A stretch of DNA of 64,000 nucleotides from assembly GCA_017525235.1 (NCBI GenBank), contig JAFXTC010000040.1:42302-106301 (forward strand), written 5' to 3'. This DNA is from Bacteroidaceae bacterium (lineage in GTDB: Bacteria > Bacteroidota > Bacteroidia > Bacteroidales > Bacteroidaceae). Below the pieces are notes generated by a model. It was not told the DNA's origin and searched no databases. It saw only the letters and a program-made list of their open reading frames with translations. A program made the translations under genes and the position numbers. This document shows, piece after piece, positions 1-64,000 of this stretch (position 1 is its first letter; each line of letters begins with the position of its first letter).

Positions 1-909
1 ATGGAAAACGTCTGTTTAATCTTCGTCTTGTCTAAAACACTATATGATGGGCGTTTTACCGGACTGGGAAACTCGCTCGAATGACAAGGCAACACCTCGC
101 AGGCTCCGTGAGTTCCAAAGGTTTCTGCTGTTTCGGGAGTTTCAAGTTCTACTGCTATCTGCTGAATCACCTTGGTAAAATCGTACCACGAACAAACACC
201 CTCGTTGGAAAAATTGAAAATTGAAAATTTCTTTCTTGTAATCTTCAATTATCCTCATGATTGCATTAGCCAAATCAAGCGCATAAGTGGGAGTTCCAAC
301 CTGGTCGAAGACAACCTTGAGCTGGGGCTTCGTGGCAGTGAGGTTGAGCATGGTCTTGCAGAAATTCTTGCCAAACTCGCTATAGAGCCACGCAGTACGT
401 ATGATAATGTACTGGCACCCTACTGCCTGAATCTTCTGTTCGCCACAAAGTTTTGTATAGCCATAAACGCCTGTGGGCGTTCCCTGCTGATTCTCGCAAC
501 AAGGCACATTATATGGTTCCTTACCGAAGACATAATCTGTGGAGATATGTATCAACAAGCCATTCACCTCCTTCATGGCAACAGCCAGATTCTCCGGAGC
601 CTTGGCGTTAAGTAACATTGCCAACTCCTGATTTGTCTCTGCTGCATCAACATTGGTGTAGGCAGCACAATTTATGATAACCTGGATATTATTCTGTGCC
701 ACCATAGCACGAATGGCAGAGAGGTCGGTAATGTCGAGTCGCTCTGTTACCGTGCATACCTCATCACCTGCCAGCTTTCGGAGCATAGCGATGGATTCAT
801 CGCTGGCATCGCATACGTCGGTAAAATAAAAATGATGGGCAGAGCCTTGGGCAACGATACGCATCTCGTTACCCAACTGCCCATTTGCACCTGTTACAAG
901 AATATTCAT
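1..909 (-). pseudogene. rmlD: dTDP-4-dehydrorhamnose reductase RmlD, frameshifted and cut by the window edge
   Basis: RmlD makes dTDP-L-rhamnose by NADPH-dependent reduction of dTDP-4-dehydro-rhamnose, the last step of the pathway. The N-terminal Rossmann motif TGANGQLG is at residues 6-13; STDYVF and the YGYTK (YxxxK) catalytic motif follow. The first frame reads through about residue 231 (KKEIFNF), then goes out of frame and stops at 142. From about 209 down to base 1 another minus-strand frame continues the family sequence (SNEGVCSWYDFTK, then RPSYSVLDKTKIKQTF) with no stop, so the true gene leaves the window. The break lies in a tandem heptamer, AAAATTG at 210-216 and again at 217-223. 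Removing one copy restores EIFNF-SNEG, matching the family pattern GIYHFSNEG. Deleting one base of the A run at 209-213 would also restore frame but leaves two extra residues. Last gene of the rml operon, 6 bases after rmlB. Confidence 0.85.
207..230. repeat. Heptamer tandem (AAAATTG, two copies plus a near copy) inside rmlD
   Basis: Two exact 7-base units at 210-216 and 217-223 are followed by the near copy AAAATTT (224-230). The extra unit sits exactly where rmlD loses frame. It belongs to the family of 7-base-period tracts found throughout the window. Confidence 0.8.
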
Positions 910-915
910 ACGCGC

Positions 916-2049
916 TTAACGTCCTTTGTACATATTTTCGTAATATGACTGATAGTCGCCACTTGTGACATTATCCAGCCACTCTTCGTTATCGAGATAC
1001 CACTTAACAGTCTTCTCTATACCCTCCTCGAACTGCAGGCTGGGTTCCCAACCCAATTCTTTCTGCAGCTTGGTGCTATCGATAGCATAGCGGGCATCAT
1101 GACCCAAACGGTCGGTTACGTAAGTGATAAGGTCGAGGTCGGCACCCTCAGGACGACCCAGCAAACGATCTACGGTTGCGATGACAGTCTTGATGATATC
1201 GATGTTCTTCCACTCGTTGAAGCCACCGATGTTATAGGTCTCGGCAATCGTTCCATTATGGAAAATGGTATCGATAGCACGGGCATGGTCGACAACATAC
1301 AGCCAGTCGCGCACATTCTCGCCCTTGCCATAAACAGGCAGAGGTTTACGATGGCGAATATTGTTGATGAAGAGAGGTATCAACTTCTCGGGGAACTGGT
1401 AAGGACCATAGTTGTTGCTGCAGTTCGTCACGATGGTGGGCATTCCGTAGGTATCGTGGAAAGCGCGCACGAAATGGTCGGAGCTAGCCTTGGAAGCAGA
1501 ATACGGAGAGTGAGGATTGTACTTCGTGGTTTCGTAGAAGAAATCCTTTCCGTATGCCAAGTGATGCTCGCCCGAAGAAGCCTTTGTTGTGAAAGGAGGC
1601 TCTATACCCTCGGGGTTGGTCATCTCGAGAGCTCCATATACCTCGTCGGTAGAGATGTGGTAGAATCGCTTGCCCTCATATTTATCAGGCAGCGACTCCC
1701 AGTAGAGCTTGGCAGCCTGCAGGAGGCTGAGTGTACCCATCACATTGGTACGGGCAAAGGTGAAGGGATCCTTGATGCTACGATCTACGTGCGACTCAGC
1801 TGCAAGATGGATGATACCATCTACCTTTTCATCCTGCATGAGCTGATAGAAAGCATCGAAGTCGCAGATGTCCATCTTGACAAACTTATAATTAGGCTTA
1901 TCCTCAATATCCTTGAGGTTAGCCAGGTTACCTGCATAGGTCAACTTATCAAGATTGATAATGTTGTACTCAGGATACTTGTTGACAAAAAGTCTCACAA
2001 CATGGGAGCCTATGAATCCGGCACCACCGGTAATAACAATATTTCTCAT
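916..2049 (-). CDS. rmlB: dTDP-glucose 4,6-dehydratase RmlB
   Basis: Second enzyme of dTDP-L-rhamnose synthesis: NAD+-dependent conversion of dTDP-glucose to dTDP-4-dehydro-6-deoxyglucose in the cytoplasm. The 377-residue length is usual for the Bacteroidetes form. Visible motifs are the Rossmann loop GGAGFIGSH (about residues 8-16), HLAAESHVDRS, the ISTDEVYG active-site segment and the SDR catalytic YSASK (about 183-187). NNYGPYQFPEK and the C-terminal LGWEPSLQFEEGI are typical of the family. It sits between rmlC and rmlD on the same strand; the stop lies 6 bases before the rmlD start, so the genes are surely cotranscribed. A 7-base-period tract lies just upstream at 2068-2098. Confidence 0.97.
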   Translation of the reverse strand: MRNIVITGGAGFIGSHVVRLFVNKYPEYNIINLDKLTYAGNLANLKDIEDKPNYKFVKMDICDFDAFYQLMQDEKVDGIIHLAAESHVDRSIKDPFTFARTNVMGTLSLLQAAKLYWESLPDKYEGKRFYHISTDEVYGALEMTNPEGIEPPFTTKASSGEHHLAYGKDFFYETTKYNPHSPYSASKASSDHFVRAFHDTYGMPTIVTNCSNNYGPYQFPEKLIPLFINNIRHRKPLPVYGKGENVRDWLYVVDHARAIDTIFHNGTIAETYNIGGFNEWKNIDIIKTVIATVDRLLGRPEGADLDLITYVTDRLGHDARYAIDSTKLQKELGWEPSLQFEEGIEKTVKWYLDNEEWLDNVTSGDYQSYYENMYKGR

Positions 2050-2067
2050 AACTGTAAATTTTAATTT

Positions 2068-2098
2068 CGGTTAGGGGTTAGCGGTTAGGGGTTAGCGA
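2068..2098. repeat. Heptamer tract between rmlC and rmlB
   Basis: On the minus strand the tract alternates CGCTAAC and CCCTAAC for four units. It supplies the last codons of rmlC (SLTPNR and stop). A closely related tract, starting with the same CTCGCTAACC, is at 39732-39757 on the plus strand. Confidence 0.8.
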
Positions 2099-2650
2099 GT
2101 AGTGAAACGGAGTTTCGAAGTCTTTGAACAACACATGTTTGGTATCTTTCTCGCTCAGGATAGCCTTATCGACTGGTATACGCCAATCAATACCAAGAGA
2201 ATCATCCAGAATAGAGATTCCGTCGTCAGCCTGTGGTGCATAGAAGTTATCGCACTTATATTGGAACACAGCCTTTTCTGTAAGCACAGAGAAACCATGG
2301 GCAAAACCATGTGGAATAAAGAACTGAAGATGATTCTCCTCGGAGAGTTCCACAGCAACGTGCTGCCCGTATGTGGGTGAGCCCTTACGAATATCCACAG
2401 CTACATCCAAAACAGTTCCTTTTACGCAGCGCACCAATTTACTTTGCGTATAGGGAGGACGCTGAAAATGAAGTCCGCGCATTACACCGTAGGAAGACAT
2501 GGACTCATTGTCCTGTACAAAATCTATCTTTCCGACCTTCTGCTCGAATTCGCGCAAAGAGTATGACTCAAAGAAATATCCACGCGCATCCTCGAACACT
2601 CGTGGTTTAATTATCAGAAGACCCTCTATTTCCGTCTTTATTACTTCCAT
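2078..2650 (-). CDS. rmlC: dTDP-4-dehydrorhamnose 3,5-epimerase RmlC
   Basis: Epimerises C3 and C5 of dTDP-4-dehydro-6-deoxyglucose. I chose the ATG at 2650 (MEVIKTEIEG) rather than the upstream ATG at 2671, which overlaps rmlA and adds residues not usual in the family. Family landmarks are VFEDARGYFFESY near the N-terminus, QDNESMSSYGVMRGLHFQ with the catalytic histidine (GLHFQ), the DVAVDIRKGSPTYG strand and HGFAHGFSVL. It begins 10 bases after the rmlA stop. The last six residues (SLTPNR) are encoded by the heptamer tract at 2068-2098, so the natural C-terminus, near ETPFHY, appears to have been rewritten by the repeat. Confidence 0.95.
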   Translation of the reverse strand: MEVIKTEIEGLLIIKPRVFEDARGYFFESYSLREFEQKVGKIDFVQDNESMSSYGVMRGLHFQRPPYTQSKLVRCVKGTVLDVAVDIRKGSPTYGQHVAVELSEENHLQFFIPHGFAHGFSVLTEKAVFQYKCDNFYAPQADDGISILDDSLGIDWRIPVDKAILSEKDTKHVLFKDFETPFHYSLTPNR

Positions 2651-2660
2651 AAACAATATA

Positions 2661-3569
2661 CTAAAAATCAATGTTAGGTAAACCTGTTTCCTTTACCTCG
2701 TCAATAACCCTTAACAAATACTGCCCATACTGATTCTTGATCATCGGCTGAGCCAACTGGCGCATACGCTCCTCAGAAATCCATCCATAACGATAGGCAA
2801 TACCTTCAAGACAAGCAACCTTAAGGCCTTGTCGTTTTTCGAGTACCTCAATATATGTAGATGCCTCGCTTAAAGAATCATGTGTTCCTGTATCTAACCA
2901 TGCGAATCCTCTTCCCAACGTAAGTACTTTGAGGTCGCCAGAAGCCAGGAACTCTTGATTAACAGTGGTTATCTCGTACTCACCCCGTGCTGAGGGCTGA
3001 ATGTGTGATGCAACATCAACCACACGATTAGGATAGAAGTACAGACCCACAACGGCATAATTACTCTTAGGCTTTGCAGGTTTTTCCTCAATGGACAAAC
3101 AGTTGCCTTGCATATCGAACTCTGCCACACCATAGCGCTCTGGGTCGCTTACCCAATAACCAAAGACCGTTGCTTTTTGTTCTTCCTCGGCAGTACGAAC
3201 AGCTTCTTTGAGCATTCCCGTAAACCCGGAACCATGGAAGATATTATCACCTAAAACCAAGCACACAGAATCGTCACCAATGAAATCCTTGCCAATGACA
3301 AAAGCCTGAGCAAGACCATCGGGCGAAGGTTGCTCTGCATACGAGAAACGTACTCCATAGTCGGAACCGTCTCCCAGAAGGCGCTTGAAGCCAGGAAGAT
3401 CCATGGGGGTAGATATAATAAGAATATCCCTAATGCCTGCCAACATAAGCACAGATATGGGATAATAAACCATGGGCTTATCATATATTGGCATCAACTG
3501 CTTACTGACTCCCTTTGTAATGGGATAAAGACGTGTTCCGGAACCTCCGGCTAAAACAATTCCTTTCAT
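2661..3569 (-). CDS. rmlA: Glucose-1-phosphate thymidylyltransferase RmlA
   Basis: First enzyme of the rhamnose branch: condenses dTTP and glucose 1-phosphate to dTDP-glucose. The 302 residues open with the nucleotide-binding signature [11 protein letters not shown] followed by [27 protein letters not shown] carries the metal-binding aspartate, and [21 protein letters not shown] and [15 protein letters not shown] are diagnostic of the short RmlA form. It is the first gene of rmlACBD on the minus strand. Only about 33 bases separate it from the lptD-like gene upstream, so a shared transcript is possible. Pathway product: the rhamnose donor for surface polysaccharide. Confidence 0.97.
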
Positions 3570-3602
3570 GATACGTAGTATTTTATATTTTCATTTATAT
3601 AT

Positions 3603-6506
3603 TTATCTATACCATTCAACATTACCACTGTATGAACTTTGTTTCTTCCATCTCAGCGCATCGGCTAATGTTCCTGCCTTACATGCAAATGTAAAGTTGT
3701 AACTTACATAAGGAAATACAACCATGCTGGCCGACATAGTGAAACAATGAAGATCTCGACTTAAACTGGCTGTCGTCATACTTAGCTTCTTGTAATTGAA
3801 ATCATAACCCGATGAAAAGTTAATATTCCACCCTTCAGAGATACTCACATTACCAGAGAAGTTTAACGTCTGTGTAAACTTATACGGATATCGCATCCTG
3901 ACAGGATTGATGGGAGCGGATGTGTCCTCTCGCATGGTTATTCCATAACTTACAGCAAGATTCCACGGCATGGAGAACTTAAGGTAACCGTCCTCATCGA
4001 TTTCACCAGAGTTCTTATCTCCCCTTCCGCCCATTCTACCCCTTTTTCGATCGGGGTCAACATTCGGCATCTCTATTTCGTCCTCATCCTCTTCATCATA
4101 TTCTTCATCATCCTCGTCTTCTTTTTCTTTAATCTCCGACTTTTTATTTCTATACGATTTACTCAGCAACCCAAGCAGTTTCTTTATGGATTGATTATTA
4201 AATGTGTACGAGAGGTTATGAGACATACCTTGGAAACGTCCGAATCGTCCTTGGCTGTATTCCGTCTTCTCACCAACCCGTACGTTCCCATTCTTGTCAA
4301 ACTCGTAGGCATATGTTGCAAACACTGCATTCATTGAATAAGTATAGGTCTTCGATAGTTTTAAACGGATGCGCATATTCAAATCGCTGAGAGGACGCAC
4401 CTTTGCTGCCATGTTATAAGACATATTGAGACCGAATTCGTCAATAAGACTTATCTTCTTCATCTCGCCTGTAGAATCATTCTTAGAATGAAGCTTCATT
4501 TCCACATTATTAGAAATATCAACCGTGACATTACCCGTCATACCTGTACCCACTGTTCCATATACGGTTCCACTGAAAGGCGAATAAGTAACGGTGGAAA
4601 CATTACCATTGGCATCTGTTTTGACATACGAGTCGTAGAAGCCGAATGAAGGCTTGCTGAAATCAGGTGCATATGAGAAACTAACTGTTGGTGTGAAGAC
4701 ATGTCGAATGGCATAAATCTTTTTTCCGCCAGCCCACGGCATAGGATAAAAGAAACCATATATTTTGGTATTGGCACTTACACTCATATTAAAGTTGTAT
4801 ACGTTGTAAAAGCCATAAATGGTATCTCTTTTAACACGCTGATATTCTTGGTCCCAAGACTGCATGACCTTGTGAGAATACATGCGATCTGTAAAGTTGA
4901 ATGAGGGCGTGACATTAATATACTTGAAGATACTGAACGAGGCACTGATAGGAATCTGGTGGCGCATACCATTACGCCAGTCTTTAATAAGGCTACTTTT
5001 GAAAAGAAGATTTTCCTTTGTGTTAATACTGTTTGTAAGGTTACCTGTATAACTCATGGCAATCTTTTCATACCAACGTTCCTTTCCTGCCATCTTCTTA
5101 CGCTTAAAAGGATAGAAACGATTTAAGGAAATGGTAAGATTCGGAAGTGTTACGGAGATAGAACTGTCACGAACATTCTGACTCAAGTTAAAAGAACCGC
5201 TGAGGGTTAGACCTATGTTGGGGAAAGTTTTGCTATAAGAAAGGCTACTGGTTCTTGTACTCTGGGTATAACTCTCAGGATTGTACATACTGGTAAGGTT
5301 GTTACGCTCATAGCTACTTGTTGCAAAGTTCACACTGGCCGAGAAACTCTGAGTGGGATTCGCCTTAGGATCTTGGCGATGGCTCCATGTAACCTTAAAG
5401 CTCTTACTTATAGACTCATCAGGGAAATTCTTTTCGCCCTCATGTGTATATTGATAGCTAATATACAAATTGCCATTAAATTTATAACGGCGCTTATACG
5501 TACTCTGTGCAGATAGTGCCCATGAACCCTTGGTGTATAGGTCACCCAACATCTTTACATCAATGTAATCATTAATGGCAAAATAATAACCTCCATCACG
5601 AAGATAAAAACCGCGACTGGTTTCATCTCCATACGTGGGCATAATAAAACCGCTGCTGTACTTCTTCTTAAACGGGAAAAAACCGTAAGGCAAAGCCAAC
5701 GGGAGGGGCACATCCTCGACCACGACATGAGCAGGACCAAAAATCACACTCTTTCCAGGATGCATCTTTGCTCGAGACAAAGCCAGATAGAAATGAGGAT
5801 GCTCTGCATCGCACGTAGTATATTTTCCGTGACGAATGTACATAACACCAGAACTGTCACGCTTTCCGTCGGTAGTCTGCATAAAACCCTCACCCTCTTG
5901 CGTATAGACATTGGTGATAAAGGCCTTACGCGTCTTGAAGTTATAAGCAATCTTATCGGGTTCGTACTCATCGGCTCCCTGTTTGAATAAAGGTTTACCT
6001 TGAACAACGCCCGTAGAATCCTTACGTCCTGCAGCATAAACCAAACTGCTGTCGATACTGATATCTATTTCTTCGGCATCCAACTCGAGATTCTGATAAT
6101 TAACCTTACTGTCGCCATAGAGATGAGCACGAGAATTACGGTAATCAAAAACAATTGAATCCTTTGCCTCGTAAGTTACTGGAGAATCGAGAACGTTCTT
6201 GTTTGATGATGTGTCAGAAGCCACCGTATCTTTTTTGGTAGTGTCTGGCAAAATCGTAAACGAATGTTCCGGCATAGTGTCTTTAAGCAAAGAATCCAAT
6301 TCCTCACGGCTGATATAACGTCCACCTTCTAAAGAATGAACGGGGCGTTTTGTAGTATCAGAAAGAGCAGGAATGATGGAATCGTGAACAGGAAGGGAAT
6401 CTGAATCATTATCGTCCATAATTGCAACGGAATAGCAATAAGGACGAGATGCAAGAGCCATTACGGCTATGCATACAATTAATAATGTCAGTATCTTGGT
6501 CTTCAA
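3603..6506 (-). CDS. LptD-like outer-membrane LPS assembly protein
   Basis: A 967-residue outer-membrane protein of the Bacteroidetes LptD/OstA family, which places lipopolysaccharide in the outer leaflet. The start is TTG at 6506, followed by a signal peptide (KILTLLIVCIAVMALAS). Residues about 110-290 form the OstA/LptA-like jelly-roll part (SIVFDYRNSRAHLYGDSKVNYQN, then KYTTCDAEHPHFYLALSRAK). The rest is a long beta-barrel with alternating aromatic strands ending in a terminal Arg (VEWYR). A very acidic loop rich in Glu and Asp lies near residues 800-835, an odd low-complexity insertion. It stands alone on the minus strand, upstream of rmlA. A Bacteroidetes -7 element (TATCTTTG) lies at 6533-6540. 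In this phylum LptD is longer and more divergent than in proteobacteria. Confidence 0.85.
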   Translation of the reverse strand: MKTKILTLLIVCIAVMALASRPYCYSVAIMDDNDSDSLPVHDSIIPALSDTTKRPVHSLEGGRYISREELDSLLKDTMPEHSFTILPDTTKKDTVASDTSSNKNVLDSPVTYEAKDSIVFDYRNSRAHLYGDSKVNYQNLELDAEEIDISIDSSLVYAAGRKDSTGVVQGKPLFKQGADEYEPDKIAYNFKTRKAFITNVYTQEGEGFMQTTDGKRDSSGVMYIRHGKYTTCDAEHPHFYLALSRAKMHPGKSVIFGPAHVVVEDVPLPLALPYGFFPFKKKYSSGFIMPTYGDETSRGFYLRDGGYYFAINDYIDVKMLGDLYTKGSWALSAQSTYKRRYKFNGNLYISYQYTHEGEKNFPDESISKSFKVTWSHRQDPKANPTQSFSASVNFATSSYERNNLTSMYNPESYTQSTRTSSLSYSKTFPNIGLTLSGSFNLSQNVRDSSISVTLPNLTISLNRFYPFKRKKMAGKERWYEKIAMSYTGNLTNSINTKENLLFKSSLIKDWRNGMRHQIPISASFSIFKYINVTPSFNFTDRMYSHKVMQSWDQEYQRVKRDTIYGFYNVYNFNMSVSANTKIYGFFYPMPWAGGKKIYAIRHVFTPTVSFSYAPDFSKPSFGFYDSYVKTDANGNVSTVTYSPFSGTVYGTVGTGMTGNVTVDISNNVEMKLHSKNDSTGEMKKISLIDEFGLNMSYNMAAKVRPLSDLNMRIRLKLSKTYTYSMNAVFATYAYEFDKNGNVRVGEKTEYSQGRFGRFQGMSHNLSYTFNNQSIKKLLGLLSKSYRNKKSEIKEKEDEDDEEYDEEDEDEIEMPNVDPDRKRGRMGGRGDKNSGEIDEDGYLKFSMPWNLAVSYGITMREDTSAPINPVRMRYPYKFTQTLNFSGNVSISEGWNINFSSGYDFNYKKLSMTTASLSRDLHCFTMSASMVVFPYVSYNFTFACKAGTLADALRWKKQSSYSGNVEWYR

Positions 6507-6532
6507 ATTCCCAAACAGTTTGATTCAATTTG

Positions 6533-6540
6533 CAAAGATA
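6533..6540 (-). promoter_or_regulatory. Candidate -7 promoter element for the lptD-like gene
   Basis: TATCTTTG on the minus strand fits TAnnTTTG, 27 bases before the start codon. No TTTG is seen at the usual -33 distance, so only half of the promoter is supported. Confidence 0.4.
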
Positions 6541-6589
6541 CGAAATAATACTGACACTTCATGAGAGAACAAAGAATATTAAAGTTTTT

Positions 6590-7126
6590 TCACTCGAAAC
6601 GTAGTTTCCACTTCCTAAAAACTATCAGTCCGGCCTCACCAAACTTAAGCAAACTGGCAAGTGCGCTCTCATAAGATTTCTCCTCTCCGAGTCTGGTCTT
6701 AGAGTAGAATTTGTCAGCGTAACAGATAATTTGTTCCTCTAATGTCTCTGGGATATAATCAGCAGGTGGAAGAGGCAAAGACTGGCGCAAGATTTCCTGT
6801 CGTGTAAGCCCCGTTCCTGTATGTCGTTCCGCTACACGAGCATGAGCGGGAAGTCCCTCCTTGCGCAGAATTTCTCCACCCAACAGACCATGTTTTATGT
6901 AGGGTTCGGTACCGAAACAGGAAATCGTTGGCGCATCAACCTTAACGATGCCAATATCATGAAGCATGGCAGCCTCGTACAAGAACTTCTTATCTATCTT
7001 AAATTCAGGATGTTCCTCAGCTATTCTTAAAGCACGACTTGCGACGTCTGTGCTATGCTTGAGCAGAATGTTCTCAAGCGTCTGATTACCCTCGCAATAA
7101 CGGTGTATTAACTCTTCTGGTTTCAT
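6590..7126 (-). CDS. HD-domain phosphohydrolase, uncharacterised
   Basis: A 178-residue cytoplasmic protein starting at MKPEELIHRY; the ORF extends 10 codons upstream but that part looks non-native. It has an HD-type metal site: His in LLKHSTDVASRA, the HD pair in AAMLHDIGIVKVD and a later His in VAERHTGTG, followed by ICYADKFYSK with the final Asp. Such small HD proteins hydrolyse phosphate esters, often of nucleotides, and are common as singletons in Bacteroidetes. The substrate cannot be read from the sequence. It lies between the nqr terminator (7143-7173) and the lptD promoter, so it is probably transcribed on its own. Confidence 0.8.
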   Translation of the reverse strand: MKPEELIHRYCEGNQTLENILLKHSTDVASRALRIAEEHPEFKIDKKFLYEAAMLHDIGIVKVDAPTISCFGTEPYIKHGLLGGEILRKEGLPAHARVAERHTGTGLTRQEILRQSLPLPPADYIPETLEEQIICYADKFYSKTRLGEEKSYESALASLLKFGEAGLIVFRKWKLRFE

Positions 7127-7142
7127 GGGAACAAAGGTACAT

Positions 7143-7173
7143 AAAAAAAGGCACACCCCAAAAGGAATGTGCC
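7143..7173 (-). terminator. Rho-independent terminator of the nqr operon
   Basis: On the minus strand a GGCACA / TGTGCC stem (7150-7173, with a partly paired loop) is followed by seven T (7149-7143). It lies 24 bases after the nqrF stop. Confidence 0.8.
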
Positions 7174-7197
7174 ATTATTTAGTGTATGTCGGGGGGA

Positions 7198-8487
7198 TTA
7201 ACCACCGAAGTTATCGAAGCGAATCATATCGTCCTCAACACCTAAGCTATGCAACAAGTCGAGAACAGTCTTTGCCATCATTGGAGGACCGCAGAGATAG
7301 TACTCACAGTCTTCGGGGGCTTCATGCTGCTTCAAGTATGTATCGCCCATTACAGGAGCAACGAAACCCGGAGTATACTTGATACCTGCTGCGTCTGCCT
7401 TGGGATCTGGACGGTCCAAAGCCAGATGGAAGTGGAAGTTGGGGAAGTCCTTCTCCAGCTGCAGGAAGTCGTCCAAGAAAGGAATCTCTTCCAACGCACG
7501 TGCACCATAGAAATAGTGCATTGGGCGCTGACGATCTTCGTCGCTAACTCCATGACCTTTGAGCATGTGCATAATCTGAGCACGCAGAGGAGCCATACCG
7601 GCACCACCACCGACCCAAATCATCTCACGACCAGAACCATATACAGGACGGAACTCTCCGTAAGGACCGCTCATAATAACCTTATCGCCGGGCTTCAGAC
7701 TGAAGATGTATGAAGAAGCGATACCAGGATTAACATCCATGAAACCTGGGCCCTGATCCTTTGGTTTGAAGGGAGGAGTGGCAATACGTACATTCAGCGT
7801 AATAATATCGCCCTCATCGGGATAGTTGGCCATAGAGTATGCACGGATGGTCTCTGACGGGTTGGTACACTTGAGTGGGAACAAACCGAACTTCTCCCAT
7901 GCAGGAAGATAGGTATCGCCAATCAGACTCTTATCGAAGTCCTTATCGTAATCGATACAGTCAAATGCAGGAATCTTAATCTGTGCATAAGAACCAGGCT
8001 CGAAGTCCATGTGCTCGCCAGCAGGCAGAGCCACCTTGTACTCCTTGATGAAGGTTGCCACATTCTTGTTTCCAATAACGGTGCATTCCCATTCCTTAAC
8101 GCCCATTACAGAGTCGTCAATCTTAACCTGAAGATCGCCCTTCACCTTGCACTGACAACCTAAACGCCAGTTTTCCTTAATCTGCTTACGGGTAAAATGA
8201 CCTTTCTCGCTATCGAGAATCTCACCACCGCCTGCAGGAACCTGAAGCTTGCACTGACCACAAGAGCCCTTACCACCACAGGCACTGGGCAGGAAGATGC
8301 CTTCCTGTGAAAGCGTGCTCAAAAGAGAGCTGCCCTGACCAACAGAGAGTGTGTCTTTTCCGTTAATTGTAATATTCACATTGCCACTGGGTGACAAGTA
8401 AGCCTTAGCTACGAGCAGGATGATGACCAATGCAATGATGACCACCAGGAATACGCCAATGCTCGCTAAAATCAAATTCATATCCAT
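7198..8487 (-). CDS. nqrF: Na+-translocating NADH:quinone reductase subunit F
   Basis: Entry subunit of Na+-NQR: oxidises NADH and passes electrons through FAD and a 2Fe-2S centre. 429 residues. One membrane helix (about 5-27) anchors it. The plant-type ferredoxin domain binds 2Fe-2S through Cys70, Cys76, Cys79 and Cys111, the same spacing as in the Vibrio protein. The flavodoxin-reductase part has the FAD motif RAYSMANYP (about 223-231), and the NADH site is GGGAGMAPLRAQ. The C-terminal DNFGG is usual. It is the last gene of nqrABCDEF, 17 bases after nqrE, and ends just before the operon terminator. Confidence 0.98.
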   Translation of the reverse strand: MDMNLILASIGVFLVVIIALVIILLVAKAYLSPSGNVNITINGKDTLSVGQGSSLLSTLSQEGIFLPSACGGKGSCGQCKLQVPAGGGEILDSEKGHFTRKQIKENWRLGCQCKVKGDLQVKIDDSVMGVKEWECTVIGNKNVATFIKEYKVALPAGEHMDFEPGSYAQIKIPAFDCIDYDKDFDKSLIGDTYLPAWEKFGLFPLKCTNPSETIRAYSMANYPDEGDIITLNVRIATPPFKPKDQGPGFMDVNPGIASSYIFSLKPGDKVIMSGPYGEFRPVYGSGREMIWVGGGAGMAPLRAQIMHMLKGHGVSDEDRQRPMHYFYGARALEEIPFLDDFLQLEKDFPNFHFHLALDRPDPKADAAGIKYTPGFVAPVMGDTYLKQHEAPEDCEYYLCGPPMMAKTVLDLLHSLGVEDDMIRFDNFGG

Positions 8488-8504
8488 TGTTATTCCTCCT
8501 ACTT

Positions 8505-9131
8505 TTAGATGTTAAGACCAGAGAAGCACATAAAGGCAAGAGCCATCAGACCTACAGTAATAAAGGTGATACCCAGACCCTGTAAAGGCTTGGGAACATC
8601 TGTGTAAGCCATCTTCTCGCGAATAGCAGCAAGGCCGACAATAGCCAACAGCCAACCGATACCAGAGCCGAGAGCGTATGCAAAAGCATCACCGAAGCCA
8701 CCAATGAACTGAGCATTGGTTGGTTCCATAGTAACACGCTGCTGCATGAACAGGCTGGCACCCATGATGGCGCAGTTCACTGCGATAAGGGGCAGGAAGA
8801 TACCCAGAGACGCATAGAGCGAAGGACTGAAGCGTTCCACTATCATCTCCACCAACTGTACCATACCGGCAATAACGGCAATGAACAGGATGAAGGCGAG
8901 GAAGGTCAGGTCGACACCTGCCACAATTGCATCAGGACCCAGTACGTAGGTCTGCAGGGCATAATCCACAGGTACTGTGACAAGCAGCACGAAAGTAACT
9001 GCAATACCCAAACCAAGGGCTGTCTTCACATTCTTGGATACGGCCAGATAAGAGCACATACCCAGGAAGAAGGCGAATATCATGTTGTCCACAAAGATGG
9101 AGCGGACAAAGAGACTAATCATGTGTTCCAT
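8505..9131 (-). CDS. nqrE: Na+-translocating NADH:quinone reductase subunit E
   Basis: Six-helix integral membrane subunit homologous to NqrD and RnfA. NqrD and NqrE together hold a buried iron-sulfur site that carries electrons across the membrane. The start is taken at [16 protein letters not shown]; an upstream ATG at 9158 overlaps nqrD and is less likely. Conserved stretches are the [18 protein letters not shown] half with its cysteine and [14 protein letters not shown] with the second cysteine, the pair that ligates iron in the family. The gene starts where nqrD stops. Confidence 0.97.
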
Positions 9132-9132
9132 A

Positions 9133-9759
9133 CTACTTCTCCTCCTTATTATAAGCACGATGTGCCCAGATTACACAACCTACGATAATCAAACTCATAG
9201 CCGGCATCACCATCATACCGTTGTTTGTATAACCTGCGTCATACATAAACTGAGGAATGACATTGTAACCAAACAGGGTTCCGAAGCCAAAGAGCTCACG
9301 CACGAAGCCCACGATGACCAGGATGGCTGCATAGCCTAAGCCGTTGCCAATACCATCCAGGAATGAAGGCCAGGGGCTGTTCTGCATAGCAAAAGCCTCA
9401 AGACGACCCATTAGGATACAGTTGGTGATAATCAAGCCTACATAAACGCTCAGCTGTACGCTTACATCATAGACGTAGGCCTTGAGCAACTGGCTCACGA
9501 TAGTTACCAGCGCAGCCACAACCACTAACTGTACAATGATACGGATGCGGTTGGGAATGGTCTTGCGCAAGAGCGATATAATCACATTCGAGAATGCCGT
9601 GATGACCGTCACAGAAAGACCCATCACGATGGCGGGCTTCAGCTGACTGGTCACAGCCAATGCCGAACAGATACCGAGCACCTGAACGGCGACGGGGTTG
9701 TTCACGTTAAGGGGGTTGGTGAATGCGGCTTTATTCTCTTCAGAAAACAATTTACTCAT
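9133..9759 (-). CDS. nqrD: Na+-translocating NADH:quinone reductase subunit D
   Basis: Integral membrane partner of NqrE in Na+-NQR, 208 residues. The N-terminus ([25 protein letters not shown]) contains the conserved cysteine of the first inverted half, and [16 protein letters not shown] carries the second. The [11 protein letters not shown] segment is a family signature. Six hydrophobic helices follow in order. The 208-residue length is normal. It lies 20 bases after nqrC and slightly overlaps the nqrE start region, so translation is probably coupled. Confidence 0.97.
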
Positions 9760-9779
9760 ATTCTTTTCCTCCTTCTTTC

Positions 9780-10661
9780 TTATTGTTCAACATCGGTTTG
9801 TTCACTCTCTTCTTTACAGCCCTGACAGCCACCCTCGTGTGGGCATTTGCCTTCGTTCGGACATGCAACGGCACCGCCAAGGAAGTCTGTGTAAGCAGTC
9901 AGGCCGTCTTTAACCATTGCTGCCACACCATTACTGGTAAGGGTTGCACCGGTTACGCCATCCACTTCGTTCTCCTGTTGGGCAGCACCAGCCTTTACTA
10001 CTGTAAGAGCAACCTTGCCGTCCTCACCGAAAATGGGCTTGCCGATGAACTGGTCTTGGAACCACTTCTCGCTGATACGGGCGCCCAAGCCAGCTGTCTC
10101 GCTTTCGTGGTAGAAGTAAGTGCCAAGCACTTTATCCTTCGACTCGTTTACTGCGATATAGCCCCAAAGACCACCCCAGAGACCACGTCCCACAACGGGA
10201 ATCACATAAGCCTGCTCGCCTTCAGCCGTTGTGCCGGTGAAGACATGCAGCTCGCCATTCTTGATGAGTGCGCCATAGCTGGTATTGAACTTACCCTCGT
10301 AAGGTGTCAGTTCACCGTTTTCAAGCACATTGTCCTTTACCTTTTCAGCATAGATGGCACCTACATCAACAGTAGCCTTGTCGTAGCCAAGAGCAGAAAG
10401 AATCTGTCCCTTGGTATCGTTTGCCACGTTGGCATCTTGTGTCTCCTTCAAGGCAGAAGCCACGAAAGCCAGCAGGAAGGCAACGATGATAACCATTACT
10501 GCTGCATAGCAGATAGTATATACATTGCTGTTTGTGTTAATACCCTTCGACTTTACTTCCTTTATTTTGGAAGAGTCGGCGCCGCAGATAGGGCACTTAT
10601 CGGGCATTGATGCAGCCTCGAATGTCTGGCCGCATTGTTCGCATATAAATTTCTTTGCCAT
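9780..10661 (-). CDS. nqrC: Na+-NQR subunit C with added rubredoxin-like ribbon and Cys-rich tail
   Basis: NqrC carries a covalent FMN on the outer side of the membrane. The core runs from NTNSNVYTICYAAVM (about residue 43) through one helix (about 48-68) to the FMN attachment motif DGVTGATLTSNGV. WGGLWGYIAV and ETAGLGARI are typical. Two parts are not usual for NqrC. Residues 1-35 form a ribbon with Cys7, Cys10, Cys23 and Cys26 (CEQCG and CPICGAD), very like the rubredoxin domain of rubrerythrin. The C-terminus has four cysteines in 16 residues (from ACPNEGKC to CQGC). With the N-terminus predicted inside the cell, the ribbon would lie on the NADH side. The metal, Fe or Zn, cannot be told. 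The ORF is uninterrupted, so this is a real fusion in frame. Confidence 0.95.
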   Translation of the reverse strand: MAKKFICEQCGQTFEAASMPDKCPICGADSSKIKEVKSKGINTNSNVYTICYAAVMVIIVAFLLAFVASALKETQDANVANDTKGQILSALGYDKATVDVGAIYAEKVKDNVLENGELTPYEGKFNTSYGALIKNGELHVFTGTTAEGEQAYVIPVVGRGLWGGLWGYIAVNESKDKVLGTYFYHESETAGLGARISEKWFQDQFIGKPIFGEDGKVALTVVKAGAAQQENEVDGVTGATLTSNGVAAMVKDGLTAYTDFLGGAVACPNEGKCPHEGGCQGCKEESEQTDVEQ

Positions 10662-10667
10662 ATCTGT

Positions 10668-11843
10668 TTACTTTTTAGATACGCGCTTTGCACGCATGTT
10701 AATGTTGCTCTGCACGAAGCAGTAGTCGATGAGGGCAGCAAAGAGGTTCATCAGCAGGATGGCAAGCATCATACCCTCGGGATAACCCGGATTGAGGACA
10801 CGAACCAAAACTGCGATAAAGCCGATAAGCAGACCATAAACGTATTTGCCGCATTCTGTACGACAGCTTGTTACGGGATCGGTTGCCATAAAAACAGCAC
10901 CGAAAGCAAAGCCGCCCAATACCAAGTGCTCATACCACTGAATAGCTGTCAAGCCCGTAGCCTGCATCAGATAACCTGTGGCAGCACCGCCAACGAATAC
11001 ACTCAGCATAATCTTCCAGCTGGCAATACCTGTACAAAGCAGGAGCAAACCGCCAAGAGCGATGGCAATCACGCTGGTTTCACCAATACAACCAGGAATG
11101 AGACCTGTGATGGCATCCTGAATCTGTTCGGGAGCAAAGCCTTGGAAGCCTGCCTGAGCAGCCTCGCCAAGAGGTGTAGCTGCGGTATAGGCATCAGTAG
11201 CCTTATAGCCAAGACCGAAGATCGTATCCTGAGCCACCCATACGGTAGCATCGCCTGTCATTGCACTGGGATAGCTGAAGAACAGGAAAGCACGGGTAAT
11301 AAGAGCCGGGTTGAAGATGTTCATACCTGTACCGCCGAAGATTTCCTTTGCCAGAATAACGCTGAAAGCAACGGCAATGGCAAGCATCCAAAGCGGACAA
11401 GTTACAGGAACTATCATAGGAATAAGGATACCTGATACCAGGAAGCCCTCCTGAATTTCCTCATTCTTCCACTGTGCTACTACGAACTCGATACCGAGGC
11501 CGACAATATAACTTACAAGAATCTTAGGAAGAACGGCCAAGAAGCCGTACCAGAACATGCCCCAGAACGTTGCATCGGCCAAGTGGCCTGTTGCAAGAGC
11601 ATTCTGGTAACCCACGTTGTACATACCGAAGAGCAAAGCCGGAATCAGAGCAATCACAACGAAGCTCATGATGCGCTTGCTGTCGATAGCATCGTGGATA
11701 TTCACGCTTCCTACGCGACCGGTGGTGTTGGGGACGAAAGCAAACGTCTCGAAACCGTCCACCAACGAACGGAAGGCGTGGAACTTGCCACCTTCCTCAA
11801 CGTAGGGATGTATGTTATCGAATAGTTTCTTTATTGGATTCAT
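10668..11843 (-). CDS. nqrB: Na+-translocating NADH:quinone reductase subunit B
   Basis: Ten-helix membrane subunit that carries covalent FMN and riboflavin and forms the Na+ path and quinone site. 391 residues. Landmarks are the N-terminal FHAFRSLVDGFETFAFVP, the KEIFGGTGMNIFNPAL segment, the flavin attachment motif DAYTAATPL (threonine of the S/T-x-A-T type) and HLVLGGFAFGAVFMATDPVTS. It is the second gene of the operon, 18 bases after nqrA and 6 bases before nqrC. Nothing is missing compared with characterised NqrB proteins. Confidence 0.98.
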   Translation of the reverse strand: MNPIKKLFDNIHPYVEEGGKFHAFRSLVDGFETFAFVPNTTGRVGSVNIHDAIDSKRIMSFVVIALIPALLFGMYNVGYQNALATGHLADATFWGMFWYGFLAVLPKILVSYIVGLGIEFVVAQWKNEEIQEGFLVSGILIPMIVPVTCPLWMLAIAVAFSVILAKEIFGGTGMNIFNPALITRAFLFFSYPSAMTGDATVWVAQDTIFGLGYKATDAYTAATPLGEAAQAGFQGFAPEQIQDAITGLIPGCIGETSVIAIALGGLLLLCTGIASWKIMLSVFVGGAATGYLMQATGLTAIQWYEHLVLGGFAFGAVFMATDPVTSCRTECGKYVYGLLIGFIAVLVRVLNPGYPEGMMLAILLMNLFAALIDYCFVQSNINMRAKRVSKK

Positions 11844-11861
11844 AATTATATAAATAATGTA

Positions 11862-13190
11862 TTAAGCATTTTCCTTACGAAGGATATCCAGACCCTCACG
11901 GACAATACGCTGCAACTCAAGTTTGCTGCTGTCAACAAACTCAGCAATGGCAAAGTCCTCGGGAGCCACCTCATAAATACCAAGGGCTTCCTGTCGGTCA
12001 ATGTCACCCGCGATAATAGCTTTTACCAAATAACCGGCATAAATATCCATGGGGAATACCTTGTCATACTCACCACTCATAATCATGTGGCGCTCACCAC
12101 CTTTGATACGAGCATCCAAGACATACTCTTTCTTCTTGCCGAAAAGCCAAGAGAAGTAGCTGCGATGAGTACTGAAGGTGTTAAAGCGAGGCATAATCCA
12201 ACCCAACATCTCGTCGGCGTGATCACCTTCGGGAATAACATTCACTTCTGTTGTATGAGCTCCAAGGAAACCATCGACTGTGGTCTTAAGGCCCGTCATC
12301 ACATTACCATTGATAATACGACTACCCTCAACCTTCACATTACCTTCAATCAATGTTGTAAGCTTCTGACCTACCAGCATCTTATAATACTTAGGAGCAT
12401 TCACTTCACTACCTGCAAGAGCTATGGTACGTGTAAAGTCTAATACACCCTTGTTCATCAGCCTGCCTACAAAGATAACCTCCTCGGCACCCAGTGTCCA
12501 TACCACCTCACCCTTGTTGATGGGAGAAACATGGTTGATCTGAACACCCACATTACCAGCAGGAGCCGGACCATCGAACACATTCACCTCGCAGTCCTTA
12601 GCAGCAGTAAGGGCAGGATTGCTTTGCTTGGCGCTAATGCCCAGATAAACCTTAGCCAACTTGCTCAGAGCTGTTATACCAGCTTGAAAATCATCTTCCT
12701 GACCAGCCAGCACATACTCAAAGTCCTGACTCAGAGGCATGCTATTGAATGCACTCACGAAGATTGCCTTGGGAGCATCTTCTGGATTAGCCACCACGTC
12801 ATAAGGACGCTGGCGGAAAAATCCAAATAATCCACTCTCCAAAAGCACAGACTTCACATCGCCCTTAACATCAAACTGACGAGCTTCCTGCTTACCATCA
12901 GCTTGAACGCGGATGCTCATAAGCTTACGCCTATCCCCACGTTCAACCAAAGAAACAGTACCGCTGACAGGGCTTACAAACTTAACCTCGGGATGCAGTT
13001 TGTCAACAAACAGCGCATCCCCGACCTTAACGGCATCACCTTCTTTGACAACCACTTTTGGTTTCAATCCACAAAAGTCGTCCGGTACAAGTGCGTACTC
13101 ACCAGGGCAACTAGAACTGACTGTCTCCTTAGCGGCTTTGCCTTTCAAGTTGATGTCCAGGCCTTTACGTAATTTGATTACTTTTGCCAT
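11862..13190 (-). CDS. nqrA: Na+-translocating NADH:quinone reductase subunit A
   Basis: Cytoplasmic-side subunit that contributes to the quinone site, 442 residues. The N-terminus VIKLRKGLDINLKGKA is the usual start of the Bacteroidetes protein. The family segments GDAVKVGDALFVDKLHPEVKFVSPVSG (biotinyl-lipoyl-like fold), RQRPYDVVANPEDAPKAIFVSAF and GWIMPRFNTFSTHRSYFSW are clear. It opens nqrABCDEF. A -7 element, TAATTTTG, is at 13230-13237, about 40 bases upstream. Confidence 0.98.
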   Translation of the reverse strand: MAKVIKLRKGLDINLKGKAAKETVSSSCPGEYALVPDDFCGLKPKVVVKEGDAVKVGDALFVDKLHPEVKFVSPVSGTVSLVERGDRRKLMSIRVQADGKQEARQFDVKGDVKSVLLESGLFGFFRQRPYDVVANPEDAPKAIFVSAFNSMPLSQDFEYVLAGQEDDFQAGITALSKLAKVYLGISAKQSNPALTAAKDCEVNVFDGPAPAGNVGVQINHVSPINKGEVVWTLGAEEVIFVGRLMNKGVLDFTRTIALAGSEVNAPKYYKMLVGQKLTTLIEGNVKVEGSRIINGNVMTGLKTTVDGFLGAHTTEVNVIPEGDHADEMLGWIMPRFNTFSTHRSYFSWLFGKKKEYVLDARIKGGERHMIMSGEYDKVFPMDIYAGYLVKAIIAGDIDRQEALGIYEVAPEDFAIAEFVDSSKLELQRIVREGLDILRKENA

Positions 13191-13229
13191 ATCTTTGGAT
13201 TAATAATACATAGTTACTTTTTAGCCGTG

Positions 13230-13237
13230 CAAAATTA
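13230..13237 (-). promoter_or_regulatory. Candidate -7 element for the nqr operon
   Basis: TAATTTTG on the minus strand fits TAnnTTTG, about 40 bases before the nqrA start. No good TTTG is seen at -33. Confidence 0.4.
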
Positions 13238-13280
13238 TAAAAAATTAACCGAATAGGACGCTTTTCCAAAATATTTTTTG

Positions 13281-13288
13281 TACTTTTG
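13281..13288 (+). promoter_or_regulatory. Candidate -7 element for the tamB-like gene
   Basis: TACTTTTG fits TAnnTTTG. A start site near 13295 would leave a short leader ahead of the open frame that begins after the stop at about 13315. Confidence 0.4.
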
Positions 13289-13437
13289 TTCTCGATTATA
13301 ACAAACAGGTACAATAAACAAGACAACAAGGAAGCATAAAAGCTTTAAAAATCATAATAAGATGCATTGTAGGACTTGTTCTGACCATCTACCTGACAGG
13401 ACTTTCCCTCTCCAAAATTCCAGCTGTTCAAAGCTGG

Positions 13438-16400
13438 ATGGCGGAGGTGCTTTCCCAATCACTAACCGATTATTTAGGAACGACTGTCTGTATTGGCGAT
13501 GTTCGCCCAGGGCTTTTCAACCGGTATATTATTGACAACGTAAAAATATACGACCAGAAAGATTCAATCATGCTGAGTGCCACACGCATAGCTGCGAAAA
13601 TAAGGATGCTGCCTCTGTTTGAAAAGAATATTTACATAGACAATGCTCAAATTATTGGAGCAAACATAACTTTATACAAGACAGACATTAAAACCCCGTT
13701 GAACTGTCAGTTCTTAATAGACAAATTCAAGAAGAAAGACAACAACACCCAAAAGGCAACTATTCAAATAGGTACATTGCTGGTTAGAAGGAGCGCCATG
13801 CGATACGACGAATGGAATATGCCAGAAACGCCTCAAAGATTTAATTTCAGACATTTATCTGTCAATAACATAGATTTAAACACAAAAGTACAATGTAACT
13901 TTACAGATACCCTCAGCATTGACCTGAAAAAGCTTAGTTTTACTGAAAAAAGCGGATTGACTGTTAAACAATTGTCCTTCCTGTTTGAGGCGAACAAGAA
14001 TAATGCCCAACTGTCCCACTTCACATTCCAAACGAATAACTCAGATATAAGGATTAATCCATTAACTGCTGTGTACCCAAGCCTTCCCCAAAAGGGTGGC
14101 ATCAAGCAGTGGCTACAAGAGACATATATAAAAGGTATTATAGAGTCAAAAGTTGTTCCTGCTGATTTTACATGTTTTACAAACAGACTCCAGTTCTTTA
14201 CAGATCCCATTCATCTTCAGTGTGAATGCATAGCAAAAGAGGGAAATATGCGCGTACCAGTTATTGCTATTTCTGACATTAACCAAAACTTACAGCTTGA
14301 TGCTATTGCACAAGTACGCAACATAACAGGCAACCCAGACATAGACATCAGTATCAGGAGATTAAAATCAAGTAAAAACATACAACAATTCATCACCAAA
14401 AACATACGAGGCGAAGAGCAAGAACTAAGTTCCTTCCTTTCTAACGTAGGTAACACGAGTACAGAGGGCGACATCAGTTACCACAACAAAACAATAGAGG
14501 TTGACCTGATTACAACAACCCAACTTGGCACAATGAATCTACAAGGAACTCTTGCCGATAAGAATAAAGTGCGGACAAGGGTTTCAACAGACAAATTCAA
14601 TCTTGGTCAATTGTTATCTGGCAGCAAACATAACAATCTAGGTAATATAGCATTCTCTGCTGAAGCAAACGGGCTTTTACATGGAAAAAACAATAAACCC
14701 GAACTCTCTTTTGAAAGTCTTATCAAAAGTTTTAGTTTCCGCAATCACGATTACAGGAACATCGTTTTTAACGGAAGCACAAAAGAGGGACTATATAACG
14801 CGAACATTGATATTGCAGACCCTAACGGGGCCGTACAATTATGTGCTATGGCAGATTTGCAGCATAACAAAAAAACAATCCAATGTTCGGGTAGCCTATC
14901 AAATCTATCGCCTTATCAACTGAATCTCACAAAATCACAAGAAGAGATAAGATATAGCGGCAAATTAGATGCTGACATAGATTTTATTGACGCTGAACAC
15001 ATTGCCGGAAGTATTGATATTACAGATGCAATGATAACTTCTGAACAGAACACCCCCACCCTTATAGATAGTATATGTATAAGAAGTCAATATAACGAGG
15101 ATGGACAAAGCTTTTCCATTTCCAGTCCTTTTATTAATGCCACCATTGGCGGACACTACAAATGGAAAGAGTTAGTGCCCTCGTTCTTGAGCATAACCCA
15201 TCAGGCATTGCCAAGTATCTTCCCAGAACCGCAGAAGAAGACATCTTTTGAAAACGACATCACTTTTGCAGTCTCTGCCAAAGACACAATATTACTTAGC
15301 TCATTAACTGGGACAGCAATCAAAATACCAGAAACCGCTATCATTCAAGGAGAAATGAATAACACAACCCAAAGAATAACAATCAATGCCAACATACCGC
15401 AATTATACTACGCAAGAAATGACCTTAGACACACAGAGTTGCATCTTGAAAGTTACAAAAACATTATTCAGACCAGTTTAAGAACAGATCGAATAATGAA
15501 AGGAAAGGCTACAGAACTAAATCTTAACGCATACGCAAACCAAAATAAGTTAATTACCCGTTTGGATTGGGACAACCATAAAAGACCCGCCATGAAAGGC
15601 AACATAAACATAATCGGGCATCTTCGTCGTGACCTTTCGAACAAACAATCTATTGAAGGACTCATCAACACATCCGACATTATCATCAATGATACCACCT
15701 GGGTTCTATTACCTGCGCATATAAACTACCACGATAACGTTGTTGATGTGGAGAATGTTAAACTAACATGTGAAAACAGGCATATCGCAGTTAACGGAAG
15801 AATGTCGAAAGAAAGTACGGATACTATTACGGCCGACCTTAACCAGATTGATCTTGCCTATATCTTCGACATGGTAAATTTCCACTCCGTTCAGTTCGAC
15901 GGAAAAGCAACAGGGCTTGTATATGCCACATCCGTTTTTAAGAAACCTAATATCGACAGCTACATACACATTCAAGACTTTAAGCTGAACGGTGCTCCCA
16001 TGGGCGATAGCGATGCATACTGTAACTGGGGGAGCAAAGGCAAAACTATTACCCTTGATGCTCATATAAAAGATATTGCTACTAAGCAGCAAACGAGCGT
16101 AAGCGGAACCATAACACCAGGAAGAGAGGCAGGAAGCGGACTTGATTTGTACATTCGTGCCAATAACACGAACATTGCTTTCCTGGACAAATGGACAAAA
16201 GACATTTTCGGCAATCTAAAAGGAAATGTAACTGGCTGGACACGCCTACACGGTCCCTTCAAAATTTTTGCCATGGAAGGTGACCTTATACTAAACGAGG
16301 CATCCATGCACATTATTCCTCTTGGTGTTGATTACCATATGGCAGGTGACAGCATCGTTATGCGACCTGGGAATATCTGGCTAAAAGATATTACCATTCA

Positions 16401-17805
16401 CGACCCATTGAGCAACGGCTCCGATATTGAGCATACAGCCATTGTTGACGGGCATTTACTATACGATCGTTTTAGCAATATGCGATATGAATTTAATGCT
16501 ACAGCAAACAACATTCTAGGATATGACTTCCACAATTTCGGTGACGCCAACTTCTATGGAACCATTTATGCAGACGGGCAACTGAAACTCACAGGTCAAC
16601 CTGGCATTCTAAATGTCGATGTAAATGTTACACCGCAGAAAAATTCAATCCTTGTCTATAAGGTAGCATCACCGGGAACCCTTACAGAAGCCAGTTTCAT
16701 TACCTACGTCTCACATAAAGATACTATAGCCACATTAGTACCGGAAGCCAACAAAACAGAAAAAACGAAAACAGATATTCACATCAATTTTAACCTTGAC
16801 ATTAACCCTAACGCTACGCTTAGGCTTATTATGGATCAACGCTCTGGCGATTTCATTAGTATTGCAGGTAGCGGGCACATATTAGCAAACTTTTACAACA
16901 AGGGGAAATTCCAAATGTATGGTACCTATAGAGTAGATAATGGTACCTACAAAATGTCTCTGCAGGATGTCATTAGAAAAGACTTCTTGTTTCAACGCAA
17001 CGGAAGCATCATTTTCGGAGGAGATCCCATGCAAGCATCTCTTAACCTGGAAGCACATTATACTGTGCCCAATGTTTCCCTTGACGACCTTTCATCCTCC
17101 AGCCTTGGACTTTCAAATACAAGGGTCGACTGCATAATGAATATCGGTGGCATTGCAGGGCAGCCTGTGGTGTCCTTTGACTTTGACCTGCCCAATGCCA
17201 ATGAAGATGAAAAGCAAATGGTTCGTTCAATGATTAACACAGAAGAAGAGCGCAATATGCAAGTAATCTATTTATTAGGAATTGGCCGTTTTTACAGCTA
17301 TGGAGCTCAATATCAAGGGGAAAACAGTAGCGGGCAAAGCAGTATGGCCATTAACTCATTCCTAAGCAGTACATTAAGCAGTCAGTTTAACCAAATTCTT
17401 TCCAATGCTGTTGGTTCTAACAACTGGACATTTGGCACCAACTTACGTACAGGAGAGACTGGTTGGAACAAACTGGATGTCGAAGGCATATTAAGCGGAA
17501 AAATGCTGAACAACAGGCTCCTGATTAACGGGAACTTCGGTTATCGCGAAAGTTACTACAGTACAAACAATTTCATTGGCGATTTCGATTTACAATATAT
17601 ACTGACTCATAACGGAGACTTCTCGCTAAAAGCCTACAACCAAACAAACGACAGGTATTTTGTTCAGTCATCTCTCACCACCCAGGGTCTAGGTATACAG
17701 TTTAAGAGAGATTTTAACAACTGGAGAGAAGCGTTTAGAAGACAAAAAACGAAAACGAAAACCATAACGAAAACGAAAGACATGCCGCAAAAAACATCGG
17801 AATAA
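13438..17805 (+). CDS. TamB-like (DUF490) envelope protein
   Basis: A very large (1455 residues or more) periplasmic AsmA/TamB-type protein, likely moving lipids or outer-membrane proteins across the periplasm. It is almost wholly beta-strand repeats. The C-terminal TamB domain is clear, with RVDNGTYKMSLQDVIRKDFLFQRNGSIIFGGDPMQASLNLEAHY and FDFDLPNANEDEKQMVRSMI. The first ATG is at 13438, but the frame is open upstream to about 13318 and encodes the expected membrane anchor (KALKIIIRCIVGLVLTIYLTG) with no ATG, GTG or TTG. The real start may be a rare codon such as ATA at 13336, just after an AAGGAAG stretch. The C-terminus ends in a Lys-Thr repeat (KTKTKTITKTK) from a 6-base-period tract. No TamA partner is adjacent. 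Confidence 0.85.
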   Translation: MAEVLSQSLTDYLGTTVCIGDVRPGLFNRYIIDNVKIYDQKDSIMLSATRIAAKIRMLPLFEKNIYIDNAQIIGANITLYKTDIKTPLNCQFLIDKFKKKDNNTQKATIQIGTLLVRRSAMRYDEWNMPETPQRFNFRHLSVNNIDLNTKVQCNFTDTLSIDLKKLSFTEKSGLTVKQLSFLFEANKNNAQLSHFTFQTNNSDIRINPLTAVYPSLPQKGGIKQWLQETYIKGIIESKVVPADFTCFTNRLQFFTDPIHLQCECIAKEGNMRVPVIAISDINQNLQLDAIAQVRNITGNPDIDISIRRLKSSKNIQQFITKNIRGEEQELSSFLSNVGNTSTEGDISYHNKTIEVDLITTTQLGTMNLQGTLADKNKVRTRVSTDKFNLGQLLSGSKHNNLGNIAFSAEANGLLHGKNNKPELSFESLIKSFSFRNHDYRNIVFNGSTKEGLYNANIDIADPNGAVQLCAMADLQHNKKTIQCSGSLSNLSPYQLNLTKSQEEIRYSGKLDADIDFIDAEHIAGSIDITDAMITSEQNTPTLIDSICIRSQYNEDGQSFSISSPFINATIGGHYKWKELVPSFLSITHQALPSIFPEPQKKTSFENDITFAVSAKDTILLSSLTGTAIKIPETAIIQGEMNNTTQRITINANIPQLYYARNDLRHTELHLESYKNIIQTSLRTDRIMKGKATELNLNAYANQNKLITRLDWDNHKRPAMKGNINIIGHLRRDLSNKQSIEGLINTSDIIINDTTWVLLPAHINYHDNVVDVENVKLTCENRHIAVNGRMSKESTDTITADLNQIDLAYIFDMVNFHSVQFDGKATGLVYATSVFKKPNIDSYIHIQDFKLNGAPMGDSDAYCNWGSKGKTITLDAHIKDIATKQQTSVSGTITPGREAGSGLDLYIRANNTNIAFLDKWTKDIFGNLKGNVTGWTRLHGPFKIFAMEGDLILNEASMHIIPLGVDYHMAGDSIVMRPGNIWLKDITIHDPLSNGSDIEHTAIVDGHLLYDRFSNMRYEFNATANNILGYDFHNFGDANFYGTIYADGQLKLTGQPGILNVDVNVTPQKNSILVYKVASPGTLTEASFITYVSHKDTIATLVPEANKTEKTKTDIHINFNLDINPNATLRLIMDQRSGDFISIAGSGHILANFYNKGKFQMYGTYRVDNGTYKMSLQDVIRKDFLFQRNGSIIFGGDPMQASLNLEAHYTVPNVSLDDLSSSSLGLSNTRVDCIMNIGGIAGQPVVSFDFDLPNANEDEKQMVRSMINTEEERNMQVIYLLGIGRFYSYGAQYQGENSSGQSSMAINSFLSSTLSSQFNQILSNAVGSNNWTFGTNLRTGETGWNKLDVEGILSGKMLNNRLLINGNFGYRESYYSTNNFIGDFDLQYILTHNGDFSLKAYNQTNDRYFVQSSLTTQGLGIQFKRDFNNWREAFRRQKTKTKTITKTKDMPQKTSE

Positions 17806-17881
17806 CGTTTTAACGTAGTATCGAAAAAATGCGGCACCAAAGATAAAACAATAAACCGTAAACTAATTAAACTTTACAAAA

Positions 17882-18496
17882 ATGTACATTATTGGAATTG
17901 CAGGAGGAACAGGATCTGGAAAGACCACCGTTGTAAAAAAGATTATTGAGGCTTTGCCCACAGATAAAGTAGCTGTAATACCATTGGATTCATATTACAA
18001 TGATACCTCGCACCTCAGCATGGAAGAACGTAAGAAAATCAATTTCGACCACCCCAACGCTTTCGATTGGAAGCTGCTTACCCAACAGATTCAGGCGTTG
18101 CGCGAACATAAAAGCATAGAGCAACCAACTTACAGTTACCTCATCAGTAACCGATTGCCTGAAACTATTCATATTGAACCCTGTGAGGTAATTATCATCG
18201 AGGGTATTATGGCCCTATGGAAAAAAGAACTGCGCGAACTCATGGACCTTAAAATATTTGTCGATGCTGACCCTGATGAGCGTCTGATACGTGTCATCCA
18301 GCGTGATATTATAGAGCGTGGTCGCACTACACAAATGGTAATAGACCGATACAGAGAAGTGTTAAAGCCTATGCATCAAGAGTTTATTGAACCTACCAAA
18401 CGGTATGCCGACCTTATCATTCCATTAGGTGGCACCAACAAACAGGCCATCCACATTATGCGGTCTTATATTATTCATCATGTATCCCGGCAATAA
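17882..18496 (+). CDS. udk: Uridine kinase
   Basis: Phosphorylates uridine and cytidine in the pyrimidine salvage pathway. The 204 residues are the family length. The P-loop is GGTGSGKTT (residues 8-16). DSYYNDTSHLS, FDHPNAFDW with the catalytic aspartate, and IIIEGIMALW with the Walker B-like element follow; RVIQRDIIERGR is the lid region. It starts 76 bases after the tamB stop on the same strand and may share its transcript; the intervening sequence shows no hairpin. Confidence 0.96.
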   Translation: MYIIGIAGGTGSGKTTVVKKIIEALPTDKVAVIPLDSYYNDTSHLSMEERKKINFDHPNAFDWKLLTQQIQALREHKSIEQPTYSYLISNRLPETIHIEPCEVIIIEGIMALWKKELRELMDLKIFVDADPDERLIRVIQRDIIERGRTTQMVIDRYREVLKPMHQEFIEPTKRYADLIIPLGGTNKQAIHIMRSYIIHHVSRQ

Positions 18497-18607
18497 GGGA
18501 TGGTAGAATAAAAAGATGTTAATTACAGAAAAAAGAATGAATAACATTTTGTTATTCAAGAGAGATTTCGTAATATTGCAGTCGTAAACCAAAAAATATA
18601 TAGAGAT

Positions 18608-19417
18608 ATGAAACATTTTACACTTGCATTGGTAGCTGTTGCTGCCTTCTGTTCACAATCTTTTTCTCAGAATAGAGTTAAGAATTTATACACATCAGGA
18701 ACGACTTTAAATGTAAGCTTATTGAACGATAAGGTACAACCCATACAGATTAATCGCACATTATTTGCCGGCTACAACAGCATTTGCCTTCCTATGAGCC
18801 TTTCTGCCGAGCAATTGCAGGCTGCAGCAAAGAATGTTCAGGTTGAGCGCCTTATCTCCATCGGTCAGGAAGGAAGCACACTTAATCTGTACTTCTTAGA
18901 TTGCACCAATGAAGGTATTGAGGCTGGTGTTCCTTACCTCATCTACTCCCCCACTTTCCAGACATTACGTGCCAACAGCACAGATGCAGAGGGTGTCAGC
19001 ACTGCTCTTAAGTGCGTAACAAAGACTGATGCCGAAGGTAACCAGATAACTTTTGGCAGCAGTTGGGAAAGCATTCAGGTGGAAGGTCGTTATGGCATCC
19101 CCGCTATGCAGGAGACAGACGAACTGCAAAGCATCCTTATCTGCACAAGTGGCGACAAGACTTTTTTGCCAACTCGTTGTGGATTTACATGGGATGCTAA
19201 GAGTGTAACAGCACAAACTCTGGAGATAAAGCATATTACAGACCTTGCTGGAGAAGAAACTTGCATAAAGGAATTGCAGGCACAAAATGCTGTGGTAGAT
19301 ATTTACAATACTCAGGGTGCTAAGGTGCAGTCTAATGCAAATATCAACAAAGCCATGCAGACCCTTCCCAATGGAATCTACGTCATCAAGGGTCTGAAAG
19401 TTGCTGTAAACAAATAA
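18608..19417 (+). CDS. Secreted protein with T9SS-like C-terminal tail
   Basis: A 269-residue exported protein of unknown function. The signal peptide is MKHFTLALVAVAAFCSQSFSQ. The body is beta-rich (TLFAGYNSICLPMSLSAEQLQ, then GVPYLIYSPTF) and resembles the listed-up surface proteins common in Prevotella, without any enzyme motif I can name. The C-terminus (YNTQGAKV, then LPNGIYVIKGLKVAVNK) matches the pattern of a type IX secretion sorting domain and of the tails of the GH98, GH76 and GH51 proteins in this window. It stands between udk and maf on the plus strand. maf begins within about 35 bases after its stop. Confidence 0.7.
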   Translation: MKHFTLALVAVAAFCSQSFSQNRVKNLYTSGTTLNVSLLNDKVQPIQINRTLFAGYNSICLPMSLSAEQLQAAAKNVQVERLISIGQEGSTLNLYFLDCTNEGIEAGVPYLIYSPTFQTLRANSTDAEGVSTALKCVTKTDAEGNQITFGSSWESIQVEGRYGIPAMQETDELQSILICTSGDKTFLPTRCGFTWDAKSVTAQTLEIKHITDLAGEETCIKELQAQNAVVDIYNTQGAKVQSNANINKAMQTLPNGIYVIKGLKVAVNK

Positions 19418-19450
19418 AACAGTTTTTTTACGAAAGACTATAAAATCATA

Positions 19451-20005
19451 TTGGCAAGCAACTCGCCCAGAAGGCGCGAGTTGCTTGCTGGTTTAGGACT
19501 GTCATACGAGATTCGTGTTATAGCTGGTATAGACGAATCATACCCCCTTAACCTTCCTGTTGCAGAAATTCCGCTGTTCATCAGCCAAAAGAAAGCAGAG
19601 GCATATACACTTACGGACGCAGAACTTCTCATCACAGCAGACACCATTGTCTGCCTTGACAACCAGGTGCTAGGCAAACCTAAAGATAATGCAGAGGCCT
19701 GCCAAATGCTCACCATGCTTTCTGGACGCACCCATCAGGTTATAACTGGTGTTACATTAAAGACTACAGGATGGATGCACTCTTTCTCCAGCACCAGTAA
19801 CGTCACCTTTACCCAACTTACAGCCGAGGAAATTGAATATTACGTAAAGACCTATCATCCGCTCGACAAAGCAGGTGCCTACGGCATTCAGGAGTGGATA
19901 GGACACATCGGCGTTACGCGCCTTGAGGGTTCCTACTTCAATGTTATGGGCTTGCCTGTACAACGCTTGTATTCAGAACTAAAAAAATTAAATATAAAGA
20001 TATGA
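19451..20005 (+). CDS. maf: Maf-family nucleoside triphosphate pyrophosphatase
   Basis: Hydrolyses non-canonical or pyrimidine NTPs to NMPs and is linked to septum control. The substrate-binding N-terminus LASNSPRRRELLAGLG is present, as are the catalytic ITADTIVCLD and the KPKDNAEACQML and SGRTHQVITGV segments. The only standard start is TTG at 19451, but this removes the first strand. The frame is open upstream to the preceding stop (19415-19417) and reads FFTKDYKII directly into LASNSP, as in family members that begin M-x-DYKIILASNSP. So the true start is upstream at a non-standard codon such as ACG at 19430, or one base has changed. The stop overlaps the next start (ATGA at 20002). Confidence 0.93.
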   Translation: MASNSPRRRELLAGLGLSYEIRVIAGIDESYPLNLPVAEIPLFISQKKAEAYTLTDAELLITADTIVCLDNQVLGKPKDNAEACQMLTMLSGRTHQVITGVTLKTTGWMHSFSSTSNVTFTQLTAEEIEYYVKTYHPLDKAGAYGIQEWIGHIGVTRLEGSYFNVMGLPVQRLYSELKKLNIKI

Positions 20006-20541
20006 GACATTATTCACTATTCGTTGCCATTACATGCATACTGATATCTCTTGCTTCCTGTGAAAAAAAAGACTATTCTTCTTATCCTCCCACTTGGAAA
20101 GGTTTCCGGTTTACACGTAATGGCCAAGAAATTAGCAAAAACAATATTTATGCAGGTGATGTTATCACCGTTACCGCCTTGCAAAACCAAAAAGGACAGA
20201 ACATTAATGCCACCACTTATAATTGGGACATCACTATTACCGTATTGCAAGACGACAACACCAACAAAGACTCTATCATCTCCAAATCCATCCACACCAA
20301 TTATGATGGGATTGACAGCGGAGACCCCTCTTATACATTTCAAGTTCCAGAAAAAGCAGTAGAAGGCAACTATTTGTTAGAATTCAGTGCTACCTATGCT
20401 TATAGTGGTCATGGCATCCAGATAGAAGACGGAGGAACCTATGAAGGTTCTAGCAACATATCTGGAAGCATACACTCCACTTCAGGTGATATGTACGGCA
20501 GTGCTAAAGGCACTGTTCGCTTTACGGTTAACAACCAATAA
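20002..20541 (+). CDS. Small lipoprotein, unknown function
   Basis: A 179-residue lipoprotein. The signal peptide ends in the lipobox SLASC (Cys20). The rest is a beta-rich, Ig-like body (GDVITVTALQNQKG, then YTFQVPEKAVEGNYLLEFSATY). No family is recognised. The ATG overlaps the maf stop by four bases, so it is coupled to maf. It ends 5 bases before the convergent GH98 gene stop. Confidence 0.7.
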   Translation: MRHYSLFVAITCILISLASCEKKDYSSYPPTWKGFRFTRNGQEISKNNIYAGDVITVTALQNQKGQNINATTYNWDITITVLQDDNTNKDSIISKSIHTNYDGIDSGDPSYTFQVPEKAVEGNYLLEFSATYAYSGHGIQIEDGGTYEGSSNISGSIHSTSGDMYGSAKGTVRFTVNNQ

Positions 20542-20545
20542 AGTG

Positions 20546-23500
20546 TTATCTTACCACCACCTTCTTTCCATTTACAATGTAAATGCCCTTCTTTAATAAT
20601 TGTGAATTAGTAATCCGCTGACCACCAAGAGTATATATCTCCATTCTATTACGTAAGGAGTTTGAACGCGATTCGTCTAATGTGAGGTTGGCAATGTCTG
20701 TCAATATGTTATGACTACGCACACGGCATTCTGCCAATAGGAATTCATGCATGCCACCAGCTGAGGTTTTATCTAAGAACTGGATGATGTAATTTCCCGC
20801 TTTCTTCACTTCAAAATTTAAAGTATTCCGCACAGCCCCGGAAATGTCACCAGCACTATTACCATCAACATTAGGTTGAGCTCGCAACTGTGTTGATGAT
20901 TTGACAACTGAGCCACTGGCATTAAGAATTCTTGCTTGGTAAACAGGCGTTCCTTTCCATGCTGCCATCGCAAAAATGAGTGAATATTTGCCAGGCTCCA
21001 ATGTCAGTAAATATTCAGACAAGCGACCATATTCGGCACTGGTATTACGCCAATAGAGAGCCTTTCCCTGATAGCCCGTAAGACCAACAAAGGTACGAGG
21101 ACCACTTCCATTCTGCGAAGGATAGTTGCGGACATCACTGCCGTCAGTTGTACGCCAGCCTACAGGCAGAGCTCCACTAACCACATCCATATAATCGAGC
21201 TCGTAATTAGCAGCCAAGTCATAGAATACAGGCTGGATTGTAACATTATCGTCTGGCATGATAAAAGAAACCTCTGTAGCGTTTTCATCAAAAAGGATGG
21301 TCTTCTCTTGCGTAAAGAAGACTGAGTTAACAACGCGCAATGCTTTGAGGGCATAGCCCTCTTCTGGCATAATGGTCAAATTTACCGTCTCACCAGCAGC
21401 AACAGAATCAACATCTGCCATAACTTGGCCAAATTCGGAATCTCGCACTGTTACCTTATACTTTTCCTTCGGACAACCCTCTGGTTCATATATGATTTGG
21501 TCAATTGTCATTTTGATGGAGCTGGAATTCTGCAACACAAAAACGTTTTTTCCCTCTTTCAACGTAACATTGATGACAGCTTCGTGCCAATCATTCTTAG
21601 CAACCTTTTCGAAAGTCACGGCTTGACTCTTACCATTGATAGTTGCCTTCATTCTCCCTGCCTTGCTGCTATTGCAATAGCGTATAATAATCTGGTAGTT
21701 GCCACTTTCGGACAGTTGCAACTGATGACGCAGAGCACAAGATGTGCTGGCTTGTGTTTCCACAAACCCCATACCTGCGAAATCGAAATAATCCTGTGCC
21801 CACCAACCAGAATGTGTAAGTTTACAATCCGCCGACTTACGATCCATGTTTTCTGCCTCAATGACGATGGAACCATGATATGGTTCAGGTTGTTTGGGAA
21901 TCTCCAAAGCCTCAGCAGGCAGCACTTCAGTCAGTCGGCCAGTAGCTCCACCTGAGCAGTCGACACGAAGAATAGCTGGCCCCAAGTGCTTGATGCTGAC
22001 GGCAAAAGTCTGAGTCTCTGAACTATATGATTGAGCCGAAATACTTGCGCTATGCTCTGGTGCTTCTGTCGATGGTACTTGCACACTGGCTGTCGGCTCA
22101 GCAGTAACACCCGTAATGATAATCTCATCGGTCTGTAAGGTGATAGTATCGTTGCGATAGTTGTTTAGGTAGAAGTCTATGTGATCAGCATATTCACGGA
22201 TAACGCCTCCAGAGAGCTTGCCATACTTAAGTTTCAGCGTGTCGCAAGTGTTATAACGCAAGGGAATATTGGCAGACGCTGATTCTTTACCACCCAAATA
22301 AGTATATGGAGTATAAGTTACCAATTGATTACGATAACGGTTCACGTAGAGATCTCCCGTAGAAACTTCTGGGTACTGGGCATTGAAATCAGCTTGTTTT
22401 TTTGCTTGTGTTGACCAACGAGACGTATAGTTCGTTTTCTTCACCTGTACAGGAATAGCTGTAGCGATATTGTCATAAAGACCAGTTACAATAGGGATTG
22501 CGCCATAACGGCCAGTGGACTTGAAGTAGCATAGGTTGTTCTGCCACTGTCCGTAATTCCACCCACTTTCTTTCCGCTGATTACCGGGGTCAGTCTGCAG
22601 GTAGAGGCCGTTGTAGAGGTCGTCCCATGATGTATAATCATCAGCTTTGTCATTGATGACCACAATCTTGGTTTTTGCAACCACCTCTTCGCGTGAGGGG
22701 ATATACATGGTGCCATCGATAATCCTTCGCCACATGTCAAGCCAAATGCCCTTAAAGTTAGGAAAAGTTCCCCAATTGCGACAAGTGTAGCCATCCTCCT
22801 GTGAGTCACTGAGGTTTTGAAAGCACTCGCCGCTCCATATAAGTTCCGGACCATCCCATACGGCACCACCGTTGACACAACACTGCTCCATTACTGTACC
22901 TATTCCTGCACTACCTGGATAGGAACACTTATGCTCACCTACCAACTTGGATGTCATATCGTTCCATCCACAGTTGTCATAACGTACACCATAGTTTTTT
23001 GTCAACCCAGAGATGAAGGGGCCCCAGCAGACGCTCTCATTGTTATAGAAACTGCTGCAATGGGTGTATTTATAAAGAAAGAGGATGGCTTCAGGATACT
23101 TCTTACATGCCGCCAGGAAATTTGCATCAAGCTTCAGTTCGGCAATAGGGTTGGTGTTCATGTGATAGACGCCGCCGCACCAACTGACTGTGAGAAAACC
23201 ACCATACTTGTGCGACATCTCTACCAGGTTGGCAAACAGTGCCCAACGACTCGCAGCTGTCATCGAACTCTTATCACCGGCATCTCCAAAAGCCCAAAAC
23301 TGCTCTGCATAGTTCCAACCCAAGAAATTGGGATAGGTTTTAAAAAAGTACTCAAAGGTCTCAAGGTCGTTGTCTTGAATATGAGTATGGCCTCCAGAAG
23401 CAGGCTGACACGAGAACCACATACCATTCTGCTGACATACCGAAGCCCATGATTTCCAAGTGCGTACGGCATTACGAGGCATGCGATACATGCTTGTATT

Positions 23501-23722
23501 CGTGTCGAACTGACATGAAAACGAGAGGTTCATGCATACATACGGACGTATATCCTCAGGAATCTGGTCAATGATTTTCTGCGGGTCGGCAGAGTTCCAC
23601 ACATCAATATGAATCATCCACATGGGGTGTTCATTGTCGATAGGTCGTCGCTGCTGAGCCACCACAAAAAGATGCGAACAAATTACGAAGGACAAATAAA
23701 GAAGAAGTCGTCTTGCTTTCAT
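20546..23722 (-). CDS. Secreted GH98-type glycoside hydrolase with CBM and T9SS-like tail
   Basis: A modular secreted glycosidase. I start it at MKARRLLLYL (signal peptide to about VVAQ); the longer ORF adds 15 unlikely residues. The catalytic part begins IDNEHPMWMIHIDVWNSADPQ and continues IPEDIRPYVCMNLSFS and NFLGWNYAEQFW, the hallmark of GH98. Known GH98 enzymes are endo-galactosidases on blood-group glycans or endo-xylanases on glucuronoarabinoxylan; the GH51 and GH43 genes nearby favour xylan, but this is inference. After about residue 640 comes a CBM6/35-like module (IVIEAENMDRK), then an InlB-repeat-like module (YKVTVRDSEFGQV, then MPEEGYALKAL), another beta-sandwich and the tail GGQRITNSQLLKKGIYIVNGKK. 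It is the last gene of a minus-strand set beginning with the nitroreductase. Confidence 0.85.
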   Translation of the reverse strand: MKARRLLLYLSFVICSHLFVVAQQRRPIDNEHPMWMIHIDVWNSADPQKIIDQIPEDIRPYVCMNLSFSCQFDTNTSMYRMPRNAVRTWKSWASVCQQNGMWFSCQPASGGHTHIQDNDLETFEYFFKTYPNFLGWNYAEQFWAFGDAGDKSSMTAASRWALFANLVEMSHKYGGFLTVSWCGGVYHMNTNPIAELKLDANFLAACKKYPEAILFLYKYTHCSSFYNNESVCWGPFISGLTKNYGVRYDNCGWNDMTSKLVGEHKCSYPGSAGIGTVMEQCCVNGGAVWDGPELIWSGECFQNLSDSQEDGYTCRNWGTFPNFKGIWLDMWRRIIDGTMYIPSREEVVAKTKIVVINDKADDYTSWDDLYNGLYLQTDPGNQRKESGWNYGQWQNNLCYFKSTGRYGAIPIVTGLYDNIATAIPVQVKKTNYTSRWSTQAKKQADFNAQYPEVSTGDLYVNRYRNQLVTYTPYTYLGGKESASANIPLRYNTCDTLKLKYGKLSGGVIREYADHIDFYLNNYRNDTITLQTDEIIITGVTAEPTASVQVPSTEAPEHSASISAQSYSSETQTFAVSIKHLGPAILRVDCSGGATGRLTEVLPAEALEIPKQPEPYHGSIVIEAENMDRKSADCKLTHSGWWAQDYFDFAGMGFVETQASTSCALRHQLQLSESGNYQIIIRYCNSSKAGRMKATINGKSQAVTFEKVAKNDWHEAVINVTLKEGKNVFVLQNSSSIKMTIDQIIYEPEGCPKEKYKVTVRDSEFGQVMADVDSVAAGETVNLTIMPEEGYALKALRVVNSVFFTQEKTILFDENATEVSFIMPDDNVTIQPVFYDLAANYELDYMDVVSGALPVGWRTTDGSDVRNYPSQNGSGPRTFVGLTGYQGKALYWRNTSAEYGRLSEYLLTLEPGKYSLIFAMAAWKGTPVYQARILNASGSVVKSSTQLRAQPNVDGNSAGDISGAVRNTLNFEVKKAGNYIIQFLDKTSAGGMHEFLLAECRVRSHNILTDIANLTLDESRSNSLRNRMEIYTLGGQRITNSQLLKKGIYIVNGKKVVVR

Positions 23723-23778
23723 ATTTTTTTTGTTTTTACATGGTTTTTGTAATAAATTGACATACAAAAGCCAACTCT

Positions 23779-24507
23779 TTAATTTTGCTGGGTTTGTAGT
23801 TTATCGTGGTGTATACTTTGGCTGATTATCTGATAGAGTAGCTTTAGATCTTCAGACTCTAACAGGTTCATCTGAAGTTGCATTACCTCCTCGTTCCAAC
23901 GGACGGCTGGTCCTGTTTGAGCCTCAGCAGGAGAAAGTTGATGTACCTTCCCTGCTGTCTCGTCTATAAGTGGCAGCATCACACCGAAAGGGATATTGTG
24001 CTCAGCCAGCATGGTTTCAGAAATACGGTACATATGATTAGTAAAATTGCAGCAGAAAACGGCAGCCAAGTGTAGGTAACGACGGTGCTCAGAATCCATC
24101 TCTGTAACACGACAGCTTATCTGACTGGCAACCTCACGAAGGAATGGCAGATTGCCATCGCTCTCTATAAAGAGGGGAATCCTTTGCATGTCTATGGGCC
24201 TACCCTTGGTGAAGGTCTGCAAGGGATACAGCACTCCCCTATTCTGCTGCGGCAAAACACTCATGGACACACTGCCTGCGGTATGCACTACCAGCCCTTT
24301 TACATCGCCTATCTCAGTAGCCACATCCTGAATGGCACTGTCTGTGACAGCTATAACATAGAGGTCGGCATCCGTAGGTATGGGTTGCGTTCTGTCCCTT
24401 CCACCTACAGAAATAACGTGATGACCCGTTTGTCTGAGTGCCTCCTCAAAGTGCGAAGCCACATTGCCACGCCCAATCAATACTGTCCTATATGTACGCG
24501 TTCCCAC
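23779..24507 (-). CDS. Rossmann-fold DUF2520 protein
   Basis: A 242-residue cytoplasmic protein. The N-terminal dinucleotide-binding fold starts TVLIGRGNVASHF, followed by VIAVTDSAIQDVA and GLVVHTAGSVSM. The C-terminal helical DUF2520 domain has HLAAVFCCNFTNHMY and LIDETAGKVHQLSPAEAQTGPA. The family resembles F420/NADP-dependent reductases and ketopantoate reductase, but its substrate is not known. The proposed start overlaps the nitroreductase end by 31 bases, so the two genes are probably translated together. Confidence 0.85.
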   Translation of the reverse strand: MGTRTYRTVLIGRGNVASHFEEALRQTGHHVISVGGRDRTQPIPTDADLYVIAVTDSAIQDVATEIGDVKGLVVHTAGSVSMSVLPQQNRGVLYPLQTFTKGRPIDMQRIPLFIESDGNLPFLREVASQISCRVTEMDSEHRRYLHLAAVFCCNFTNHMYRISETMLAEHNIPFGVMLPLIDETAGKVHQLSPAEAQTGPAVRWNEEVMQLQMNLLESEDLKLLYQIISQSIHHDKLQTQQN

Positions 24508-25004
24508 TTTAGTTTTTCTTCATTCTGAGGTTTACGTTCCATTCCCTTATGTCCTACGGCAATAATACACACTACGCCCCGCTCTTCTGGGATATTCAAC
24601 AGTTTGCAGACTATGGATTCTGCATTACACTCATCGGCTGTATAACGATTACGAACCTGAATCCAACAAGCGCCAAGACCTAAATCCTCGGCTTGCAGTA
24701 AAATGTGAGTGGCGGCTACCGAAGCATCTTCTACCCACACATCACTGATGCCCGGGTCAGCCAAAACAACTATTGCAAAAGGAGACTCTGCCAAGAAGTC
24801 GGCTCCCTGAGCCTTGCACTGGCTTAGAGCTTTCAGTATCTGAGGTTCTTCAACAACAACAAATTCATAGCTATGCATGCCCTTGCTACTAGGCGAAATA
24901 AGAGCAGCACGTAATAAAAGCCTAACTTCCTCTGGATCTAATTTTTCTTCTGTAAACTTACGAATAGAACGACGTTTACTTATCAATTCTGCAAAATTTT
25001 CCAT
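24477..25004 (-). CDS. Nitroreductase-family FMN protein
   Basis: A 175-residue flavoprotein of the nitroreductase superfamily. The N-terminal RRSIRKFTEEK motif binds FMN phosphate, AALISPSSKGMHSYEFVVV is the FMN loop and LGLGACWIQVRNRY the C-terminal ring-binding segment. It likely reduces quinone- or nitro-type substrates with NAD(P)H; the physiological substrate cannot be told. It is the first gene of a minus-strand set with the DUF2520 gene. A second member of the family is at 39873-40379, similar in length but of a different subgroup. A -7-like TATCTTTG is at 25036-25043 on the minus strand. Confidence 0.9.
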   Translation of the reverse strand: MENFAELISKRRSIRKFTEEKLDPEEVRLLLRAALISPSSKGMHSYEFVVVEEPQILKALSQCKAQGADFLAESPFAIVVLADPGISDVWVEDASVAATHILLQAEDLGLGACWIQVRNRYTADECNAESIVCKLLNIPEERGVVCIIAVGHKGMERKPQNEEKLKWERVHIGQY

Positions 25005-25098
25005 CTCTTTTCACTTTGTATGAACAATTTGCTTGCAAAGATAAAACTTTTTTTGCATCGAATATACCAAAAAGGCCTTTTAGTTCGTTATTATTTTA

Positions 25099-27492
25099 AT
25101 GAAACATCTATACATTATTATATTTATATGCTTCCTCTCTTCTTTAGAAGCATTTTGCCAAGAGGAACAAACCGACACAACCTCAGTTCACTTAAAGGGA
25201 CGGGTCATTGATGAAAAACAAGATCCCGTCTCTATGTGCATTATCAGAGTGGAAGGACAAGGGATTGCTTCAACGGCCGGTTCGGATGGCCAATACAAAA
25301 TTTCTTTTCACACGGCAGATAGCGTGGTGATTACTTATAGTATGATTGGATATAACACCCGACGCAGGGTGCTGAAGAAGCCTCAAGGCAATCTTACGTT
25401 AAACATTACCATGCGAGAAAACAGTAAGGTAATGGAAGAAGTTGTCGTTCAAGACTTAAAGCGCGAGATGAGTACTACGCAAGAGTTGAACAAGGCAGAG
25501 CTCAAACGATTACCCAGCACTACAGGAAATGCTGTGGAGGAACTGGTTGCCACGCAAGCGGGTGTCAGCACACACAATGAACTGAGCAGCCAATACAATG
25601 TGAGAGGTGGTTCGTTCGACGAGAACTGTGTATACATAAATGGTGTAGAGGTTTATCGTCCCCTGCTTATCAGCAGCGGACAGCAGGAAGGCCTTTCCAT
25701 TATAAACAGCGATATGGTGGAGAAGATTAACTTCAGCGCTGGAGGATTCGAGGCCAAGTATGGCGACAAAATGAGTAGTGTACTAGACATCACTTATGCT
25801 CGCCCAACTAAAGCTGAAGGGAGTGTCCAAGCCAGCCTTTTGGGTGTAAACGGTTACGCTGGCTATGGAACCAGAAAATTTGCCTTTAGCAATGGTATCA
25901 GATACAAAACTAACCAATATTTGTTAGGTAGCCTGGAGACAAAAGGAGAATACAGGCCTAACTTCATAGACTACCAGGCATATCTTAGCTGGGTGCCATC
26001 CAGCCAATGGACGTTTGATGCCATCGCGTATATCAGCCGTAACAATTACAATTTTGTTCCAACGGACAGAGAAACAAACTTCGGAACACTGAAAGACATC
26101 AAAAATTTCAAGGTATATTTCGACGGAAAGGAGGAAGATCGTTTCAACACACTCTTTGGTACCATGAAGGTGACAAGAAAGCTAGGAAAGAACCACGCAA
26201 TAGGGCTCTCTTTCTCTGGCTTCAGCACCCGAGAACGTGTAACCTATGATATTCAAGGCCAATATTGGTTGAACGAGACGAATTCTGACGACCAGTTGGG
26301 TGTGGGAACCTATATGGAACATGCACGCAATACACTGAAAAGCAGTTCTGTGACTCTGAAAGCAACATACGATGCCCAAATAGGAAAACATAAACTGCAA
26401 ACGGGGCTTAGTTGGCGGCGAGAAAAGATTGAAGAAAACACCCGTGAATGGGAGTATCGTGATAGTAGCGGGTACAGTATACCCCATACAGGAAAGGGAC
26501 TAGATATCATTTACAACTTAAAGAGCATTAATAGCATTCATTCCAACCACATGGAATTTTATGCTCAGGACACCTATAGAACAGAAAGTAAAGTAGGCAT
26601 CTTGAGTTTCAACTATGGTGCACGCTTAAGTTACTGGAGCTGGAATAAAGAATGGTTGTTCAGTCCCCGTGTATGTTTGGGATTTGTACCATCTGCCAAT
26701 GAGAACTTTACTTTCCGGCTAGCTATGGGACTTTATTATCAGCGCCCATTCTACAAGGAACTGCGTGACACGATTACCACCAATGGCAATACCAGAGTTG
26801 AACTAAACAAAAATATCAAATCGCAGCGTTCTTTCCAAGTAGTTGCTGGCATGGAATATAAATTCAAATTAGGAGAACGTCCTTTTAAGTTCATCACTGA
26901 AGCATACTACAAGGCACAGAGCAATTTGAATCCCTATAATGTTGATAATATAAAGATTGTCTATTACGGAAACAATTGTGCCAGTGGTTTTGTAGCAGGA
27001 ATTGACTTCAAACTGTACGGAGAATTTATACCGGGTACCGACTCGTGGATAAGTTTTGGTTTGATGAAGGCACAGATGACGCTGAACGGGATAAAGATTC
27101 CACAGCCTACAGACCAACGCTACAACATTAACTTCTTCTTTAGCGATTACTTCCCTGGCAGTACGAAATGGAAGATGAACCTAAAGGGTACCTTTGCCCA
27201 AGGCCTGCCATTTGGTCCGCCACACACCGGACTGGAACGCAACGCATTTCGTTCCACAGCCTACAAACGTGTAGACGTAGGAATGAACTATCGCTTAATA
27301 AACAATGAGGATCATCACATGCGCCGCAATATTGTACGTAATATTTGGCTAGGATTAGATTGTCTTAACATATTTGGTTTCAATAACGTAAGCGGCTACT
27401 ACTGGGTAACGGACGTTACGAACCATCAGTATGCGGTCCCCAATTACCTGACAGGCAGAATGGTTAATGCGCGCGTACAGGTAGAATTCTGA
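25099..27492 (+). CDS. TonB-dependent outer-membrane receptor
   Basis: A 797-residue outer-membrane transporter. A signal peptide (MKHLYIIIFICFLSSLEAFCQ) is followed by a carboxypeptidase-regulatory-like domain (HLKGRVIDEKQDPVSMCIIRV to about residue 115). The plug has EEVVVQDLKREMST, GNAVEELVATQAGVSTHNELSSQYNVRGGSFDENCVYINGVEVY and FSAGGFEAKYGDKMSSVLDI. The barrel fills the rest and ends in a C-terminal Phe (ARVQVEF). No SusD partner is adjacent, so it is not a classical SusCD pair; the ligand is unknown. This short receptor class is typical of general Bacteroidetes housekeeping loci. It is monocistronic by position, with mce starting 94 bases later behind its own promoter. Confidence 0.92.
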   Translation: MKHLYIIIFICFLSSLEAFCQEEQTDTTSVHLKGRVIDEKQDPVSMCIIRVEGQGIASTAGSDGQYKISFHTADSVVITYSMIGYNTRRRVLKKPQGNLTLNITMRENSKVMEEVVVQDLKREMSTTQELNKAELKRLPSTTGNAVEELVATQAGVSTHNELSSQYNVRGGSFDENCVYINGVEVYRPLLISSGQQEGLSIINSDMVEKINFSAGGFEAKYGDKMSSVLDITYARPTKAEGSVQASLLGVNGYAGYGTRKFAFSNGIRYKTNQYLLGSLETKGEYRPNFIDYQAYLSWVPSSQWTFDAIAYISRNNYNFVPTDRETNFGTLKDIKNFKVYFDGKEEDRFNTLFGTMKVTRKLGKNHAIGLSFSGFSTRERVTYDIQGQYWLNETNSDDQLGVGTYMEHARNTLKSSSVTLKATYDAQIGKHKLQTGLSWRREKIEENTREWEYRDSSGYSIPHTGKGLDIIYNLKSINSIHSNHMEFYAQDTYRTESKVGILSFNYGARLSYWSWNKEWLFSPRVCLGFVPSANENFTFRLAMGLYYQRPFYKELRDTITTNGNTRVELNKNIKSQRSFQVVAGMEYKFKLGERPFKFITEAYYKAQSNLNPYNVDNIKIVYYGNNCASGFVAGIDFKLYGEFIPGTDSWISFGLMKAQMTLNGIKIPQPTDQRYNINFFFSDYFPGSTKWKMNLKGTFAQGLPFGPPHTGLERNAFRSTAYKRVDVGMNYRLINNEDHHMRRNIVRNIWLGLDCLNIFGFNNVSGYYWVTDVTNHQYAVPNYLTGRMVNARVQVEF

Positions 27493-27509
27493 AAAAGTGT
27501 GCTCATTTC

Positions 27510-27540
27510 TTTGCACAATAAAGAAAATGATGTAACTTTG
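27510..27540 (+). promoter_or_regulatory. Bacteroidetes promoter of the mce operon
   Basis: TTTG at 27510-27513, a 19-base spacer and TAACTTTG at 27533-27540 give both elements of the consensus, 45 bases before the mce start. Confidence 0.65.
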
Positions 27541-27585
27541 TAGAGCAAAAATTCTAAAACAACAACAATATAAACTATTACAGAA

Positions 27586-27990
27586 ATGAAAATTTCACGC
27601 ATTGAGCATTTAGGAATCGCAGTACAGAGCATAGATGAGGTACTGCCCTACTTTCAGGACGTTCTTGGACTGGAAGTTTACAAAACAGAAGTAGTAGAAG
27701 ACCAAAAAGTTAAGACCGCCTTCTTGAAAGTTGGTGAAGTTAAGCTGGAGCTACTGGAGCCAACATGTCCTGAGAGTACCGTTCAGAAGTATTTGGACAA
27801 TGGCGGCAGAGGCATTCACCACGTAGCATTCAAAGTAGAAGACGGAGTAACAGAGGCTCTGGCTATGTGCGACGAAAAGGGCATCCGTCTGATTGACAAG
27901 GCTCCACGTAACGGAGCAGACGGCCTGCACATAGCATTCCTTCATCCAAAGAGCACTTGCGGTATACTTACAGAGTTATGCGAAGAATAA
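27586..27990 (+). CDS. mce: Methylmalonyl-CoA epimerase
   Basis: Interconverts (R)- and (S)-methylmalonyl-CoA in the succinate-propionate pathway used by many Bacteroidales. The 134-residue length is standard. It is a vicinal-oxygen-chelate fold with metal-binding His in IEHLGIAV and IHHVAFKV and a Glu in the final strand (GILTELCEE). In many relatives the next genes are propionyl-CoA carboxylase subunits; here a DUF1080 gene follows with its start overlapping the mce stop (TAATG). Confidence 0.95.
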   Translation: MKISRIEHLGIAVQSIDEVLPYFQDVLGLEVYKTEVVEDQKVKTAFLKVGEVKLELLEPTCPESTVQKYLDNGGRGIHHVAFKVEDGVTEALAMCDEKGIRLIDKAPRNGADGLHIAFLHPKSTCGILTELCEE

Positions 27991-28886
27991 TGAATAATTG
28001 CCTGCTGGCCGGTACAATAGTGCTGGCCAGCATGTTTCTGGGGGAACAGCAAATGCAAGCCCAGACACTGACACCAGAGAATCAGCTTATATATCTACGC
28101 CATATCATGGAGCAGGCACAAACTGCACAGGAAAAAAATGCCACCATGTTGCTTATTGGCCAGACAGGTACCATGCAGGCTATGATGTATGCACAAAAAT
28201 ACCTGCAGGATAAAACCGTAAAGAAAACTGCCGCAAAGGCTGTCAAGGCTATTGCCAGCACTCATCCCGAATACAACGAGTTTGTTAGCCTCTTTAACGG
28301 CAAAGACCTTACGGGATGGAAAGGATTAGTGGAAAACCCCATCAAACGCGCTAAGATGTCTGAAAGCGAGCTGGCTGAGGCTCAGAAGAAAGCAGATGAG
28401 ATTATGTGTAGAGACTGGACAGTTGAAGATGGTTGTCTAACGTATGTTGGTCATGGGTTTGAGAATATCTGTACCATAAAGAACTACAAGGACTTTGAGA
28501 TGACTTGCGACTGGAAGCTTGACCCCAACGGCAAAGAGCCTGACGCCGGTGTGTATCTGCGTGGCACGCCACAAGTTCAGATATGGGATATCCGCCGCAC
28601 TAACGTAGGTGCCCAAGTAGGTTCTGGCGGACTTTACAACAACAAAGAAAATGAAAGCAAGCCATTAAGTGTCCAAGACAATAAGTTAGGAGAGTGGAAC
28701 ACCTTTTACATAAAGATGGTGGGTGACAAAGTTACCGTTAAACTGAATGGTACCGTTGTGGTTGACAATGTTACACTTGAGAACTATTGGGACAGAAGTC
28801 AGCCCATCTTCCCCAGTGAACAGATTGAGATGCAAGCTCACGGAAGCAAGGTTTATTTCCGCGACATATTCATCAGGGAATTATAA
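27990..28886 (+). CDS. Secreted DUF1080 (3-keto-disaccharide hydrolase-type) protein
   Basis: A roughly 298-residue exported protein. I start at MNNCLLAGTIVLASM, whose ATG overlaps the mce stop; the frame is open further upstream but inside mce. After the signal peptide and a helical HEAT-like stretch (YLRHIMEQAQTAQEKNATM), a DUF1080 jelly roll begins at EFVSLFNGKDLTGWKGL and includes TVEDGCLTYVG, DWKLDPNGKEPDAGVYLRG and EWNTFYIKMVGDKVTVKLNG. The family covers concanavalin-like domains, some of which act on 3-keto glycosides. The role here is not certain. It is followed by a strong bidirectional terminator. Confidence 0.88.
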   Translation: MNNCLLAGTIVLASMFLGEQQMQAQTLTPENQLIYLRHIMEQAQTAQEKNATMLLIGQTGTMQAMMYAQKYLQDKTVKKTAAKAVKAIASTHPEYNEFVSLFNGKDLTGWKGLVENPIKRAKMSESELAEAQKKADEIMCRDWTVEDGCLTYVGHGFENICTIKNYKDFEMTCDWKLDPNGKEPDAGVYLRGTPQVQIWDIRRTNVGAQVGSGGLYNNKENESKPLSVQDNKLGEWNTFYIKMVGDKVTVKLNGTVVVDNVTLENYWDRSQPIFPSEQIEMQAHGSKVYFRDIFIREL

Positions 28887-28896
28887 ATGGTATAAA

Positions 28897-28929
28897 CAAA
28901 AACCTCTCGCTTATGCAAGAGGTTTTTTT
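28897..28929. terminator. Bidirectional rho-independent terminator
   Basis: AAAAACCTCT and AAGAGGTTTTTTT form a stem with a nine-base loop. It lies between the convergent DUF1080 gene and the 28945 gene and can serve both strands. Confidence 0.85.
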
Positions 28930-28944
28930 GTTGTGAATCTTTAA

Positions 28945-29331
28945 TTATTGAGCAGGATTTGCAGGAGCATGCAACTTGCCAGCTTTTTCTGCCGCCTTAG
29001 CAGCCTTTATCCTTGCCTTCTCTGCTGCCTTTGCTGCCTTCTGAGAAGCTTTCTCTGTTTTAATGGCCGTATCAACAATTTTCTTCTTTTCTTTCACATC
29101 CTTCAACTCTACCTTCTTCTTCTCCAACTCAACACTTAAGTTAATGTCTGAAGGATTGGCTTTAACCTTAGCCTTAAGAGCCTTCAACTCATGTCCAAGA
29201 ATGGTAATCTGTCTTTTATATTGAGAACTCAACGCTTTATTCTGAATCATGGCAGACTCATCTTCTGCGTTGCAGATAACAGGCATGCATAGCATTGCCA
29301 TTACCATAACTAATTTAAAAAACTTTTTCAT
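28945..29331 (-). CDS. Secreted Lys/Ala-rich coiled-coil protein
   Basis: A 128-residue exported protein of unknown role. The signal peptide is MKKFFKLVMVMAMLCMPVICNA. The mature part is charged and helical: YKRQITILGHELKALKAKV and VELEKKKVELKDVKEKKK form a coiled coil, and the C-terminal third repeats KAAKAAEKARIKAAKAAEKA before a Pro/Ala end. No enzyme motif is present. It sits downstream of panD on the minus strand (24-base gap) and may share the panCD transcript; a structural or periplasmic spacer role is only a guess. Confidence 0.65.
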   Translation of the reverse strand: MKKFFKLVMVMAMLCMPVICNAEDESAMIQNKALSSQYKRQITILGHELKALKAKVKANPSDINLSVELEKKKVELKDVKEKKKIVDTAIKTEKASQKAAKAAEKARIKAAKAAEKAGKLHAPANPAQ

Positions 29332-29354
29332 ACGTCTTATTATTTATTTGTATT

Positions 29355-29699
29355 CTAAACGATCCTGTTATTCTCCGGAAAAACAACTTTAGGCTGAAAC
29401 ATCTTGGCATCCTCAAAATCCATAAGAGCATAAGAGATAATGATTATTGTATCTCCCACCTGCACTTTTCTGGCAGCAGCTCCATTCAAACATATACAGC
29501 CAGACCCGCGCTTTCCCTTAATAATGTATGTTTCTAATCTCTCTCCATTATTATTATCCAAAACCTGCACCTTTTCTCCCGCTATCAATCCTGCAGCATC
29601 CATCAAATCCTCGTCAATGGTAATACTGCCCATGTAGTTAAGGTTGGCTTCTGTAACCGTTACACAATGCAGTTTGGATTTTAAAACTTCTATCATCAT
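29355..29699 (-). CDS. panD: Aspartate 1-decarboxylase
   Basis: Makes beta-alanine for pantothenate and coenzyme A. This pyruvoyl enzyme matures by self-cleavage at Gly24-Ser25, visible in [11 protein letters not shown]. 114 residues is within the normal range. The start [11 protein letters not shown] keeps the usual N-terminus, including the substrate-binding Lys (KSKLH). It is directly downstream of panC (6-base gap), so both form an operon for pantothenate synthesis. Confidence 0.97.
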
Positions 29700-29705
29700 A
29701 ATACT

Positions 29706-30548
29706 TTACTTGTATCTAATATGGTCTATCAAACGTATTGGCTTAGACCCACAAAATACCGTAATACACCCAACAATGCTTTCAGCATCCTGCCATGAAC
29801 CGATTTCGGCCAAGGTGTTTCCATCTACAATGCTAAAATACTGAACCTTCAACCCTTCTATAGCATCAATATTCTCTACCACATAGTCATGTGTCTGTTG
29901 CACATCAAGCCCCAAGGTAGTACTCTTCTTAAGAAAAGCATAGATATTGGCAGCTAAAGCACGCTCCGCATCGGAAAGAAGTGTATTTCTGCTACTCATA
30001 GCCAATCCACTTTCTTCGCGTATTACCGGACAGGAAACCATGGTCAGTTTAAAACCAAGATCCTCAACCATACGCTTAATGACTGCAATCTGTTGATAAT
30101 CCTTTTCGCCAAAATATGCACGATCGGGATTTGTATAAGAAAACAATTTACTTACAATCTGACAGACACCATTAAAATGACCTGGGCGCATAGCCCCCTC
30201 CATCACACTGTCTGTAGGAGGATAACTGAATGTGCGCGTATCAGGCTCTGGATAAATTTCCTCAACAGAAGGGGCAAAAGCAATCTGTGCACCACACTGC
30301 TCCAAGAGTTTACAATCAGCTTCTAAAGTCCTAGGGTATCTTTCTAAGTCTTTTTTATCGTTGAACTGTGTTGGGTTCAAGAAAATGCTAACAACAGTGA
30401 CATCATTTTCAGAAACGCTACGTTTAACAAGTGATGCATGCCCGGCATGCAAAGCACCCATTGTAGGCACAAGGCCAATGGTACGTCCTTTTTGGCGTTC
30501 AACTTGTAATTTCGATTGTAGTTCCGATATTTTGTGAATAATCATCAT
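29706..30548 (-). CDS. panC: Pantothenate synthetase
   Basis: ATP-dependent condensation of pantoate and beta-alanine. The 280 residues contain the nucleotidyltransferase HxGH motif as HAGH in PTMGALHAGHASLV. FLNPTQFNDKKDLERYPR, YFGEKDYQQ and the AMSSRN loop (KMSKS equivalent) are clear. panB is not in the window. It is first in the panC-panD pair and divergent from the GT5-like gene, with 157 bases between them. Confidence 0.97.
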   Translation of the reverse strand: MMIIHKISELQSKLQVERQKGRTIGLVPTMGALHAGHASLVKRSVSENDVTVVSIFLNPTQFNDKKDLERYPRTLEADCKLLEQCGAQIAFAPSVEEIYPEPDTRTFSYPPTDSVMEGAMRPGHFNGVCQIVSKLFSYTNPDRAYFGEKDYQQIAVIKRMVEDLGFKLTMVSCPVIREESGLAMSSRNTLLSDAERALAANIYAFLKKSTTLGLDVQQTHDYVVENIDAIEGLKVQYFSIVDGNTLAEIGSWQDAESIVGCITVFCGSKPIRLIDHIRYK

Positions 30549-30675
30549 ATGCTTTTAACTCAAAAACCATGCAAAATAACACAGAAAAAAGCAAACAAAG
30601 AAACAATTTCAGTAAAATATTCCAAAAATAAGCAAATTAGCACGCGAGTAACTCTTTTAAACCATTCTTTTTTCG

Positions 30676-30683
30676 TATCTTTG
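30676..30683 (+). promoter_or_regulatory. Candidate -7 element for the GT5-like gene
   Basis: TATCTTTG fits TAnnTTTG, 22 bases before the ATG at 30706. The -33 region is only T-rich. Confidence 0.45.
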
Positions 30684-30705
30684 CATGTGATAAAGCTCCA
30701 GAACA

Positions 30706-31548
30706 ATGACGAAAGCAAAAAAAATCCTTTTTATTACACAGGAAATTGCACCTTACGTGCCAGATTCACCAATGACAAAAATAGGCAGAGAATTACCTCA
30801 GGCTATTCAAGAGAAGAGCAGAGAAATACGAACTTTCATGCCTAAATGGGGTATTATTAATGAACGCAGGAATCAGTTGCACGAAGTCATTAGGCTTAGC
30901 GGAATGAATTTAATCATTGACGAGACCGACCATCCGTTAATTATCAAAGTTGCCAGTATCACATCTTCTCGTATGCAAGTATACTTTATTGATAATGACG
31001 ACTATTTTGGCAAAAGAGGCATGTCTCGTGACGAGCAGAAAAAAGAATATGATGACAACGCCGAACGGGCAGTATTCTATGCTCGCGGGGTATTGGAAAC
31101 TGTAAAGAAATTACGCTGGACGCCAGAGATTATTCATTGTCAGGGATGGATGAGTAGTATAATCCCCTACTACATTAAGACCGCCTATGCTGAGGAGCCG
31201 TCCTTCCGTGACTGCCGCATTATTTTTACCCCATCAGAAGAAAATCTTACAGCAGTGTTGCCAGAGAATTTCGACAATATAATCAGATTTAGAAACACGA
31301 GTTCAGAAGATTGGGAATGCCTTAATACAACGAATAACACTCAATTACTCAACTTTCTTGGCATGAAATATGCTGATGGAGTAAGTCTTGTTAAACCAGA
31401 GCCATTATTCCGGAATTTTATCAAAGAACATGACATTCCATATTTGGCAGCACAAAAACCAGAGAATTTTGCTACGGCATACTCTAATTTCTACGACAAG
31501 ATTTGGAGTATCGGGAAGGAAGATATAGATGACACAGACGAAGATTAG
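30706..31548 (+). CDS. Short glycogen/starch synthase-like protein (GT5 N-domain only)
   Basis: A 280-residue protein matching only the N-terminal half of glycogen synthase. KILFITQEIAPYVPDSPMTKIGRELPQAIQ occupies the place of the GlgA N-terminus, but the ADP-glucose-binding Lys-x-Gly-Gly motif is changed to TKIGREL. Later segments are WTPEIIHCQGWMSSIIPYYIK and RIIFTPSEENL. The C-terminal GT-B domain is missing, with no trace downstream. The same short gene next to panC and a DUF4270 lipoprotein is common in Bacteroidales, so this is not a recent truncation. It is probably not a full synthase; a separate GT4 enzyme is at 34535. Confidence 0.85.
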   Translation: MTKAKKILFITQEIAPYVPDSPMTKIGRELPQAIQEKSREIRTFMPKWGIINERRNQLHEVIRLSGMNLIIDETDHPLIIKVASITSSRMQVYFIDNDDYFGKRGMSRDEQKKEYDDNAERAVFYARGVLETVKKLRWTPEIIHCQGWMSSIIPYYIKTAYAEEPSFRDCRIIFTPSEENLTAVLPENFDNIIRFRNTSSEDWECLNTTNNTQLLNFLGMKYADGVSLVKPEPLFRNFIKEHDIPYLAAQKPENFATAYSNFYDKIWSIGKEDIDDTDED

Positions 31549-31563
31549 TACAAACACATATTT

Positions 31564-32997
31564 ATGAAACATTATCTGGCAATTCTACTATTACCTGTTT
31601 TATTTATCAGCTGCACAGAAACAACCTCTTCCATTGGAATGTTTCCAGAGGCTGATGATATTGAAAACTCGTATGCCATTCATAACGTTTACACAAGATC
31701 CATTCTATTAGACTCTGTATTATACAAAGGCACTTATAACTATCTTGGAAGTATTAAGGACCCTGAAACAGATATAGAAATAAAGGCAAATTTTGCAGCT
31801 CAGTTCCACACATTCGAGAACTATACTTTCCCAAGTAAAAACCTTATGTTCCCTGATACTGGGAATAATCATTCACAAGATCCTGTGTCTTGTGATTCTA
31901 TAATATTACGTCTCTTTTATAACGGATATTATGGAGATCCTAACAATCCTATGAAACTGGAAGTTTACCAGTTAAGCCGTGACAAGATAATAGAAGAAGA
32001 TTCTGTTTACTATGTCAACACGGATCTCGAACAATTTGTTGATGCCAACGCTCAACCCATTGCCACAAAGGTTTTCACTGCAGTAGATTATTCCATATCA
32101 GAAGAGATCCGTAAAAAAGACACGTATAGTGCCAACATATGTATCGCCCTCCCCAAAGAATACGGGAACAAGATGCTTAATGATTACTACGAGCACCCTG
32201 ATTTCTATAAAAATTCATACAACTTTATCCGTAACGTATGTCCTGGCTTTTATTTTAAGATAAAAGGTGGTATTGGAACTATGGTAGATGTAGAGGTCAG
32301 TACCTTGGATTTGTATTTCACATATTATGATGCGAACGAACCTGACAGTGTGTATGCAGGACTAAGCAGATTTGCTGCTACACCAGAAGTAATACAAAGC
32401 ACGCAGTTTACAAACGGCGATTTACAAGAATTAGTTGACGATAATAATTGCACCTATATTAAAAGTCCCGCTGGCATTGGAACAGAGGTAACGATTCCAA
32501 TAAACGAAATATTCGAAAACCACGAAAACGATAGCATTAGCAAAGCACAACTCACATTAACTAGATATAATAATAGTGTAAACAATGATTACACATTAGA
32601 TATTCCAGAAAACGTTGTCATGATAAGAAAAGATGAGATTGTATCTTTCTTTAAAAACAGTAAGACTCCTAACGACCAGACCTCTTTCTGTACAGAATTT
32701 GACGCAACATATAATACTTATTCATTTGACAACCTTGGAAGACTTATCACTTATTGCCACGAAGAAAAATTAGCTGGAATGAAAAATTCCGGACTCAGCG
32801 AATCAGATTGGGAAAATGCTCATCCTAATTGGAATAAGATGGTTATTATACCTGTTAGTATAAAGCAAACCACTGATACTTACGGATACACTAAGTATAT
32901 AAGTGTTACCCATGACATGAACATGAGCAGTGCCAGATTAGTTGGTGGTCCGAATAATCCAATAAAAATGCAAGTCTTATATAGCCGATTCAAGTAA
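31564..32997 (+). CDS. DUF4270 lipoprotein
   Basis: A 477-residue lipoprotein with a lipobox at LFISC (about residue 17). The body matches the Bacteroidetes DUF4270 family: IGMFPEADDIENSY at the start, YLGSIKDPETDIEIKANFAAQF, PVSCDSIILRLFYNGYYGD and a C-terminal beta-region with ISVTHDMNMSSARLVGGPNNPIKMQVLYSRFK. Its function is unknown, though it is widely conserved and usually cotranscribed with the short glycogen synthase gene, as here (15-base gap). A stem-loop terminator follows. Confidence 0.88.
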   Translation: MKHYLAILLLPVLFISCTETTSSIGMFPEADDIENSYAIHNVYTRSILLDSVLYKGTYNYLGSIKDPETDIEIKANFAAQFHTFENYTFPSKNLMFPDTGNNHSQDPVSCDSIILRLFYNGYYGDPNNPMKLEVYQLSRDKIIEEDSVYYVNTDLEQFVDANAQPIATKVFTAVDYSISEEIRKKDTYSANICIALPKEYGNKMLNDYYEHPDFYKNSYNFIRNVCPGFYFKIKGGIGTMVDVEVSTLDLYFTYYDANEPDSVYAGLSRFAATPEVIQSTQFTNGDLQELVDDNNCTYIKSPAGIGTEVTIPINEIFENHENDSISKAQLTLTRYNNSVNNDYTLDIPENVVMIRKDEIVSFFKNSKTPNDQTSFCTEFDATYNTYSFDNLGRLITYCHEEKLAGMKNSGLSESDWENAHPNWNKMVIIPVSIKQTTDTYGYTKYISVTHDMNMSSARLVGGPNNPIKMQVLYSRFK

Positions 32998-33015
32998 AAT
33001 TAGCATATAACATTA

Positions 33016-33046
33016 AAAGGGCCTAAGAGAATTTCTCAGGCCCTTT
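33016..33046. terminator. Bidirectional terminator between DUF4270 and GH57 genes
   Basis: AAAGGGCCT and AGGCCCTTT pair around a partly self-paired loop (AAGAGA / TCTC). The two genes converge here. Confidence 0.8.
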
Positions 33047-33066
33047 ATTATATATATAAGGTATTA

Positions 33067-34506
33067 TTACTTCTTGCTTTTGGCAGAAGCTTTCTTCGTC
33101 ACAACCGTTTTAGGGGTCGTCGTCTTTTTGGGAACTGAAACTTTCTTAGCTGAAACTTTCTTAGCTGAAACCTTTGTCTTTTCTGCATCCTTGCCCTCTT
33201 CTTTTGGTTCGTATTTCTCAAGACGTGCGCGCAATCGACTTATCTCATTTTCCTTCACATTGAGCTCATTGCCCATGTTGGCAATCTGCGTATAAAGACT
33301 ATTTAGCTCATCGTTCTCAACTGCATCCGAATATAAATCCTTCACACGTTTCAAGAAGTCACCCAAGATATTCATATAATTGGTAAAGGCGTCATATTCG
33401 TTTTCATAAATACCACGATATGTGCCGATACCATTATTCTTGGTTGTCATGAAGCGGAAGTTATCCGTAGCCTGAAGTCGGTCCCAGTCTTGCTGGATTC
33501 TACGGTCACGGCATGCCAAAATACGGCCTACGATCTTCTCGTCATACAGTTTGTTGAATGCCTCACGTTGCAGATTATTTCCAAGCATGCTACTGGTATC
33601 ACGCTCTTCATCATTCCAACTTACAGGATATACCACCTCAAGAGGTCCCGCTGGCCTATTCTTTGCAATGACCTCACTAGGAGTTGCAAACTGAATACCT
33701 GCAGGATCTATTGAAGGAAGTGCACGCAAGAAATCAAGAATGTGACTCTCAAGAGGCTGATAGATACCTAAGGCTGATAATTCCATCATGATGTTAACAA
33801 CCTTCTCTTCTTCAGGAAGGTTTTTAATCCAACCAATATATTTATCTGCCATTAAGGGAAACTCTGGCCATGAAGCATCGTTGAAACGAAGACTGATATC
33901 ATCACTCAACTTGTAATCACGCAGCAGAAGAGAGAGGCGTGCATCTTGTGCACAACTATATACATAATGAGGACTCTTCCACCCTAAGATATGCTTGGCA
34001 CCTTCCACCATCATACCCTTGAATCCCATCTCTGATACCATAGTACCTATCTCGTCGTTGTATATCAGAGAACTGTTGCGAACTACCTTTGGCATCTGTC
34101 CAAACAATTGCTTAATCTTTTTTGCCTGACGTTTCAACTCAGCCTGGAAATTCTCTACGCTACCTAATGAAGACAAACCATGACTGTAAGGCTCTGCCAA
34201 AAACTCCACGCAACCAGTCTCGTTAAGTTGTTGCAAGACATCCAAAACCTCTGGGGCATACTGCTCCAATTGCTCTAAAGAAACACCACTGATACTGAAT
34301 GCAACCTTGAAGCCTTTTCCGTATTGCAATGTCATCTCAAGCAATGTACGTAATGCAGGAAGATAGCTGCGCTCGGCTGTTTCCTGCGTTACACGTTCGT
34401 TCTCATAATCATCATAGTAATAATGATCTGTTCCTATGTCAAAGAAACGATAACGTTTTAGGTGAATAGGTTGATGTATCTCGAAATATAAACTAATTGT
34501 TTTCAT
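33067..34506 (-). CDS. GH57 family alpha-amylase-type glycosidase with Lys-rich tail
   Basis: A roughly 479-residue cytoplasmic enzyme of alpha-glucan metabolism. I start at MKTISLYFEIHQP. The GH57 signature HQPIHLKRYRFFDIG is at the N-terminus, followed by FLAEPYSHGLSSLGS and the MVEGAKHILGW and NDASWPEF blocks. It likely trims or rearranges stored glycogen. The C-terminal 110 residues form a coiled coil (NELNVKENEISRLRARLEKYEP) and then a Lys/Thr tail with a perfect KKVSA repeat coming from a 15-base DNA repeat near 33139-33177. It is the third gene of the GH133-GT4-GH57 operon on the minus strand (19-base gap to the GT4 gene). Confidence 0.93.
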   Translation of the reverse strand: MKTISLYFEIHQPIHLKRYRFFDIGTDHYYYDDYENERVTQETAERSYLPALRTLLEMTLQYGKGFKVAFSISGVSLEQLEQYAPEVLDVLQQLNETGCVEFLAEPYSHGLSSLGSVENFQAELKRQAKKIKQLFGQMPKVVRNSSLIYNDEIGTMVSEMGFKGMMVEGAKHILGWKSPHYVYSCAQDARLSLLLRDYKLSDDISLRFNDASWPEFPLMADKYIGWIKNLPEEEKVVNIMMELSALGIYQPLESHILDFLRALPSIDPAGIQFATPSEVIAKNRPAGPLEVVYPVSWNDEERDTSSMLGNNLQREAFNKLYDEKIVGRILACRDRRIQQDWDRLQATDNFRFMTTKNNGIGTYRGIYENEYDAFTNYMNILGDFLKRVKDLYSDAVENDELNSLYTQIANMGNELNVKENEISRLRARLEKYEPKEEGKDAEKTKVSAKKVSAKKVSVPKKTTTPKTVVTKKASAKSKK

Positions 34507-34534
34507 ATTATACATTATTAGTTAAGTACGACTT

Positions 34535-35842
34535 CTATTTTATATCCTTGACTGCATTCAAATAATCTCCATTGTCAAACCAGCCCCTTGAAATAAGCTG
34601 ATTATAACACTCTCTGATACGCAAGCCAACTTTCTCCCATGTAATCTGGTCTACCTCCTTGATGCCCTCTTCAGCCAGATAATTGTGCAAGGCATCATTC
34701 GTACAGATGCTGTAGATAGCGTTAGCCATTGCATCTATATCCCAGTAATCCACCTTAATTACGTTGCGCAAGATCTCGCCGCAACCAGACTGCTTAGAAA
34801 TAATACAAGGACAACCGCATTGCATTGCCTCCAAAGGAGCAATACCAAAGGGTTCACTTACACTGGGCATCACAAAGACATCTGAATTCTTGTAACACTC
34901 ATAGACCTGTTTTCCACGTTGGAAGCCTGGGAAGTGACATCTGTCGGCAATTCCATAAGCAGCTGCCAGATCTATCATGGCATACATCATGTCACCACTT
35001 CCTGCAAAACAGAATCGGATGTTATGAGAACGGTCAAGAACACGCTTGGCTGCCTCGATAAAATATTCCGGTCCCTTCTGCATGGTAATACGTCCCAAAT
35101 AAGTAACTACCTTTTCATCTGGGTTCTTATGTGGTTCAATGTTTTTAATCTCATCAGAAAGTGGATATACAGCATTATGCATAGCCACACACTTTCGTGG
35201 GTCCTGGTGATACTGGTTGATAACTGTCTGTCGGGTAAGTTCGCTCACACACATGATGCAGTCAGCATGATCCATACCATTTTTCTCAATACTGTAAACG
35301 GTAGGATTTACCTTACCACGAGAACGGTCGAAGTCTGTTGCATGAACATGTATGCAAAGAGGCTTTCCACTAACCATCTTGGCATGTACTCCTGCAGGAT
35401 ATGTCAGCCAGTCATGAGCATGAATCATGTCAAACTGTTCACTGCGAGCCAAAACTCCTGCAATAATGGAGAAGTTATTAATCTCTTCATGCAGGTTTCC
35501 CGGATAGCCTCCGGCAAATCCGATACAGCCCAAATCATCCAATCCCTGCAGATAATTGAAGTCGGCATACAAATGATCACGGAAACGGAAATAGTCTTCT
35601 GCCGTATGTCCCACAAAACGACCCTTTATCCAGTCGTAATTAGCATCACGCCATACAACAGGAACTTGACTCATGTTTATAATTTTGAGGAATTTCTCCT
35701 CTTCTCCTGTAGGACGAGGCATACAGAATGTTGTTTCCACATCTCCCTGCAGACTGAGCCCTTTGGTAATACCATAGGAAGCAACTGCCAATCCTCCATA
35801 GATTTTAGGAGGAAACTCCCATCCGAACATTAATACTTTCAT
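34535..35842 (-). CDS. GT4 family glycosyltransferase (glycogen synthase-like)
   Basis: A 435-residue cytoplasmic GT-B enzyme, probably the glucan chain-elongating glycogen synthase of this operon. The N-domain begins KVLMFGWEFPPKIYGGLAVASYGI. MIHAHDWLTYPAGVHA and LGRITMQKGPEYFIEAAKRV follow, and the nucleotide-sugar site EPFGIAPLEAMQCGCP has the E-x7-E motif of family GT4. The length fits Bacteroidetes glycogen synthases, which belong to this type rather than GT5. It lies between the debranching enzyme gene (21-base gap upstream) and GH57. Confidence 0.92.
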   Translation of the reverse strand: MKVLMFGWEFPPKIYGGLAVASYGITKGLSLQGDVETTFCMPRPTGEEEKFLKIINMSQVPVVWRDANYDWIKGRFVGHTAEDYFRFRDHLYADFNYLQGLDDLGCIGFAGGYPGNLHEEINNFSIIAGVLARSEQFDMIHAHDWLTYPAGVHAKMVSGKPLCIHVHATDFDRSRGKVNPTVYSIEKNGMDHADCIMCVSELTRQTVINQYHQDPRKCVAMHNAVYPLSDEIKNIEPHKNPDEKVVTYLGRITMQKGPEYFIEAAKRVLDRSHNIRFCFAGSGDMMYAMIDLAAAYGIADRCHFPGFQRGKQVYECYKNSDVFVMPSVSEPFGIAPLEAMQCGCPCIISKQSGCGEILRNVIKVDYWDIDAMANAIYSICTNDALHNYLAEEGIKEVDQITWEKVGLRIRECYNQLISRGWFDNGDYLNAVKDIK

Positions 35843-35863
35843 CTTACTGCTCCTCCTTTTATA

Positions 35864-37807
35864 TTAAACCTCATTATACTTATCTAACAACTTCACGATG
35901 CGCATGATACCCGAGACGTTCATGGCAAAACTGATAGCACCGCGTCCATGGAAAGGTGGATTTCCATCAAACAGTTCTGGAATTGTACCTATGCAATGAT
36001 AGAAAAGTTCCTCCTCGTACCCCACCAAGAGACGGTCTACATAACTGAGACGACTTAACTTGTAAACCTTCAGGCACGCCTCCATATAGAAGCCTGCCAA
36101 CCAAGGCCAGGCAGTTCCCTGATGATATGCATAATCACGTTGTACCTGTGGACCTACATACATCGGATTATAACCACGACTCTTAGGAGACAATGACCTG
36201 AGCCCCTTTGGAGTACACAACTCCTTCGTACAATAGTCGAGTACCGATTTCTGCTGTTTCTTGTCAAGTGGAGAATAATCCAAAGCTACAGCAAAAACCA
36301 TATTCGGACGTACGTCATAGTTTCTGTATCCGTCTACACAATAATCGCACAAGTACCCAAATTCATTATAGAACATCGGTGCAAAACTGCTTGCACAAAG
36401 GCTTGCAGCGTTTTCAAGAACAGCCGTAAAATGTTCGTTCTTTACATGCTTACATAATTCAGTGCAGAATCTTAGGGCATTATACCAAAGTGCGTTGAAC
36501 TCTACAATATAGCCTGTACGTGGTACTATGGGGCGTCCGTTTGCAGAACTGTTCATCCAAGTAACAGCTTTTTCACGTCCCTCACTATAAACCAATCCGT
36601 TTTCCTTTATCTGAAGATTCGGGTGATTACCACCACGCAGCCATTCCATAATATCCCAGAGAAGATGCCCGTATTTCTCTTCACACTTCTCCATCGAGAC
36701 AATATTAGAATATTGCTGGATACACCAGATTGCCCACAACAGCACATCGGGGTGTTCCATTTCTGTAACGCTCACGCTCAAAGGTTTGCCTGCCATAAAT
36801 TCACGAATGGCTTTCTCGGCTGTCACCATTACATCCTCAAATTTCTTCACCTCATTGTTCGTAAGGGTAAGACCCGGCAGTGAGATAAACATATCTCTGG
36901 CACGACATTTGAACCAAGGATAGCCAGCCAAGACATAATCTTCATGCTCGCGATGCACGAAGAATTGATGGGCGCTGTTTACCAAGGTGTTATAGAAATT
37001 GTCTCTGGGAGTACGCACATTCAACTCATAATCTGCCAGTCCTGCCAGCTTGTCCACATCCACTTCCTCCAAACCTGCAGCAAAAACAACACTTTCTCCC
37101 TTTCCGATGGTAAACTCAAAATAGCCGGGTACATACAAATCTTCATCACTGGCATAGCCGCGTTCTTGCTCTTTTGGATATTCCAGACCTCTGTACCAGT
37201 CTGGACGGAAGACAAACTCGTTTTCCTTATTTAACTGCATGTACAGATTGGGATAACCCTCATACATACAGGTTTTAATACCATTCTTTACCGGATAGTA
37301 GTCTCTGTTAACCCTTCCGTTTTCATGCGTAAACTCACGAACACTGCGGAATGCCAAGAATGGCTGAAGGCGAAGCGTTGTTTGGCTGTGAGCATCAAGC
37401 AACGTATATCTGATGATAATACGGTTCTCAAAATGCTGGAACATCTGCTCACGCTTCAGAATCACACCTCCGACCCTGTAAATAGTGGTTGGAACCTGTA
37501 ATGAGTCAAACTCACGGATGTACTTATGTCCCCTAGGACTGAAATTATCGCCTCTGTATTTATGCAGGCCCAAATTAAATTCAGCTCCGTGCTGTATTAC
37601 AGTAGCATCCAAAGAGGACAACAGGACATGGTTCTCATCGTCCAATTCTGGAACAGGCACCACCAGTAAACCATGATATTTGCGTGTATTGCAGTCTACA
37701 ATAGTTGTACAAGAATAGGCGCCCGAACGGTTTGACCGAAGAACCTCCTTTGGCAATGAGTCTGCCAAATTTGTCATCAATGTCTTATCGAATCGTAAAT
37801 AGCTCAT
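35864..37807 (-). CDS. Glycogen debranching enzyme (GH133-type)
   Basis: A 647-residue enzyme. The N-terminal GDE_N domain contains SNRSGAYSCTTIVDCNTRKYHGLLV (typical of the bacterial and archaeal debranching family) and is followed by a six-hairpin GDE_C domain with YVLAGYPWFKCRARDMFISLPGL, including the acidic active-site residues, GRPIVPRTGYIVEFNALWYNAL and RDYAYHQGTAWPWLAGFYME. It removes 1,6-branches of glycogen in the cytoplasm. It is the first gene of the glycogen operon. Upstream lies a 230-base divergent region with the promoter of the Crp/Fnr gene and a TAATTTTG element on the minus strand at 37876-37883. Confidence 0.95.
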   Translation of the reverse strand: MSYLRFDKTLMTNLADSLPKEVLRSNRSGAYSCTTIVDCNTRKYHGLLVVPVPELDDENHVLLSSLDATVIQHGAEFNLGLHKYRGDNFSPRGHKYIREFDSLQVPTTIYRVGGVILKREQMFQHFENRIIIRYTLLDAHSQTTLRLQPFLAFRSVREFTHENGRVNRDYYPVKNGIKTCMYEGYPNLYMQLNKENEFVFRPDWYRGLEYPKEQERGYASDEDLYVPGYFEFTIGKGESVVFAAGLEEVDVDKLAGLADYELNVRTPRDNFYNTLVNSAHQFFVHREHEDYVLAGYPWFKCRARDMFISLPGLTLTNNEVKKFEDVMVTAEKAIREFMAGKPLSVSVTEMEHPDVLLWAIWCIQQYSNIVSMEKCEEKYGHLLWDIMEWLRGGNHPNLQIKENGLVYSEGREKAVTWMNSSANGRPIVPRTGYIVEFNALWYNALRFCTELCKHVKNEHFTAVLENAASLCASSFAPMFYNEFGYLCDYCVDGYRNYDVRPNMVFAVALDYSPLDKKQQKSVLDYCTKELCTPKGLRSLSPKSRGYNPMYVGPQVQRDYAYHQGTAWPWLAGFYMEACLKVYKLSRLSYVDRLLVGYEEELFYHCIGTIPELFDGNPPFHGRGAISFAMNVSGIMRIVKLLDKYNEV

Positions 37808-37875
37808 AATTGTTGTATAGTAGAAGCTTTGGTTAAATATGTTAGTTTTTGTTTATTTTGTAGTCACTATGACTT

Positions 37876-37883
37876 CAAAATTA
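37876..37883 (-). promoter_or_regulatory. Candidate -7 element for the glycogen operon
   Basis: TAATTTTG fits TAnnTTTG. A TTTG (plus-strand CAAA at 37899-37902) lies upstream, but only 15 bases away, shorter than usual. Confidence 0.35.
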
Positions 37884-37976
37884 TAAATTTTTCATATACA
37901 AAACAACGAACATTAGCATTTTTTTGCGTCGGAAAGTCAAATTACATGGAATTTACAGCAATTTTGGGGAAGAATG

Positions 37977-38008
37977 TTTGGAAAAGCGTGTTTTTTAGCA
38001 TACCTTTG
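37977..38008 (+). promoter_or_regulatory. Bacteroidetes promoter of the Crp/Fnr gene
   Basis: TTTG at 37977-37980, a 20-base spacer and TACCTTTG at 38001-38008 form a full consensus promoter. The start codon is 32 bases downstream. Confidence 0.7.
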
Positions 38009-38039
38009 TACACAAGAATGCAAGATTTGGTATTAGTGG

Positions 38040-38729
38040 ATGTTTGACAACGAAGAGGTATTAAATAATCTGTCTGAATTGGCAGTCACCCTAACTGTGG
38101 AAGAAAAAAGACAAGTGGCGATGCACATGGTTGTTCGCACATTTGAAAAAAACGAGATTATCTACAGCGAGGGAGATGAGCCAAAGAATCTTTTGTGTCT
38201 CATAAAAGGTAAAGTCAAGATTTACAAAGAAGGCGTTGGAGGCAGAAACCAGATTGTACGAGTAGTACGACCTGTGGAGTATTTCGGCTACCGTGCAGCT
38301 TTTTCCGAGGAGAACTATGTTACTGGAGCAGCAGCCTTTGAAGCATCCACCATTGCCATTATTCCTATGCGGCTTATCTATTCCATCGTCGACAGGAATG
38401 CCCATCTCTGTAATTTCTTTATCCGCAAGCTAGCCAAAGCCTTGGGCAAGAGTGACGAACGTACGGTAAACCTCACCCAGAAACACATCAGGGGACGTTT
38501 GGCAGAAAGCATCCTTTTCCTGAAAGAAAACTATGGTGTTGAGGAAGACGGATGTACACTTAGCATCTACCTAAGCCGCGAGGATATGGCCAACCTGAGC
38601 AATATGACCACAAGCAATGCCATTCGTACCCTAAGCCTTTTTGCTCAGGAAAAGATGATCGCTATTGATGGTCGTAAGATTAAGATTATCAACGAAGAAG
38701 CTCTCCGCAAAACATCCGAGATAGGTTAA
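38040..38729 (+). CDS. Crp/Fnr-family transcriptional regulator
   Basis: A 229-residue DNA-binding regulator. The cyclic-nucleotide-binding-like domain (about residues 25-140) has EIIYSEGDEPKNLLCLIKGKVKIYKEG and YFGYRAAFSEENYVTGAAAFE. The C-terminal winged helix-turn-helix includes LSREDMANLSNMTTSNAIRTLSLF as recognition region. There is no cysteine cluster, so it is not an Fe-S Fnr, and the ligand is unknown. It is divergent from the glycogen operon, 232 bases away, which makes that operon a possible target. It converges with miaA, overlapping its stop by four bases. Confidence 0.93.
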   Translation: MFDNEEVLNNLSELAVTLTVEEKRQVAMHMVVRTFEKNEIIYSEGDEPKNLLCLIKGKVKIYKEGVGGRNQIVRVVRPVEYFGYRAAFSEENYVTGAAAFEASTIAIIPMRLIYSIVDRNAHLCNFFIRKLAKALGKSDERTVNLTQKHIRGRLAESILFLKENYGVEEDGCTLSIYLSREDMANLSNMTTSNAIRTLSLFAQEKMIAIDGRKIKIINEEALRKTSEIG

Positions 38730-39676
38730 TTCTGCTCCATCAGTTCCAGAATCCTGTTCACCTTTTCCTCCATAGGGAGCAAAGCATCTATCCAGTTTAT
38801 CTGTATACCCCTGCGCTCCATTCCTCTGAACCACGTCATCTGACGTTTGGCAAACTGATGAATGGCAATTTCCAGTTGTCGTACCATCTCGTTGTATGAC
38901 AGTTGCCCAATGCAATACAGCGTCAGGTACTTGTACTCCAAGCCATAATAAATAAGATCGTCAGGGGAAACCTTCTCCAACAGCTTCTGCACCTCCTGCA
39001 CCATGTTCTCTTCCTCAAGGCGTTTGTGCAGACGATCTGTTATTTTCTTCCTGCGAAGCTCCCTGTCGATGTTCACACCAATCGTAAGGCTTTTCACCTG
39101 GGGGAACTCGCGTTCCTGAATATTATTCTGTCTGTAATATTCCTGAATCTCTATCGCACGTATGGCACGCTTGGGTGTATCAACATCTGTGGTATTATGC
39201 AGCGTTTTGTAACCTTTCAGTATTTCTGTCAGTTGCTCCAGGCTGTAATCCGCCAATTGTTCCCTTAAAGTTGCGTTTTCAGGAACAGGAACCATCTTGT
39301 AACTCTTCAGTACCGACTCAATGTACAACCCTGTTCCTCCACACAGGATAGGCAACTTCCCCCTCTCTATAATATTATAATAGGTATACCAGAAATCCTG
39401 CTGGTATTGGAAGAGGTTATACTTCTCCCCTGCCTCTGCAATATCTATCAGATGATAAGGCACTTTTACAGTTGAGGGTTGAGAGTTAAGAGTTGAAAGT
39501 TGGGAAACCGTATAATCTGCAAGGTCCTTTCCCGTACCAATATCCATACCCTTGTACACCTGACGACTGTCTGCACTTATTATCTCAGCATCGCCTACCT
39601 TAGCTGCCAAATGTGCTGCCAAAGTTGTCTTACCCGATGCTGTAGGGCCCAATATGGTAATAATATCAGCTTGCAT
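38726..39676 (-). CDS. miaA: tRNA dimethylallyltransferase with a heptamer-encoded insertion
   Basis: Transfers a dimethylallyl group to A37 of tRNAs that read UNN codons. The P-loop is GPTASGKTTLAAH (residues 10-22), followed by ISADSRQVYKGMDIGTGK, VPYHLIDIAEAGEKYNLFQYQQDF and LCGGTGLYIES. Between DYTV and VPYH the protein carries SQLSTLNSQPSTVK, roughly ten residues longer than the short DG-type loop expected there. This stretch is encoded by a 7-base-period tract (39468-39503). The insertion is in frame and in a surface loop, so activity is probably kept. It converges with the Crp/Fnr gene. Confidence 0.95.
   Translation of the reverse strand: MQADIITILGPTASGKTTLAAHLAAKVGDAEIISADSRQVYKGMDIGTGKDLADYTVSQLSTLNSQPSTVKVPYHLIDIAEAGEKYNLFQYQQDFWYTYYNIIERGKLPILCGGTGLYIESVLKSYKMVPVPENATLREQLADYSLEQLTEILKGYKTLHNTTDVDTPKRAIRAIEIQEYYRQNNIQEREFPQVKSLTIGVNIDRELRRKKITDRLHKRLEEENMVQEVQKLLEKVSPDDLIYYGLEYKYLTLYCIGQLSYNEMVRQLEIAIHQFAKRQMTWFRGMERRGIQINWIDALLPMEEKVNRILELMEQN
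39468..39503. repeat. Heptamer tract inside miaA
   Basis: On the minus strand, five imperfect 7-base units of the pattern (C/T)AAC(T/C)(C/T)T, for example CAACTTT, TAACTCT and CAACCCT. It encodes Ser-Gln-Leu-Ser-Thr-type residues in the MiaA loop. Confidence 0.85.
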
Positions 39677-39731
39677 ACGTTTATATTAGGAATAGCTAAA
39701 CGTCAATTACACTGGACTCAGAGAGGAATGT

Positions 39732-39757
39732 CTCGCTAACCACTAATCGCTAACCGA
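39732..39757. repeat. Heptamer tract upstream of miaA
   Basis: CGCTAAC, CACTAAT and CGCTAAC in tandem, flanked by CT and CG. Closely matches the minus strand of the tract at 2068-2098, but with fewer units. Confidence 0.75.
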
Positions 39758-39780
39758 TTTGTCACGTTTAATCAGAACTC

Positions 39781-39843
39781 TGTCAACGCTTTGACAATGT
39801 TTTGTCAGCGCTTTGACAATGTTCTGTCAACGTTTGACAATAA
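39781..39843. repeat. Three tandem 22-base units, each a small hairpin
   Basis: Units start at 39781, 39803 and 39825, a period of exactly 22; the third is one base shorter inside. Each contains TGTCAA (or TGTCAG) and TTGACA arms about four bases apart, so each can fold or form a dyad operator. Located between the nitroreductase stop and the miaA start. Confidence 0.85.
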
Positions 39844-39847
39844 AGAA

Positions 39848-39861
39848 GTCCACGCGTGGAC
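39848..39861. repeat. 14-base perfect palindrome
   Basis: GTCCACGCGTGGAC reads the same on both strands. It lies right beside the 22-base repeats and 12 bases after the nitroreductase stop (39873). It could be part of a terminator or a protein-binding site. Confidence 0.7.
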
Positions 39862-39872
39862 GACACTCTGTA

Positions 39873-40379
39873 TCATTTTATGATTTCTTCAATGGCTTTA
39901 CGCTTCTTTTCCTTCAGCTCGTCAGCTGGATAGCCAATAGGAATCAGGACAGCTGCTTCCTCATTCTCACCTAGGTTAAAGGACTTCTTGCACAGTTCAG
40001 CATCAAAGTTACAAACCCAGCATGTGCCGAGTCCTTGTTCAGTTGCAGCTAAACAAAGATGCTCAACTGCAATGGCTATGTCAATATCACCATGGTGCTT
40101 GCCATCGAATCTAACCCATTCTTCATCATGCAGGATTGAGGCAATGATAACTACTGGAGCCGTAGCAATCCATTCACGGTTATAGCATTGGCCGATTTTC
40201 TTCCTATCCTCCTCACTGCTGATGATACGGAACATCCACGGCTGCTTGTTCACAGCAGAAGGAGCAAACCGGACACACTCCATAATGTAGTCCAGTTTTT
40301 CCTTTTCAACACTCGTAGGCATATAGCTCCTACAGCTATATCTTCTCTTTATCAATTCCAATAATTCCATATTATCCAA
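39873..40379 (-). CDS. Nitroreductase-family FMN protein
   Basis: A 168-residue oxidoreductase. LLELIKRRYSCRSYMPTSVEKEKL is the FMN-phosphate region, RFAPSAVNKQPWMFRII the central loop and EQGLGTCWVCNFD the C-terminal flavin ring contact. GYPADELKEKKRKAIEEII is a typical end. It probably reduces small nitro or quinone compounds; the true substrate is unknown. Downstream lies an unusual block of tandem hairpins, and upstream a 490-base stretch with only gene debris. Confidence 0.92.
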   Translation of the reverse strand: MDNMELLELIKRRYSCRSYMPTSVEKEKLDYIMECVRFAPSAVNKQPWMFRIISSEEDRKKIGQCYNREWIATAPVVIIASILHDEEWVRFDGKHHGDIDIAIAVEHLCLAATEQGLGTCWVCNFDAELCKKSFNLGENEEAAVLIPIGYPADELKEKKRKAIEEIIK

Positions 40380-40444
40380 GTTTTAACATGAACCGTTCCC
40401 TGTCAACAATGAATCTCAGATGTGTACCTTCACCAAGCAACGTA

Positions 40445-40549
40445 TTACCAGCTCCTTTGCCGTTTCAGGAAATTCTCACGATGGATAGGAGTCTCGTCAT
40501 ATAGGTGAACTACAATGTCGCCAAGCATTGGTTGAATCTTTCCTTTCAT
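40445..40549 (-). pseudogene. Vestigial N-terminus of a cyclophilin-type peptidyl-prolyl isomerase
   Basis: A 34-codon minus ORF beginning MKGKIQPMLGDIVVHLYDE and continuing TPIHRENFLK. This matches the start of bacterial cyclophilins, which continue FLKLVKEGFYDGT; here the frame turns into RQRSW and stops. None of the catalytic core follows in any frame. It is therefore a remnant, left upstream of the nitroreductase gene. Confidence 0.5.
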
Positions 40550-40800
40550 TTATTTCTTGATTCTGCCGACAAAATTACACAAAAAAAGGGAAAAACATTC
40601 AATTCTGGAGTGAAGATATGTTATTATGGCAATTTTCTTGAAAATTGAGTAATTCTGTAATCGCTTAGAAACAGTCTGATTTTGGGTAGCCATACATCCG
40701 GTAAGCCCAGACGATTAGCCTTTATTTCAATAATACCTTCATTAATCTCAAAAGTTGGTACAAAAGTACGAAGAATTCTCCAAATATCAGATGAAAATAC

Positions 40801-40808
40801 TACCTTTG
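40801..40808 (+). promoter_or_regulatory. Candidate -7 element for the 40869 lipoprotein gene
   Basis: TACCTTTG fits TAnnTTTG, 61 bases before the start. No -33 TTTG is visible. Confidence 0.35.
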
Positions 40809-40868
40809 CAATATACTTTATGAGAAATAGCAATGGCAAATTAAAGACCCCGAGATACGATTATAAAC

Positions 40869-41804
40869 ATGATTAAAATGAAAAAGATTCTATTCGCTTT
40901 TGCTGCCATGATTATTTTAGCAGCATGTGGAAACAAAAAAGCAGTCGCTCTTGCTGAGAGTGACGAAAAATGTAATGAAGTGGCCTTTGAGGTGGCCAAG
41001 AACTACTTCTTCAAGAACGACCAGGAGATTCCTTCGAATCCGAAGATTACGACTGCGGAGGAGTTTGGAAAACTTTTCGGCATGGCCACGAGGATGGGTA
41101 AGGAAGGTAAACCTACGGAGATTGACTTCACCAATCAGTTCGTGCTGGCCATCGTGCTGCCTGTAACGAATTTCGCCACGGAAATCACTCCGGACAAACT
41201 TAAAGAGAAGGGCGACACGCTTTTCTATTTCTATAATGCCAAAGTGGACGGTGCACAATCATACAGCACACGACCCATCTCGCTCATCATTCTCGACAAG
41301 AAGTATGCAGACAAGCAGATTGTGATGGTTAACGAGCAGGTGAAAGATTACTACGCTGCCATCGAACGCTATCTGGCAGAACAGATTGCCGGCTACTATG
41401 CTAAGGGCGAATACAGCGTACCCGTCTATCAAGAGGTGGCCGTCAACGACAGCGATTCCACAGACATCCGCATCTGGGGCGATTTCTGGGTGTACAACTA
41501 CAAACAGAAAGGCGACACGCTGAAATGTGTCTCTGGCGGTAGCCATCCCGGCCTGATGCACATCTGCCAGATGGGTGAATACTTCTATGTATCCGATTTC
41601 GAACAGATTGAGGACGGCTCTCGTTTCCTACCCAGTGCCAAGCGCATTTTCGGCGAGTATTTCGAAACCTTCCAAATCCACCACAGCGATGGTGATGAGC
41701 ATGAGAGGCTCAGGCATGATGTGTTGCGTGCATTCGTTCACGACCACGGACTATCTGCCACCATGTACCAGGACTATGGCTGGCCTGCAAAGGAACTGAA
41801 ATGA
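40869..41804 (+). CDS. Lipoprotein of unknown function
   Basis: A 311-residue lipoprotein. The signal peptide ends in LAACG (lipobox; Cys19 if MIKMKK is the start). The body has two parts: AKNYFFKNDQEIPSNPKITTAEEFGKLFGMAT, a protease-inhibitor-like hint without support, and a C-terminal half with WGDFWVYNYKQKGDTLKCVSGGSHPGLMHI, which looks like an NTF2-like small-molecule-binding fold. Neither gives a sure function. The base composition is more GC-rich than the flanking DNA. It stands alone between gene debris and the tRNA. Confidence 0.7.
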   Translation: MIKMKKILFAFAAMIILAACGNKKAVALAESDEKCNEVAFEVAKNYFFKNDQEIPSNPKITTAEEFGKLFGMATRMGKEGKPTEIDFTNQFVLAIVLPVTNFATEITPDKLKEKGDTLFYFYNAKVDGAQSYSTRPISLIILDKKYADKQIVMVNEQVKDYYAAIERYLAEQIAGYYAKGEYSVPVYQEVAVNDSDSTDIRIWGDFWVYNYKQKGDTLKCVSGGSHPGLMHICQMGEYFYVSDFEQIEDGSRFLPSAKRIFGEYFETFQIHHSDGDEHERLRHDVLRAFVHDHGLSATMYQDYGWPAKELK

Positions 41805-41884
41805 CAGAAGCAGAATCGCTATTTTCAGAATTCTCCGAATTTTGGATGAGATTTGGGTCTGATTTTGGGTAACGAAGAATATGA

Positions 41885-41928
41885 AAATCCGCGTAACTTA
41901 TTGAAAAAACAATTAGTTGCGCGGATTT
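41885..41928. terminator. Long hairpin after tRNA-Ser
   Basis: An inverted repeat with about 19-base arms (AAATCCGCG and CGCGGATTT at the ends, two mismatched pairs inside) around a six-base loop. It begins six bases after the tRNA 3' end on the minus strand, so it may end or process that transcript, although no long T run follows. Confidence 0.6.
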
Positions 41929-41933
41929 ATCAG

Positions 41934-42018
41934 CGGAGAGAGAGGGATTCGAACCCCCGGTGCCTCTCAGCACGCCGGTTTTCAAGACCGGTGTAATCGA
42001 CCACTCTACCATCTCTCC
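41934..42018 (-). tRNA. tRNA-Ser (anticodon UGA)
   Basis: Class II tRNA on the minus strand, 85 bases. The acceptor arms GGAGAGA (42018-42012) and TCTCTCC (41941-41935) pair, with G as discriminator. The anticodon arm is CCGGTCTTGAAAACCGG, reading TGA in the loop. A long variable arm (CGTGCTGAGAGGCACC) marks serine, and the T arm is GGGGGTTCGAATCCCTC. CCA is not encoded. Confidence 0.97.
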
Positions 42019-42106
42019 GAACTCTCTTATGAGAGGCTTTTGGTCTAAAAGCGCTGCAAAGGTAAGGACTTTAGGCGAGACTGCCAAACATCCTAAGGAC
42101 TTTTTT

Positions 42107-44281
42107 TTATTTCACAAGAATTTTCTTTCCATTAATTATATATATGCCCTTATTCAGTTGAGAGTTAGAAGTTGAGGGTTGGCTATTTAATATTCTTCTT
42201 CCGCTCAAGTCATATACCGCATTATTGTGAATTGTGGATTGTGAATTATGAACTGTAGCTATACCATCTATGACAGCATCAGACAAGAACTGGAACCAAT
42301 TTACGGAAAACAGTTTTACGTTAGAGGTGCCCGTAGCAACCATATATATATTATGTATGCCACTAACAGGGACGTTAAGCGTCTTGGTGAATGTATCCCA
42401 TATATTAGTGCTGGCACCTTCTTCATCACCTGCGAGTGTACAGAGCAACGTACCTTCCTCGTCATTAGGTGCGTCCAAGTAAACATTCAGCTTAGCCGTG
42501 ATACGTGAATAGCTGGCTCTGATTGTGACGTATTTAGCTGAGTCCGTACCAAAATCCACATTCTTATAACCCACATAGTTGGCATTCTTCATGCCAGAGG
42601 CCATACCCGTACCATCATCCGTATTACCCGCATCTGCGATATTGGCACTTTTAATAAAATTAAAATGCTCAGCCTGAATGGGCTCATAGGCATTATGCTG
42701 ATCCACAACACCCAAGTGAGCATTAAAGGCTGCAGAAAGACATGTACTGTTGCCAAAGGCCTCGAAGGTCTTCAACTCACCTCCCTCCTGATGCTTAAAA
42801 TCTTCTTCTGCCTTAGTAAGCCATGCCGAAGAAGTGATACCGCCCGAATTTCGGTTATTCCATGCATGATAGGCATTCTTGGCCATCCAGTCATAATATG
42901 TGGGTGCATTCATATCCTCGGCATACCTACGTATGTATCGCATCAGTATCCCTTTAAATCCGCATAGGTCGCCCCTTACCGTCTGACAGACTTTTATGAT
43001 GCCGTGACCGTCAGCCAGTTCCTTCACCGACCATTTGATAATAGCATCGGCATCTGTCTTATACATAGAATCCTTGTAGTAATTATAAAGCATAACAGCG
43101 GCCCCTAAACAAGTTCCCTGATTGTAGGTTGATGCCCAATAGTTATAATTCTTGGTACCCTGATCATAAGAGTCCCACACCTTACCCGTAGGCTTTCCGC
43201 CAGAGAATTCATAAAGTTGCTTGCGGTTAGCAAGATAGGTCTTCTTGGCCTTCTCGTAATACGACATATCGGCAGTAGCTATAGCCAGATAACAAGCACA
43301 GACGGAAGCAGGACCATTAATACATGCATTGGTTCCCTGACCAGAGTTATGTTTCCATTGCAGGAGGTCGTTACCATAGCAGTCAGCCCGTTGAAACATA
43401 CCATCAAAGTTTGTTTTAGCCGTATTCAGATACTTAGTGGTTCCTGTTAGCAGATAGGCGCGAACACAGGCAATACACATCCAGGCAATATCGTCGTTAT
43501 ACTCGTTGTAACCAGACACACCACTCTGATACCATGTACTTTTGTTACGTGAAATAAAATTGGTATAGAGATTCTCAAACATGGTGGCATAATCCTGATT
43601 ACCCGTCGTCTCGTATGCATCAAGGATGGTCTCGAACATCTCGGCATCGCCCCACCAGCCACCATTGTCTATACTGTATCCTGTACTCTGCCTCTTATAA
43701 TGACGGCTCTTGAACTTCGCCATCATATTATCACGCATAGATTTAGAGAATCCGTAAGGCTCTGCATCTTGATCTACTTCTACACTCCATTCTATGAGTT
43801 CGGGATCTGCCGTTGATGCCGTAAGCAGTTTTACTCCGGTGCCGTCTGCAATTTCGGCATCAGAAGACAAGGCTAATCTGCGGGCTGTACCAATGAAAAT
43901 GTTGTACTTGTTGTCAGAACCCTCAACAGGAACAATTTCCCATGCTCCTCGGCTCATATTCCTTGTAATCTGCCCCACTACAGCCTTGTTGGTAGCAGCC
44001 GATATGCCGCCAAGATAGAGCTGCGAATAGACATTCTGCAGGAAAAAAGTCCCTCTGCCAGTTTCAACAAGCATCCAACGCTGAGAATGGGTCTTAGTTT
44101 CTGTCCAGAGAACAGCATTTTTGGAAGCATCGAGCGAGGAGTTTTCCACCATCAGAGAACGGCCTCCACGAATAAGACGGACCACCTGTCCTGCCTCGAA
44201 GGCATACGTCATCGAACTTATAAAGAACGATAACACTAAAACCATTAGGTTTTTTGAAAAATCAGACATAGTTAATATCAC
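42107..44281 (-). CDS. Secreted GH76-type alpha-1,6-mannanase with lectin and CBM modules
   Basis: A 724-residue secreted glycosidase acting on alpha-mannan, probably of yeast walls or glycoproteins. After the signal peptide a ricin-like lectin module covers about residues 28-170 (VVRLIRGGRSLMVENSS, QRWMLVETG, YSQLYLGGI). The (alpha/alpha)6 GH76 domain follows, about 185-530, with the catalytic aspartate pair in YNEYNDDIAWMCIACVRAY, QWKHNSGQGTNACINGP and CGFKGILMRYI. A CBM6-like module starts at YEPIQAEHFNF. The tail is a T9SS-like AVYDLSGRRIL and LNKGIYIINGKK, interrupted by two linkers encoded by 7-base-period tracts. It is the last gene of the metA-U32-membrane-protein-GH76 set, 7 bases after its upstream gene. 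Confidence 0.92.
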   Translation of the reverse strand: MILTMSDFSKNLMVLVLSFFISSMTYAFEAGQVVRLIRGGRSLMVENSSLDASKNAVLWTETKTHSQRWMLVETGRGTFFLQNVYSQLYLGGISAATNKAVVGQITRNMSRGAWEIVPVEGSDNKYNIFIGTARRLALSSDAEIADGTGVKLLTASTADPELIEWSVEVDQDAEPYGFSKSMRDNMMAKFKSRHYKRQSTGYSIDNGGWWGDAEMFETILDAYETTGNQDYATMFENLYTNFISRNKSTWYQSGVSGYNEYNDDIAWMCIACVRAYLLTGTTKYLNTAKTNFDGMFQRADCYGNDLLQWKHNSGQGTNACINGPASVCACYLAIATADMSYYEKAKKTYLANRKQLYEFSGGKPTGKVWDSYDQGTKNYNYWASTYNQGTCLGAAVMLYNYYKDSMYKTDADAIIKWSVKELADGHGIIKVCQTVRGDLCGFKGILMRYIRRYAEDMNAPTYYDWMAKNAYHAWNNRNSGGITSSAWLTKAEEDFKHQEGGELKTFEAFGNSTCLSAAFNAHLGVVDQHNAYEPIQAEHFNFIKSANIADAGNTDDGTGMASGMKNANYVGYKNVDFGTDSAKYVTIRASYSRITAKLNVYLDAPNDEEGTLLCTLAGDEEGASTNIWDTFTKTLNVPVSGIHNIYMVATGTSNVKLFSVNWFQFLSDAVIDGIATVHNSQSTIHNNAVYDLSGRRILNSQPSTSNSQLNKGIYIINGKKILVK
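42156..42184. repeat. Heptamer tract inside the GH76 sorting tail (distal)
   Basis: On the minus strand four units such as CAACCCT, CAACTTC and TAACTCT. It encodes NSQPSTSNSQLN within the C-terminal tail of the GH76 protein. Confidence 0.8.
42223..42256. repeat. Heptamer tract inside the GH76 tail linker (proximal)
   Basis: On the minus strand four to five units of the ATTCACA / ATCCACA type. It encodes TVHNSQSTIHNN just before the sorting-tail motif AVYDLSG. Confidence 0.8.
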
Positions 44282-44288
44282 TTATAGT

Positions 44289-45215
44289 TTATACATTTAA
44301 AGTTTTACAACGTGTACATCGCCCCTTGCTGTGCATCTTGGCACCACAATTTCCACACACATATCTCGCTCGGAAAAATCTGAAGTACCTGCATATAAGG
44401 GCAACAGACAAGAGCACAAATAATATATACCCTACCCAACCCAAAACAGCCTGCGAGAATACCAGATAACATACCACACATACGCCCAGCAAAGAGAAGA
44501 GATAAAGAATGGCCTCTGGTATGGGCAAAAGAGTAAACACCTCGTCGATAGTAGCAATGATAAGCACCACCAAAAGCCAGATACTGGCAATAAAAAGTCC
44601 CAAGATAAGGGGAAGATCGAACGGGTTAAGCGTAGGATGATAATAATACATCACCCATGTCTCAGGCACCAGTCGCTGAATGCTGGCATAAAGAATGGCT
44701 GAACTGGACAACGTAACAGCCAACAAAGTGGGATAAAACGAACTAATATCCCTTACAAAAATCACATGAAAATGGGAGTGACGTATCTGCCTCCATACAA
44801 TGACAACAAGTACGATAAAGACAACACCCAGAAAATACCACAGATGACGCTGACTGAATAGGTATATAAACTCCGAAATAGGGTCGTCTGGTACTACGCT
44901 GGAAAGGAAAGTGTTTTGGTGAATCCATCCTTGCGTGAACTGGTCGCGCGCCACCTTTACCCATATACTATCAATAGAATCCTCGGGAATAACTACAATT
45001 TGAGCCACCACAAGAGGATCGTCGTAATAGAGAACAACGCTGTCAGAAAGTGTGTCGATGGGCATATTGTGAAGCGGCTCCTGCGTCTGCAGCCACATAC
45101 TATCGGCAGTAAGATAGAAGTTATCATTCACGGCATATAGCGTCATCTCATCAGCTGGATAATAGCAAGCCGTGAGTAATACCAATGTCATGAGAAAAAG
45201 ACAGACCTTACGCAT
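44289..45215 (-). CDS. Membrane lipoprotein with C-terminal zinc ribbon, unknown
   Basis: A 308-residue protein of unknown function. A signal with lipobox LLTAC is followed by an SH3-like outer domain (NDNFYLTADSMWLQTQ, then GWIHQNTFLSSVVPDD), about five membrane helices (from YFLGVVFIVLVVIVW to IFVLLSVALICRY) and a cytoplasmic treble-clef-type ribbon CGNCGAKMHSKGRCTRC. A plausible role is sensing or export, but nothing in the sequence fixes it. The start overlaps the end of the U32 gene by 8 bases. Confidence 0.65.
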   Translation of the reverse strand: MRKVCLFLMTLVLLTACYYPADEMTLYAVNDNFYLTADSMWLQTQEPLHNMPIDTLSDSVVLYYDDPLVVAQIVVIPEDSIDSIWVKVARDQFTQGWIHQNTFLSSVVPDDPISEFIYLFSQRHLWYFLGVVFIVLVVIVWRQIRHSHFHVIFVRDISSFYPTLLAVTLSSSAILYASIQRLVPETWVMYYYHPTLNPFDLPLILGLFIASIWLLVVLIIATIDEVFTLLPIPEAILYLFSLLGVCVVCYLVFSQAVLGWVGYILFVLLSVALICRYFRFFRARYVCGNCGAKMHSKGRCTRCKTLNV

Positions 45216-47019
45216 GAAGCACCTTCATTTCACATTGTTTACAATCAAACTCTAAACGGAATCGCCTACCATCTTTAGAACAAAGATAGAAGGGTTCCTG
45301 ATATGGACTCTTCACATGATGATGTTTCGGACACCATCCCATCTGATAGCGCAAACAAAAACGACATGTCATCAGTGGCTGTCCTTCAGGCACCCTGCCT
45401 GTTACCTCTAAGGCACTGATGGGTTGTAAGTCGCATGAATCAGACACAAACTGTTGAGACAGCCGGTTGCTGATATTAAAATCAAAACTTCCAGAAGGAA
45501 CCGACACATTAGGAGAATGCTTCACAAAAGACTTTTTGTCAGGTAGTTCTTCTTTTTCTATATCAAGCTGCGCTATGATACTTCGCCTCCATTCAGCCAA
45601 CATACTACGCGGGATGAACCAAGGCTGCGAGAAACAAATCTCCACATTTTTGGCATAATAAATTGTATCGCCCAACTTACTCAACACATCTTTTATACTA
45701 GCGGTCTGGTCGGTACGTGCCAACTGATGCTCAGCGTGAAATGTCATTTGACATTGAACTTCGGCCTTTACTTTTAGTTCAAAGCCCTCTTTTGTTTCAC
45801 TAAGCGTAAAGTATAATGGAATCCTACGGACAGCTGTTTCACGCGCCATAAGCTTCTCCCATTGCTGGTCGTAATTGCGCCAAAGCACATCGCCCTTCTT
45901 TACATCAGGCATCTCGGCAGGATAAAGGTGATTGCCCTCTACCCTGTTCACCCTGAAGCCCTGCAACTGCCCCTGTGCATCCAAGAAGCACAGACCGTCG
46001 CCATTACTGAAAGGGGTTGTGCCAGATACTACGATACAACCATGCCTAACCTCCTTAACGTGCCCTACCAACTGACCACGACTCTTGGGCGTATCAGGTG
46101 AAGCCAGGTCGTCAGTCCTTCCATGCAGAAAGTAATTGGTAAAACCGCGAGAGAAACTACGGGCAGGATCAGGAGTAAAGAAGAACTCTTCCTCACCAAT
46201 CGATGAACGCTGGTATTCTGGCCTGCGACGCAATATCGCATCTATCTGCTGGCGGTAATAAGCCGTAATGTTCTTGACATAAGAGACATTCTTGAGCCTG
46301 CCTTCTATCTTAAAACTACGCACACCGGCATCCATCATCTCCTCAAGATGACGACTACGGTTCATGTCACGCAAGGAGAGAAGGAATTTGTCTGCTACAA
46401 TAACCTCTCCATTTTTGTCTTCCAACGAAAAAGGTAACCTACAGAACTGTGCACACTCTCCCCTGTTGGCTGAACGTCCGAAACAATACTGCGAAGCATA
46501 ACACCTACCACTATACGAAACACAAAGGGCGCCATGCACAAAAGCTTCGAGCGCCACATCAGGAACAGCGTCGTGAAACTCTCTTATCTGCTCAAGAGGC
46601 AACTCACGAGCCACAACAATCTGCTGATAGCCAAGTTCTTTAAGGGCAACCGCCTTCTCCGGAGTACGGTTATCCATCTGTGTACTAGCGTGCAGAGGGA
46701 TTGGAGGTAACTCCAACTTCAGCAATGCCAAGTCCTGCACAATCAGCGCATCAACTCCCACATGATAAAGTTCCCAAATTAAAACCTGCGTATCCTGCAG
46801 TTCATCGTCATACAGTATGGTATTGACTGTTACATATACCTTAACCTTAAACTGATGAGCATACTCACAAAGCGTTGCTATATCCTGCACGGAATTTCCT
46901 GCCGAGGCACGGGCACCGTATTTGGCAGCACCTATGTATACGGCATCAGCACCATGGTCTACAGCTGCAATGCCGCACTCCAGGTTGCGTGCAGGGGAAA
47001 GCAATTCAATGTATGTCAT
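45208..47019 (-). CDS. U32-family (RlhA-like) protein
   Basis: A 603-residue cytoplasmic protein of the U32 'peptidase' family, whose members hydroxylate RNA bases (RlhA on 23S rRNA, TrhP on tRNA) rather than cut proteins. The N-terminal ELLSPARNLECGIAAVDHGADAVYIG and ARASAGNSV are diagnostic. The iron-sulfur cysteines occur in YCFGRSANRGECAQFCRLPF, and a second cluster of Cys is at the C-terminus (CRFCLRYQMGWC and CKQCEM), close to the RlhA layout. The gene overlaps the metA end by 14 bases, suggesting coupling. Confidence 0.9.
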   Translation of the reverse strand: MTYIELLSPARNLECGIAAVDHGADAVYIGAAKYGARASAGNSVQDIATLCEYAHQFKVKVYVTVNTILYDDELQDTQVLIWELYHVGVDALIVQDLALLKLELPPIPLHASTQMDNRTPEKAVALKELGYQQIVVARELPLEQIREFHDAVPDVALEAFVHGALCVSYSGRCYASQYCFGRSANRGECAQFCRLPFSLEDKNGEVIVADKFLLSLRDMNRSRHLEEMMDAGVRSFKIEGRLKNVSYVKNITAYYRQQIDAILRRRPEYQRSSIGEEEFFFTPDPARSFSRGFTNYFLHGRTDDLASPDTPKSRGQLVGHVKEVRHGCIVVSGTTPFSNGDGLCFLDAQGQLQGFRVNRVEGNHLYPAEMPDVKKGDVLWRNYDQQWEKLMARETAVRRIPLYFTLSETKEGFELKVKAEVQCQMTFHAEHQLARTDQTASIKDVLSKLGDTIYYAKNVEICFSQPWFIPRSMLAEWRRSIIAQLDIEKEELPDKKSFVKHSPNVSVPSGSFDFNISNRLSQQFVSDSCDLQPISALEVTGRVPEGQPLMTCRFCLRYQMGWCPKHHHVKSPYQEPFYLCSKDGRRFRLEFDCKQCEMKVLHA

Positions 47020-47923
47020 CTATATTATAAGGTGTCTCTTGATATACATAATAATTGAGCCAGTTTTGGAACATAAGGTTGCCGTGGGCACGCCACGTTA
47101 CAAGGGGTCCTTGCTCCATATCATCGTCCTTATAATAATTATAAGGTTTCTGAATAGGAAGCCCCTTTCCAAGGTCGCGCTTGTACTCTGTATCCAACGT
47201 ATTGGGCGAATACTCTGAGTGACCCGTGATAAATATCTCCCTACCCTCGCGTGCCATCACCATGGATACACCACTCATGGGACTTTCTGCTATAAGCGTT
47301 AGCTCTGGAACCTTAAGTATGTCCTCTCTTCGAATCTCTGTATGTCTGCTGTGAGGCATGTAAAATACATCATCGAACCCGCGGAAGATAGGCAATGTCT
47401 TATCTGATGGATACTGAGGGAAGATGCCAAACATCTTCTGCGGCAACGGATACTTAGGCACTCCATAGTGATAGTATAGACCTGCCTGAGCAGCCCAACA
47501 GATATACATGGTGCTGGTAACATGCGTTCGGGCCCAAGAAAAAATCTCACTTATCTCATCCCAATAGGTAACCTCATGATAATCAAGATGCTCAACGGGA
47601 GCACCTGTGATAATCATACCATCGAACTTCTCATTACGCATCAGCTCAAAGTCGCGATAGAATGCCCTCATGTGCTCAATAGGCGTATTCTTGCTGGTGT
47701 GCGCCTTTACCTTCATAAACTGAACTTCCAACTGAAGAGGGCTGTTAGAAAGAATACGTATAAGGTCTGTCTCTGTAGTAATTTTCAGAGGCATGAGGTT
47801 CAGAATAACAATCCTTAATGGACGGATATCCTGCGTGTTAGCTCTGGAATCTGCCAGCACAAAGATGTTCTCGTTTTTCAGAAGGTCTATGGCCGGTAAT
47901 CTGTCTGGAAGTCTTAATGGCAT
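47006..47923 (-). CDS. metA: Homoserine O-acyltransferase MetA (probably acetyl-CoA-using)
   Basis: First committed enzyme of methionine synthesis. 305 residues, starting MPLRLPDRLPAID. The glutamine amidotransferase-like triad is Cys142 (YICWAAQAG), His235 and Glu237 (ITGHSEYS). The residue equivalent to position 111, which sets acyl specificity in studied MetA proteins, is Glu (GAPVEHLDYHEVTYW); Glu here goes with acetyl-CoA, Gly with succinyl-CoA. So 'homoserine O-acetyltransferase' is the better functional name although annotation pipelines say succinyl. It heads the set metA-U32-membrane protein-GH76. A heptamer tract lies just upstream. Confidence 0.95.
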   Translation of the reverse strand: MPLRLPDRLPAIDLLKNENIFVLADSRANTQDIRPLRIVILNLMPLKITTETDLIRILSNSPLQLEVQFMKVKAHTSKNTPIEHMRAFYRDFELMRNEKFDGMIITGAPVEHLDYHEVTYWDEISEIFSWARTHVTSTMYICWAAQAGLYYHYGVPKYPLPQKMFGIFPQYPSDKTLPIFRGFDDVFYMPHSRHTEIRREDILKVPELTLIAESPMSGVSMVMAREGREIFITGHSEYSPNTLDTEYKRDLGKGLPIQKPYNYYKDDDMEQGPLVTWRAHGNLMFQNWLNYYVYQETPYNIDDIH

Positions 47924-47938
47924 CTTATTCTAAATTAA

Positions 47939-47966
47939 AATGAAGAATGAAGAGTGAAGAATTTTC
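47939..47966. repeat. Heptamer tract upstream of metA
   Basis: AATGAAG, AATGAAG and AGTGAAG, then AATTTTCAATTTA. It fills the gap between the M13 peptidase stop and the metA start. Confidence 0.75.
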
Positions 47967-47969
47967 AAT

Positions 47970-50015
47970 TTACCAAATGGTTACACGTTCTTCCTTAGGC
48001 ACAAACATAGGGTCTTTCTCTGTAATGCCAAACGCATCGTACCAGGCATCAATGTGAGGCAACTGACCGTTTACGCGCCACATGCCCAACTGGTGCGGGT
48101 CACTCTTCACACGCTTCTGAATCTCCTCGTCGCGGATATTCTGCGCCCAGACATTAGCGTATGCCAAGAAAAAGCGCTGTTCAGGTGTGAAACCATCAAT
48201 ATCCTTCAGCGGAGCCTTTGCTGTAGCATTCTTGAAAGCCTGGAAACTTACCATCAAACCTCCGTGGTCTGCCATATTCTCACCCAAGGTAAGAGAACCA
48301 TTGGCAAAGAGACCGGGCAACACCTCTATCTTGTTATGGTATTCACGCATTACAGCTATACGCTCCTCAAAACGTTTGGTATCTTCCTCACTCCACCATG
48401 TAACCAAATTTCCATTCTTATCATATTTGCTACCCTGATCATCAAATCCGTGAGTCATCTCATGACCGATAACAACGCCAATAGCTCCATAGTTGAAAGC
48501 ATCATCGGCATTCATATCAAAGAAAGGAGGCTGTAGAATGCCAGCAGGGAAACAGATTTCGTTGGTGGTGGGATTGTAGTAGGCATTCACCGTCTGAGGA
48601 GTCATATACCACTCATCCCTGTCAACAGGTTTGTTCAACTTAGTACGAACCATGTCTTTAAGCTCCCATTCGTTAACGGCAAGCATATTATTAAGGTAAT
48701 TCTCGCCAATCTCCAGATCGCTATAGTCTTTCCATTTGTCAGGATAACCCACCTTTACATAGAAAGCATCCAGTTTTTCGTGAGCTACCTTTTTGGTCTC
48801 ATCGCTCATCCAATCCTGAACATCTATACGCTCGCCCAAAGCAATCTGCAAATTCTTAATCAGCTTCTCCATACGCTCCTTGGCTGCTGGTGGAAAATAC
48901 TTTGCAACATAGAGTTGGCCCAAAGCCTCACCAAGACTACCTTCTACGCTGGCAACAGCACGTTTCCAACGGGGACGATCCTCCTCTTTACCACTCATAA
49001 CCTTGCCATAAAAACCGAATTGCAGGGCACGACTCTCATCATCAATATATGAAGATGCCATATTAATAGCATGCCACAAATAGAGATTCTGAAGAGCTTC
49101 AGGAGTCTCTTCTGCCAAGACTTTCTCCACTTCATGAATGGCCATGGGCTGACCGAGACACACTTCCTTTACTCCTTCCATACTCAGATTGCTAAAGTAA
49201 CCGTTCCAATCAATACCAGGGAACTGCTTTAAAAGTTCTTCGTATGAAATCTTATTATAGTTCGCCTCTGGGTCACGAAGCTCTGTCATGCTCTTGCTTG
49301 CTTTGGCAATACGAGTTTCGATTCGAAGAACGTCCTCAGCAATACGCATAGCATCCTTCTCTGAGAAGCCTGAGTGCAGGCAAAGATCAGAAATGTACTT
49401 CTGATAGGCTTTACGAATCTCCTGCGTTCTTTGATCATCGTCCACATAGTAATCCTTCTGCCCAAGTGTAAGTCCGCCTTGAGTAATAGAAACGAGGTTG
49501 TTCTTTGAGTCTTTCTCGTCAGCACCGATATACATGCCAAACAATCCAGGAACACCCTGGCGCTGCATACGAGGCCAAACCTCATCGAGCCAGTTCTTGG
49601 TAATTTCAGGCGAACACTGGTAACCGTCACACAGAAGGAAACCCTCAAAAGCCCCCCAGTAATGTTCGTTCAGATTCACACTATCCATAGCAGAATTATA
49701 AAGGGCTGCTATCTTCTGCTCCACACTTCCTGGCTGCAAATCCTTCAAAGCAGCCACGCTGTCTATTATGCCCTGAAGTTGCTTGATGTTATTCTCGGAC
49801 AATACGTCAAAACTACCAAAACGGCTGTATTCTGCAGTAAGCGGATTAGCTTTCTGCCAACCACCTGTAGCATACATATAGAAATCCGTACCAACCTGAT
49901 ATGTGCTGTCTAAATTAGTTAGATTTATACCAGAGCCAAGCTCCTTTTGACCTGTCGTACAGGCTGTTCCCATAGCGGCAAATAATACCATTTTCAAGAT
50001 GTTCTTTGTTTTCAT
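47970..50015 (-). CDS. M13-family (neprilysin-like) metallopeptidase, lipoprotein
   Basis: A 681-residue zinc endopeptidase, PepO-like. The N-terminus MKTKNILKMVLFAAMGTAC carries a lipobox, so it is probably anchored in the envelope, which is common for the Bacteroidetes members. The zinc site is HEMTH (in VVIGHEMTHGFDDQG) with the third ligand in GENMADHGGL; NAYYNPTTNEICFPAGILQPPFF is the S1' substrate region. C-terminal HIDAWYDAFGITEKDPMF includes the terminal Trp (VTIW). It cleaves oligopeptides. It is separated from metA by a heptamer tract and from ABC-F by 47 bases, which hold another such tract. Confidence 0.95.
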   Translation of the reverse strand: MKTKNILKMVLFAAMGTACTTGQKELGSGINLTNLDSTYQVGTDFYMYATGGWQKANPLTAEYSRFGSFDVLSENNIKQLQGIIDSVAALKDLQPGSVEQKIAALYNSAMDSVNLNEHYWGAFEGFLLCDGYQCSPEITKNWLDEVWPRMQRQGVPGLFGMYIGADEKDSKNNLVSITQGGLTLGQKDYYVDDDQRTQEIRKAYQKYISDLCLHSGFSEKDAMRIAEDVLRIETRIAKASKSMTELRDPEANYNKISYEELLKQFPGIDWNGYFSNLSMEGVKEVCLGQPMAIHEVEKVLAEETPEALQNLYLWHAINMASSYIDDESRALQFGFYGKVMSGKEEDRPRWKRAVASVEGSLGEALGQLYVAKYFPPAAKERMEKLIKNLQIALGERIDVQDWMSDETKKVAHEKLDAFYVKVGYPDKWKDYSDLEIGENYLNNMLAVNEWELKDMVRTKLNKPVDRDEWYMTPQTVNAYYNPTTNEICFPAGILQPPFFDMNADDAFNYGAIGVVIGHEMTHGFDDQGSKYDKNGNLVTWWSEEDTKRFEERIAVMREYHNKIEVLPGLFANGSLTLGENMADHGGLMVSFQAFKNATAKAPLKDIDGFTPEQRFFLAYANVWAQNIRDEEIQKRVKSDPHQLGMWRVNGQLPHIDAWYDAFGITEKDPMFVPKEERVTIW

Positions 50016-50028
50016 AACTTATATAGAT

Positions 50029-50056
50029 TTTAACTTTCAACTATCAACTCTTGACG
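50029..50056. repeat. Heptamer tract between ABC-F and peptidase genes
   Basis: TAACTTT, CAACTAT and CAACTCT followed by TGACGAT. Next to it, a G-rich stretch (50069-50087) forms the last codons of the ABC-F gene. Confidence 0.7.
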
Positions 50057-50062
50057 ATTCTC

Positions 50063-52027
50063 TCACCCCTGGGGGAGTTGGAGGGGGCTCTCAACTTCCA
50101 AAGCCTCCATCGCTCTTTCCCATTCTTCTTCTGCGGCAGTAAGCTGTGCCTTCAACCGACCATGCTTCTCATACAAACTCATATCAGCACTACCTTCAGG
50201 TGTTGAGAGCCGAGCTTCCAGAATCTTCACGGCAGCCTCTAACTGCGACACATGCTCCTCAGCTTCCTGCACAGCCTTTTCCAACTTTTTCTTCAAGCGC
50301 GAAGCGGCTTTTTGTTGCTCGTATGAGAGAGCAGATTCCTTCTGAGAGGCTACTGACTCTGCTTTTTCAGACAGACTCTTTTGCTGCAAGAGTTGTGATG
50401 TATTTAATTCGGTGAGCTCCTCTATCTGCCTGGTTTTCAGGAAATCATAGATTCCGCCGAGATGTTCCTTCACCTGACCGCCAGCAAACTCATAAACTTT
50501 CTCTACTAAGCCGTCAAGGAACTCACGGTCATGGCTCACCAAAATTACCGTTCCTTCAAAATCTCGAATGGCATCCTTTAACACATCTTTGCTACGCATA
50601 TCCAAATGGTTGGTAGGCTCATCCAAAATCAGACAGTTCACAGGCTCCAGCAATAGCTTTATCATAGCCAGACGTGTACGCTCTCCGCCAGAGAGGAACT
50701 TGACCTTCTTTTCGCTAGCCTCGCCCCCAAACATAAATGCTCCCAGGATATCGCGAATCTTCAGACGCATATCACCCTTTGCCACGCGATCTATGGTATC
50801 AAAGACGGTAATCTCACCATCCAACAATTGTGCCTGATTCTGGGCAAAATAACCAATCTGAACATTGTGACCTATGGTCAACTTGCCATCGAAGGGAATC
50901 TGTTCCATGATGCACTTTACCAATGTGGTCTTACCCTCACCGTTACGACCGACAAAAGCAACTTTCTCGCCGCGCTTGATGGTCAGGTTCACATGGCTAA
51001 ACACCACATGTGCATCATAGCTTTTTGCAGTATCCTCACAAATAATGGGATAGTCACCACTACGAAGTGAACATTTGAACTTCAGACGTAAAGCCGAATT
51101 GTCTACCTCGTCAACCTCTATAGGCACAATCTTCTCTAGTTGCTTAATGCGACTCTGCACCTGGATGGCTTTTGTAGCCTGATAACGGAAACGGTCTATG
51201 AAAGCCTTAATGTCTTCAATCTCTTTCTGCTGGTTCTCATAGGCACGAAGTTGCTGTTCACGTCTTTCAGCACGCAACACTACGTACTCGTCGTACTTTA
51301 CCTTATAATCATATATCTTTCCACAACTGATTTCCAGTGTACGGCTCGTGACATTGTTAATAAAAGCACGATCGTGGCTCACCAACACAACGGCACCGGC
51401 ACGTGTGCTCAAGAACTGCTCCAACCATTGAATACTCTCAATGTCAAGATGATTGGTGGGCTCGTCAAGCAAGAGGACATCAGGGTGCTGCAATAACAAT
51501 TTAGCCAACTCAATTCGCATACGCCAACCTCCAGAGAACTCGCTGGTAGGACGGTCGAAATCTTCTCTTCTGAAGCCCAATCCTTGCAGGGTACGTTCCA
51601 TTTCTGCATGATAATTCATGCCTCCCATCATTTGAAAATGTTCATTCAAATGAGTAAAACGCTCCACTAACTGCATATATTCCTCGCTTTCATAGTCGGT
51701 ACGTTCTGCCATCTGATTATTCAGACGGACAATTTCGTCCTGAATCTCATGAATATGTGCAAAAGCTTTCTCAGTCTCCTCGCGCACCGAACACTCGTCT
51801 GAAAGTATCATTACCTGAGGCAAATAGGCTATGCTGGTTTCGCGCGGAACAGATACCACACCACCTGTAGGTTCCTGCAATCCTGCTATTATCTTAAGCA
51901 TTGTGCTTTTACCGGCTCCATTCTTTCCAACCAAAGCAATACGGTCCCTATCATTAATCACGTAACTGACATTACTGAACAACGGCCGGGCACTGAATTC
52001 AACGCGCAAATTATCTATAGAAATCAT
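50063..52027 (-). CDS. ABC-F family ATPase
   Basis: A 654-residue soluble protein with two ABC ATPase domains and no membrane part, so a ribosome-linked ABC-F protein (EttA/Uup-like). NBD1 has GKNGAGKSTMLK, the signature SGGWRMRIELAKLLL and Walker B LLLDEPTNHLD; NBD2 has GRNGEGKTTLVK, SGGERTRLAMIKLLL and LILDEPTNHLDM. The linker and a C-terminal coiled coil (AAEEEWERAMEALEV) follow. It probably acts on stalled ribosomes; resistance use is not shown. The C-terminal LQLPQG is encoded by a G-rich repeat-like tail at the tract. A -7-like TACCTTTG lies at 52050-52057. Confidence 0.95.
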   Translation of the reverse strand: MISIDNLRVEFSARPLFSNVSYVINDRDRIALVGKNGAGKSTMLKIIAGLQEPTGGVVSVPRETSIAYLPQVMILSDECSVREETEKAFAHIHEIQDEIVRLNNQMAERTDYESEEYMQLVERFTHLNEHFQMMGGMNYHAEMERTLQGLGFRREDFDRPTSEFSGGWRMRIELAKLLLQHPDVLLLDEPTNHLDIESIQWLEQFLSTRAGAVVLVSHDRAFINNVTSRTLEISCGKIYDYKVKYDEYVVLRAERREQQLRAYENQQKEIEDIKAFIDRFRYQATKAIQVQSRIKQLEKIVPIEVDEVDNSALRLKFKCSLRSGDYPIICEDTAKSYDAHVVFSHVNLTIKRGEKVAFVGRNGEGKTTLVKCIMEQIPFDGKLTIGHNVQIGYFAQNQAQLLDGEITVFDTIDRVAKGDMRLKIRDILGAFMFGGEASEKKVKFLSGGERTRLAMIKLLLEPVNCLILDEPTNHLDMRSKDVLKDAIRDFEGTVILVSHDREFLDGLVEKVYEFAGGQVKEHLGGIYDFLKTRQIEELTELNTSQLLQQKSLSEKAESVASQKESALSYEQQKAASRLKKKLEKAVQEAEEHVSQLEAAVKILEARLSTPEGSADMSLYEKHGRLKAQLTAAEEEWERAMEALEVESPLQLPQG

Positions 52028-52049
52028 CCAATATTCTAAATTTTGCGGT

Positions 52050-52057
52050 CAAAGGTA
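52050..52057 (-). promoter_or_regulatory. Candidate -7 element for the ABC-F gene
   Basis: TACCTTTG on the minus strand, 22 bases before the start codon; no -33 element is clear. Confidence 0.4.
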
Positions 52058-52121
52058 TAAAATTTTTGCCATTTTTAGCTGATATTTTGCAAAATATAAG
52101 GTTAGGAAACGTATTTTTCCA

Positions 52122-52129
52122 TATCTTTG
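52122..52129 (+). promoter_or_regulatory. Candidate -7 element for the LRR lipoprotein gene
   Basis: TATCTTTG fits TAnnTTTG. The heptamer tract 52162-52197 would then lie in the transcribed leader. Confidence 0.4.
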
Positions 52130-52161
52130 TACGCACGATATGTAATTTTTGATTATGAAAT

Positions 52162-52197
52162 TGGCTAAGGGCTAAGGTCTAAAGCCTAAAGTCTAAC
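52162..52197. repeat. Heptamer tract upstream of the LRR lipoprotein gene
   Basis: Five 7-base units: GGCTAAG twice, then GTCTAAA, GCCTAAA and GTCTAAC. It sits 20 bases upstream of the start codon, within the likely leader. Confidence 0.85.
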
Positions 52198-52216
52198 AAT
52201 AATTAACAACACTAAA

Positions 52217-53071
52217 ATGAAAGTAAAGTATTATCTGCTTAGCATTGCCGTAATGGGTATGCTTTCAGCATGTTCCGGAGAAAAGAAAGAGAGTTCTGCT
52301 GCTACATCCTCAACAGAAAAGAAAGTCGATGCCGACCAGCCTACTGGTGATGTGTTTATCTACACCCCTGAACATAGGAAAGAGAAGACACAACCCGACA
52401 AGGCCAAGGTTCTCATCAGCAAAAAACTTGCAAGCATCAACACCAGCGAATTTAGTGGTAACACTACTATCGAAGAAGTATGGGTGGGCGAACAGGTACA
52501 ACACATTGCCAACAATGCCTTTGAGGGCTGTACCAATCTTAAAAAAATCCACATTGCAGGTCCCCTGCCCGTCATTAACGATGGAGCTTTTATTGGTTGT
52601 TCCTCTCTGGAAAGCCTGAATGCCGACGTTTACACCATTGGTGTAGATGGATTCAAGGGATGTACCTCTCTTAAGAGTGTTGTATTAGACGAGCATGCTT
52701 ATTGGATTCGCGTAGGTGCCTTTTACGGTTGCAAGAACCTCAAGAAAATTATTCTGGCCGATACCATGAGTAAGCTCGAGGATGGTGCTTTTGAGGGTTG
52801 TACTGCAATGGAAGAACTCAGCATCCCCAACGACTTCAAAAACCGCATGTTTGGTATGTTCCCCAATCAGGCAGGCTTCCGCAAGGTATACCTCCTGACC
52901 ACCGAATTCTATCCTATGCCCAAAAGCTGTCAACCTAGCAAGGAGTGCACGCTCTACGTTCCCGACAACTTCGTAAAGCAGTTCCAGGACGATGCCCAGT
53001 GGAGCCAGTATGGCAAGATTGAGCCCATGAGCAAAACCAAATACTACACAGCAGAAGGTTTTTTAAAGTAA
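52217..53071 (+). CDS. BspA-like leucine-rich repeat lipoprotein
   Basis: A 284-residue lipoprotein with lipobox LSAC. After a Lys/Ser-rich spacer it holds five or so LRR_5 (BspA-type) repeats, with the motif NAFEGCTNLKKIHIAG, GAFIGCSSLESL, GFKGCTSLKSVVL, AFYGCKNLKKIIL and AFEGCTAMEELSIP. Such repeats mediate adhesion or recognition in Bacteroidetes; the ligand is unknown. The end lacks a sorting tail. A strong terminator follows at 53096-53132. Confidence 0.88.
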   Translation: MKVKYYLLSIAVMGMLSACSGEKKESSAATSSTEKKVDADQPTGDVFIYTPEHRKEKTQPDKAKVLISKKLASINTSEFSGNTTIEEVWVGEQVQHIANNAFEGCTNLKKIHIAGPLPVINDGAFIGCSSLESLNADVYTIGVDGFKGCTSLKSVVLDEHAYWIRVGAFYGCKNLKKIILADTMSKLEDGAFEGCTAMEELSIPNDFKNRMFGMFPNQAGFRKVYLLTTEFYPMPKSCQPSKECTLYVPDNFVKQFQDDAQWSQYGKIEPMSKTKYYTAEGFLK

Positions 53072-53095
53072 GTAATAATTCCACAACAAAAGTAA

Positions 53096-53132
53096 GCGTG
53101 CCTGTCCTCCATTATCGGTTCGACAGGCACGC
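53096..53132. terminator. Bidirectional terminator
   Basis: GCGTGCCTGTC and GACAGGCACGC form an 11-base perfect stem, followed by a T-rich stretch on the plus strand. It serves the LRR gene and the convergent rubredoxin gene. Confidence 0.85.
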
Positions 53133-53154
53133 TTCTTTTCTTCTAGATAGTCAC

Positions 53155-53313
53155 TCAAGCAGGACTGAATTCATCCTTACCTACGCTACAGAGTGGACAT
53201 ACCCAGTCTTCGGGGAGGTCTTCAAAAGCAGTTCCAGCGGGGATTCCGTTATCGGGATCACCTACTTCGGGATCATACTCATAACCACATACATCACAAA
53301 CATACTTTTTCAT
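53155..53313 (-). CDS. Rubredoxin
   Basis: A 52-residue electron carrier with one Fe(Cys)4 centre. It reads [16 protein letters not shown], then [20 protein letters not shown] and ends GKDEFSPA. Cys6, Cys9, Cys39 and Cys42 are the iron ligands, and the aromatic residues of the family (Tyr11, Tyr13, Trp37) are present. It is monocistronic on the minus strand with a full Bacteroidetes promoter upstream. The partner, for example rubrerythrin or superoxide reductase, is not in the window. Confidence 0.96.
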
Positions 53314-53376
53314 ACATTCTCTCTTTTTGAGGGGTGATACAATAATAATTCTTTTCTCCGTTTAGTCTTCCTCTCG

Positions 53377-53407
53377 CAAAAGTATGAAAAAAAATCTAAC
53401 CGACAAA
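53377..53407 (-). promoter_or_regulatory. Bacteroidetes promoter of the rubredoxin gene
   Basis: On the minus strand TTTG (plus CAAA at 53404-53407), a 19-base spacer and TACTTTTG (53384-53377). The start codon is 63 bases downstream. Confidence 0.7.
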
Positions 53408-53458
53408 GAAAGTACAAAAAATGTAGGTAAATTATATGACTTGCTCACTTTTTTTGCT

Positions 53459-53466
53459 TACTTTTG
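53459..53466 (+). promoter_or_regulatory. Candidate -7 element for the 53488 gene
   Basis: TACTTTTG, 21 bases before the ATG at 53488. Confidence 0.4.
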
Positions 53467-53487
53467 CTGCATCTAAACACACATACG

Positions 53488-54960
53488 ATGAAAAAGAACA
53501 GAAAATGTTTCTCAATAACCCTTCTACTATGCTGGTTTACAACGATGGCATGTGATGCTCAAGCATGGAAAAGCGTGGAACTGAAAAGACAGATAACACA
53601 CCCACAACCCATGACAGGACTTGTACTATGGCCCGAACAGGCAGCAAATCGAAATGCCACATACGGTAAAAGCATCCAGTTGGAATTCTCATACTGTTTG
53701 CCATGCAAAGTTGTGAAAGGATGCGCAGAAGACGGAACCATAGAATACGACTGGAGCAGTTTTGACAGACTGTTGAACGAAGTTGCCAATCGAGGTCATC
53801 AACTAGTGGTGCGCTTTAGGTATGAATATCCGTCAGGCAAAGATGTGGACGGCCAGAAAGGAACTACAGCAGTGCCCGCATACATAAAAGAACGCAGTGA
53901 CTACAACGAAACATATAATGCCAACCCTAGCGGAGATGGCCCAACATACTATGCTGACTGGAGCAATGCTGAACTGCAACGCTTTACCCTTCAGTTTTAT
54001 ACAGACTTTGCCCAACGCTATGCCCATGACCCAAGAATAGCTTTTCTGGAAGTAGGTTTCGGACACTGGTCAGAGTACCACATCTACGGCACCAAGCTGC
54101 AGTTTGGAGTGAACTTCCCCACCAAGGAATTTCAGAAGAAGTTCTTTAAACACATGAAAAGCATTGCAGACGGGTTGCCTTGGCTAGTGTCGATAGACGC
54201 CAGTGATGACACCTACTCGCCTGTAGTTGACGATAACGTTCTGATGGCCCTTCAGTTTGGACTCTTTGACGACTCCTTCATGCATAAGAATCACGAAGGC
54301 GGCTACAACGAGGAATGCTGGAATGCAATAGGAAAAGGTACACGCTGGCGTAAAGGCGTATGCGGAGGCGAGATTAGCTATTATAGCAGCAGCGACCAGA
54401 AGAATTTTCTGAATCCGGCAGGCATGTATGGTCATACGTGGGAAGAGCAGGCATCTAAGTATCACATAACCTTTATGATTGCCAATGATGCGCCTGGCAG
54501 CACATACGGAACGGCCCAGAGGTTCTGCGAAGCATCTATGGCCACAGGTTACAGGATTGGCGTAAAGGCATGCCAGACCAATGGTTCCACCACCCAGCTT
54601 CTAGTCACTAACCAAGGCATTGCTCCACTTTACCGTGACGCTTGGTTTGCTATTGGAGAAACGAGAGCTGACAAGACACTTCGCGGTCTGCTGCCAGGCA
54701 AAGAGATGTGGGTAGAGATTGCCACATCGCCAAAGGATGACGGAAGCGACATTAAAATTGTCAGCGACTACATTTTACCTCAACAAGAGATTGAGTTCAA
54801 TGCTGATATTGAGGGCGAAACGGCCATACAGTCGGCCTGTTCCAAATCAGACAAAACGACATATTACAATTTAGCAGGACAGCGCATCGGCTGTCCTGCT
54901 AAAGGAATTACCATTAAACACACAATAGCGTTGCAAAATAAAAAATTCTTGGAACGCTAA
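53488..54960 (+). CDS. Secreted putative glycosidase, family unclear
   Basis: A 490-residue exported protein. I start at MKKNRKCFSITLLLC (signal peptide to about CDAQA); an upstream TTG is less likely. The sequence suggests a TIM-barrel glycosidase: LVLWPEQAANRNATYGKSIQLEFSY, DRLLNEVANRGHQLVVRFRYEYPSG, FAQRYAHDPRIAFLEVGFGHWSEYH (a likely active-site Glu after a beta-strand) and VSIDASDDTY. This resembles uncharacterised DUF4832-type secreted proteins, but I cannot assign a GH family. A short T9SS-like tail, YYNLAGQRIGCPAKG, ends the protein, though without the usual GIYIVNGK. It converges with GH51, 3 bases away. Confidence 0.7.
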   Translation: MKKNRKCFSITLLLCWFTTMACDAQAWKSVELKRQITHPQPMTGLVLWPEQAANRNATYGKSIQLEFSYCLPCKVVKGCAEDGTIEYDWSSFDRLLNEVANRGHQLVVRFRYEYPSGKDVDGQKGTTAVPAYIKERSDYNETYNANPSGDGPTYYADWSNAELQRFTLQFYTDFAQRYAHDPRIAFLEVGFGHWSEYHIYGTKLQFGVNFPTKEFQKKFFKHMKSIADGLPWLVSIDASDDTYSPVVDDNVLMALQFGLFDDSFMHKNHEGGYNEECWNAIGKGTRWRKGVCGGEISYYSSSDQKNFLNPAGMYGHTWEEQASKYHITFMIANDAPGSTYGTAQRFCEASMATGYRIGVKACQTNGSTTQLLVTNQGIAPLYRDAWFAIGETRADKTLRGLLPGKEMWVEIATSPKDDGSDIKIVSDYILPQQEIEFNADIEGETAIQSACSKSDKTTYYNLAGQRIGCPAKGITIKHTIALQNKKFLER

Positions 54961-54963
54961 GAT

Positions 54964-57900
54964 TTATCTTATCACAGCTTTCTTCCCGTTCACAATGTAA
55001 ACGCCATTATGTCGTGAAGATTTACCATTGAGCATTTTGCGACCTGAAAGGTCGTAAAAAGTTTGATTATTGAGCATTGGATATTGAACATTGCTGTTGA
55101 TTCCGTCAGTATCAATTTTCTTGCGGTAATAGAGTCGGGCATTGTCAAAACAGGTCCAGTCGTAGGTTGTTGCCAATGTTTTCCGCATTCCCACACGTAG
55201 TTGTCCACCATCAGTCTTTAGCTCAATCTCCACACTGTTGTCCTGGTAAGCTCCCTTTATGTTGAAAGCCAGATGGGCCTGTGTCACATTATCAGGGTAG
55301 GTGTAATCTGGCGAATAGGTGAAGGGGGCAGAAGTGTCAAACAGAGACATAAAGGGAGTCGTAATCGTTTCCTCGTCGGCCTGGATGTATAGCTGCGCAT
55401 TTAGTCCCTCTGTGCCGTTGTTATGTGCCACCCATGCATTCTGAATGCTTCCATAGCGGTAGAATCCGTTGATGGTGAAGCGGTAGTCGCCTGCAGGCAT
55501 ATTGCTGAGGGTTTGGTAAGCATCGAAATTCTGATTGTAGAATTCGGCCACAGTCCCCGGAGCGGCAAGGAAAGATGTACCCGACCATCCGCTCCTTCCC
55601 TCGCCAAAGGTCGGGTTGCGAAGCTGGTCGGTGATGTCTGTCCAGTCCTCATCCGACGGTTCGGGTATCCACTCGGCGGTAACATCTGTGACGGGAATAC
55701 GTAGGATGTTGAGCGAGTGAGCAGGACATTGGATATTGAGCATTGAGGGCTCTCCCTCGTTCATCGTCCTTAAAACAGGTTTTACCTTATTTAATTCTGT
55801 CATAGAGTTCTCATCCAATCCGCTGGTGCTGCTGAGCACTTCTTGCTCTACTTGTCCCGTCCACTGGAAATCCTTGAAACGAAGTGTGGCCTCCGTTGCC
55901 TGTCCCATGTTCACGAGTTTCACGATAAGTGTATCCTCAGCTTCGTTCAGGGCAGCACAGGTATAGAGCTTACGGGCATCAGGCAGGGTGATGTGGTGGC
56001 AAAGCGAATTGTCGAAGTAGCAATAAACCTCATTGCCAGTCTTGACGATACGGATGCAATATGTTTTTCCTTGGGTAATCGAGCCGGAAGCCTTGGTCAG
56101 TGTGCGCTTGGAGCCCCCCACACATTGTTCGATGGCATGCTGCGAATTGTTCCATCCGCCTATGTTCCACCAAATAAAGTTGTCCGGGTCGTCATAGTTG
56201 AAAGCAATGAGGAAGCCCTCGTTACCCGAGTTTTTGGTAGCATCCATTTCTAGGGTGTAATCCTCGCTACACGGTATGCGGCACACATTGCACTCACCCT
56301 GCATCGAGGTACTTGTCTGGTTAAGCATGCCGCCGTTGATGTTCCATGTGCCTCCTGTAGCGCTCCAGTTTTGCTGGTATTCCTGATCGTCGCTAAAGTC
56401 GGTGGAATAGAGCGTCTGTCCGTTTCCGTCTGTCACCTTGATGTTATCGTAAGACACAGATGTTGACCACGAGCTAAGGGCAATACCAGTGTTATTCGAA
56501 TAGTAAGAGTTGTTTTGCTCCTCCCATGTGATGTTCTGATAGCCCACATTGGAGCTCATCATCTGCTGCACCCAGTAGGATGGTGTGCCGAAGGCAGATG
56601 AGGCATTGAAGCGTATCATGTCGGGCATCCAGGGTGAAGGATGGCTCTCATGACAGAATATGGGAGCATAGGAGGCCATAAAGCATACATCTGAGTTTCG
56701 CTCCATACCTGCCATATAGATAGCCTCAGCCAGGGCAGCGTATAGGTTGCCTACGGACCCAAAGTCGCTCGTAACGGCATATTCGCCAGCATAGACAAGG
56801 TAGCTGTTACGGTTGAAATGGTCATATTTGTTATATTGCTGACTGAACCACGAGGTACTGCGGTAGTAGTGCTCGTCCACAGCATCCACAGGACTGCCGT
56901 TTCGCCACGAAGGGTCATCTGTACCCCATGCTTCCACGTTGCCGATGAGTATCATCTCGGGGTACTTGGCCTTGATGGCATTGTAGAACTGCTGATATCG
57001 CTCCACGTAGTGGTCGCTCTGGTCGTTGTTGTTATTGAACGAGAAGTTGTAGTTCTCGTTGCCAATCTCCAGAAGTCGCAGGCCGAAAGGCTCCGGATGT
57101 CCGTTGGCTGCTCGCATGGCTCCGTAGGTGGTGTTCACGTCTCCGTTGCAATACTCAATCAGGTCAAGAGTTTCCTGAATAAAGTCCCCCAGGTTCTGGT
57201 AGTCCTGCATCCATCCGTGTCCCAGTCCTATGTTGCTGACAAAAAGCGGTTCGGCACCCAAGTCTTCTGTCAGTTGCAGCAACTCATGCAATCCCAGTCC
57301 GTCGCTCACGCGATAGCCCCAGTTCACGTTCCAGTGCCCCGGACGCTCCTCAATGGGACCAATGGTCTTCTTCCACTCAAAACGGTTAGTCTGACCGTCT
57401 TTCCACGTACCCTCGATGTAACAGCCACCGGGGAAACGCACAAAGGTGGGATGAAGCATAGCCAGCATCTCGGCCAGATCACGCCTACAGCCGTTGGGAC
57501 GGTCTTTATAAGTGGGAGGCATCAGAGAAACTACATCCAGATAGATGACCATAGGTTCCAGTCCTTTTAGGGCCAGCCATCCTTTGGTCGCAGAAGAGGT
57601 GGCCGTCAGTTGAGTGGTATATTTCTGCCACTCCCCGGTCAGTTCAACGTCGAACTCTGTGCTGCCAAGATTGTGCTTATCTTCATCCTGCAGTTCGGCA
57701 CACATACGACCTGTGAACGAATCATATGTCTTTGCCCAGAATGTCAGGGTATAGGTTTCGCCCTCCTGGATATTCATGCCCCAGAAACCATCGTTGCGAA
57801 CACCCGCATCAGCCCCTTTTATTGTCACTTTCAGGGCGTGTCCCTGTGCTTTGTTTAGCAGATTAGTGCTTACAATAGTGGAGCTCACATTGCCAAGTCC

Positions 57901-58131
57901 CCACCATCCGTCGGGGTTGGAGGCGTTATCCTCGAAAGAGCGGTTGCGAACCAACTCAGCATAGAGGCCGCCATCGCCGCCATGGTTGATCTCTTCATAG
58001 AAGATGCCATACTGTATCGGACTAAGTAACGGGCCGCGTTGTGAGGTTGAGAACTCTAAAGAAACTTGTGCCCTGCCGGTTAGAGCACATAGAATACAAA
58101 ACAGGCTAAAAAGATTGTTTTTGGCTTGCAT
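54964..58131 (-). CDS. Secreted GH51-type alpha-L-arabinofuranosidase, multi-modular
   Basis: A 1055-residue secreted enzyme removing arabinose from arabinoxylan or arabinan. After the signal peptide (to about GRAQ) come PIQYGIFYEEINHGGDGGLYAEL, a CBM4-like module and the catalytic barrel with FVRFPGGCYIEG, the acid/base LLEIGNENYNF and the nucleophile in YLVYAGEYAV. A laminin-G-like insertion occupies about residues 555-720 (YSTDFSDDQEYQQNWSATGG, then FLIAFNYDD), followed by the GH51 end, a galactose-binding-like module and the tail FYDLSGRKML and GVYIVNGKK. Two heptamer tracts fall inside, at the tail linker (55066-55095) and within the GH51 C-region (55725-55747). Confidence 0.93.
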   Translation of the reverse strand: MQAKNNLFSLFCILCALTGRAQVSLEFSTSQRGPLLSPIQYGIFYEEINHGGDGGLYAELVRNRSFEDNASNPDGWWGLGNVSSTIVSTNLLNKAQGHALKVTIKGADAGVRNDGFWGMNIQEGETYTLTFWAKTYDSFTGRMCAELQDEDKHNLGSTEFDVELTGEWQKYTTQLTATSSATKGWLALKGLEPMVIYLDVVSLMPPTYKDRPNGCRRDLAEMLAMLHPTFVRFPGGCYIEGTWKDGQTNRFEWKKTIGPIEERPGHWNVNWGYRVSDGLGLHELLQLTEDLGAEPLFVSNIGLGHGWMQDYQNLGDFIQETLDLIEYCNGDVNTTYGAMRAANGHPEPFGLRLLEIGNENYNFSFNNNNDQSDHYVERYQQFYNAIKAKYPEMILIGNVEAWGTDDPSWRNGSPVDAVDEHYYRSTSWFSQQYNKYDHFNRNSYLVYAGEYAVTSDFGSVGNLYAALAEAIYMAGMERNSDVCFMASYAPIFCHESHPSPWMPDMIRFNASSAFGTPSYWVQQMMSSNVGYQNITWEEQNNSYYSNNTGIALSSWSTSVSYDNIKVTDGNGQTLYSTDFSDDQEYQQNWSATGGTWNINGGMLNQTSTSMQGECNVCRIPCSEDYTLEMDATKNSGNEGFLIAFNYDDPDNFIWWNIGGWNNSQHAIEQCVGGSKRTLTKASGSITQGKTYCIRIVKTGNEVYCYFDNSLCHHITLPDARKLYTCAALNEAEDTLIVKLVNMGQATEATLRFKDFQWTGQVEQEVLSSTSGLDENSMTELNKVKPVLRTMNEGEPSMLNIQCPAHSLNILRIPVTDVTAEWIPEPSDEDWTDITDQLRNPTFGEGRSGWSGTSFLAAPGTVAEFYNQNFDAYQTLSNMPAGDYRFTINGFYRYGSIQNAWVAHNNGTEGLNAQLYIQADEETITTPFMSLFDTSAPFTYSPDYTYPDNVTQAHLAFNIKGAYQDNSVEIELKTDGGQLRVGMRKTLATTYDWTCFDNARLYYRKKIDTDGINSNVQYPMLNNQTFYDLSGRKMLNGKSSRHNGVYIVNGKKAVIR
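55066..55095. repeat. Heptamer tract in the GH51 tail linker
   Basis: On the minus strand CAATGTT, CAATATC, CAATGCT and CAATAAT. It encodes NSNVQYPMLNNQ just before the sorting motif. Confidence 0.8.
55725..55747. repeat. Heptamer tract inside the GH51 C-region
   Basis: On the minus strand CAATGCT, CAATATC and CAATGTC, the same units as at 55066-55095. It encodes PSMLNIQCP. Confidence 0.75.
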
Positions 58132-58164
58132 AAAATTTTATGGTATTAGGATTTATAAAGAGTC

Positions 58165-58196
58165 TCTAAACTTTAAACTCTCAACTTTAAACTTTA
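58165..58196. repeat. Heptamer tract upstream of GH51
   Basis: TAAACTT, TAAACTC, TCAACTT and TAAACTT, directly before the DUF1573 stop and 36 bases upstream of the GH51 start. Confidence 0.85.
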
Positions 58197-58631
58197 TTCC
58201 ATATCCCCCTCTATTATCAGACGAGTTACCTCTGAAATGGCATTGGAACGAATGGTAATTGTCTTTTGGAAATGACCAGGGAATTTATCAGTACCATTAT
58301 AAGTGACGTCTATGACACCCTTATCACCGGGTTTAATGGGTTCCTTTGTAAACGTGGGAACCGTACATCCGCAACTGGCAAAAGCCTGATGAATAACCAA
58401 AGGAGCAGTTCCAGTATTTGTGAATTTAAAGCTGCACTTAACAATGGGATCATTCTTGCTGAACTTGCCAAAGTTATGTCGGAGGGTGTCAAATTTAATC
58501 TCGGCATAGTTCTCTGCCTTAGTAACACCTGTTACCTTCACCTCACTGGTGGTGACTTTCTGTTTTTGTGTTTGAGCCTGAGCCACTGAAACTGTCAGAA
58601 GGCAAAAGGCCACTATCAAGAGTTTCTTCAT
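58194..58631 (-). CDS. Exported DUF1573 protein
   Basis: A 145-residue exported protein of the ASPM/MSP-like DUF1573 family. The signal peptide is MKKLLIVAFCLLTVSVAQAQ. The motif FDTLRHNFGKFSKNDPIVKCSFKFTNTGTAPLVIHQAFASCGCTVPTF and KPGDKGVIDVTYN is classic for the family, with the paired Cys-Gly-Cys. Its role is unknown; the domain is thought to bind in the periplasm. A -7-like TATATTTG is at 58656-58663 on the minus strand. It is divergent from ruvC. Confidence 0.9.
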   Translation of the reverse strand: MKKLLIVAFCLLTVSVAQAQTQKQKVTTSEVKVTGVTKAENYAEIKFDTLRHNFGKFSKNDPIVKCSFKFTNTGTAPLVIHQAFASCGCTVPTFTKEPIKPGDKGVIDVTYNGTDKFPGHFQKTITIRSNAISEVTRLIIEGDME

Positions 58632-58655
58632 CTGTCTAAATCATTTAATTTTTTG

Positions 58656-58663
58656 CAAATATA
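58656..58663 (-). promoter_or_regulatory. Candidate -7 element for the DUF1573 gene
   Basis: TATATTTG on the minus strand, 24 bases before the start. Confidence 0.4.
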
Positions 58664-58737
58664 GCTCATTTTTTGTAATTAAGACCTTTAAAGATAAGAA
58701 AAGTAACACTATAACCTTATTATTTAAGATATTTTTG

Positions 58738-58745
58738 TACTTTTG
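58738..58745 (+). promoter_or_regulatory. Candidate -7 element for ruvC
   Basis: TACTTTTG, 27 bases before the TTG start at 58773; a -33 TTTG is not clear. Confidence 0.4.
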
Positions 58746-58772
58746 CAATTAAATAAATAAGCTTACGATAGT

Positions 58773-59327
58773 TTGGAAAAGATAATTCTTGGCATAGACC
58801 CCGGCACTAACATTATGGGATATGGAGTGCTTAAAATTTCAGACCGCAATGCTGAAATGCTGGCCCTTGGTGTCATAGACCTGCGTAAGTATGAAGATCA
58901 TTACCTGAAACTGGGGCACATCTTTGAACGTGTAAGCGGCATTATTGAATCTTACCTGCCCGACGAGATGGCTATTGAAGCCCCTTTTTTTGGCAAGAAT
59001 GTTCAGAGTATGCTTAAATTGGGCCGTGCTCAGGGAACAGCTATGGCTGCAGCCATAAATAGGCAGGTTCCCATAACGGAATACGCCCCCACAAAAATAA
59101 AGATGGCTATTACTGGTAATGGTAATGCCAGCAAAGAACAGGTAGCTGACATGCTACGCCGAATGCTAAAGCTGGATTCCGAAGAGATTGGAAAATTTCT
59201 TGACGCCACAGATGCCCTTGGCGCGGCCTACTGCCACTATCTGCAAATGAATCATCCACAAACAGACAAGAAGTATCGCTCCTGGAAAGATTTTGTGGCA
59301 AAGAACGAGAAAAGATGCAACAAATAA
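58773..59327 (+). CDS. ruvC: Holliday junction resolvase RuvC
   Basis: RNase-H-fold nuclease that resolves Holliday junctions with RuvAB. It starts with TTG (MEKIILGIDPG); the 184 residues fit the family. The catalytic acids are Asp8 in ILGIDPGT, the Glu in AIEAPFFGKN and the Asp pair in LDATDALGAAYCHY. RAQGTAMAAAINRQVPITEYAPTKIK is a core signature. Its stop overlaps the next gene start by 13 bases, so the double ABC ATPase is probably coupled to it. ruvA and ruvB are not in view. Confidence 0.96.
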   Translation: MEKIILGIDPGTNIMGYGVLKISDRNAEMLALGVIDLRKYEDHYLKLGHIFERVSGIIESYLPDEMAIEAPFFGKNVQSMLKLGRAQGTAMAAAINRQVPITEYAPTKIKMAITGNGNASKEQVADMLRRMLKLDSEEIGKFLDATDALGAAYCHYLQMNHPQTDKKYRSWKDFVAKNEKRCNK

Positions 59328-60871
59328 TAAAGGTTGTTAACGGTGTTACACGCCATCCTGACTGGCGTATGGCAGAACCCATAAACATAGAGGTTCTACA
59401 AGGCGAACAGATAGCTATTGTAGGAGACAATGCAGCTGGTAAGAGCAGACTGATAGAGGTGCTCACAGGCCATTACCCCCTGTTGTTGAACGAAGTGCAG
59501 TACAACTTCTCCCCTAGCCCACTGAAGATGGTGAGCGAGAACCTGAAATATATCACTTTTCGCGATTCATACGGTGATACCGACGGCACCTATTACTACC
59601 AGCAGCGATGGAACCAGCACGACATCGACGAGAACACTCCAACAACTGGACAACTCTTGAAAGAAGCCTTTCGGCAGGCTGATGAATCAATAGGTCGCGG
59701 ACTTACAGAGGGAGAACGGGAGGCAGCCCAGAAACAACGTACGGCGTTCAGAAATAAACTGACAAAAATATTCCACCTGGAAGGATTGATGGATAAGTAC
59801 ATCATATCCCTCAGCAGTGGAGAATTAAGGAAGTTCCAACTCACCAAGACGCTGGGTACAGGTCCACGTGTTCTCATTATGGACAACCCCTTTATAGGCT
59901 TGGACGCCCAAACACGCGACCAACTTCGTGAACTCCTACAGCAACTGGCTGTGGAAACCCATCTGCTCATCATCCTAGTGCAAAGCAAGGCGGATAACAT
60001 ACCCGATTTCATTACACATGTCATCCCCATAGAAGGCCTGCACATTCTACCCAAAATAACACGTGAGGAATATCAGCTGCAACTACGGAAAAGAGTACTG
60101 GAATCACTCCCCAAAGAAAAGAAAGATTGGATACTCTCCCTTCCACAGAAAGACCTTAGCAAAGAGTCATTCTACCCCCAAGAAGGAAATGAGATACTCA
60201 AGTTCAACAACGTAACCATCCGCTACGGTTCACGTACTATTCTTAAGGATCTGAACTGGACGGTAAATGAGGGAGAGAAATGGGCCATGAGCGGTGAGAA
60301 CGGTGCCGGCAAGAGCACCCTACTCAGTTTAGTATGTGCTGATAATCCACAAGCCTATGCCTGTGATATTGAACTGTTCGGACATCGCAGGGGCACAGGC
60401 GAAAGCATCTGGGAAATAAAACGGCACATCGGGTATGTCAGTCCGGAGATGCACCGTGCCTACCAAAAAGACCTTCCAGCCATTGACATCGTAGCAAGCG
60501 GATTGCATGATTCTGTTGGTTTGTACACACGTCCCAAACCCGAACAGAAAGAAATTTGTCTCAGTTGGATGAATATCTTTGGTATAAAAGAACTGGCCGA
60601 TCGTACTTTCCTAAAGCTCAGTAGCGGAGAGCAGCGCCTGTGTTTATTGGCCCGCACCTTTGTCAAGGACCCAGAGTTGCTGATTCTTGACGAACCCCTG
60701 CATGGTCTTGACCTTCAGCATCGAGCTCTTGTAAAGGAGATTATAGACACCTTCTGCAGTCGCAAGCACAAAACTTTGGTAATGGTGACGCATTACCAGG
60801 AAGAGTTCCCCCAATGCATCACTAATAATATTTTCCTCAAGCGGCTCCATCTTTCGGATGGCTCTCATTGA
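59315..60871 (+). CDS. Double ABC ATPase (ModF/PhrA-like), NBD1 lacks catalytic Glu
   Basis: A 518-residue soluble protein with two ABC ATPase domains, resembling the ModF/PhrA group. NBD1 (about 10-225) has GDNAAGKSRL and the signature LSSGELRKFQ, but Walker B reads VLIMDNPFIGLD, so the catalytic Glu is Asn and this site is likely non-hydrolytic. NBD2 (about 290-510) has GENGAGKSTLL, LSSGEQRLCLL and LLILDEPLHGLD, and looks active. There is no membrane segment. The usual molybdate gene neighbours are absent, so the substrate or target is unknown. It overlaps the GH43 end on the other strand by 7 bases. Confidence 0.88.
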   Translation: MQQIIKVVNGVTRHPDWRMAEPINIEVLQGEQIAIVGDNAAGKSRLIEVLTGHYPLLLNEVQYNFSPSPLKMVSENLKYITFRDSYGDTDGTYYYQQRWNQHDIDENTPTTGQLLKEAFRQADESIGRGLTEGEREAAQKQRTAFRNKLTKIFHLEGLMDKYIISLSSGELRKFQLTKTLGTGPRVLIMDNPFIGLDAQTRDQLRELLQQLAVETHLLIILVQSKADNIPDFITHVIPIEGLHILPKITREEYQLQLRKRVLESLPKEKKDWILSLPQKDLSKESFYPQEGNEILKFNNVTIRYGSRTILKDLNWTVNEGEKWAMSGENGAGKSTLLSLVCADNPQAYACDIELFGHRRGTGESIWEIKRHIGYVSPEMHRAYQKDLPAIDIVASGLHDSVGLYTRPKPEQKEICLSWMNIFGIKELADRTFLKLSSGEQRLCLLARTFVKDPELLILDEPLHGLDLQHRALVKEIIDTFCSRKHKTLVMVTHYQEEFPQCITNNIFLKRLHLSDGSH

Positions 60872-61872
60872 TAATGACTGCTTTGGCTTACAATTAGTTT
60901 GTCACCAGACAGGTCAACCTCAAAGAGGTGGGGAATGCGGACTGTTCTGCCTCTGGAGTCGTTGGCGTGGCTATGTATTGACATCATCCACTGACCGTCA
61001 AACCGCTTGAAGAGCATCGAGTGCCCAAAGTTCGGAGGAGTAATGGGATTGGGCTCCTGAATCCAGGGACCATCCAGTGTTCCGCTTTCTGAGTAGGCCA
61101 CTCCCTGAGTATAATCGCCAAACACCCACGAAGTCCAGAGCATGCCCAGTCGGCCCGTTCCGGTGCGGAAGAGCCACGGGCCATCGGTAACTTTGTTCCA
61201 TGTTATGTTGCCGTTGCTGTCTTTTTCGCGGCTCCAAGGTGAATCGCTAGCACGGAAGAGAATCTTTGGTTCGCCGATAGTTCCGCTAAAATCGGACTTC
61301 AGTTCAACCTTCTCGATGGTTCCGTTCCAGTTCTGTAGCCATTCGCCACAGAAAACCATATAGGGCTTACCGTCCGTGTCGCGCCAGAATGTACCATCAA
61401 GCGTAGGTCGGTCGGCTGGCAGATAGGTGGCATCCCCAAATGTCCGGTACGGGCCCATAGGATTATCAGCTCGCAGCACCTGGCAGGCTCTGCGCTCAAT
61501 GACATTACCACGGACGGTATCAATTTTCACCTCGCGGTTAGTGAAAGTGGCGAAGTAATAGTACCATCCGTCCCCCGTCTGATGGAGTTCGGCAGCCCAA
61601 ATCATCGGATACGGTCCCATCCAAGAATCCTTTTCAAACTCGGTCACCCGGTATGGTCCTTCCCATAGCTTCAGGTCAGGACTGCGCCACATCATCCCGC
61701 CTGTGCCAGTCATGTAATACATTTTGGTCTTTTGGTCAGCCAGTATGGCAGGGTCGCTCAGGCGTATGGAGTCCAATGGAACATCATGTCGAACCTCAAA
61801 CCCTCTTGGCTGTGCCTGTGCTTTGAATATACACAGAAGGCAAGAGAAGATAGTTGCAATTACAGTCTTCAT
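60865..61872 (-). CDS. Secreted GH43-type glycosidase
   Basis: A roughly 335-residue secreted enzyme with a five-bladed propeller fold. I start at MKTVIATIFSCLL (signal peptide to about KAQA); the longer ORF is not supported. RLSDPAILADQKTKMYYMTGTGG contains the catalytic-base Asp. GPYPMIWAAELHQTGDGWYYYFATF, DRPTLDGTFWRDTDGKPYMVFCGEW and VTDGPWLFRTGTGRLGMLWTSW are conserved; the last has TDGP where many GH43 enzymes have TEGP, as in a subset of the family. It probably cleaves arabinose or xylose side chains. With GH98 and GH51 in the same window it fits an arabinoxylan-degrading set. Confidence 0.88.
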   Translation of the reverse strand: MKTVIATIFSCLLCIFKAQAQPRGFEVRHDVPLDSIRLSDPAILADQKTKMYYMTGTGGMMWRSPDLKLWEGPYRVTEFEKDSWMGPYPMIWAAELHQTGDGWYYYFATFTNREVKIDTVRGNVIERRACQVLRADNPMGPYRTFGDATYLPADRPTLDGTFWRDTDGKPYMVFCGEWLQNWNGTIEKVELKSDFSGTIGEPKILFRASDSPWSREKDSNGNITWNKVTDGPWLFRTGTGRLGMLWTSWVFGDYTQGVAYSESGTLDGPWIQEPNPITPPNFGHSMLFKRFDGQWMMSIHSHANDSRGRTVRIPHLFEVDLSGDKLIVSQSSHYQ

Positions 61873-61987
61873 AATCATATTTTCCTTATTCGAAATATTC
61901 AATCTTCAACTCGTCACTCACATTCCAACAACTTGATAGCATCCTTCGAGCGATGTCTCCTATTATAGCTCCTAACATACGGTTAAA

Positions 61988-62197
61988 TTAATCCATCATG
62001 AGGACTTTCACAACGTGATCATGGAAGTCATCATCTAAGACAGACATTTGGTGATTGCATTTGGGGCAGTTGAATGGTGTTTCTTCCTGCAGTTCTTTGG
62101 GTATGGGCTTTGAGAAGTCCCAACTCATAAGAACCCCCTTGGTAATATCAAATTCTTCTCCGCACTTAGGACATTTAATTATATATAGATGTGCCAT
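61988..62197 (-). CDS. Small double zinc-ribbon protein
   Basis: A 69-residue protein. Two CPKC knuckles (IIKCPKCGEEFDI and FNCPKCNHQM) bracket a polar middle, so one zinc is likely held by the four cysteines. The C-terminus has HDHVVKVLMMD. Function unknown; such small ribbons may bind nucleic acid or proteins. It is followed on the plus strand by an unusually long heptamer tract. Confidence 0.7.
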   Translation of the reverse strand: MAHLYIIKCPKCGEEFDITKGVLMSWDFSKPIPKELQEETPFNCPKCNHQMSVLDDDFHDHVVKVLMMD

Positions 62198-62249
62198 AAT
62201 TGTGTTATTTATATTAATTCAACTATTCTTTAATTATATTGTCATAATT

Positions 62250-62340
62250 AACCATTAATCATGAACCATTAATCATGAACCATTAATCATGAACCATTAA
62301 TCATGAACCATTAATCCTTAACCGTGAACCACAAATCACT
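62250..62340. repeat. Longest heptamer tract: about 13 units
   Basis: AACCATT and AATCATG alternate four times, then decay to AATCCTT, AACCGTG, AACCACA and AATCACT. The alternation gives a perfect 14-base period on top of the 7-base period. It overlaps only the stop codon of the EVE-like gene. Confidence 0.9.
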
Positions 62341-62782
62341 CCCCACCCCAGAGGGCATCTAACGCATCTGCGACATCTTTTGGCAGCAGAACACCAGATG
62401 GGCCTTTTGCCCAATCAATCTGGGGAAGTGTTTTCTGCAAAGTGTTCAGCGAAAGCAACGGTTCCTTCCCGGGTTCCACAGGGCTTGTGCAAACCATATC
62501 AACGTAGAGCCTCCGTTTTGAGGAGCCTGCCCAGTCATCACTCACATAAGGGTCAGAAAGGAATTGGCCACTGAATACAATTCCTGCCTTATCATCCCCC
62601 ACACGCATCATATAGAAGTAGTCACCCCTGCGAGCCTCCTCCCATTCACGTATGCTCCAATCCATAAAGAACATACCGTTCTTCATGTTAGCAACACACT
62701 TTTCATAATCCCCCTCCGTAAAGGAACTGATTGCAGGGTTCCATCGCATCAGGTATGTTTTGGCATCAATGTCCTTCTTCAT
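62336..62782 (-). CDS. EVE/PUA-like domain protein
   Basis: A 148-residue protein. YLMRWNPAISSFTEGDYEKC, WSIREWEEARRGDYFYMMRVGDDKAGIVFSGQFLSDPYVSDDWAGS and RRLYVDMVC match the EVE/PUA-like fold, which binds modified bases in RNA or DNA and is often found with modification-dependent restriction systems. No nuclease domain is attached. It lies near the CRISPR array and between the longest heptamer tract and an unknown gene, so a defence link is only a guess. Confidence 0.65.
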   Translation of the reverse strand: MKKDIDAKTYLMRWNPAISSFTEGDYEKCVANMKNGMFFMDWSIREWEEARRGDYFYMMRVGDDKAGIVFSGQFLSDPYVSDDWAGSSKRRLYVDMVCTSPVEPGKEPLLSLNTLQKTLPQIDWAKGPSGVLLPKDVADALDALWGGE

Positions 62783-62873
62783 GTTTTCTGGTATTTTAGG
62801 GTTGTTTATCTAATTCTATTCATATAAAACGGATCTACAAGATAGATGCGGTCGTACGCGGTCTTGAAGGTTG

Positions 62874-63614
62874 CTATATGTTACTTCCACTATATTTTTT
62901 ATATAATAGTTCCGCACCTAAATAGATGAAAGCTCTCACTTTGTTATAATATCCTTCATGGAAAGGTTGTTTGTGATTGATTTTCCTTCCCTTTATTGAG
63001 AAATGCTCTGACTGAGAAAACAATCGGTAGTATTGATAAACGTAAGCATAGCCTGAAACTTCCTCAAACGTCCTCAATATCTTATAGATTTGGGATACTT
63101 GACCATTAAATTTCTCTCCATTTATACAAATAGTTTTTGGAGATTTCAATTTCCAGTCCTCACCTTTTGCAGAATCAAGATAATCTTTCAAGTCATCATA
63201 TAATTTTTCTTGGTACTCTATTGCTTGTTCATCAAATGCTTCAACATCTTCAGGATATGTTTCTTTACGAATCTCAATATTAGTTTCTAATGCGCTTTTC
63301 AGTGAATTAGTAAAGTCCCTATCAAATATGTAGATGATATCTTCTAACTGCTTGTCATCGACCTGTGATATAAGTAGTGAGGTCATTAGGTCCGTAATCA
63401 TGCTACGATACAACAAATTAGCAGGAGCGCATAACACCTCATATTTCTCATAGGGAATATAATGCAATGCGTTCAAGGAAACACGAATCTTTCTTGTAAG
63501 TTCATTTAACGCGATAAATCTTTTGCACCCACCATTTTTTGACCTACTCTCTGTAAGTGAATGCAGCTTTTCTATCTTGCTTAATGCGTCTTCTATAGTT
63601 ACAAAGTATTCCAT
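62874..63614 (-). CDS. Protein of unknown function next to the CRISPR array
   Basis: A 246-residue, charged, mostly helical cytoplasmic protein with no signal or membrane segment. The middle has FDEQAIEYQEKLYDDLKDYLDS, and the C-terminal half VSGYAYVYQYYRLFSQSEHFSIKGR resembles DUF5677-type proteins, but weakly. It is AT-rich. It begins 27 bases from the first CRISPR repeat and reads away from it. I do not recognise it as a Cas protein. Confidence 0.6.
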   Translation of the reverse strand: MEYFVTIEDALSKIEKLHSLTESRSKNGGCKRFIALNELTRKIRVSLNALHYIPYEKYEVLCAPANLLYRSMITDLMTSLLISQVDDKQLEDIIYIFDRDFTNSLKSALETNIEIRKETYPEDVEAFDEQAIEYQEKLYDDLKDYLDSAKGEDWKLKSPKTICINGEKFNGQVSQIYKILRTFEEVSGYAYVYQYYRLFSQSEHFSIKGRKINHKQPFHEGYYNKVRAFIYLGAELLYKKYSGSNI

Positions 63615-63640
63615 ATCATATGAAATCTATTTCCTTACGT

Positions 63641-63874
63641 TTTGTTGTAACTTTACAAAATCTATGCATAAACAATCAATGCCGAACATCACGGCCATAT
63701 CCATCAGATGTAACAACCTTACAAAATCTATGCATATACAATAGTTGAGCAGTTGTCTGCACCACTGTAACAGATGTAACAACCTTACAAAATCTATGCA
63801 TATACAATCGTCGATGACGGTCAGGTTCTTGCCGCTCAGATGTAACAACCTTACAAAATCTATGCATATACAAT
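63641..63874. CRISPR. CRISPR array with four repeats and three spacers
   Basis: Repeats of 36 bases at 63641-63676 (degenerate), 63707-63742, 63773-63808 and 63839-63874; spacers of exactly 30 bases at 63677-63706, 63743-63772 and 63809-63838. The last three repeats are identical: GATGTAACAACC at one end, CATATACAAT at the other. The first repeat differs at eight positions, seven of them in its outer third, as expected for the old end. Repeat length, spacer length and the GTTGTA/TACAAT-like ends resemble type II-C arrays, but no cas gene lies in the window to prove it. Confidence 0.9.
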
Positions 63875-64000
63875 AGACTTCTGTTGTTTTCCTGTTTCAA
63901 CCTTGCTGGTTGCAATCCCATTCACAGAGAAACGGGAGAGCAGAGCCGTCAAGTCCGCAGGCGTAGATTCGGGATAATCCGTCCCTATTTTGTGATTCAC
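63863..64000 (-). CDS. Partial ORF entering from the right edge, ending in the CRISPR repeat
   Basis: On the minus strand the frame is open from the window edge for about 45 codons, contains STPADLTALLSRFSVNGIA and ends at a TAG inside the fourth repeat (63863-63865). I do not recognise the product. It may be the 3' end of a neighbouring gene that runs up to the array, or chance. Confidence 0.3.

Follow-up and report, generated by a model that had tools for sequence, protein, structure and literature searches.

Reports of heptanucleotide repeats are scattered over cyanobacteria, Xanthomonas, Geobacter and Beggiatoaceae; in the available parts of these reports mechanisms are suggested and none is tested. 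The cyanobacterial STRR sequences (Mazel et al. 1990) are usually 7-bp repeats, intergenic and capable of forming hairpins (PMC2670836), and the title of Vioque 1997 also places them inside the RNase P RNA gene (PMC2858038). The P6b stem-loop of the Nostoc trnL intron is composed of imperfect 7-base units (TDNGATT, NNTGAGT). Its length changes by whole repeats, including 14-nt insertions, its arms pair as a hairpin, and its unit class has shifted repeatedly (PMC3488679, PMC4476775). TAACTGA direct repeats are heptamers, many of them intergenic, with a lineage-patchy distribution that includes five Bacteroidetes, and in one cyanobacterial strain pair the differences are mostly 7-nt steps (MacGregor 2015, PMC4679880). 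Tandem heptamers in multiple copies, both intragenic and intergenic, are described for the GGGNATC type in Xanthomonas and Nostoc (PMC4692102) and for 49 heptanucleotide elements of Geobacter metallireducens (PMC2700814).

The 64-kb stretch of Bacteroidaceae DNA analysed here (hereafter the window) carries repeats that resemble the heptanucleotide repeats already described in cyanobacteria, and the variable-unit arrays in Bacteroidales are probably a variant of such repeats. A first-pass annotation had known of no named element with this behaviour. This was mistaken, since comparable behaviour is described for STRR and for the degenerate repeats in the trnL intron of Nostoc. As in STRR, a tandem 7-bp unit occurs above chance, one unit has dispersed copies in a genome, and relatives differ in length by whole units (one net 21-bp case); in the accessible descriptions, STRR are likewise 7-bp repeats, between and inside genes, and hairpin-capable. 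STRR, however, belong to another phylum, whereas the Bacteroidales arrays comprise many degenerate unit families together, some of them inside protein genes. As far as the available texts describe them, the Nostoc P6b repeats occupy one locus under RNA-structure constraint, whereas the Bacteroidales arrays are genome-wide; the TAACTGA study followed one exact unit, whereas the units here are variable and differ between species; and the GGGNATC and Geobacter heptamers are G-rich or of fixed consensus, whereas the present units are degenerate and AT-rich.

Tracts were scored as lag-7 match segments (+1 for a match, -1.5 for a mismatch), with a tract cut-off of score at least 10. The thirteen tracts listed for the window are as follows.

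210..229, inside ORF 142-909 (minus strand): AAAATTG, 2.9 perfect copies, score 13
2068..2098, minus strand: CCTAACC/GCTAACC, readable also as a perfect 14-mer; the dTDP-sugar epimerase ORF 2078-2671 (minus strand) overlaps it with its 3' end
39468..39503, minus strand: CAACTTT/CAACTCT/TAACTCT/CAACCCT, within the IPPT/MiaA-type gene 38726-39676 (minus strand)
39732..39757, plus strand: weak CTAACCR tract, score 6.5, alone at chance level
42156..42184, minus strand: listed tract in which the segment scan found no lag-7 segment of score at least 5
42223..42256, minus strand: TCACAAT, in the C-terminal tail of the GH76/CBM6 ORF 42107-44281 (minus strand), past the last Pfam domain
47939..47966, minus strand: CTTCATT, intergenic, with the peptidase M13 gene 47970-50015 on one side and the homoserine O-succinyltransferase gene 47006-47923 on the other (both minus strand)
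50029..50056, minus strand: AGTTGAW, taking up most of the 47 bp that separate the ABC-F-type gene 50063-52027 (minus strand) from the M13 peptidase gene
52162..52197, plus strand: GGCTAAG/GTCTAAA, 21 bp upstream of the predicted ORF start 52217 (codon-usage gene caller made for this analysis)
55066..55095, minus strand: weak tract of period 7, score 6.5, close to where the arabinofuranosidase ORF 54964-58131 (minus strand) encodes its C-terminus
55725..55747, minus strand: weak CAATNNN tract in the alpha-L-AF C-terminal domain region of the same ORF, score 7
58164..58196, plus strand: TAAACTT/TCAACTT, between ORF 54964-58131 and the DUF1573 gene 58194-58631 (both minus strand)
62247..62340, plus strand: longest tract, the 14-mer AACCATTAATCATG in 4.8 perfect copies, then decayed heptamers

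The window held 9 period-7 tracts at the cut-off, against a mean of 0.15 and a maximum of 1 in 40 local Markov shuffles. Period 7 was the strongest of periods 4-24, followed by 14 (6 tracts) and 12 (4 tracts). Nine of the thirteen listed tracts scored 10 to 24.5 (starts as first listed: 210, 2068, 39468, 42223, 47939, 50029, 52162, 58165 and 62250), and Tandem Repeats Finder gave period-7 rows at 210, 2069, 39470, 42224, 47939, 52163 and 58167. Three others (39732, 55066, 55725) scored 6.5-7, a level at which shuffles yield about 5 segments per window. Of the dozen or more tracts with a strict 7-base period claimed at first, nine thus exceed chance, three are no better than chance, and 42156 lacks a segment of score at least 5. 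The lag-7 excess showed in local segments and not over the whole window: the whole-window autocorrelation at lag 7 was 0.2555 and not raised, since the nine tracts total only 303 bases, and lags 6 and 9 exceeded it, in keeping with codon periodicity.

This scattered family is genuine, and each tract has its own variant. Most units had been said to contain (C/T)AA(C/T): ten of the thirteen listed tracts have a YAAY/RTTR core at 0.75 or more per unit, and the core is absent or rare in 47939, 52162 and 58165. The words "strict" and never homogenised overstated the case, since Tandem Repeats Finder found perfect 14-mers at 62250-62316 (4.8 copies) and 2068-2097 (2.1 copies). These 14-base higher-order repeats point to unit-pair duplication.

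In the source genome, a 73% complete draft, tract density was 109/Mb over 256 kb of stretches not picked for tracts; sampled stretches of congeners ranged from 0 tracts in one to 181/Mb in another. Twelve further stretches of the source genome, picked for holding tracts, were left out of the density rates and of the final sharing test, and were included in its counts of polarity, tract pairs, substitution spectrum, unit families, loop inspection and similarity decay. Many relatives in Bacteroidales also carry scattered imperfect heptamer arrays, the sequence of which varies by genome. In other congeners, the gap between the M13 and homoserine O-succinyltransferase genes held tracts of different units, or none, as judged by eye. 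Unit sequences are partly genome-specific: the commonest unit was shared in 27 of 603 within-genome and 13 of 1840 between-genome site pairs, with orthologous tracts of the close congeners G012 and G024 not counted as within-genome sharing. This level was reached in 0 of 1000 label permutations, and in 1 of 1000 when G012 was omitted. Several unrelated unit families stand side by side in the source genome. An identical 25-mer array occurred at 15 separate places among the matches listed for G088. The YAAC-array pattern gave 98 matches in the source genome against 112 for the reversed control (CAAY arrays), both pattern counts being of overlapping matches rather than separate tracts. Since heptamer arrays of other units match the control, YAAC is not a unique motif.

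G012 and G024 were compared over aligned pieces of 188 kb in total, 86.6-96.3% identical, with seven tract sites. At one site, in an ECF sigma factor gene, the tract differed by a net 21 bp, the only whole-unit length difference. At another, in a FecR-type gene, three substitutions fell inside a 30-bp tract. At a third, in a CN-hydrolase gene, G024 has a tract (+21 bp) and G012 ordinary coding sequence at the corresponding place, and the G012 DNA at this loop contains no array-like seed. The direction of this last change is presumed from a sequence motif. Of the remaining sites, three were identical and one was a weak low-complexity case. Both changes between close relatives that the first-pass annotation had named as supporting, presence/absence and unit number, were therefore seen, with one case each among the seven sites.

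Arrays in frame inside conserved genes were also found in the source genome. In the IPPT/MiaA-type gene, the CAACTCT-family tract adds 30 bp to a usually short loop. It is absent from 19 congener orthologues, the loop DNA of which has no such unit. Since three of the 19 carry other, non-heptamer insertions in this loop, the loop tolerates insertions in general. A search of the genome for the donor of the insert gave no exact copy: the closest two sites differed from it at 3 of 32 positions, and a reversed control pattern also gave 3 matches. A TamB-type gene carries a composite array that is absent in 13 orthologues (at the protein level only) and that has an exact 18-mer in common with an intergenic array 10 kb away. 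Heptamer arrays can thus rewrite protein loops. A single genus offers tract-rich species, species tract-free in the sampled DNA, a close pair that differs and in-frame arrays, so that array origin and spread are directly testable.

These observations bear on a purely local origin, in which every tract would have arisen through slippage at a chance seed of its own and mutated later, with nothing moving. The net 21-bp difference in the ECF sigma factor gene and the 14-base repeats are consistent with it. So is the transition excess expected of ordinary mutation: neighbouring units of the source-genome tracts differed by CT 100, AG 99, AT 88, GT 75, AC 31 and CG 10 (ts/tv 0.98, against 0.44 expected from composition). 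Nevertheless, the orthologous loop DNA contains no array-like seed in the IPPT/MiaA-type gene (19 congeners) or the CN-hydrolase gene (G012), TamB-type orthologues lack the array at the protein level, and units are shared across sites more within than between genomes. We therefore regard a purely local origin as unlikely.

We consider it probable, by no means certain, that the tracts are STRR-like degenerate heptanucleotide arrays (long simple sequence repeats) whose length changes by whole units and which reach new sites as seeding pieces of array. Genomes would then differ in their sets of unit families. Whole units would be gained or lost via replication slippage or inter-unit recombination, and imperfection would come from point mutation and the shuffling of variant units. 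A new array would be a ready-made array piece replacing or joining a short local DNA stretch, most likely taken up when replication or break repair switched template to an array already present. We counted for array seeding the period-7 excess, the unit sharing, the G012/G024 differences, the in-frame arrays and the 15-place array of G088, as well as the presence of MutS and the lack of a reverse transcriptase domain in the source genome. Against it we counted the missing exact donor of the MiaA-type insert, the congeners that are tract-free in the sampled DNA, which it leaves unexplained, the general insertion tolerance of the IPPT loop, the single case each of gain or loss, the 73% completeness of the draft, and the lack of a clear fall of unit similarity with distance. 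Such a decay had been taken as a criterion between local duplication and independent writing, and a first look had suggested it; in a weak test on longer arrays, similarity at lag 14 exceeded that at lag 42 in 10 of 19, with the reverse in 6.

Some facing arms can, by predicted folding, form stable hairpins. At some relatives' sites z-scores ranged from -3.8 to -13.6, the lowest at locus L008, where both arms contain a variant unit in mirrored form. Outside loci L081-L092, 15 of 64 neighbouring tract pairs shared more 8-mers inverted than direct. In G088, the loop GGCTATCCAG was common to 8 of 17 sites chosen for an exact C-arm; about 7 chance occurrences of this 10-mer are expected in all 3.6 Mb examined. 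These facts would fit a dispersed MITE-like or REP-like hairpin element, the arms of which happen to be heptamer arrays and the decayed halves of which are the single tracts. In the source genome, however, the units of facing tracts are often unrelated, inspection by eye showed no common loop, and the RNA folds of two window tracts (2068..2098 and 50029..50056) were no better than shuffles (z 0.37 and 0.33). Such an element is distinctly unlikely as the source of the tracts. The G088 hairpins were also considered as gene-end elements, and this was rejected, as just 3 of the 17 sites showed, by the test used, a stop codon close to where the arm starts. A search of 18 G088 sites against Rfam gave 16 weak matches, none reaching the gathering score.

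It had also been suggested, as a hypothesis only, that the tracts are written with errors by a linked reverse transcriptase or polymerase. In a dedicated writing process, such an enzyme would copy a template RNA, or extend 3' ends with G-strand heptamers, with errors. The partial genome specificity of units would agree with this, as would some long arrays in which similarity drops little with distance. So would the polarity of intergenic regions, with boundaries from the gene caller described above: tracts close to the left edge mostly had the G-rich strand on top, those close to the right edge the C-rich strand (31:11 versus 14:36, p=2e-5), and nearby tract pairs, again outside L081-L092, stood in G-then-C order in 27 cases versus 8. 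Edge polarity is, however, confounded with gene ends, since many G-strand units contain stop codons, and several unrelated unit families coexist within one genome. Writing by a DGR-like reverse transcriptase makes adenine-specific changes, a pattern absent from the spectrum given above. No PF00078 (RVT_1) match was found in the 73% complete source genome. In the genus, 12 of 37 genomes had a match, with no significant link to tract number (6 of 19 tract-rich versus 5 of 8 tract-poor genomes, p=0.2): matches occurred in the tract-richest G018 and also in tract-free G004 and G023. A reverse transcriptase was therefore rejected as the generator, and dedicated writing in general appears very unlikely. 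We would give hardly any credence to telomerase-like end-healing, in which a dedicated activity of these Bacteroidales, other than a canonical reverse transcriptase, would extend 3' ends at chromosome breaks with G-strand heptamers specific to the genome; if it were true, a healed break would be marked by an array of the G strand on its left side and one of the C strand on its right, in some cases within a gene.

Writing with errors is possible, yet the data do not require it, as MutS is present and the 14-base repeats point elsewhere. MutS1 was above cut-off in 54 of 61 genomes, the source genome included, and loss of mismatch repair was rejected as a cause. Loss of SbcD was rejected as well: SbcD was above cut-off in only 6 of 61 genomes, and it separates no rich from poor genomes, since its matches are weak in G004 and G023, which are tract-free, and it is present in G015, which is tract-rich. 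A search of the window against Rfam gave one tRNA as its only match, and 29 records of a plasmid collection showed short partial matches to 39400-43400.

Tracts were detected by scoring segments for base identity at a lag of 7. At a threshold of score ≥10, nine tracts were found in the window, against a mean of 0.15 and a maximum of 1 in 40 local shuffles. When periods 4-24 were compared in the window, period 7 was followed by 14 (six tracts) and 12 (four tracts). The first-pass annotation had listed 13 tracts; nine of these belong to the score ≥10 set. Of the rest, by lag-7 score, three stand no higher than expected by chance and one lacks a period-7 segment. The YAAY/RTTR core that it ascribed to most units reaches at least 0.75 per unit in 10 of the 13 tracts and falls below this in the other three. 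Its view that the units are not homogenised could not be upheld: read as 14-base repeats, two window tracts are perfect, and homogenisation therefore does occur. A 22-base tandem repeat (TCTGTCAACGCTTTGACAATGT, 2.9 copies, 39779-39841) adjoins the weak tract at 39732, and a 66-base tandem repeat (2.6 copies, 63704-63876) lies beyond an ORF (62874-63614, minus strand) with no Pfam match.

The source genome is a 2.6-Mb draft of 69 contigs, 72.7% complete. For one of its proteins the top match with a name comes from a 'Bacteroidaceae bacterium' MAG (76% identity), and Bacteroidales make up most of the better matches, which places the genome in that order. The pattern YAAC(NNNYAAC)x3 gave 98 overlapping matches in this genome and at least one match in 44 of the 61 genomes searched; of the 61, 37 are the source genome and its congeners. 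A reversed control pattern was equally frequent in the source genome (112 matches), because arrays of CAAY units also exist. The common feature is the period, not any single motif. In stretches not picked for tracts, the density of period-7 tracts (score ≥12; three shuffles each gave 0) was 109/Mb in the source genome, 181/Mb in a congener (G018), and 155/Mb and 80/Mb in two genomes of other families (G058 and G060). No tract of this score was found in 200 kb of the congener G004, 60 kb of G037 or 100 kb of G044. In 1.31 Mb around 80 named loci, period 7 was the commonest of eight periods tested, with 52 tracts versus 5-21, counts which include runs of N. Among the higher counts of YAAC-array matches was that of a Paludibacteraceae MAG (G093, the genome of locus L061), with 243 overlapping matches in 2.4 Mb. 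The tracts are a real, widespread repeat phenomenon.

Arrays inside genes of the source genome were compared with orthologues at the following places.

39468-39503 (window): tract within an IPPT/MiaA-type gene
L093:6327-10937 (about 12 kb ahead of the window, on its contig): TamB-type gene

The IPPT/MiaA-type tract was present in none of 19 congener orthologues. In most of them the loop is short (type VDGxxIPYHL), and three carry other, non-heptamer insertions in the loop. The loop of the source genome reads VSQLSTLNSQPSTVKVPYHL, 30 bp longer than the short form; no exact donor of the insert was found. In the TamB-type gene, GGTTANN and AACGATAACG arrays form a composite, at the place of which 13 orthologous proteins have ordinary sequence. 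An exact 18-mer of this composite was found again 10 kb away, in an array between genes. At two weaker listed tracts in an arabinofuranosidase ORF, the sequence differs in five relatives, which proves nothing.

Two close congeners, G012 and G024, were aligned over 188 kb in pieces 86.6-96.3% identical. Seven sites had a tract of score ≥10 in one or both genomes. Three were identical, one differed by three substitutions inside 30 bp, and one was a weak low-complexity case. The site in an ECF sigma factor gene showed a net difference of 21 bp, equal to three unit lengths and in frame. At the remaining site, in a carbon-nitrogen hydrolase gene, the tract (+21 bp) was found in G024 only, where the gene has KPQEKGQCSMFNLQWYDKHHLF, versus KPDGSVDCYDKHHLF in G012. 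Since PDG is the usual motif at that place, gain in G024 seems likelier than loss in this comparison of two genomes. The orthologous DNA of the IPPT and carbon-nitrogen hydrolase genes contains nothing from which array units could have slipped; we therefore infer, from sequence comparison, that ready-made array sequence would have come into both genes. In G024, in-frame heptamer tracts occur in each of three consecutive genes (L225:3864-8190; ECF sigma factor, FecR-type and outer-membrane barrel), and the sigma factor gene has two tracts facing each other between regions 2 and 4.

The M13 peptidase and homoserine succinyltransferase genes are separated by a gap in which arrays judged by eye were seen in six of ten short-gap genomes, including the source genome, and in none of the other four; one further genome with a 3-kb gap was excluded. 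The units differ among the source genome, G001, G016, G018, G019 and G029. In the adjoining ABC-F/M13 gap, arrays were seen in the source genome and G029 only (n=14). At the places listed, the common units are TAACCGC, TAACCAA and CAACTCT in the source genome, CAACGGA in G032, CAACTRT and TAACTNT in G016, TAACTTT/TAACTAT in a Prevotellaceae MAG (G088), and TAACCCR in G093. With same-locus pairs less than 3 kb apart excluded, the commonest unit was identical in 27 of 603 tract pairs within a genome versus 13 of 1840 between genomes, a difference reached by 0 of 1000 label permutations (1 of 1000 without G012). Some units, such as CAACTCT, were found again in several genomes. Contig C60 carries five exact copies of a 23-mer, GAATAATTAATGGTTATTGGTTA, in a span of about 11 kb (L093:6022-6214, 13390-13479 and 17167-17324); only two, inexact copies occur elsewhere in the source genome, one of them also on C60. 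This clustering suggests local spread.

The best-supported history of the tracts is gain and loss of units together with seeding of arrays into new sites, the latter by a presumptive mechanism. The evidence here gives no support to a dedicated writer, although one is possible. The linked reverse transcriptase once proposed for this role finds no counterpart: no RVT_1 domain was detected in the source genome (72.7% complete), and in the genus, where RVT_1 is present in 19 of 61 genomes, it showed no significant link with tract richness either way (6/19 rich versus 5/8 poor, drawn from 37 genomes with tract patterns counted). MutS1 was over the cut-off in 54 of 61 genomes. Only 6 of the 61 genomes of the genus have SbcD (TIGR00619) above its cut-off, and SbcD fails to separate tract-rich from tract-poor genomes.

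Earlier reports describe TAACTGA repeats (PMC4679880), GGGNATC repeats (PMC4692102), STRR sequences with hairpins (PMC2670836), Geobacter heptanucleotide elements (PMC2700814) and degenerate heptanucleotide repeats in the Nostoc trnL intron (PMC3488679, PMC4476775); of these, the last are closest in behaviour to the present tracts. A search of mainly open-access literature listed no description of arrays of degenerate heptamers, with genome-specific units, inserted in protein genes of Bacteroidales. The kind of repeat is already known, and the setting is new and informative.

Of 64 pairs of neighbouring tracts within 300 bp of each other, 15 had more 8-mers in common in inverted than in direct orientation. 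A G-rich strand followed by a C-rich one was found 27 times versus 8 for the reverse order (p=0.002). At left-hand intergenic edges the G-rich strand tended to be the top strand, and at right-hand edges the C-rich strand (31:11 versus 14:36, p=2e-5); the trend is weak when only the 12 tracts of divergent gene pairs are considered. Most edge tracts lie ≤25 bp from the end of a predicted gene. Part of the polarity may be due to stop codons carried by G-strand units. Strong folds were obtained for some pairs (z=-13.6 for locus L008 of G088, -6.2 in G019, -6.3 and -3.8 in G088); two window tracts folded no better than shuffles (z=0.37 and 0.33). In G088, 17 sites were chosen for an exact C-arm; 8 of them have the loop GGCTATCCAG in common as well, so some arrays there are arms of a dispersed hairpin. 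These dispersed hairpins (L254-L271 and L008) have heptamer arms and the partly conserved loop. L008 itself contains three hairpins with AATGAAG arms, whose loops resemble each other on one or the other strand.
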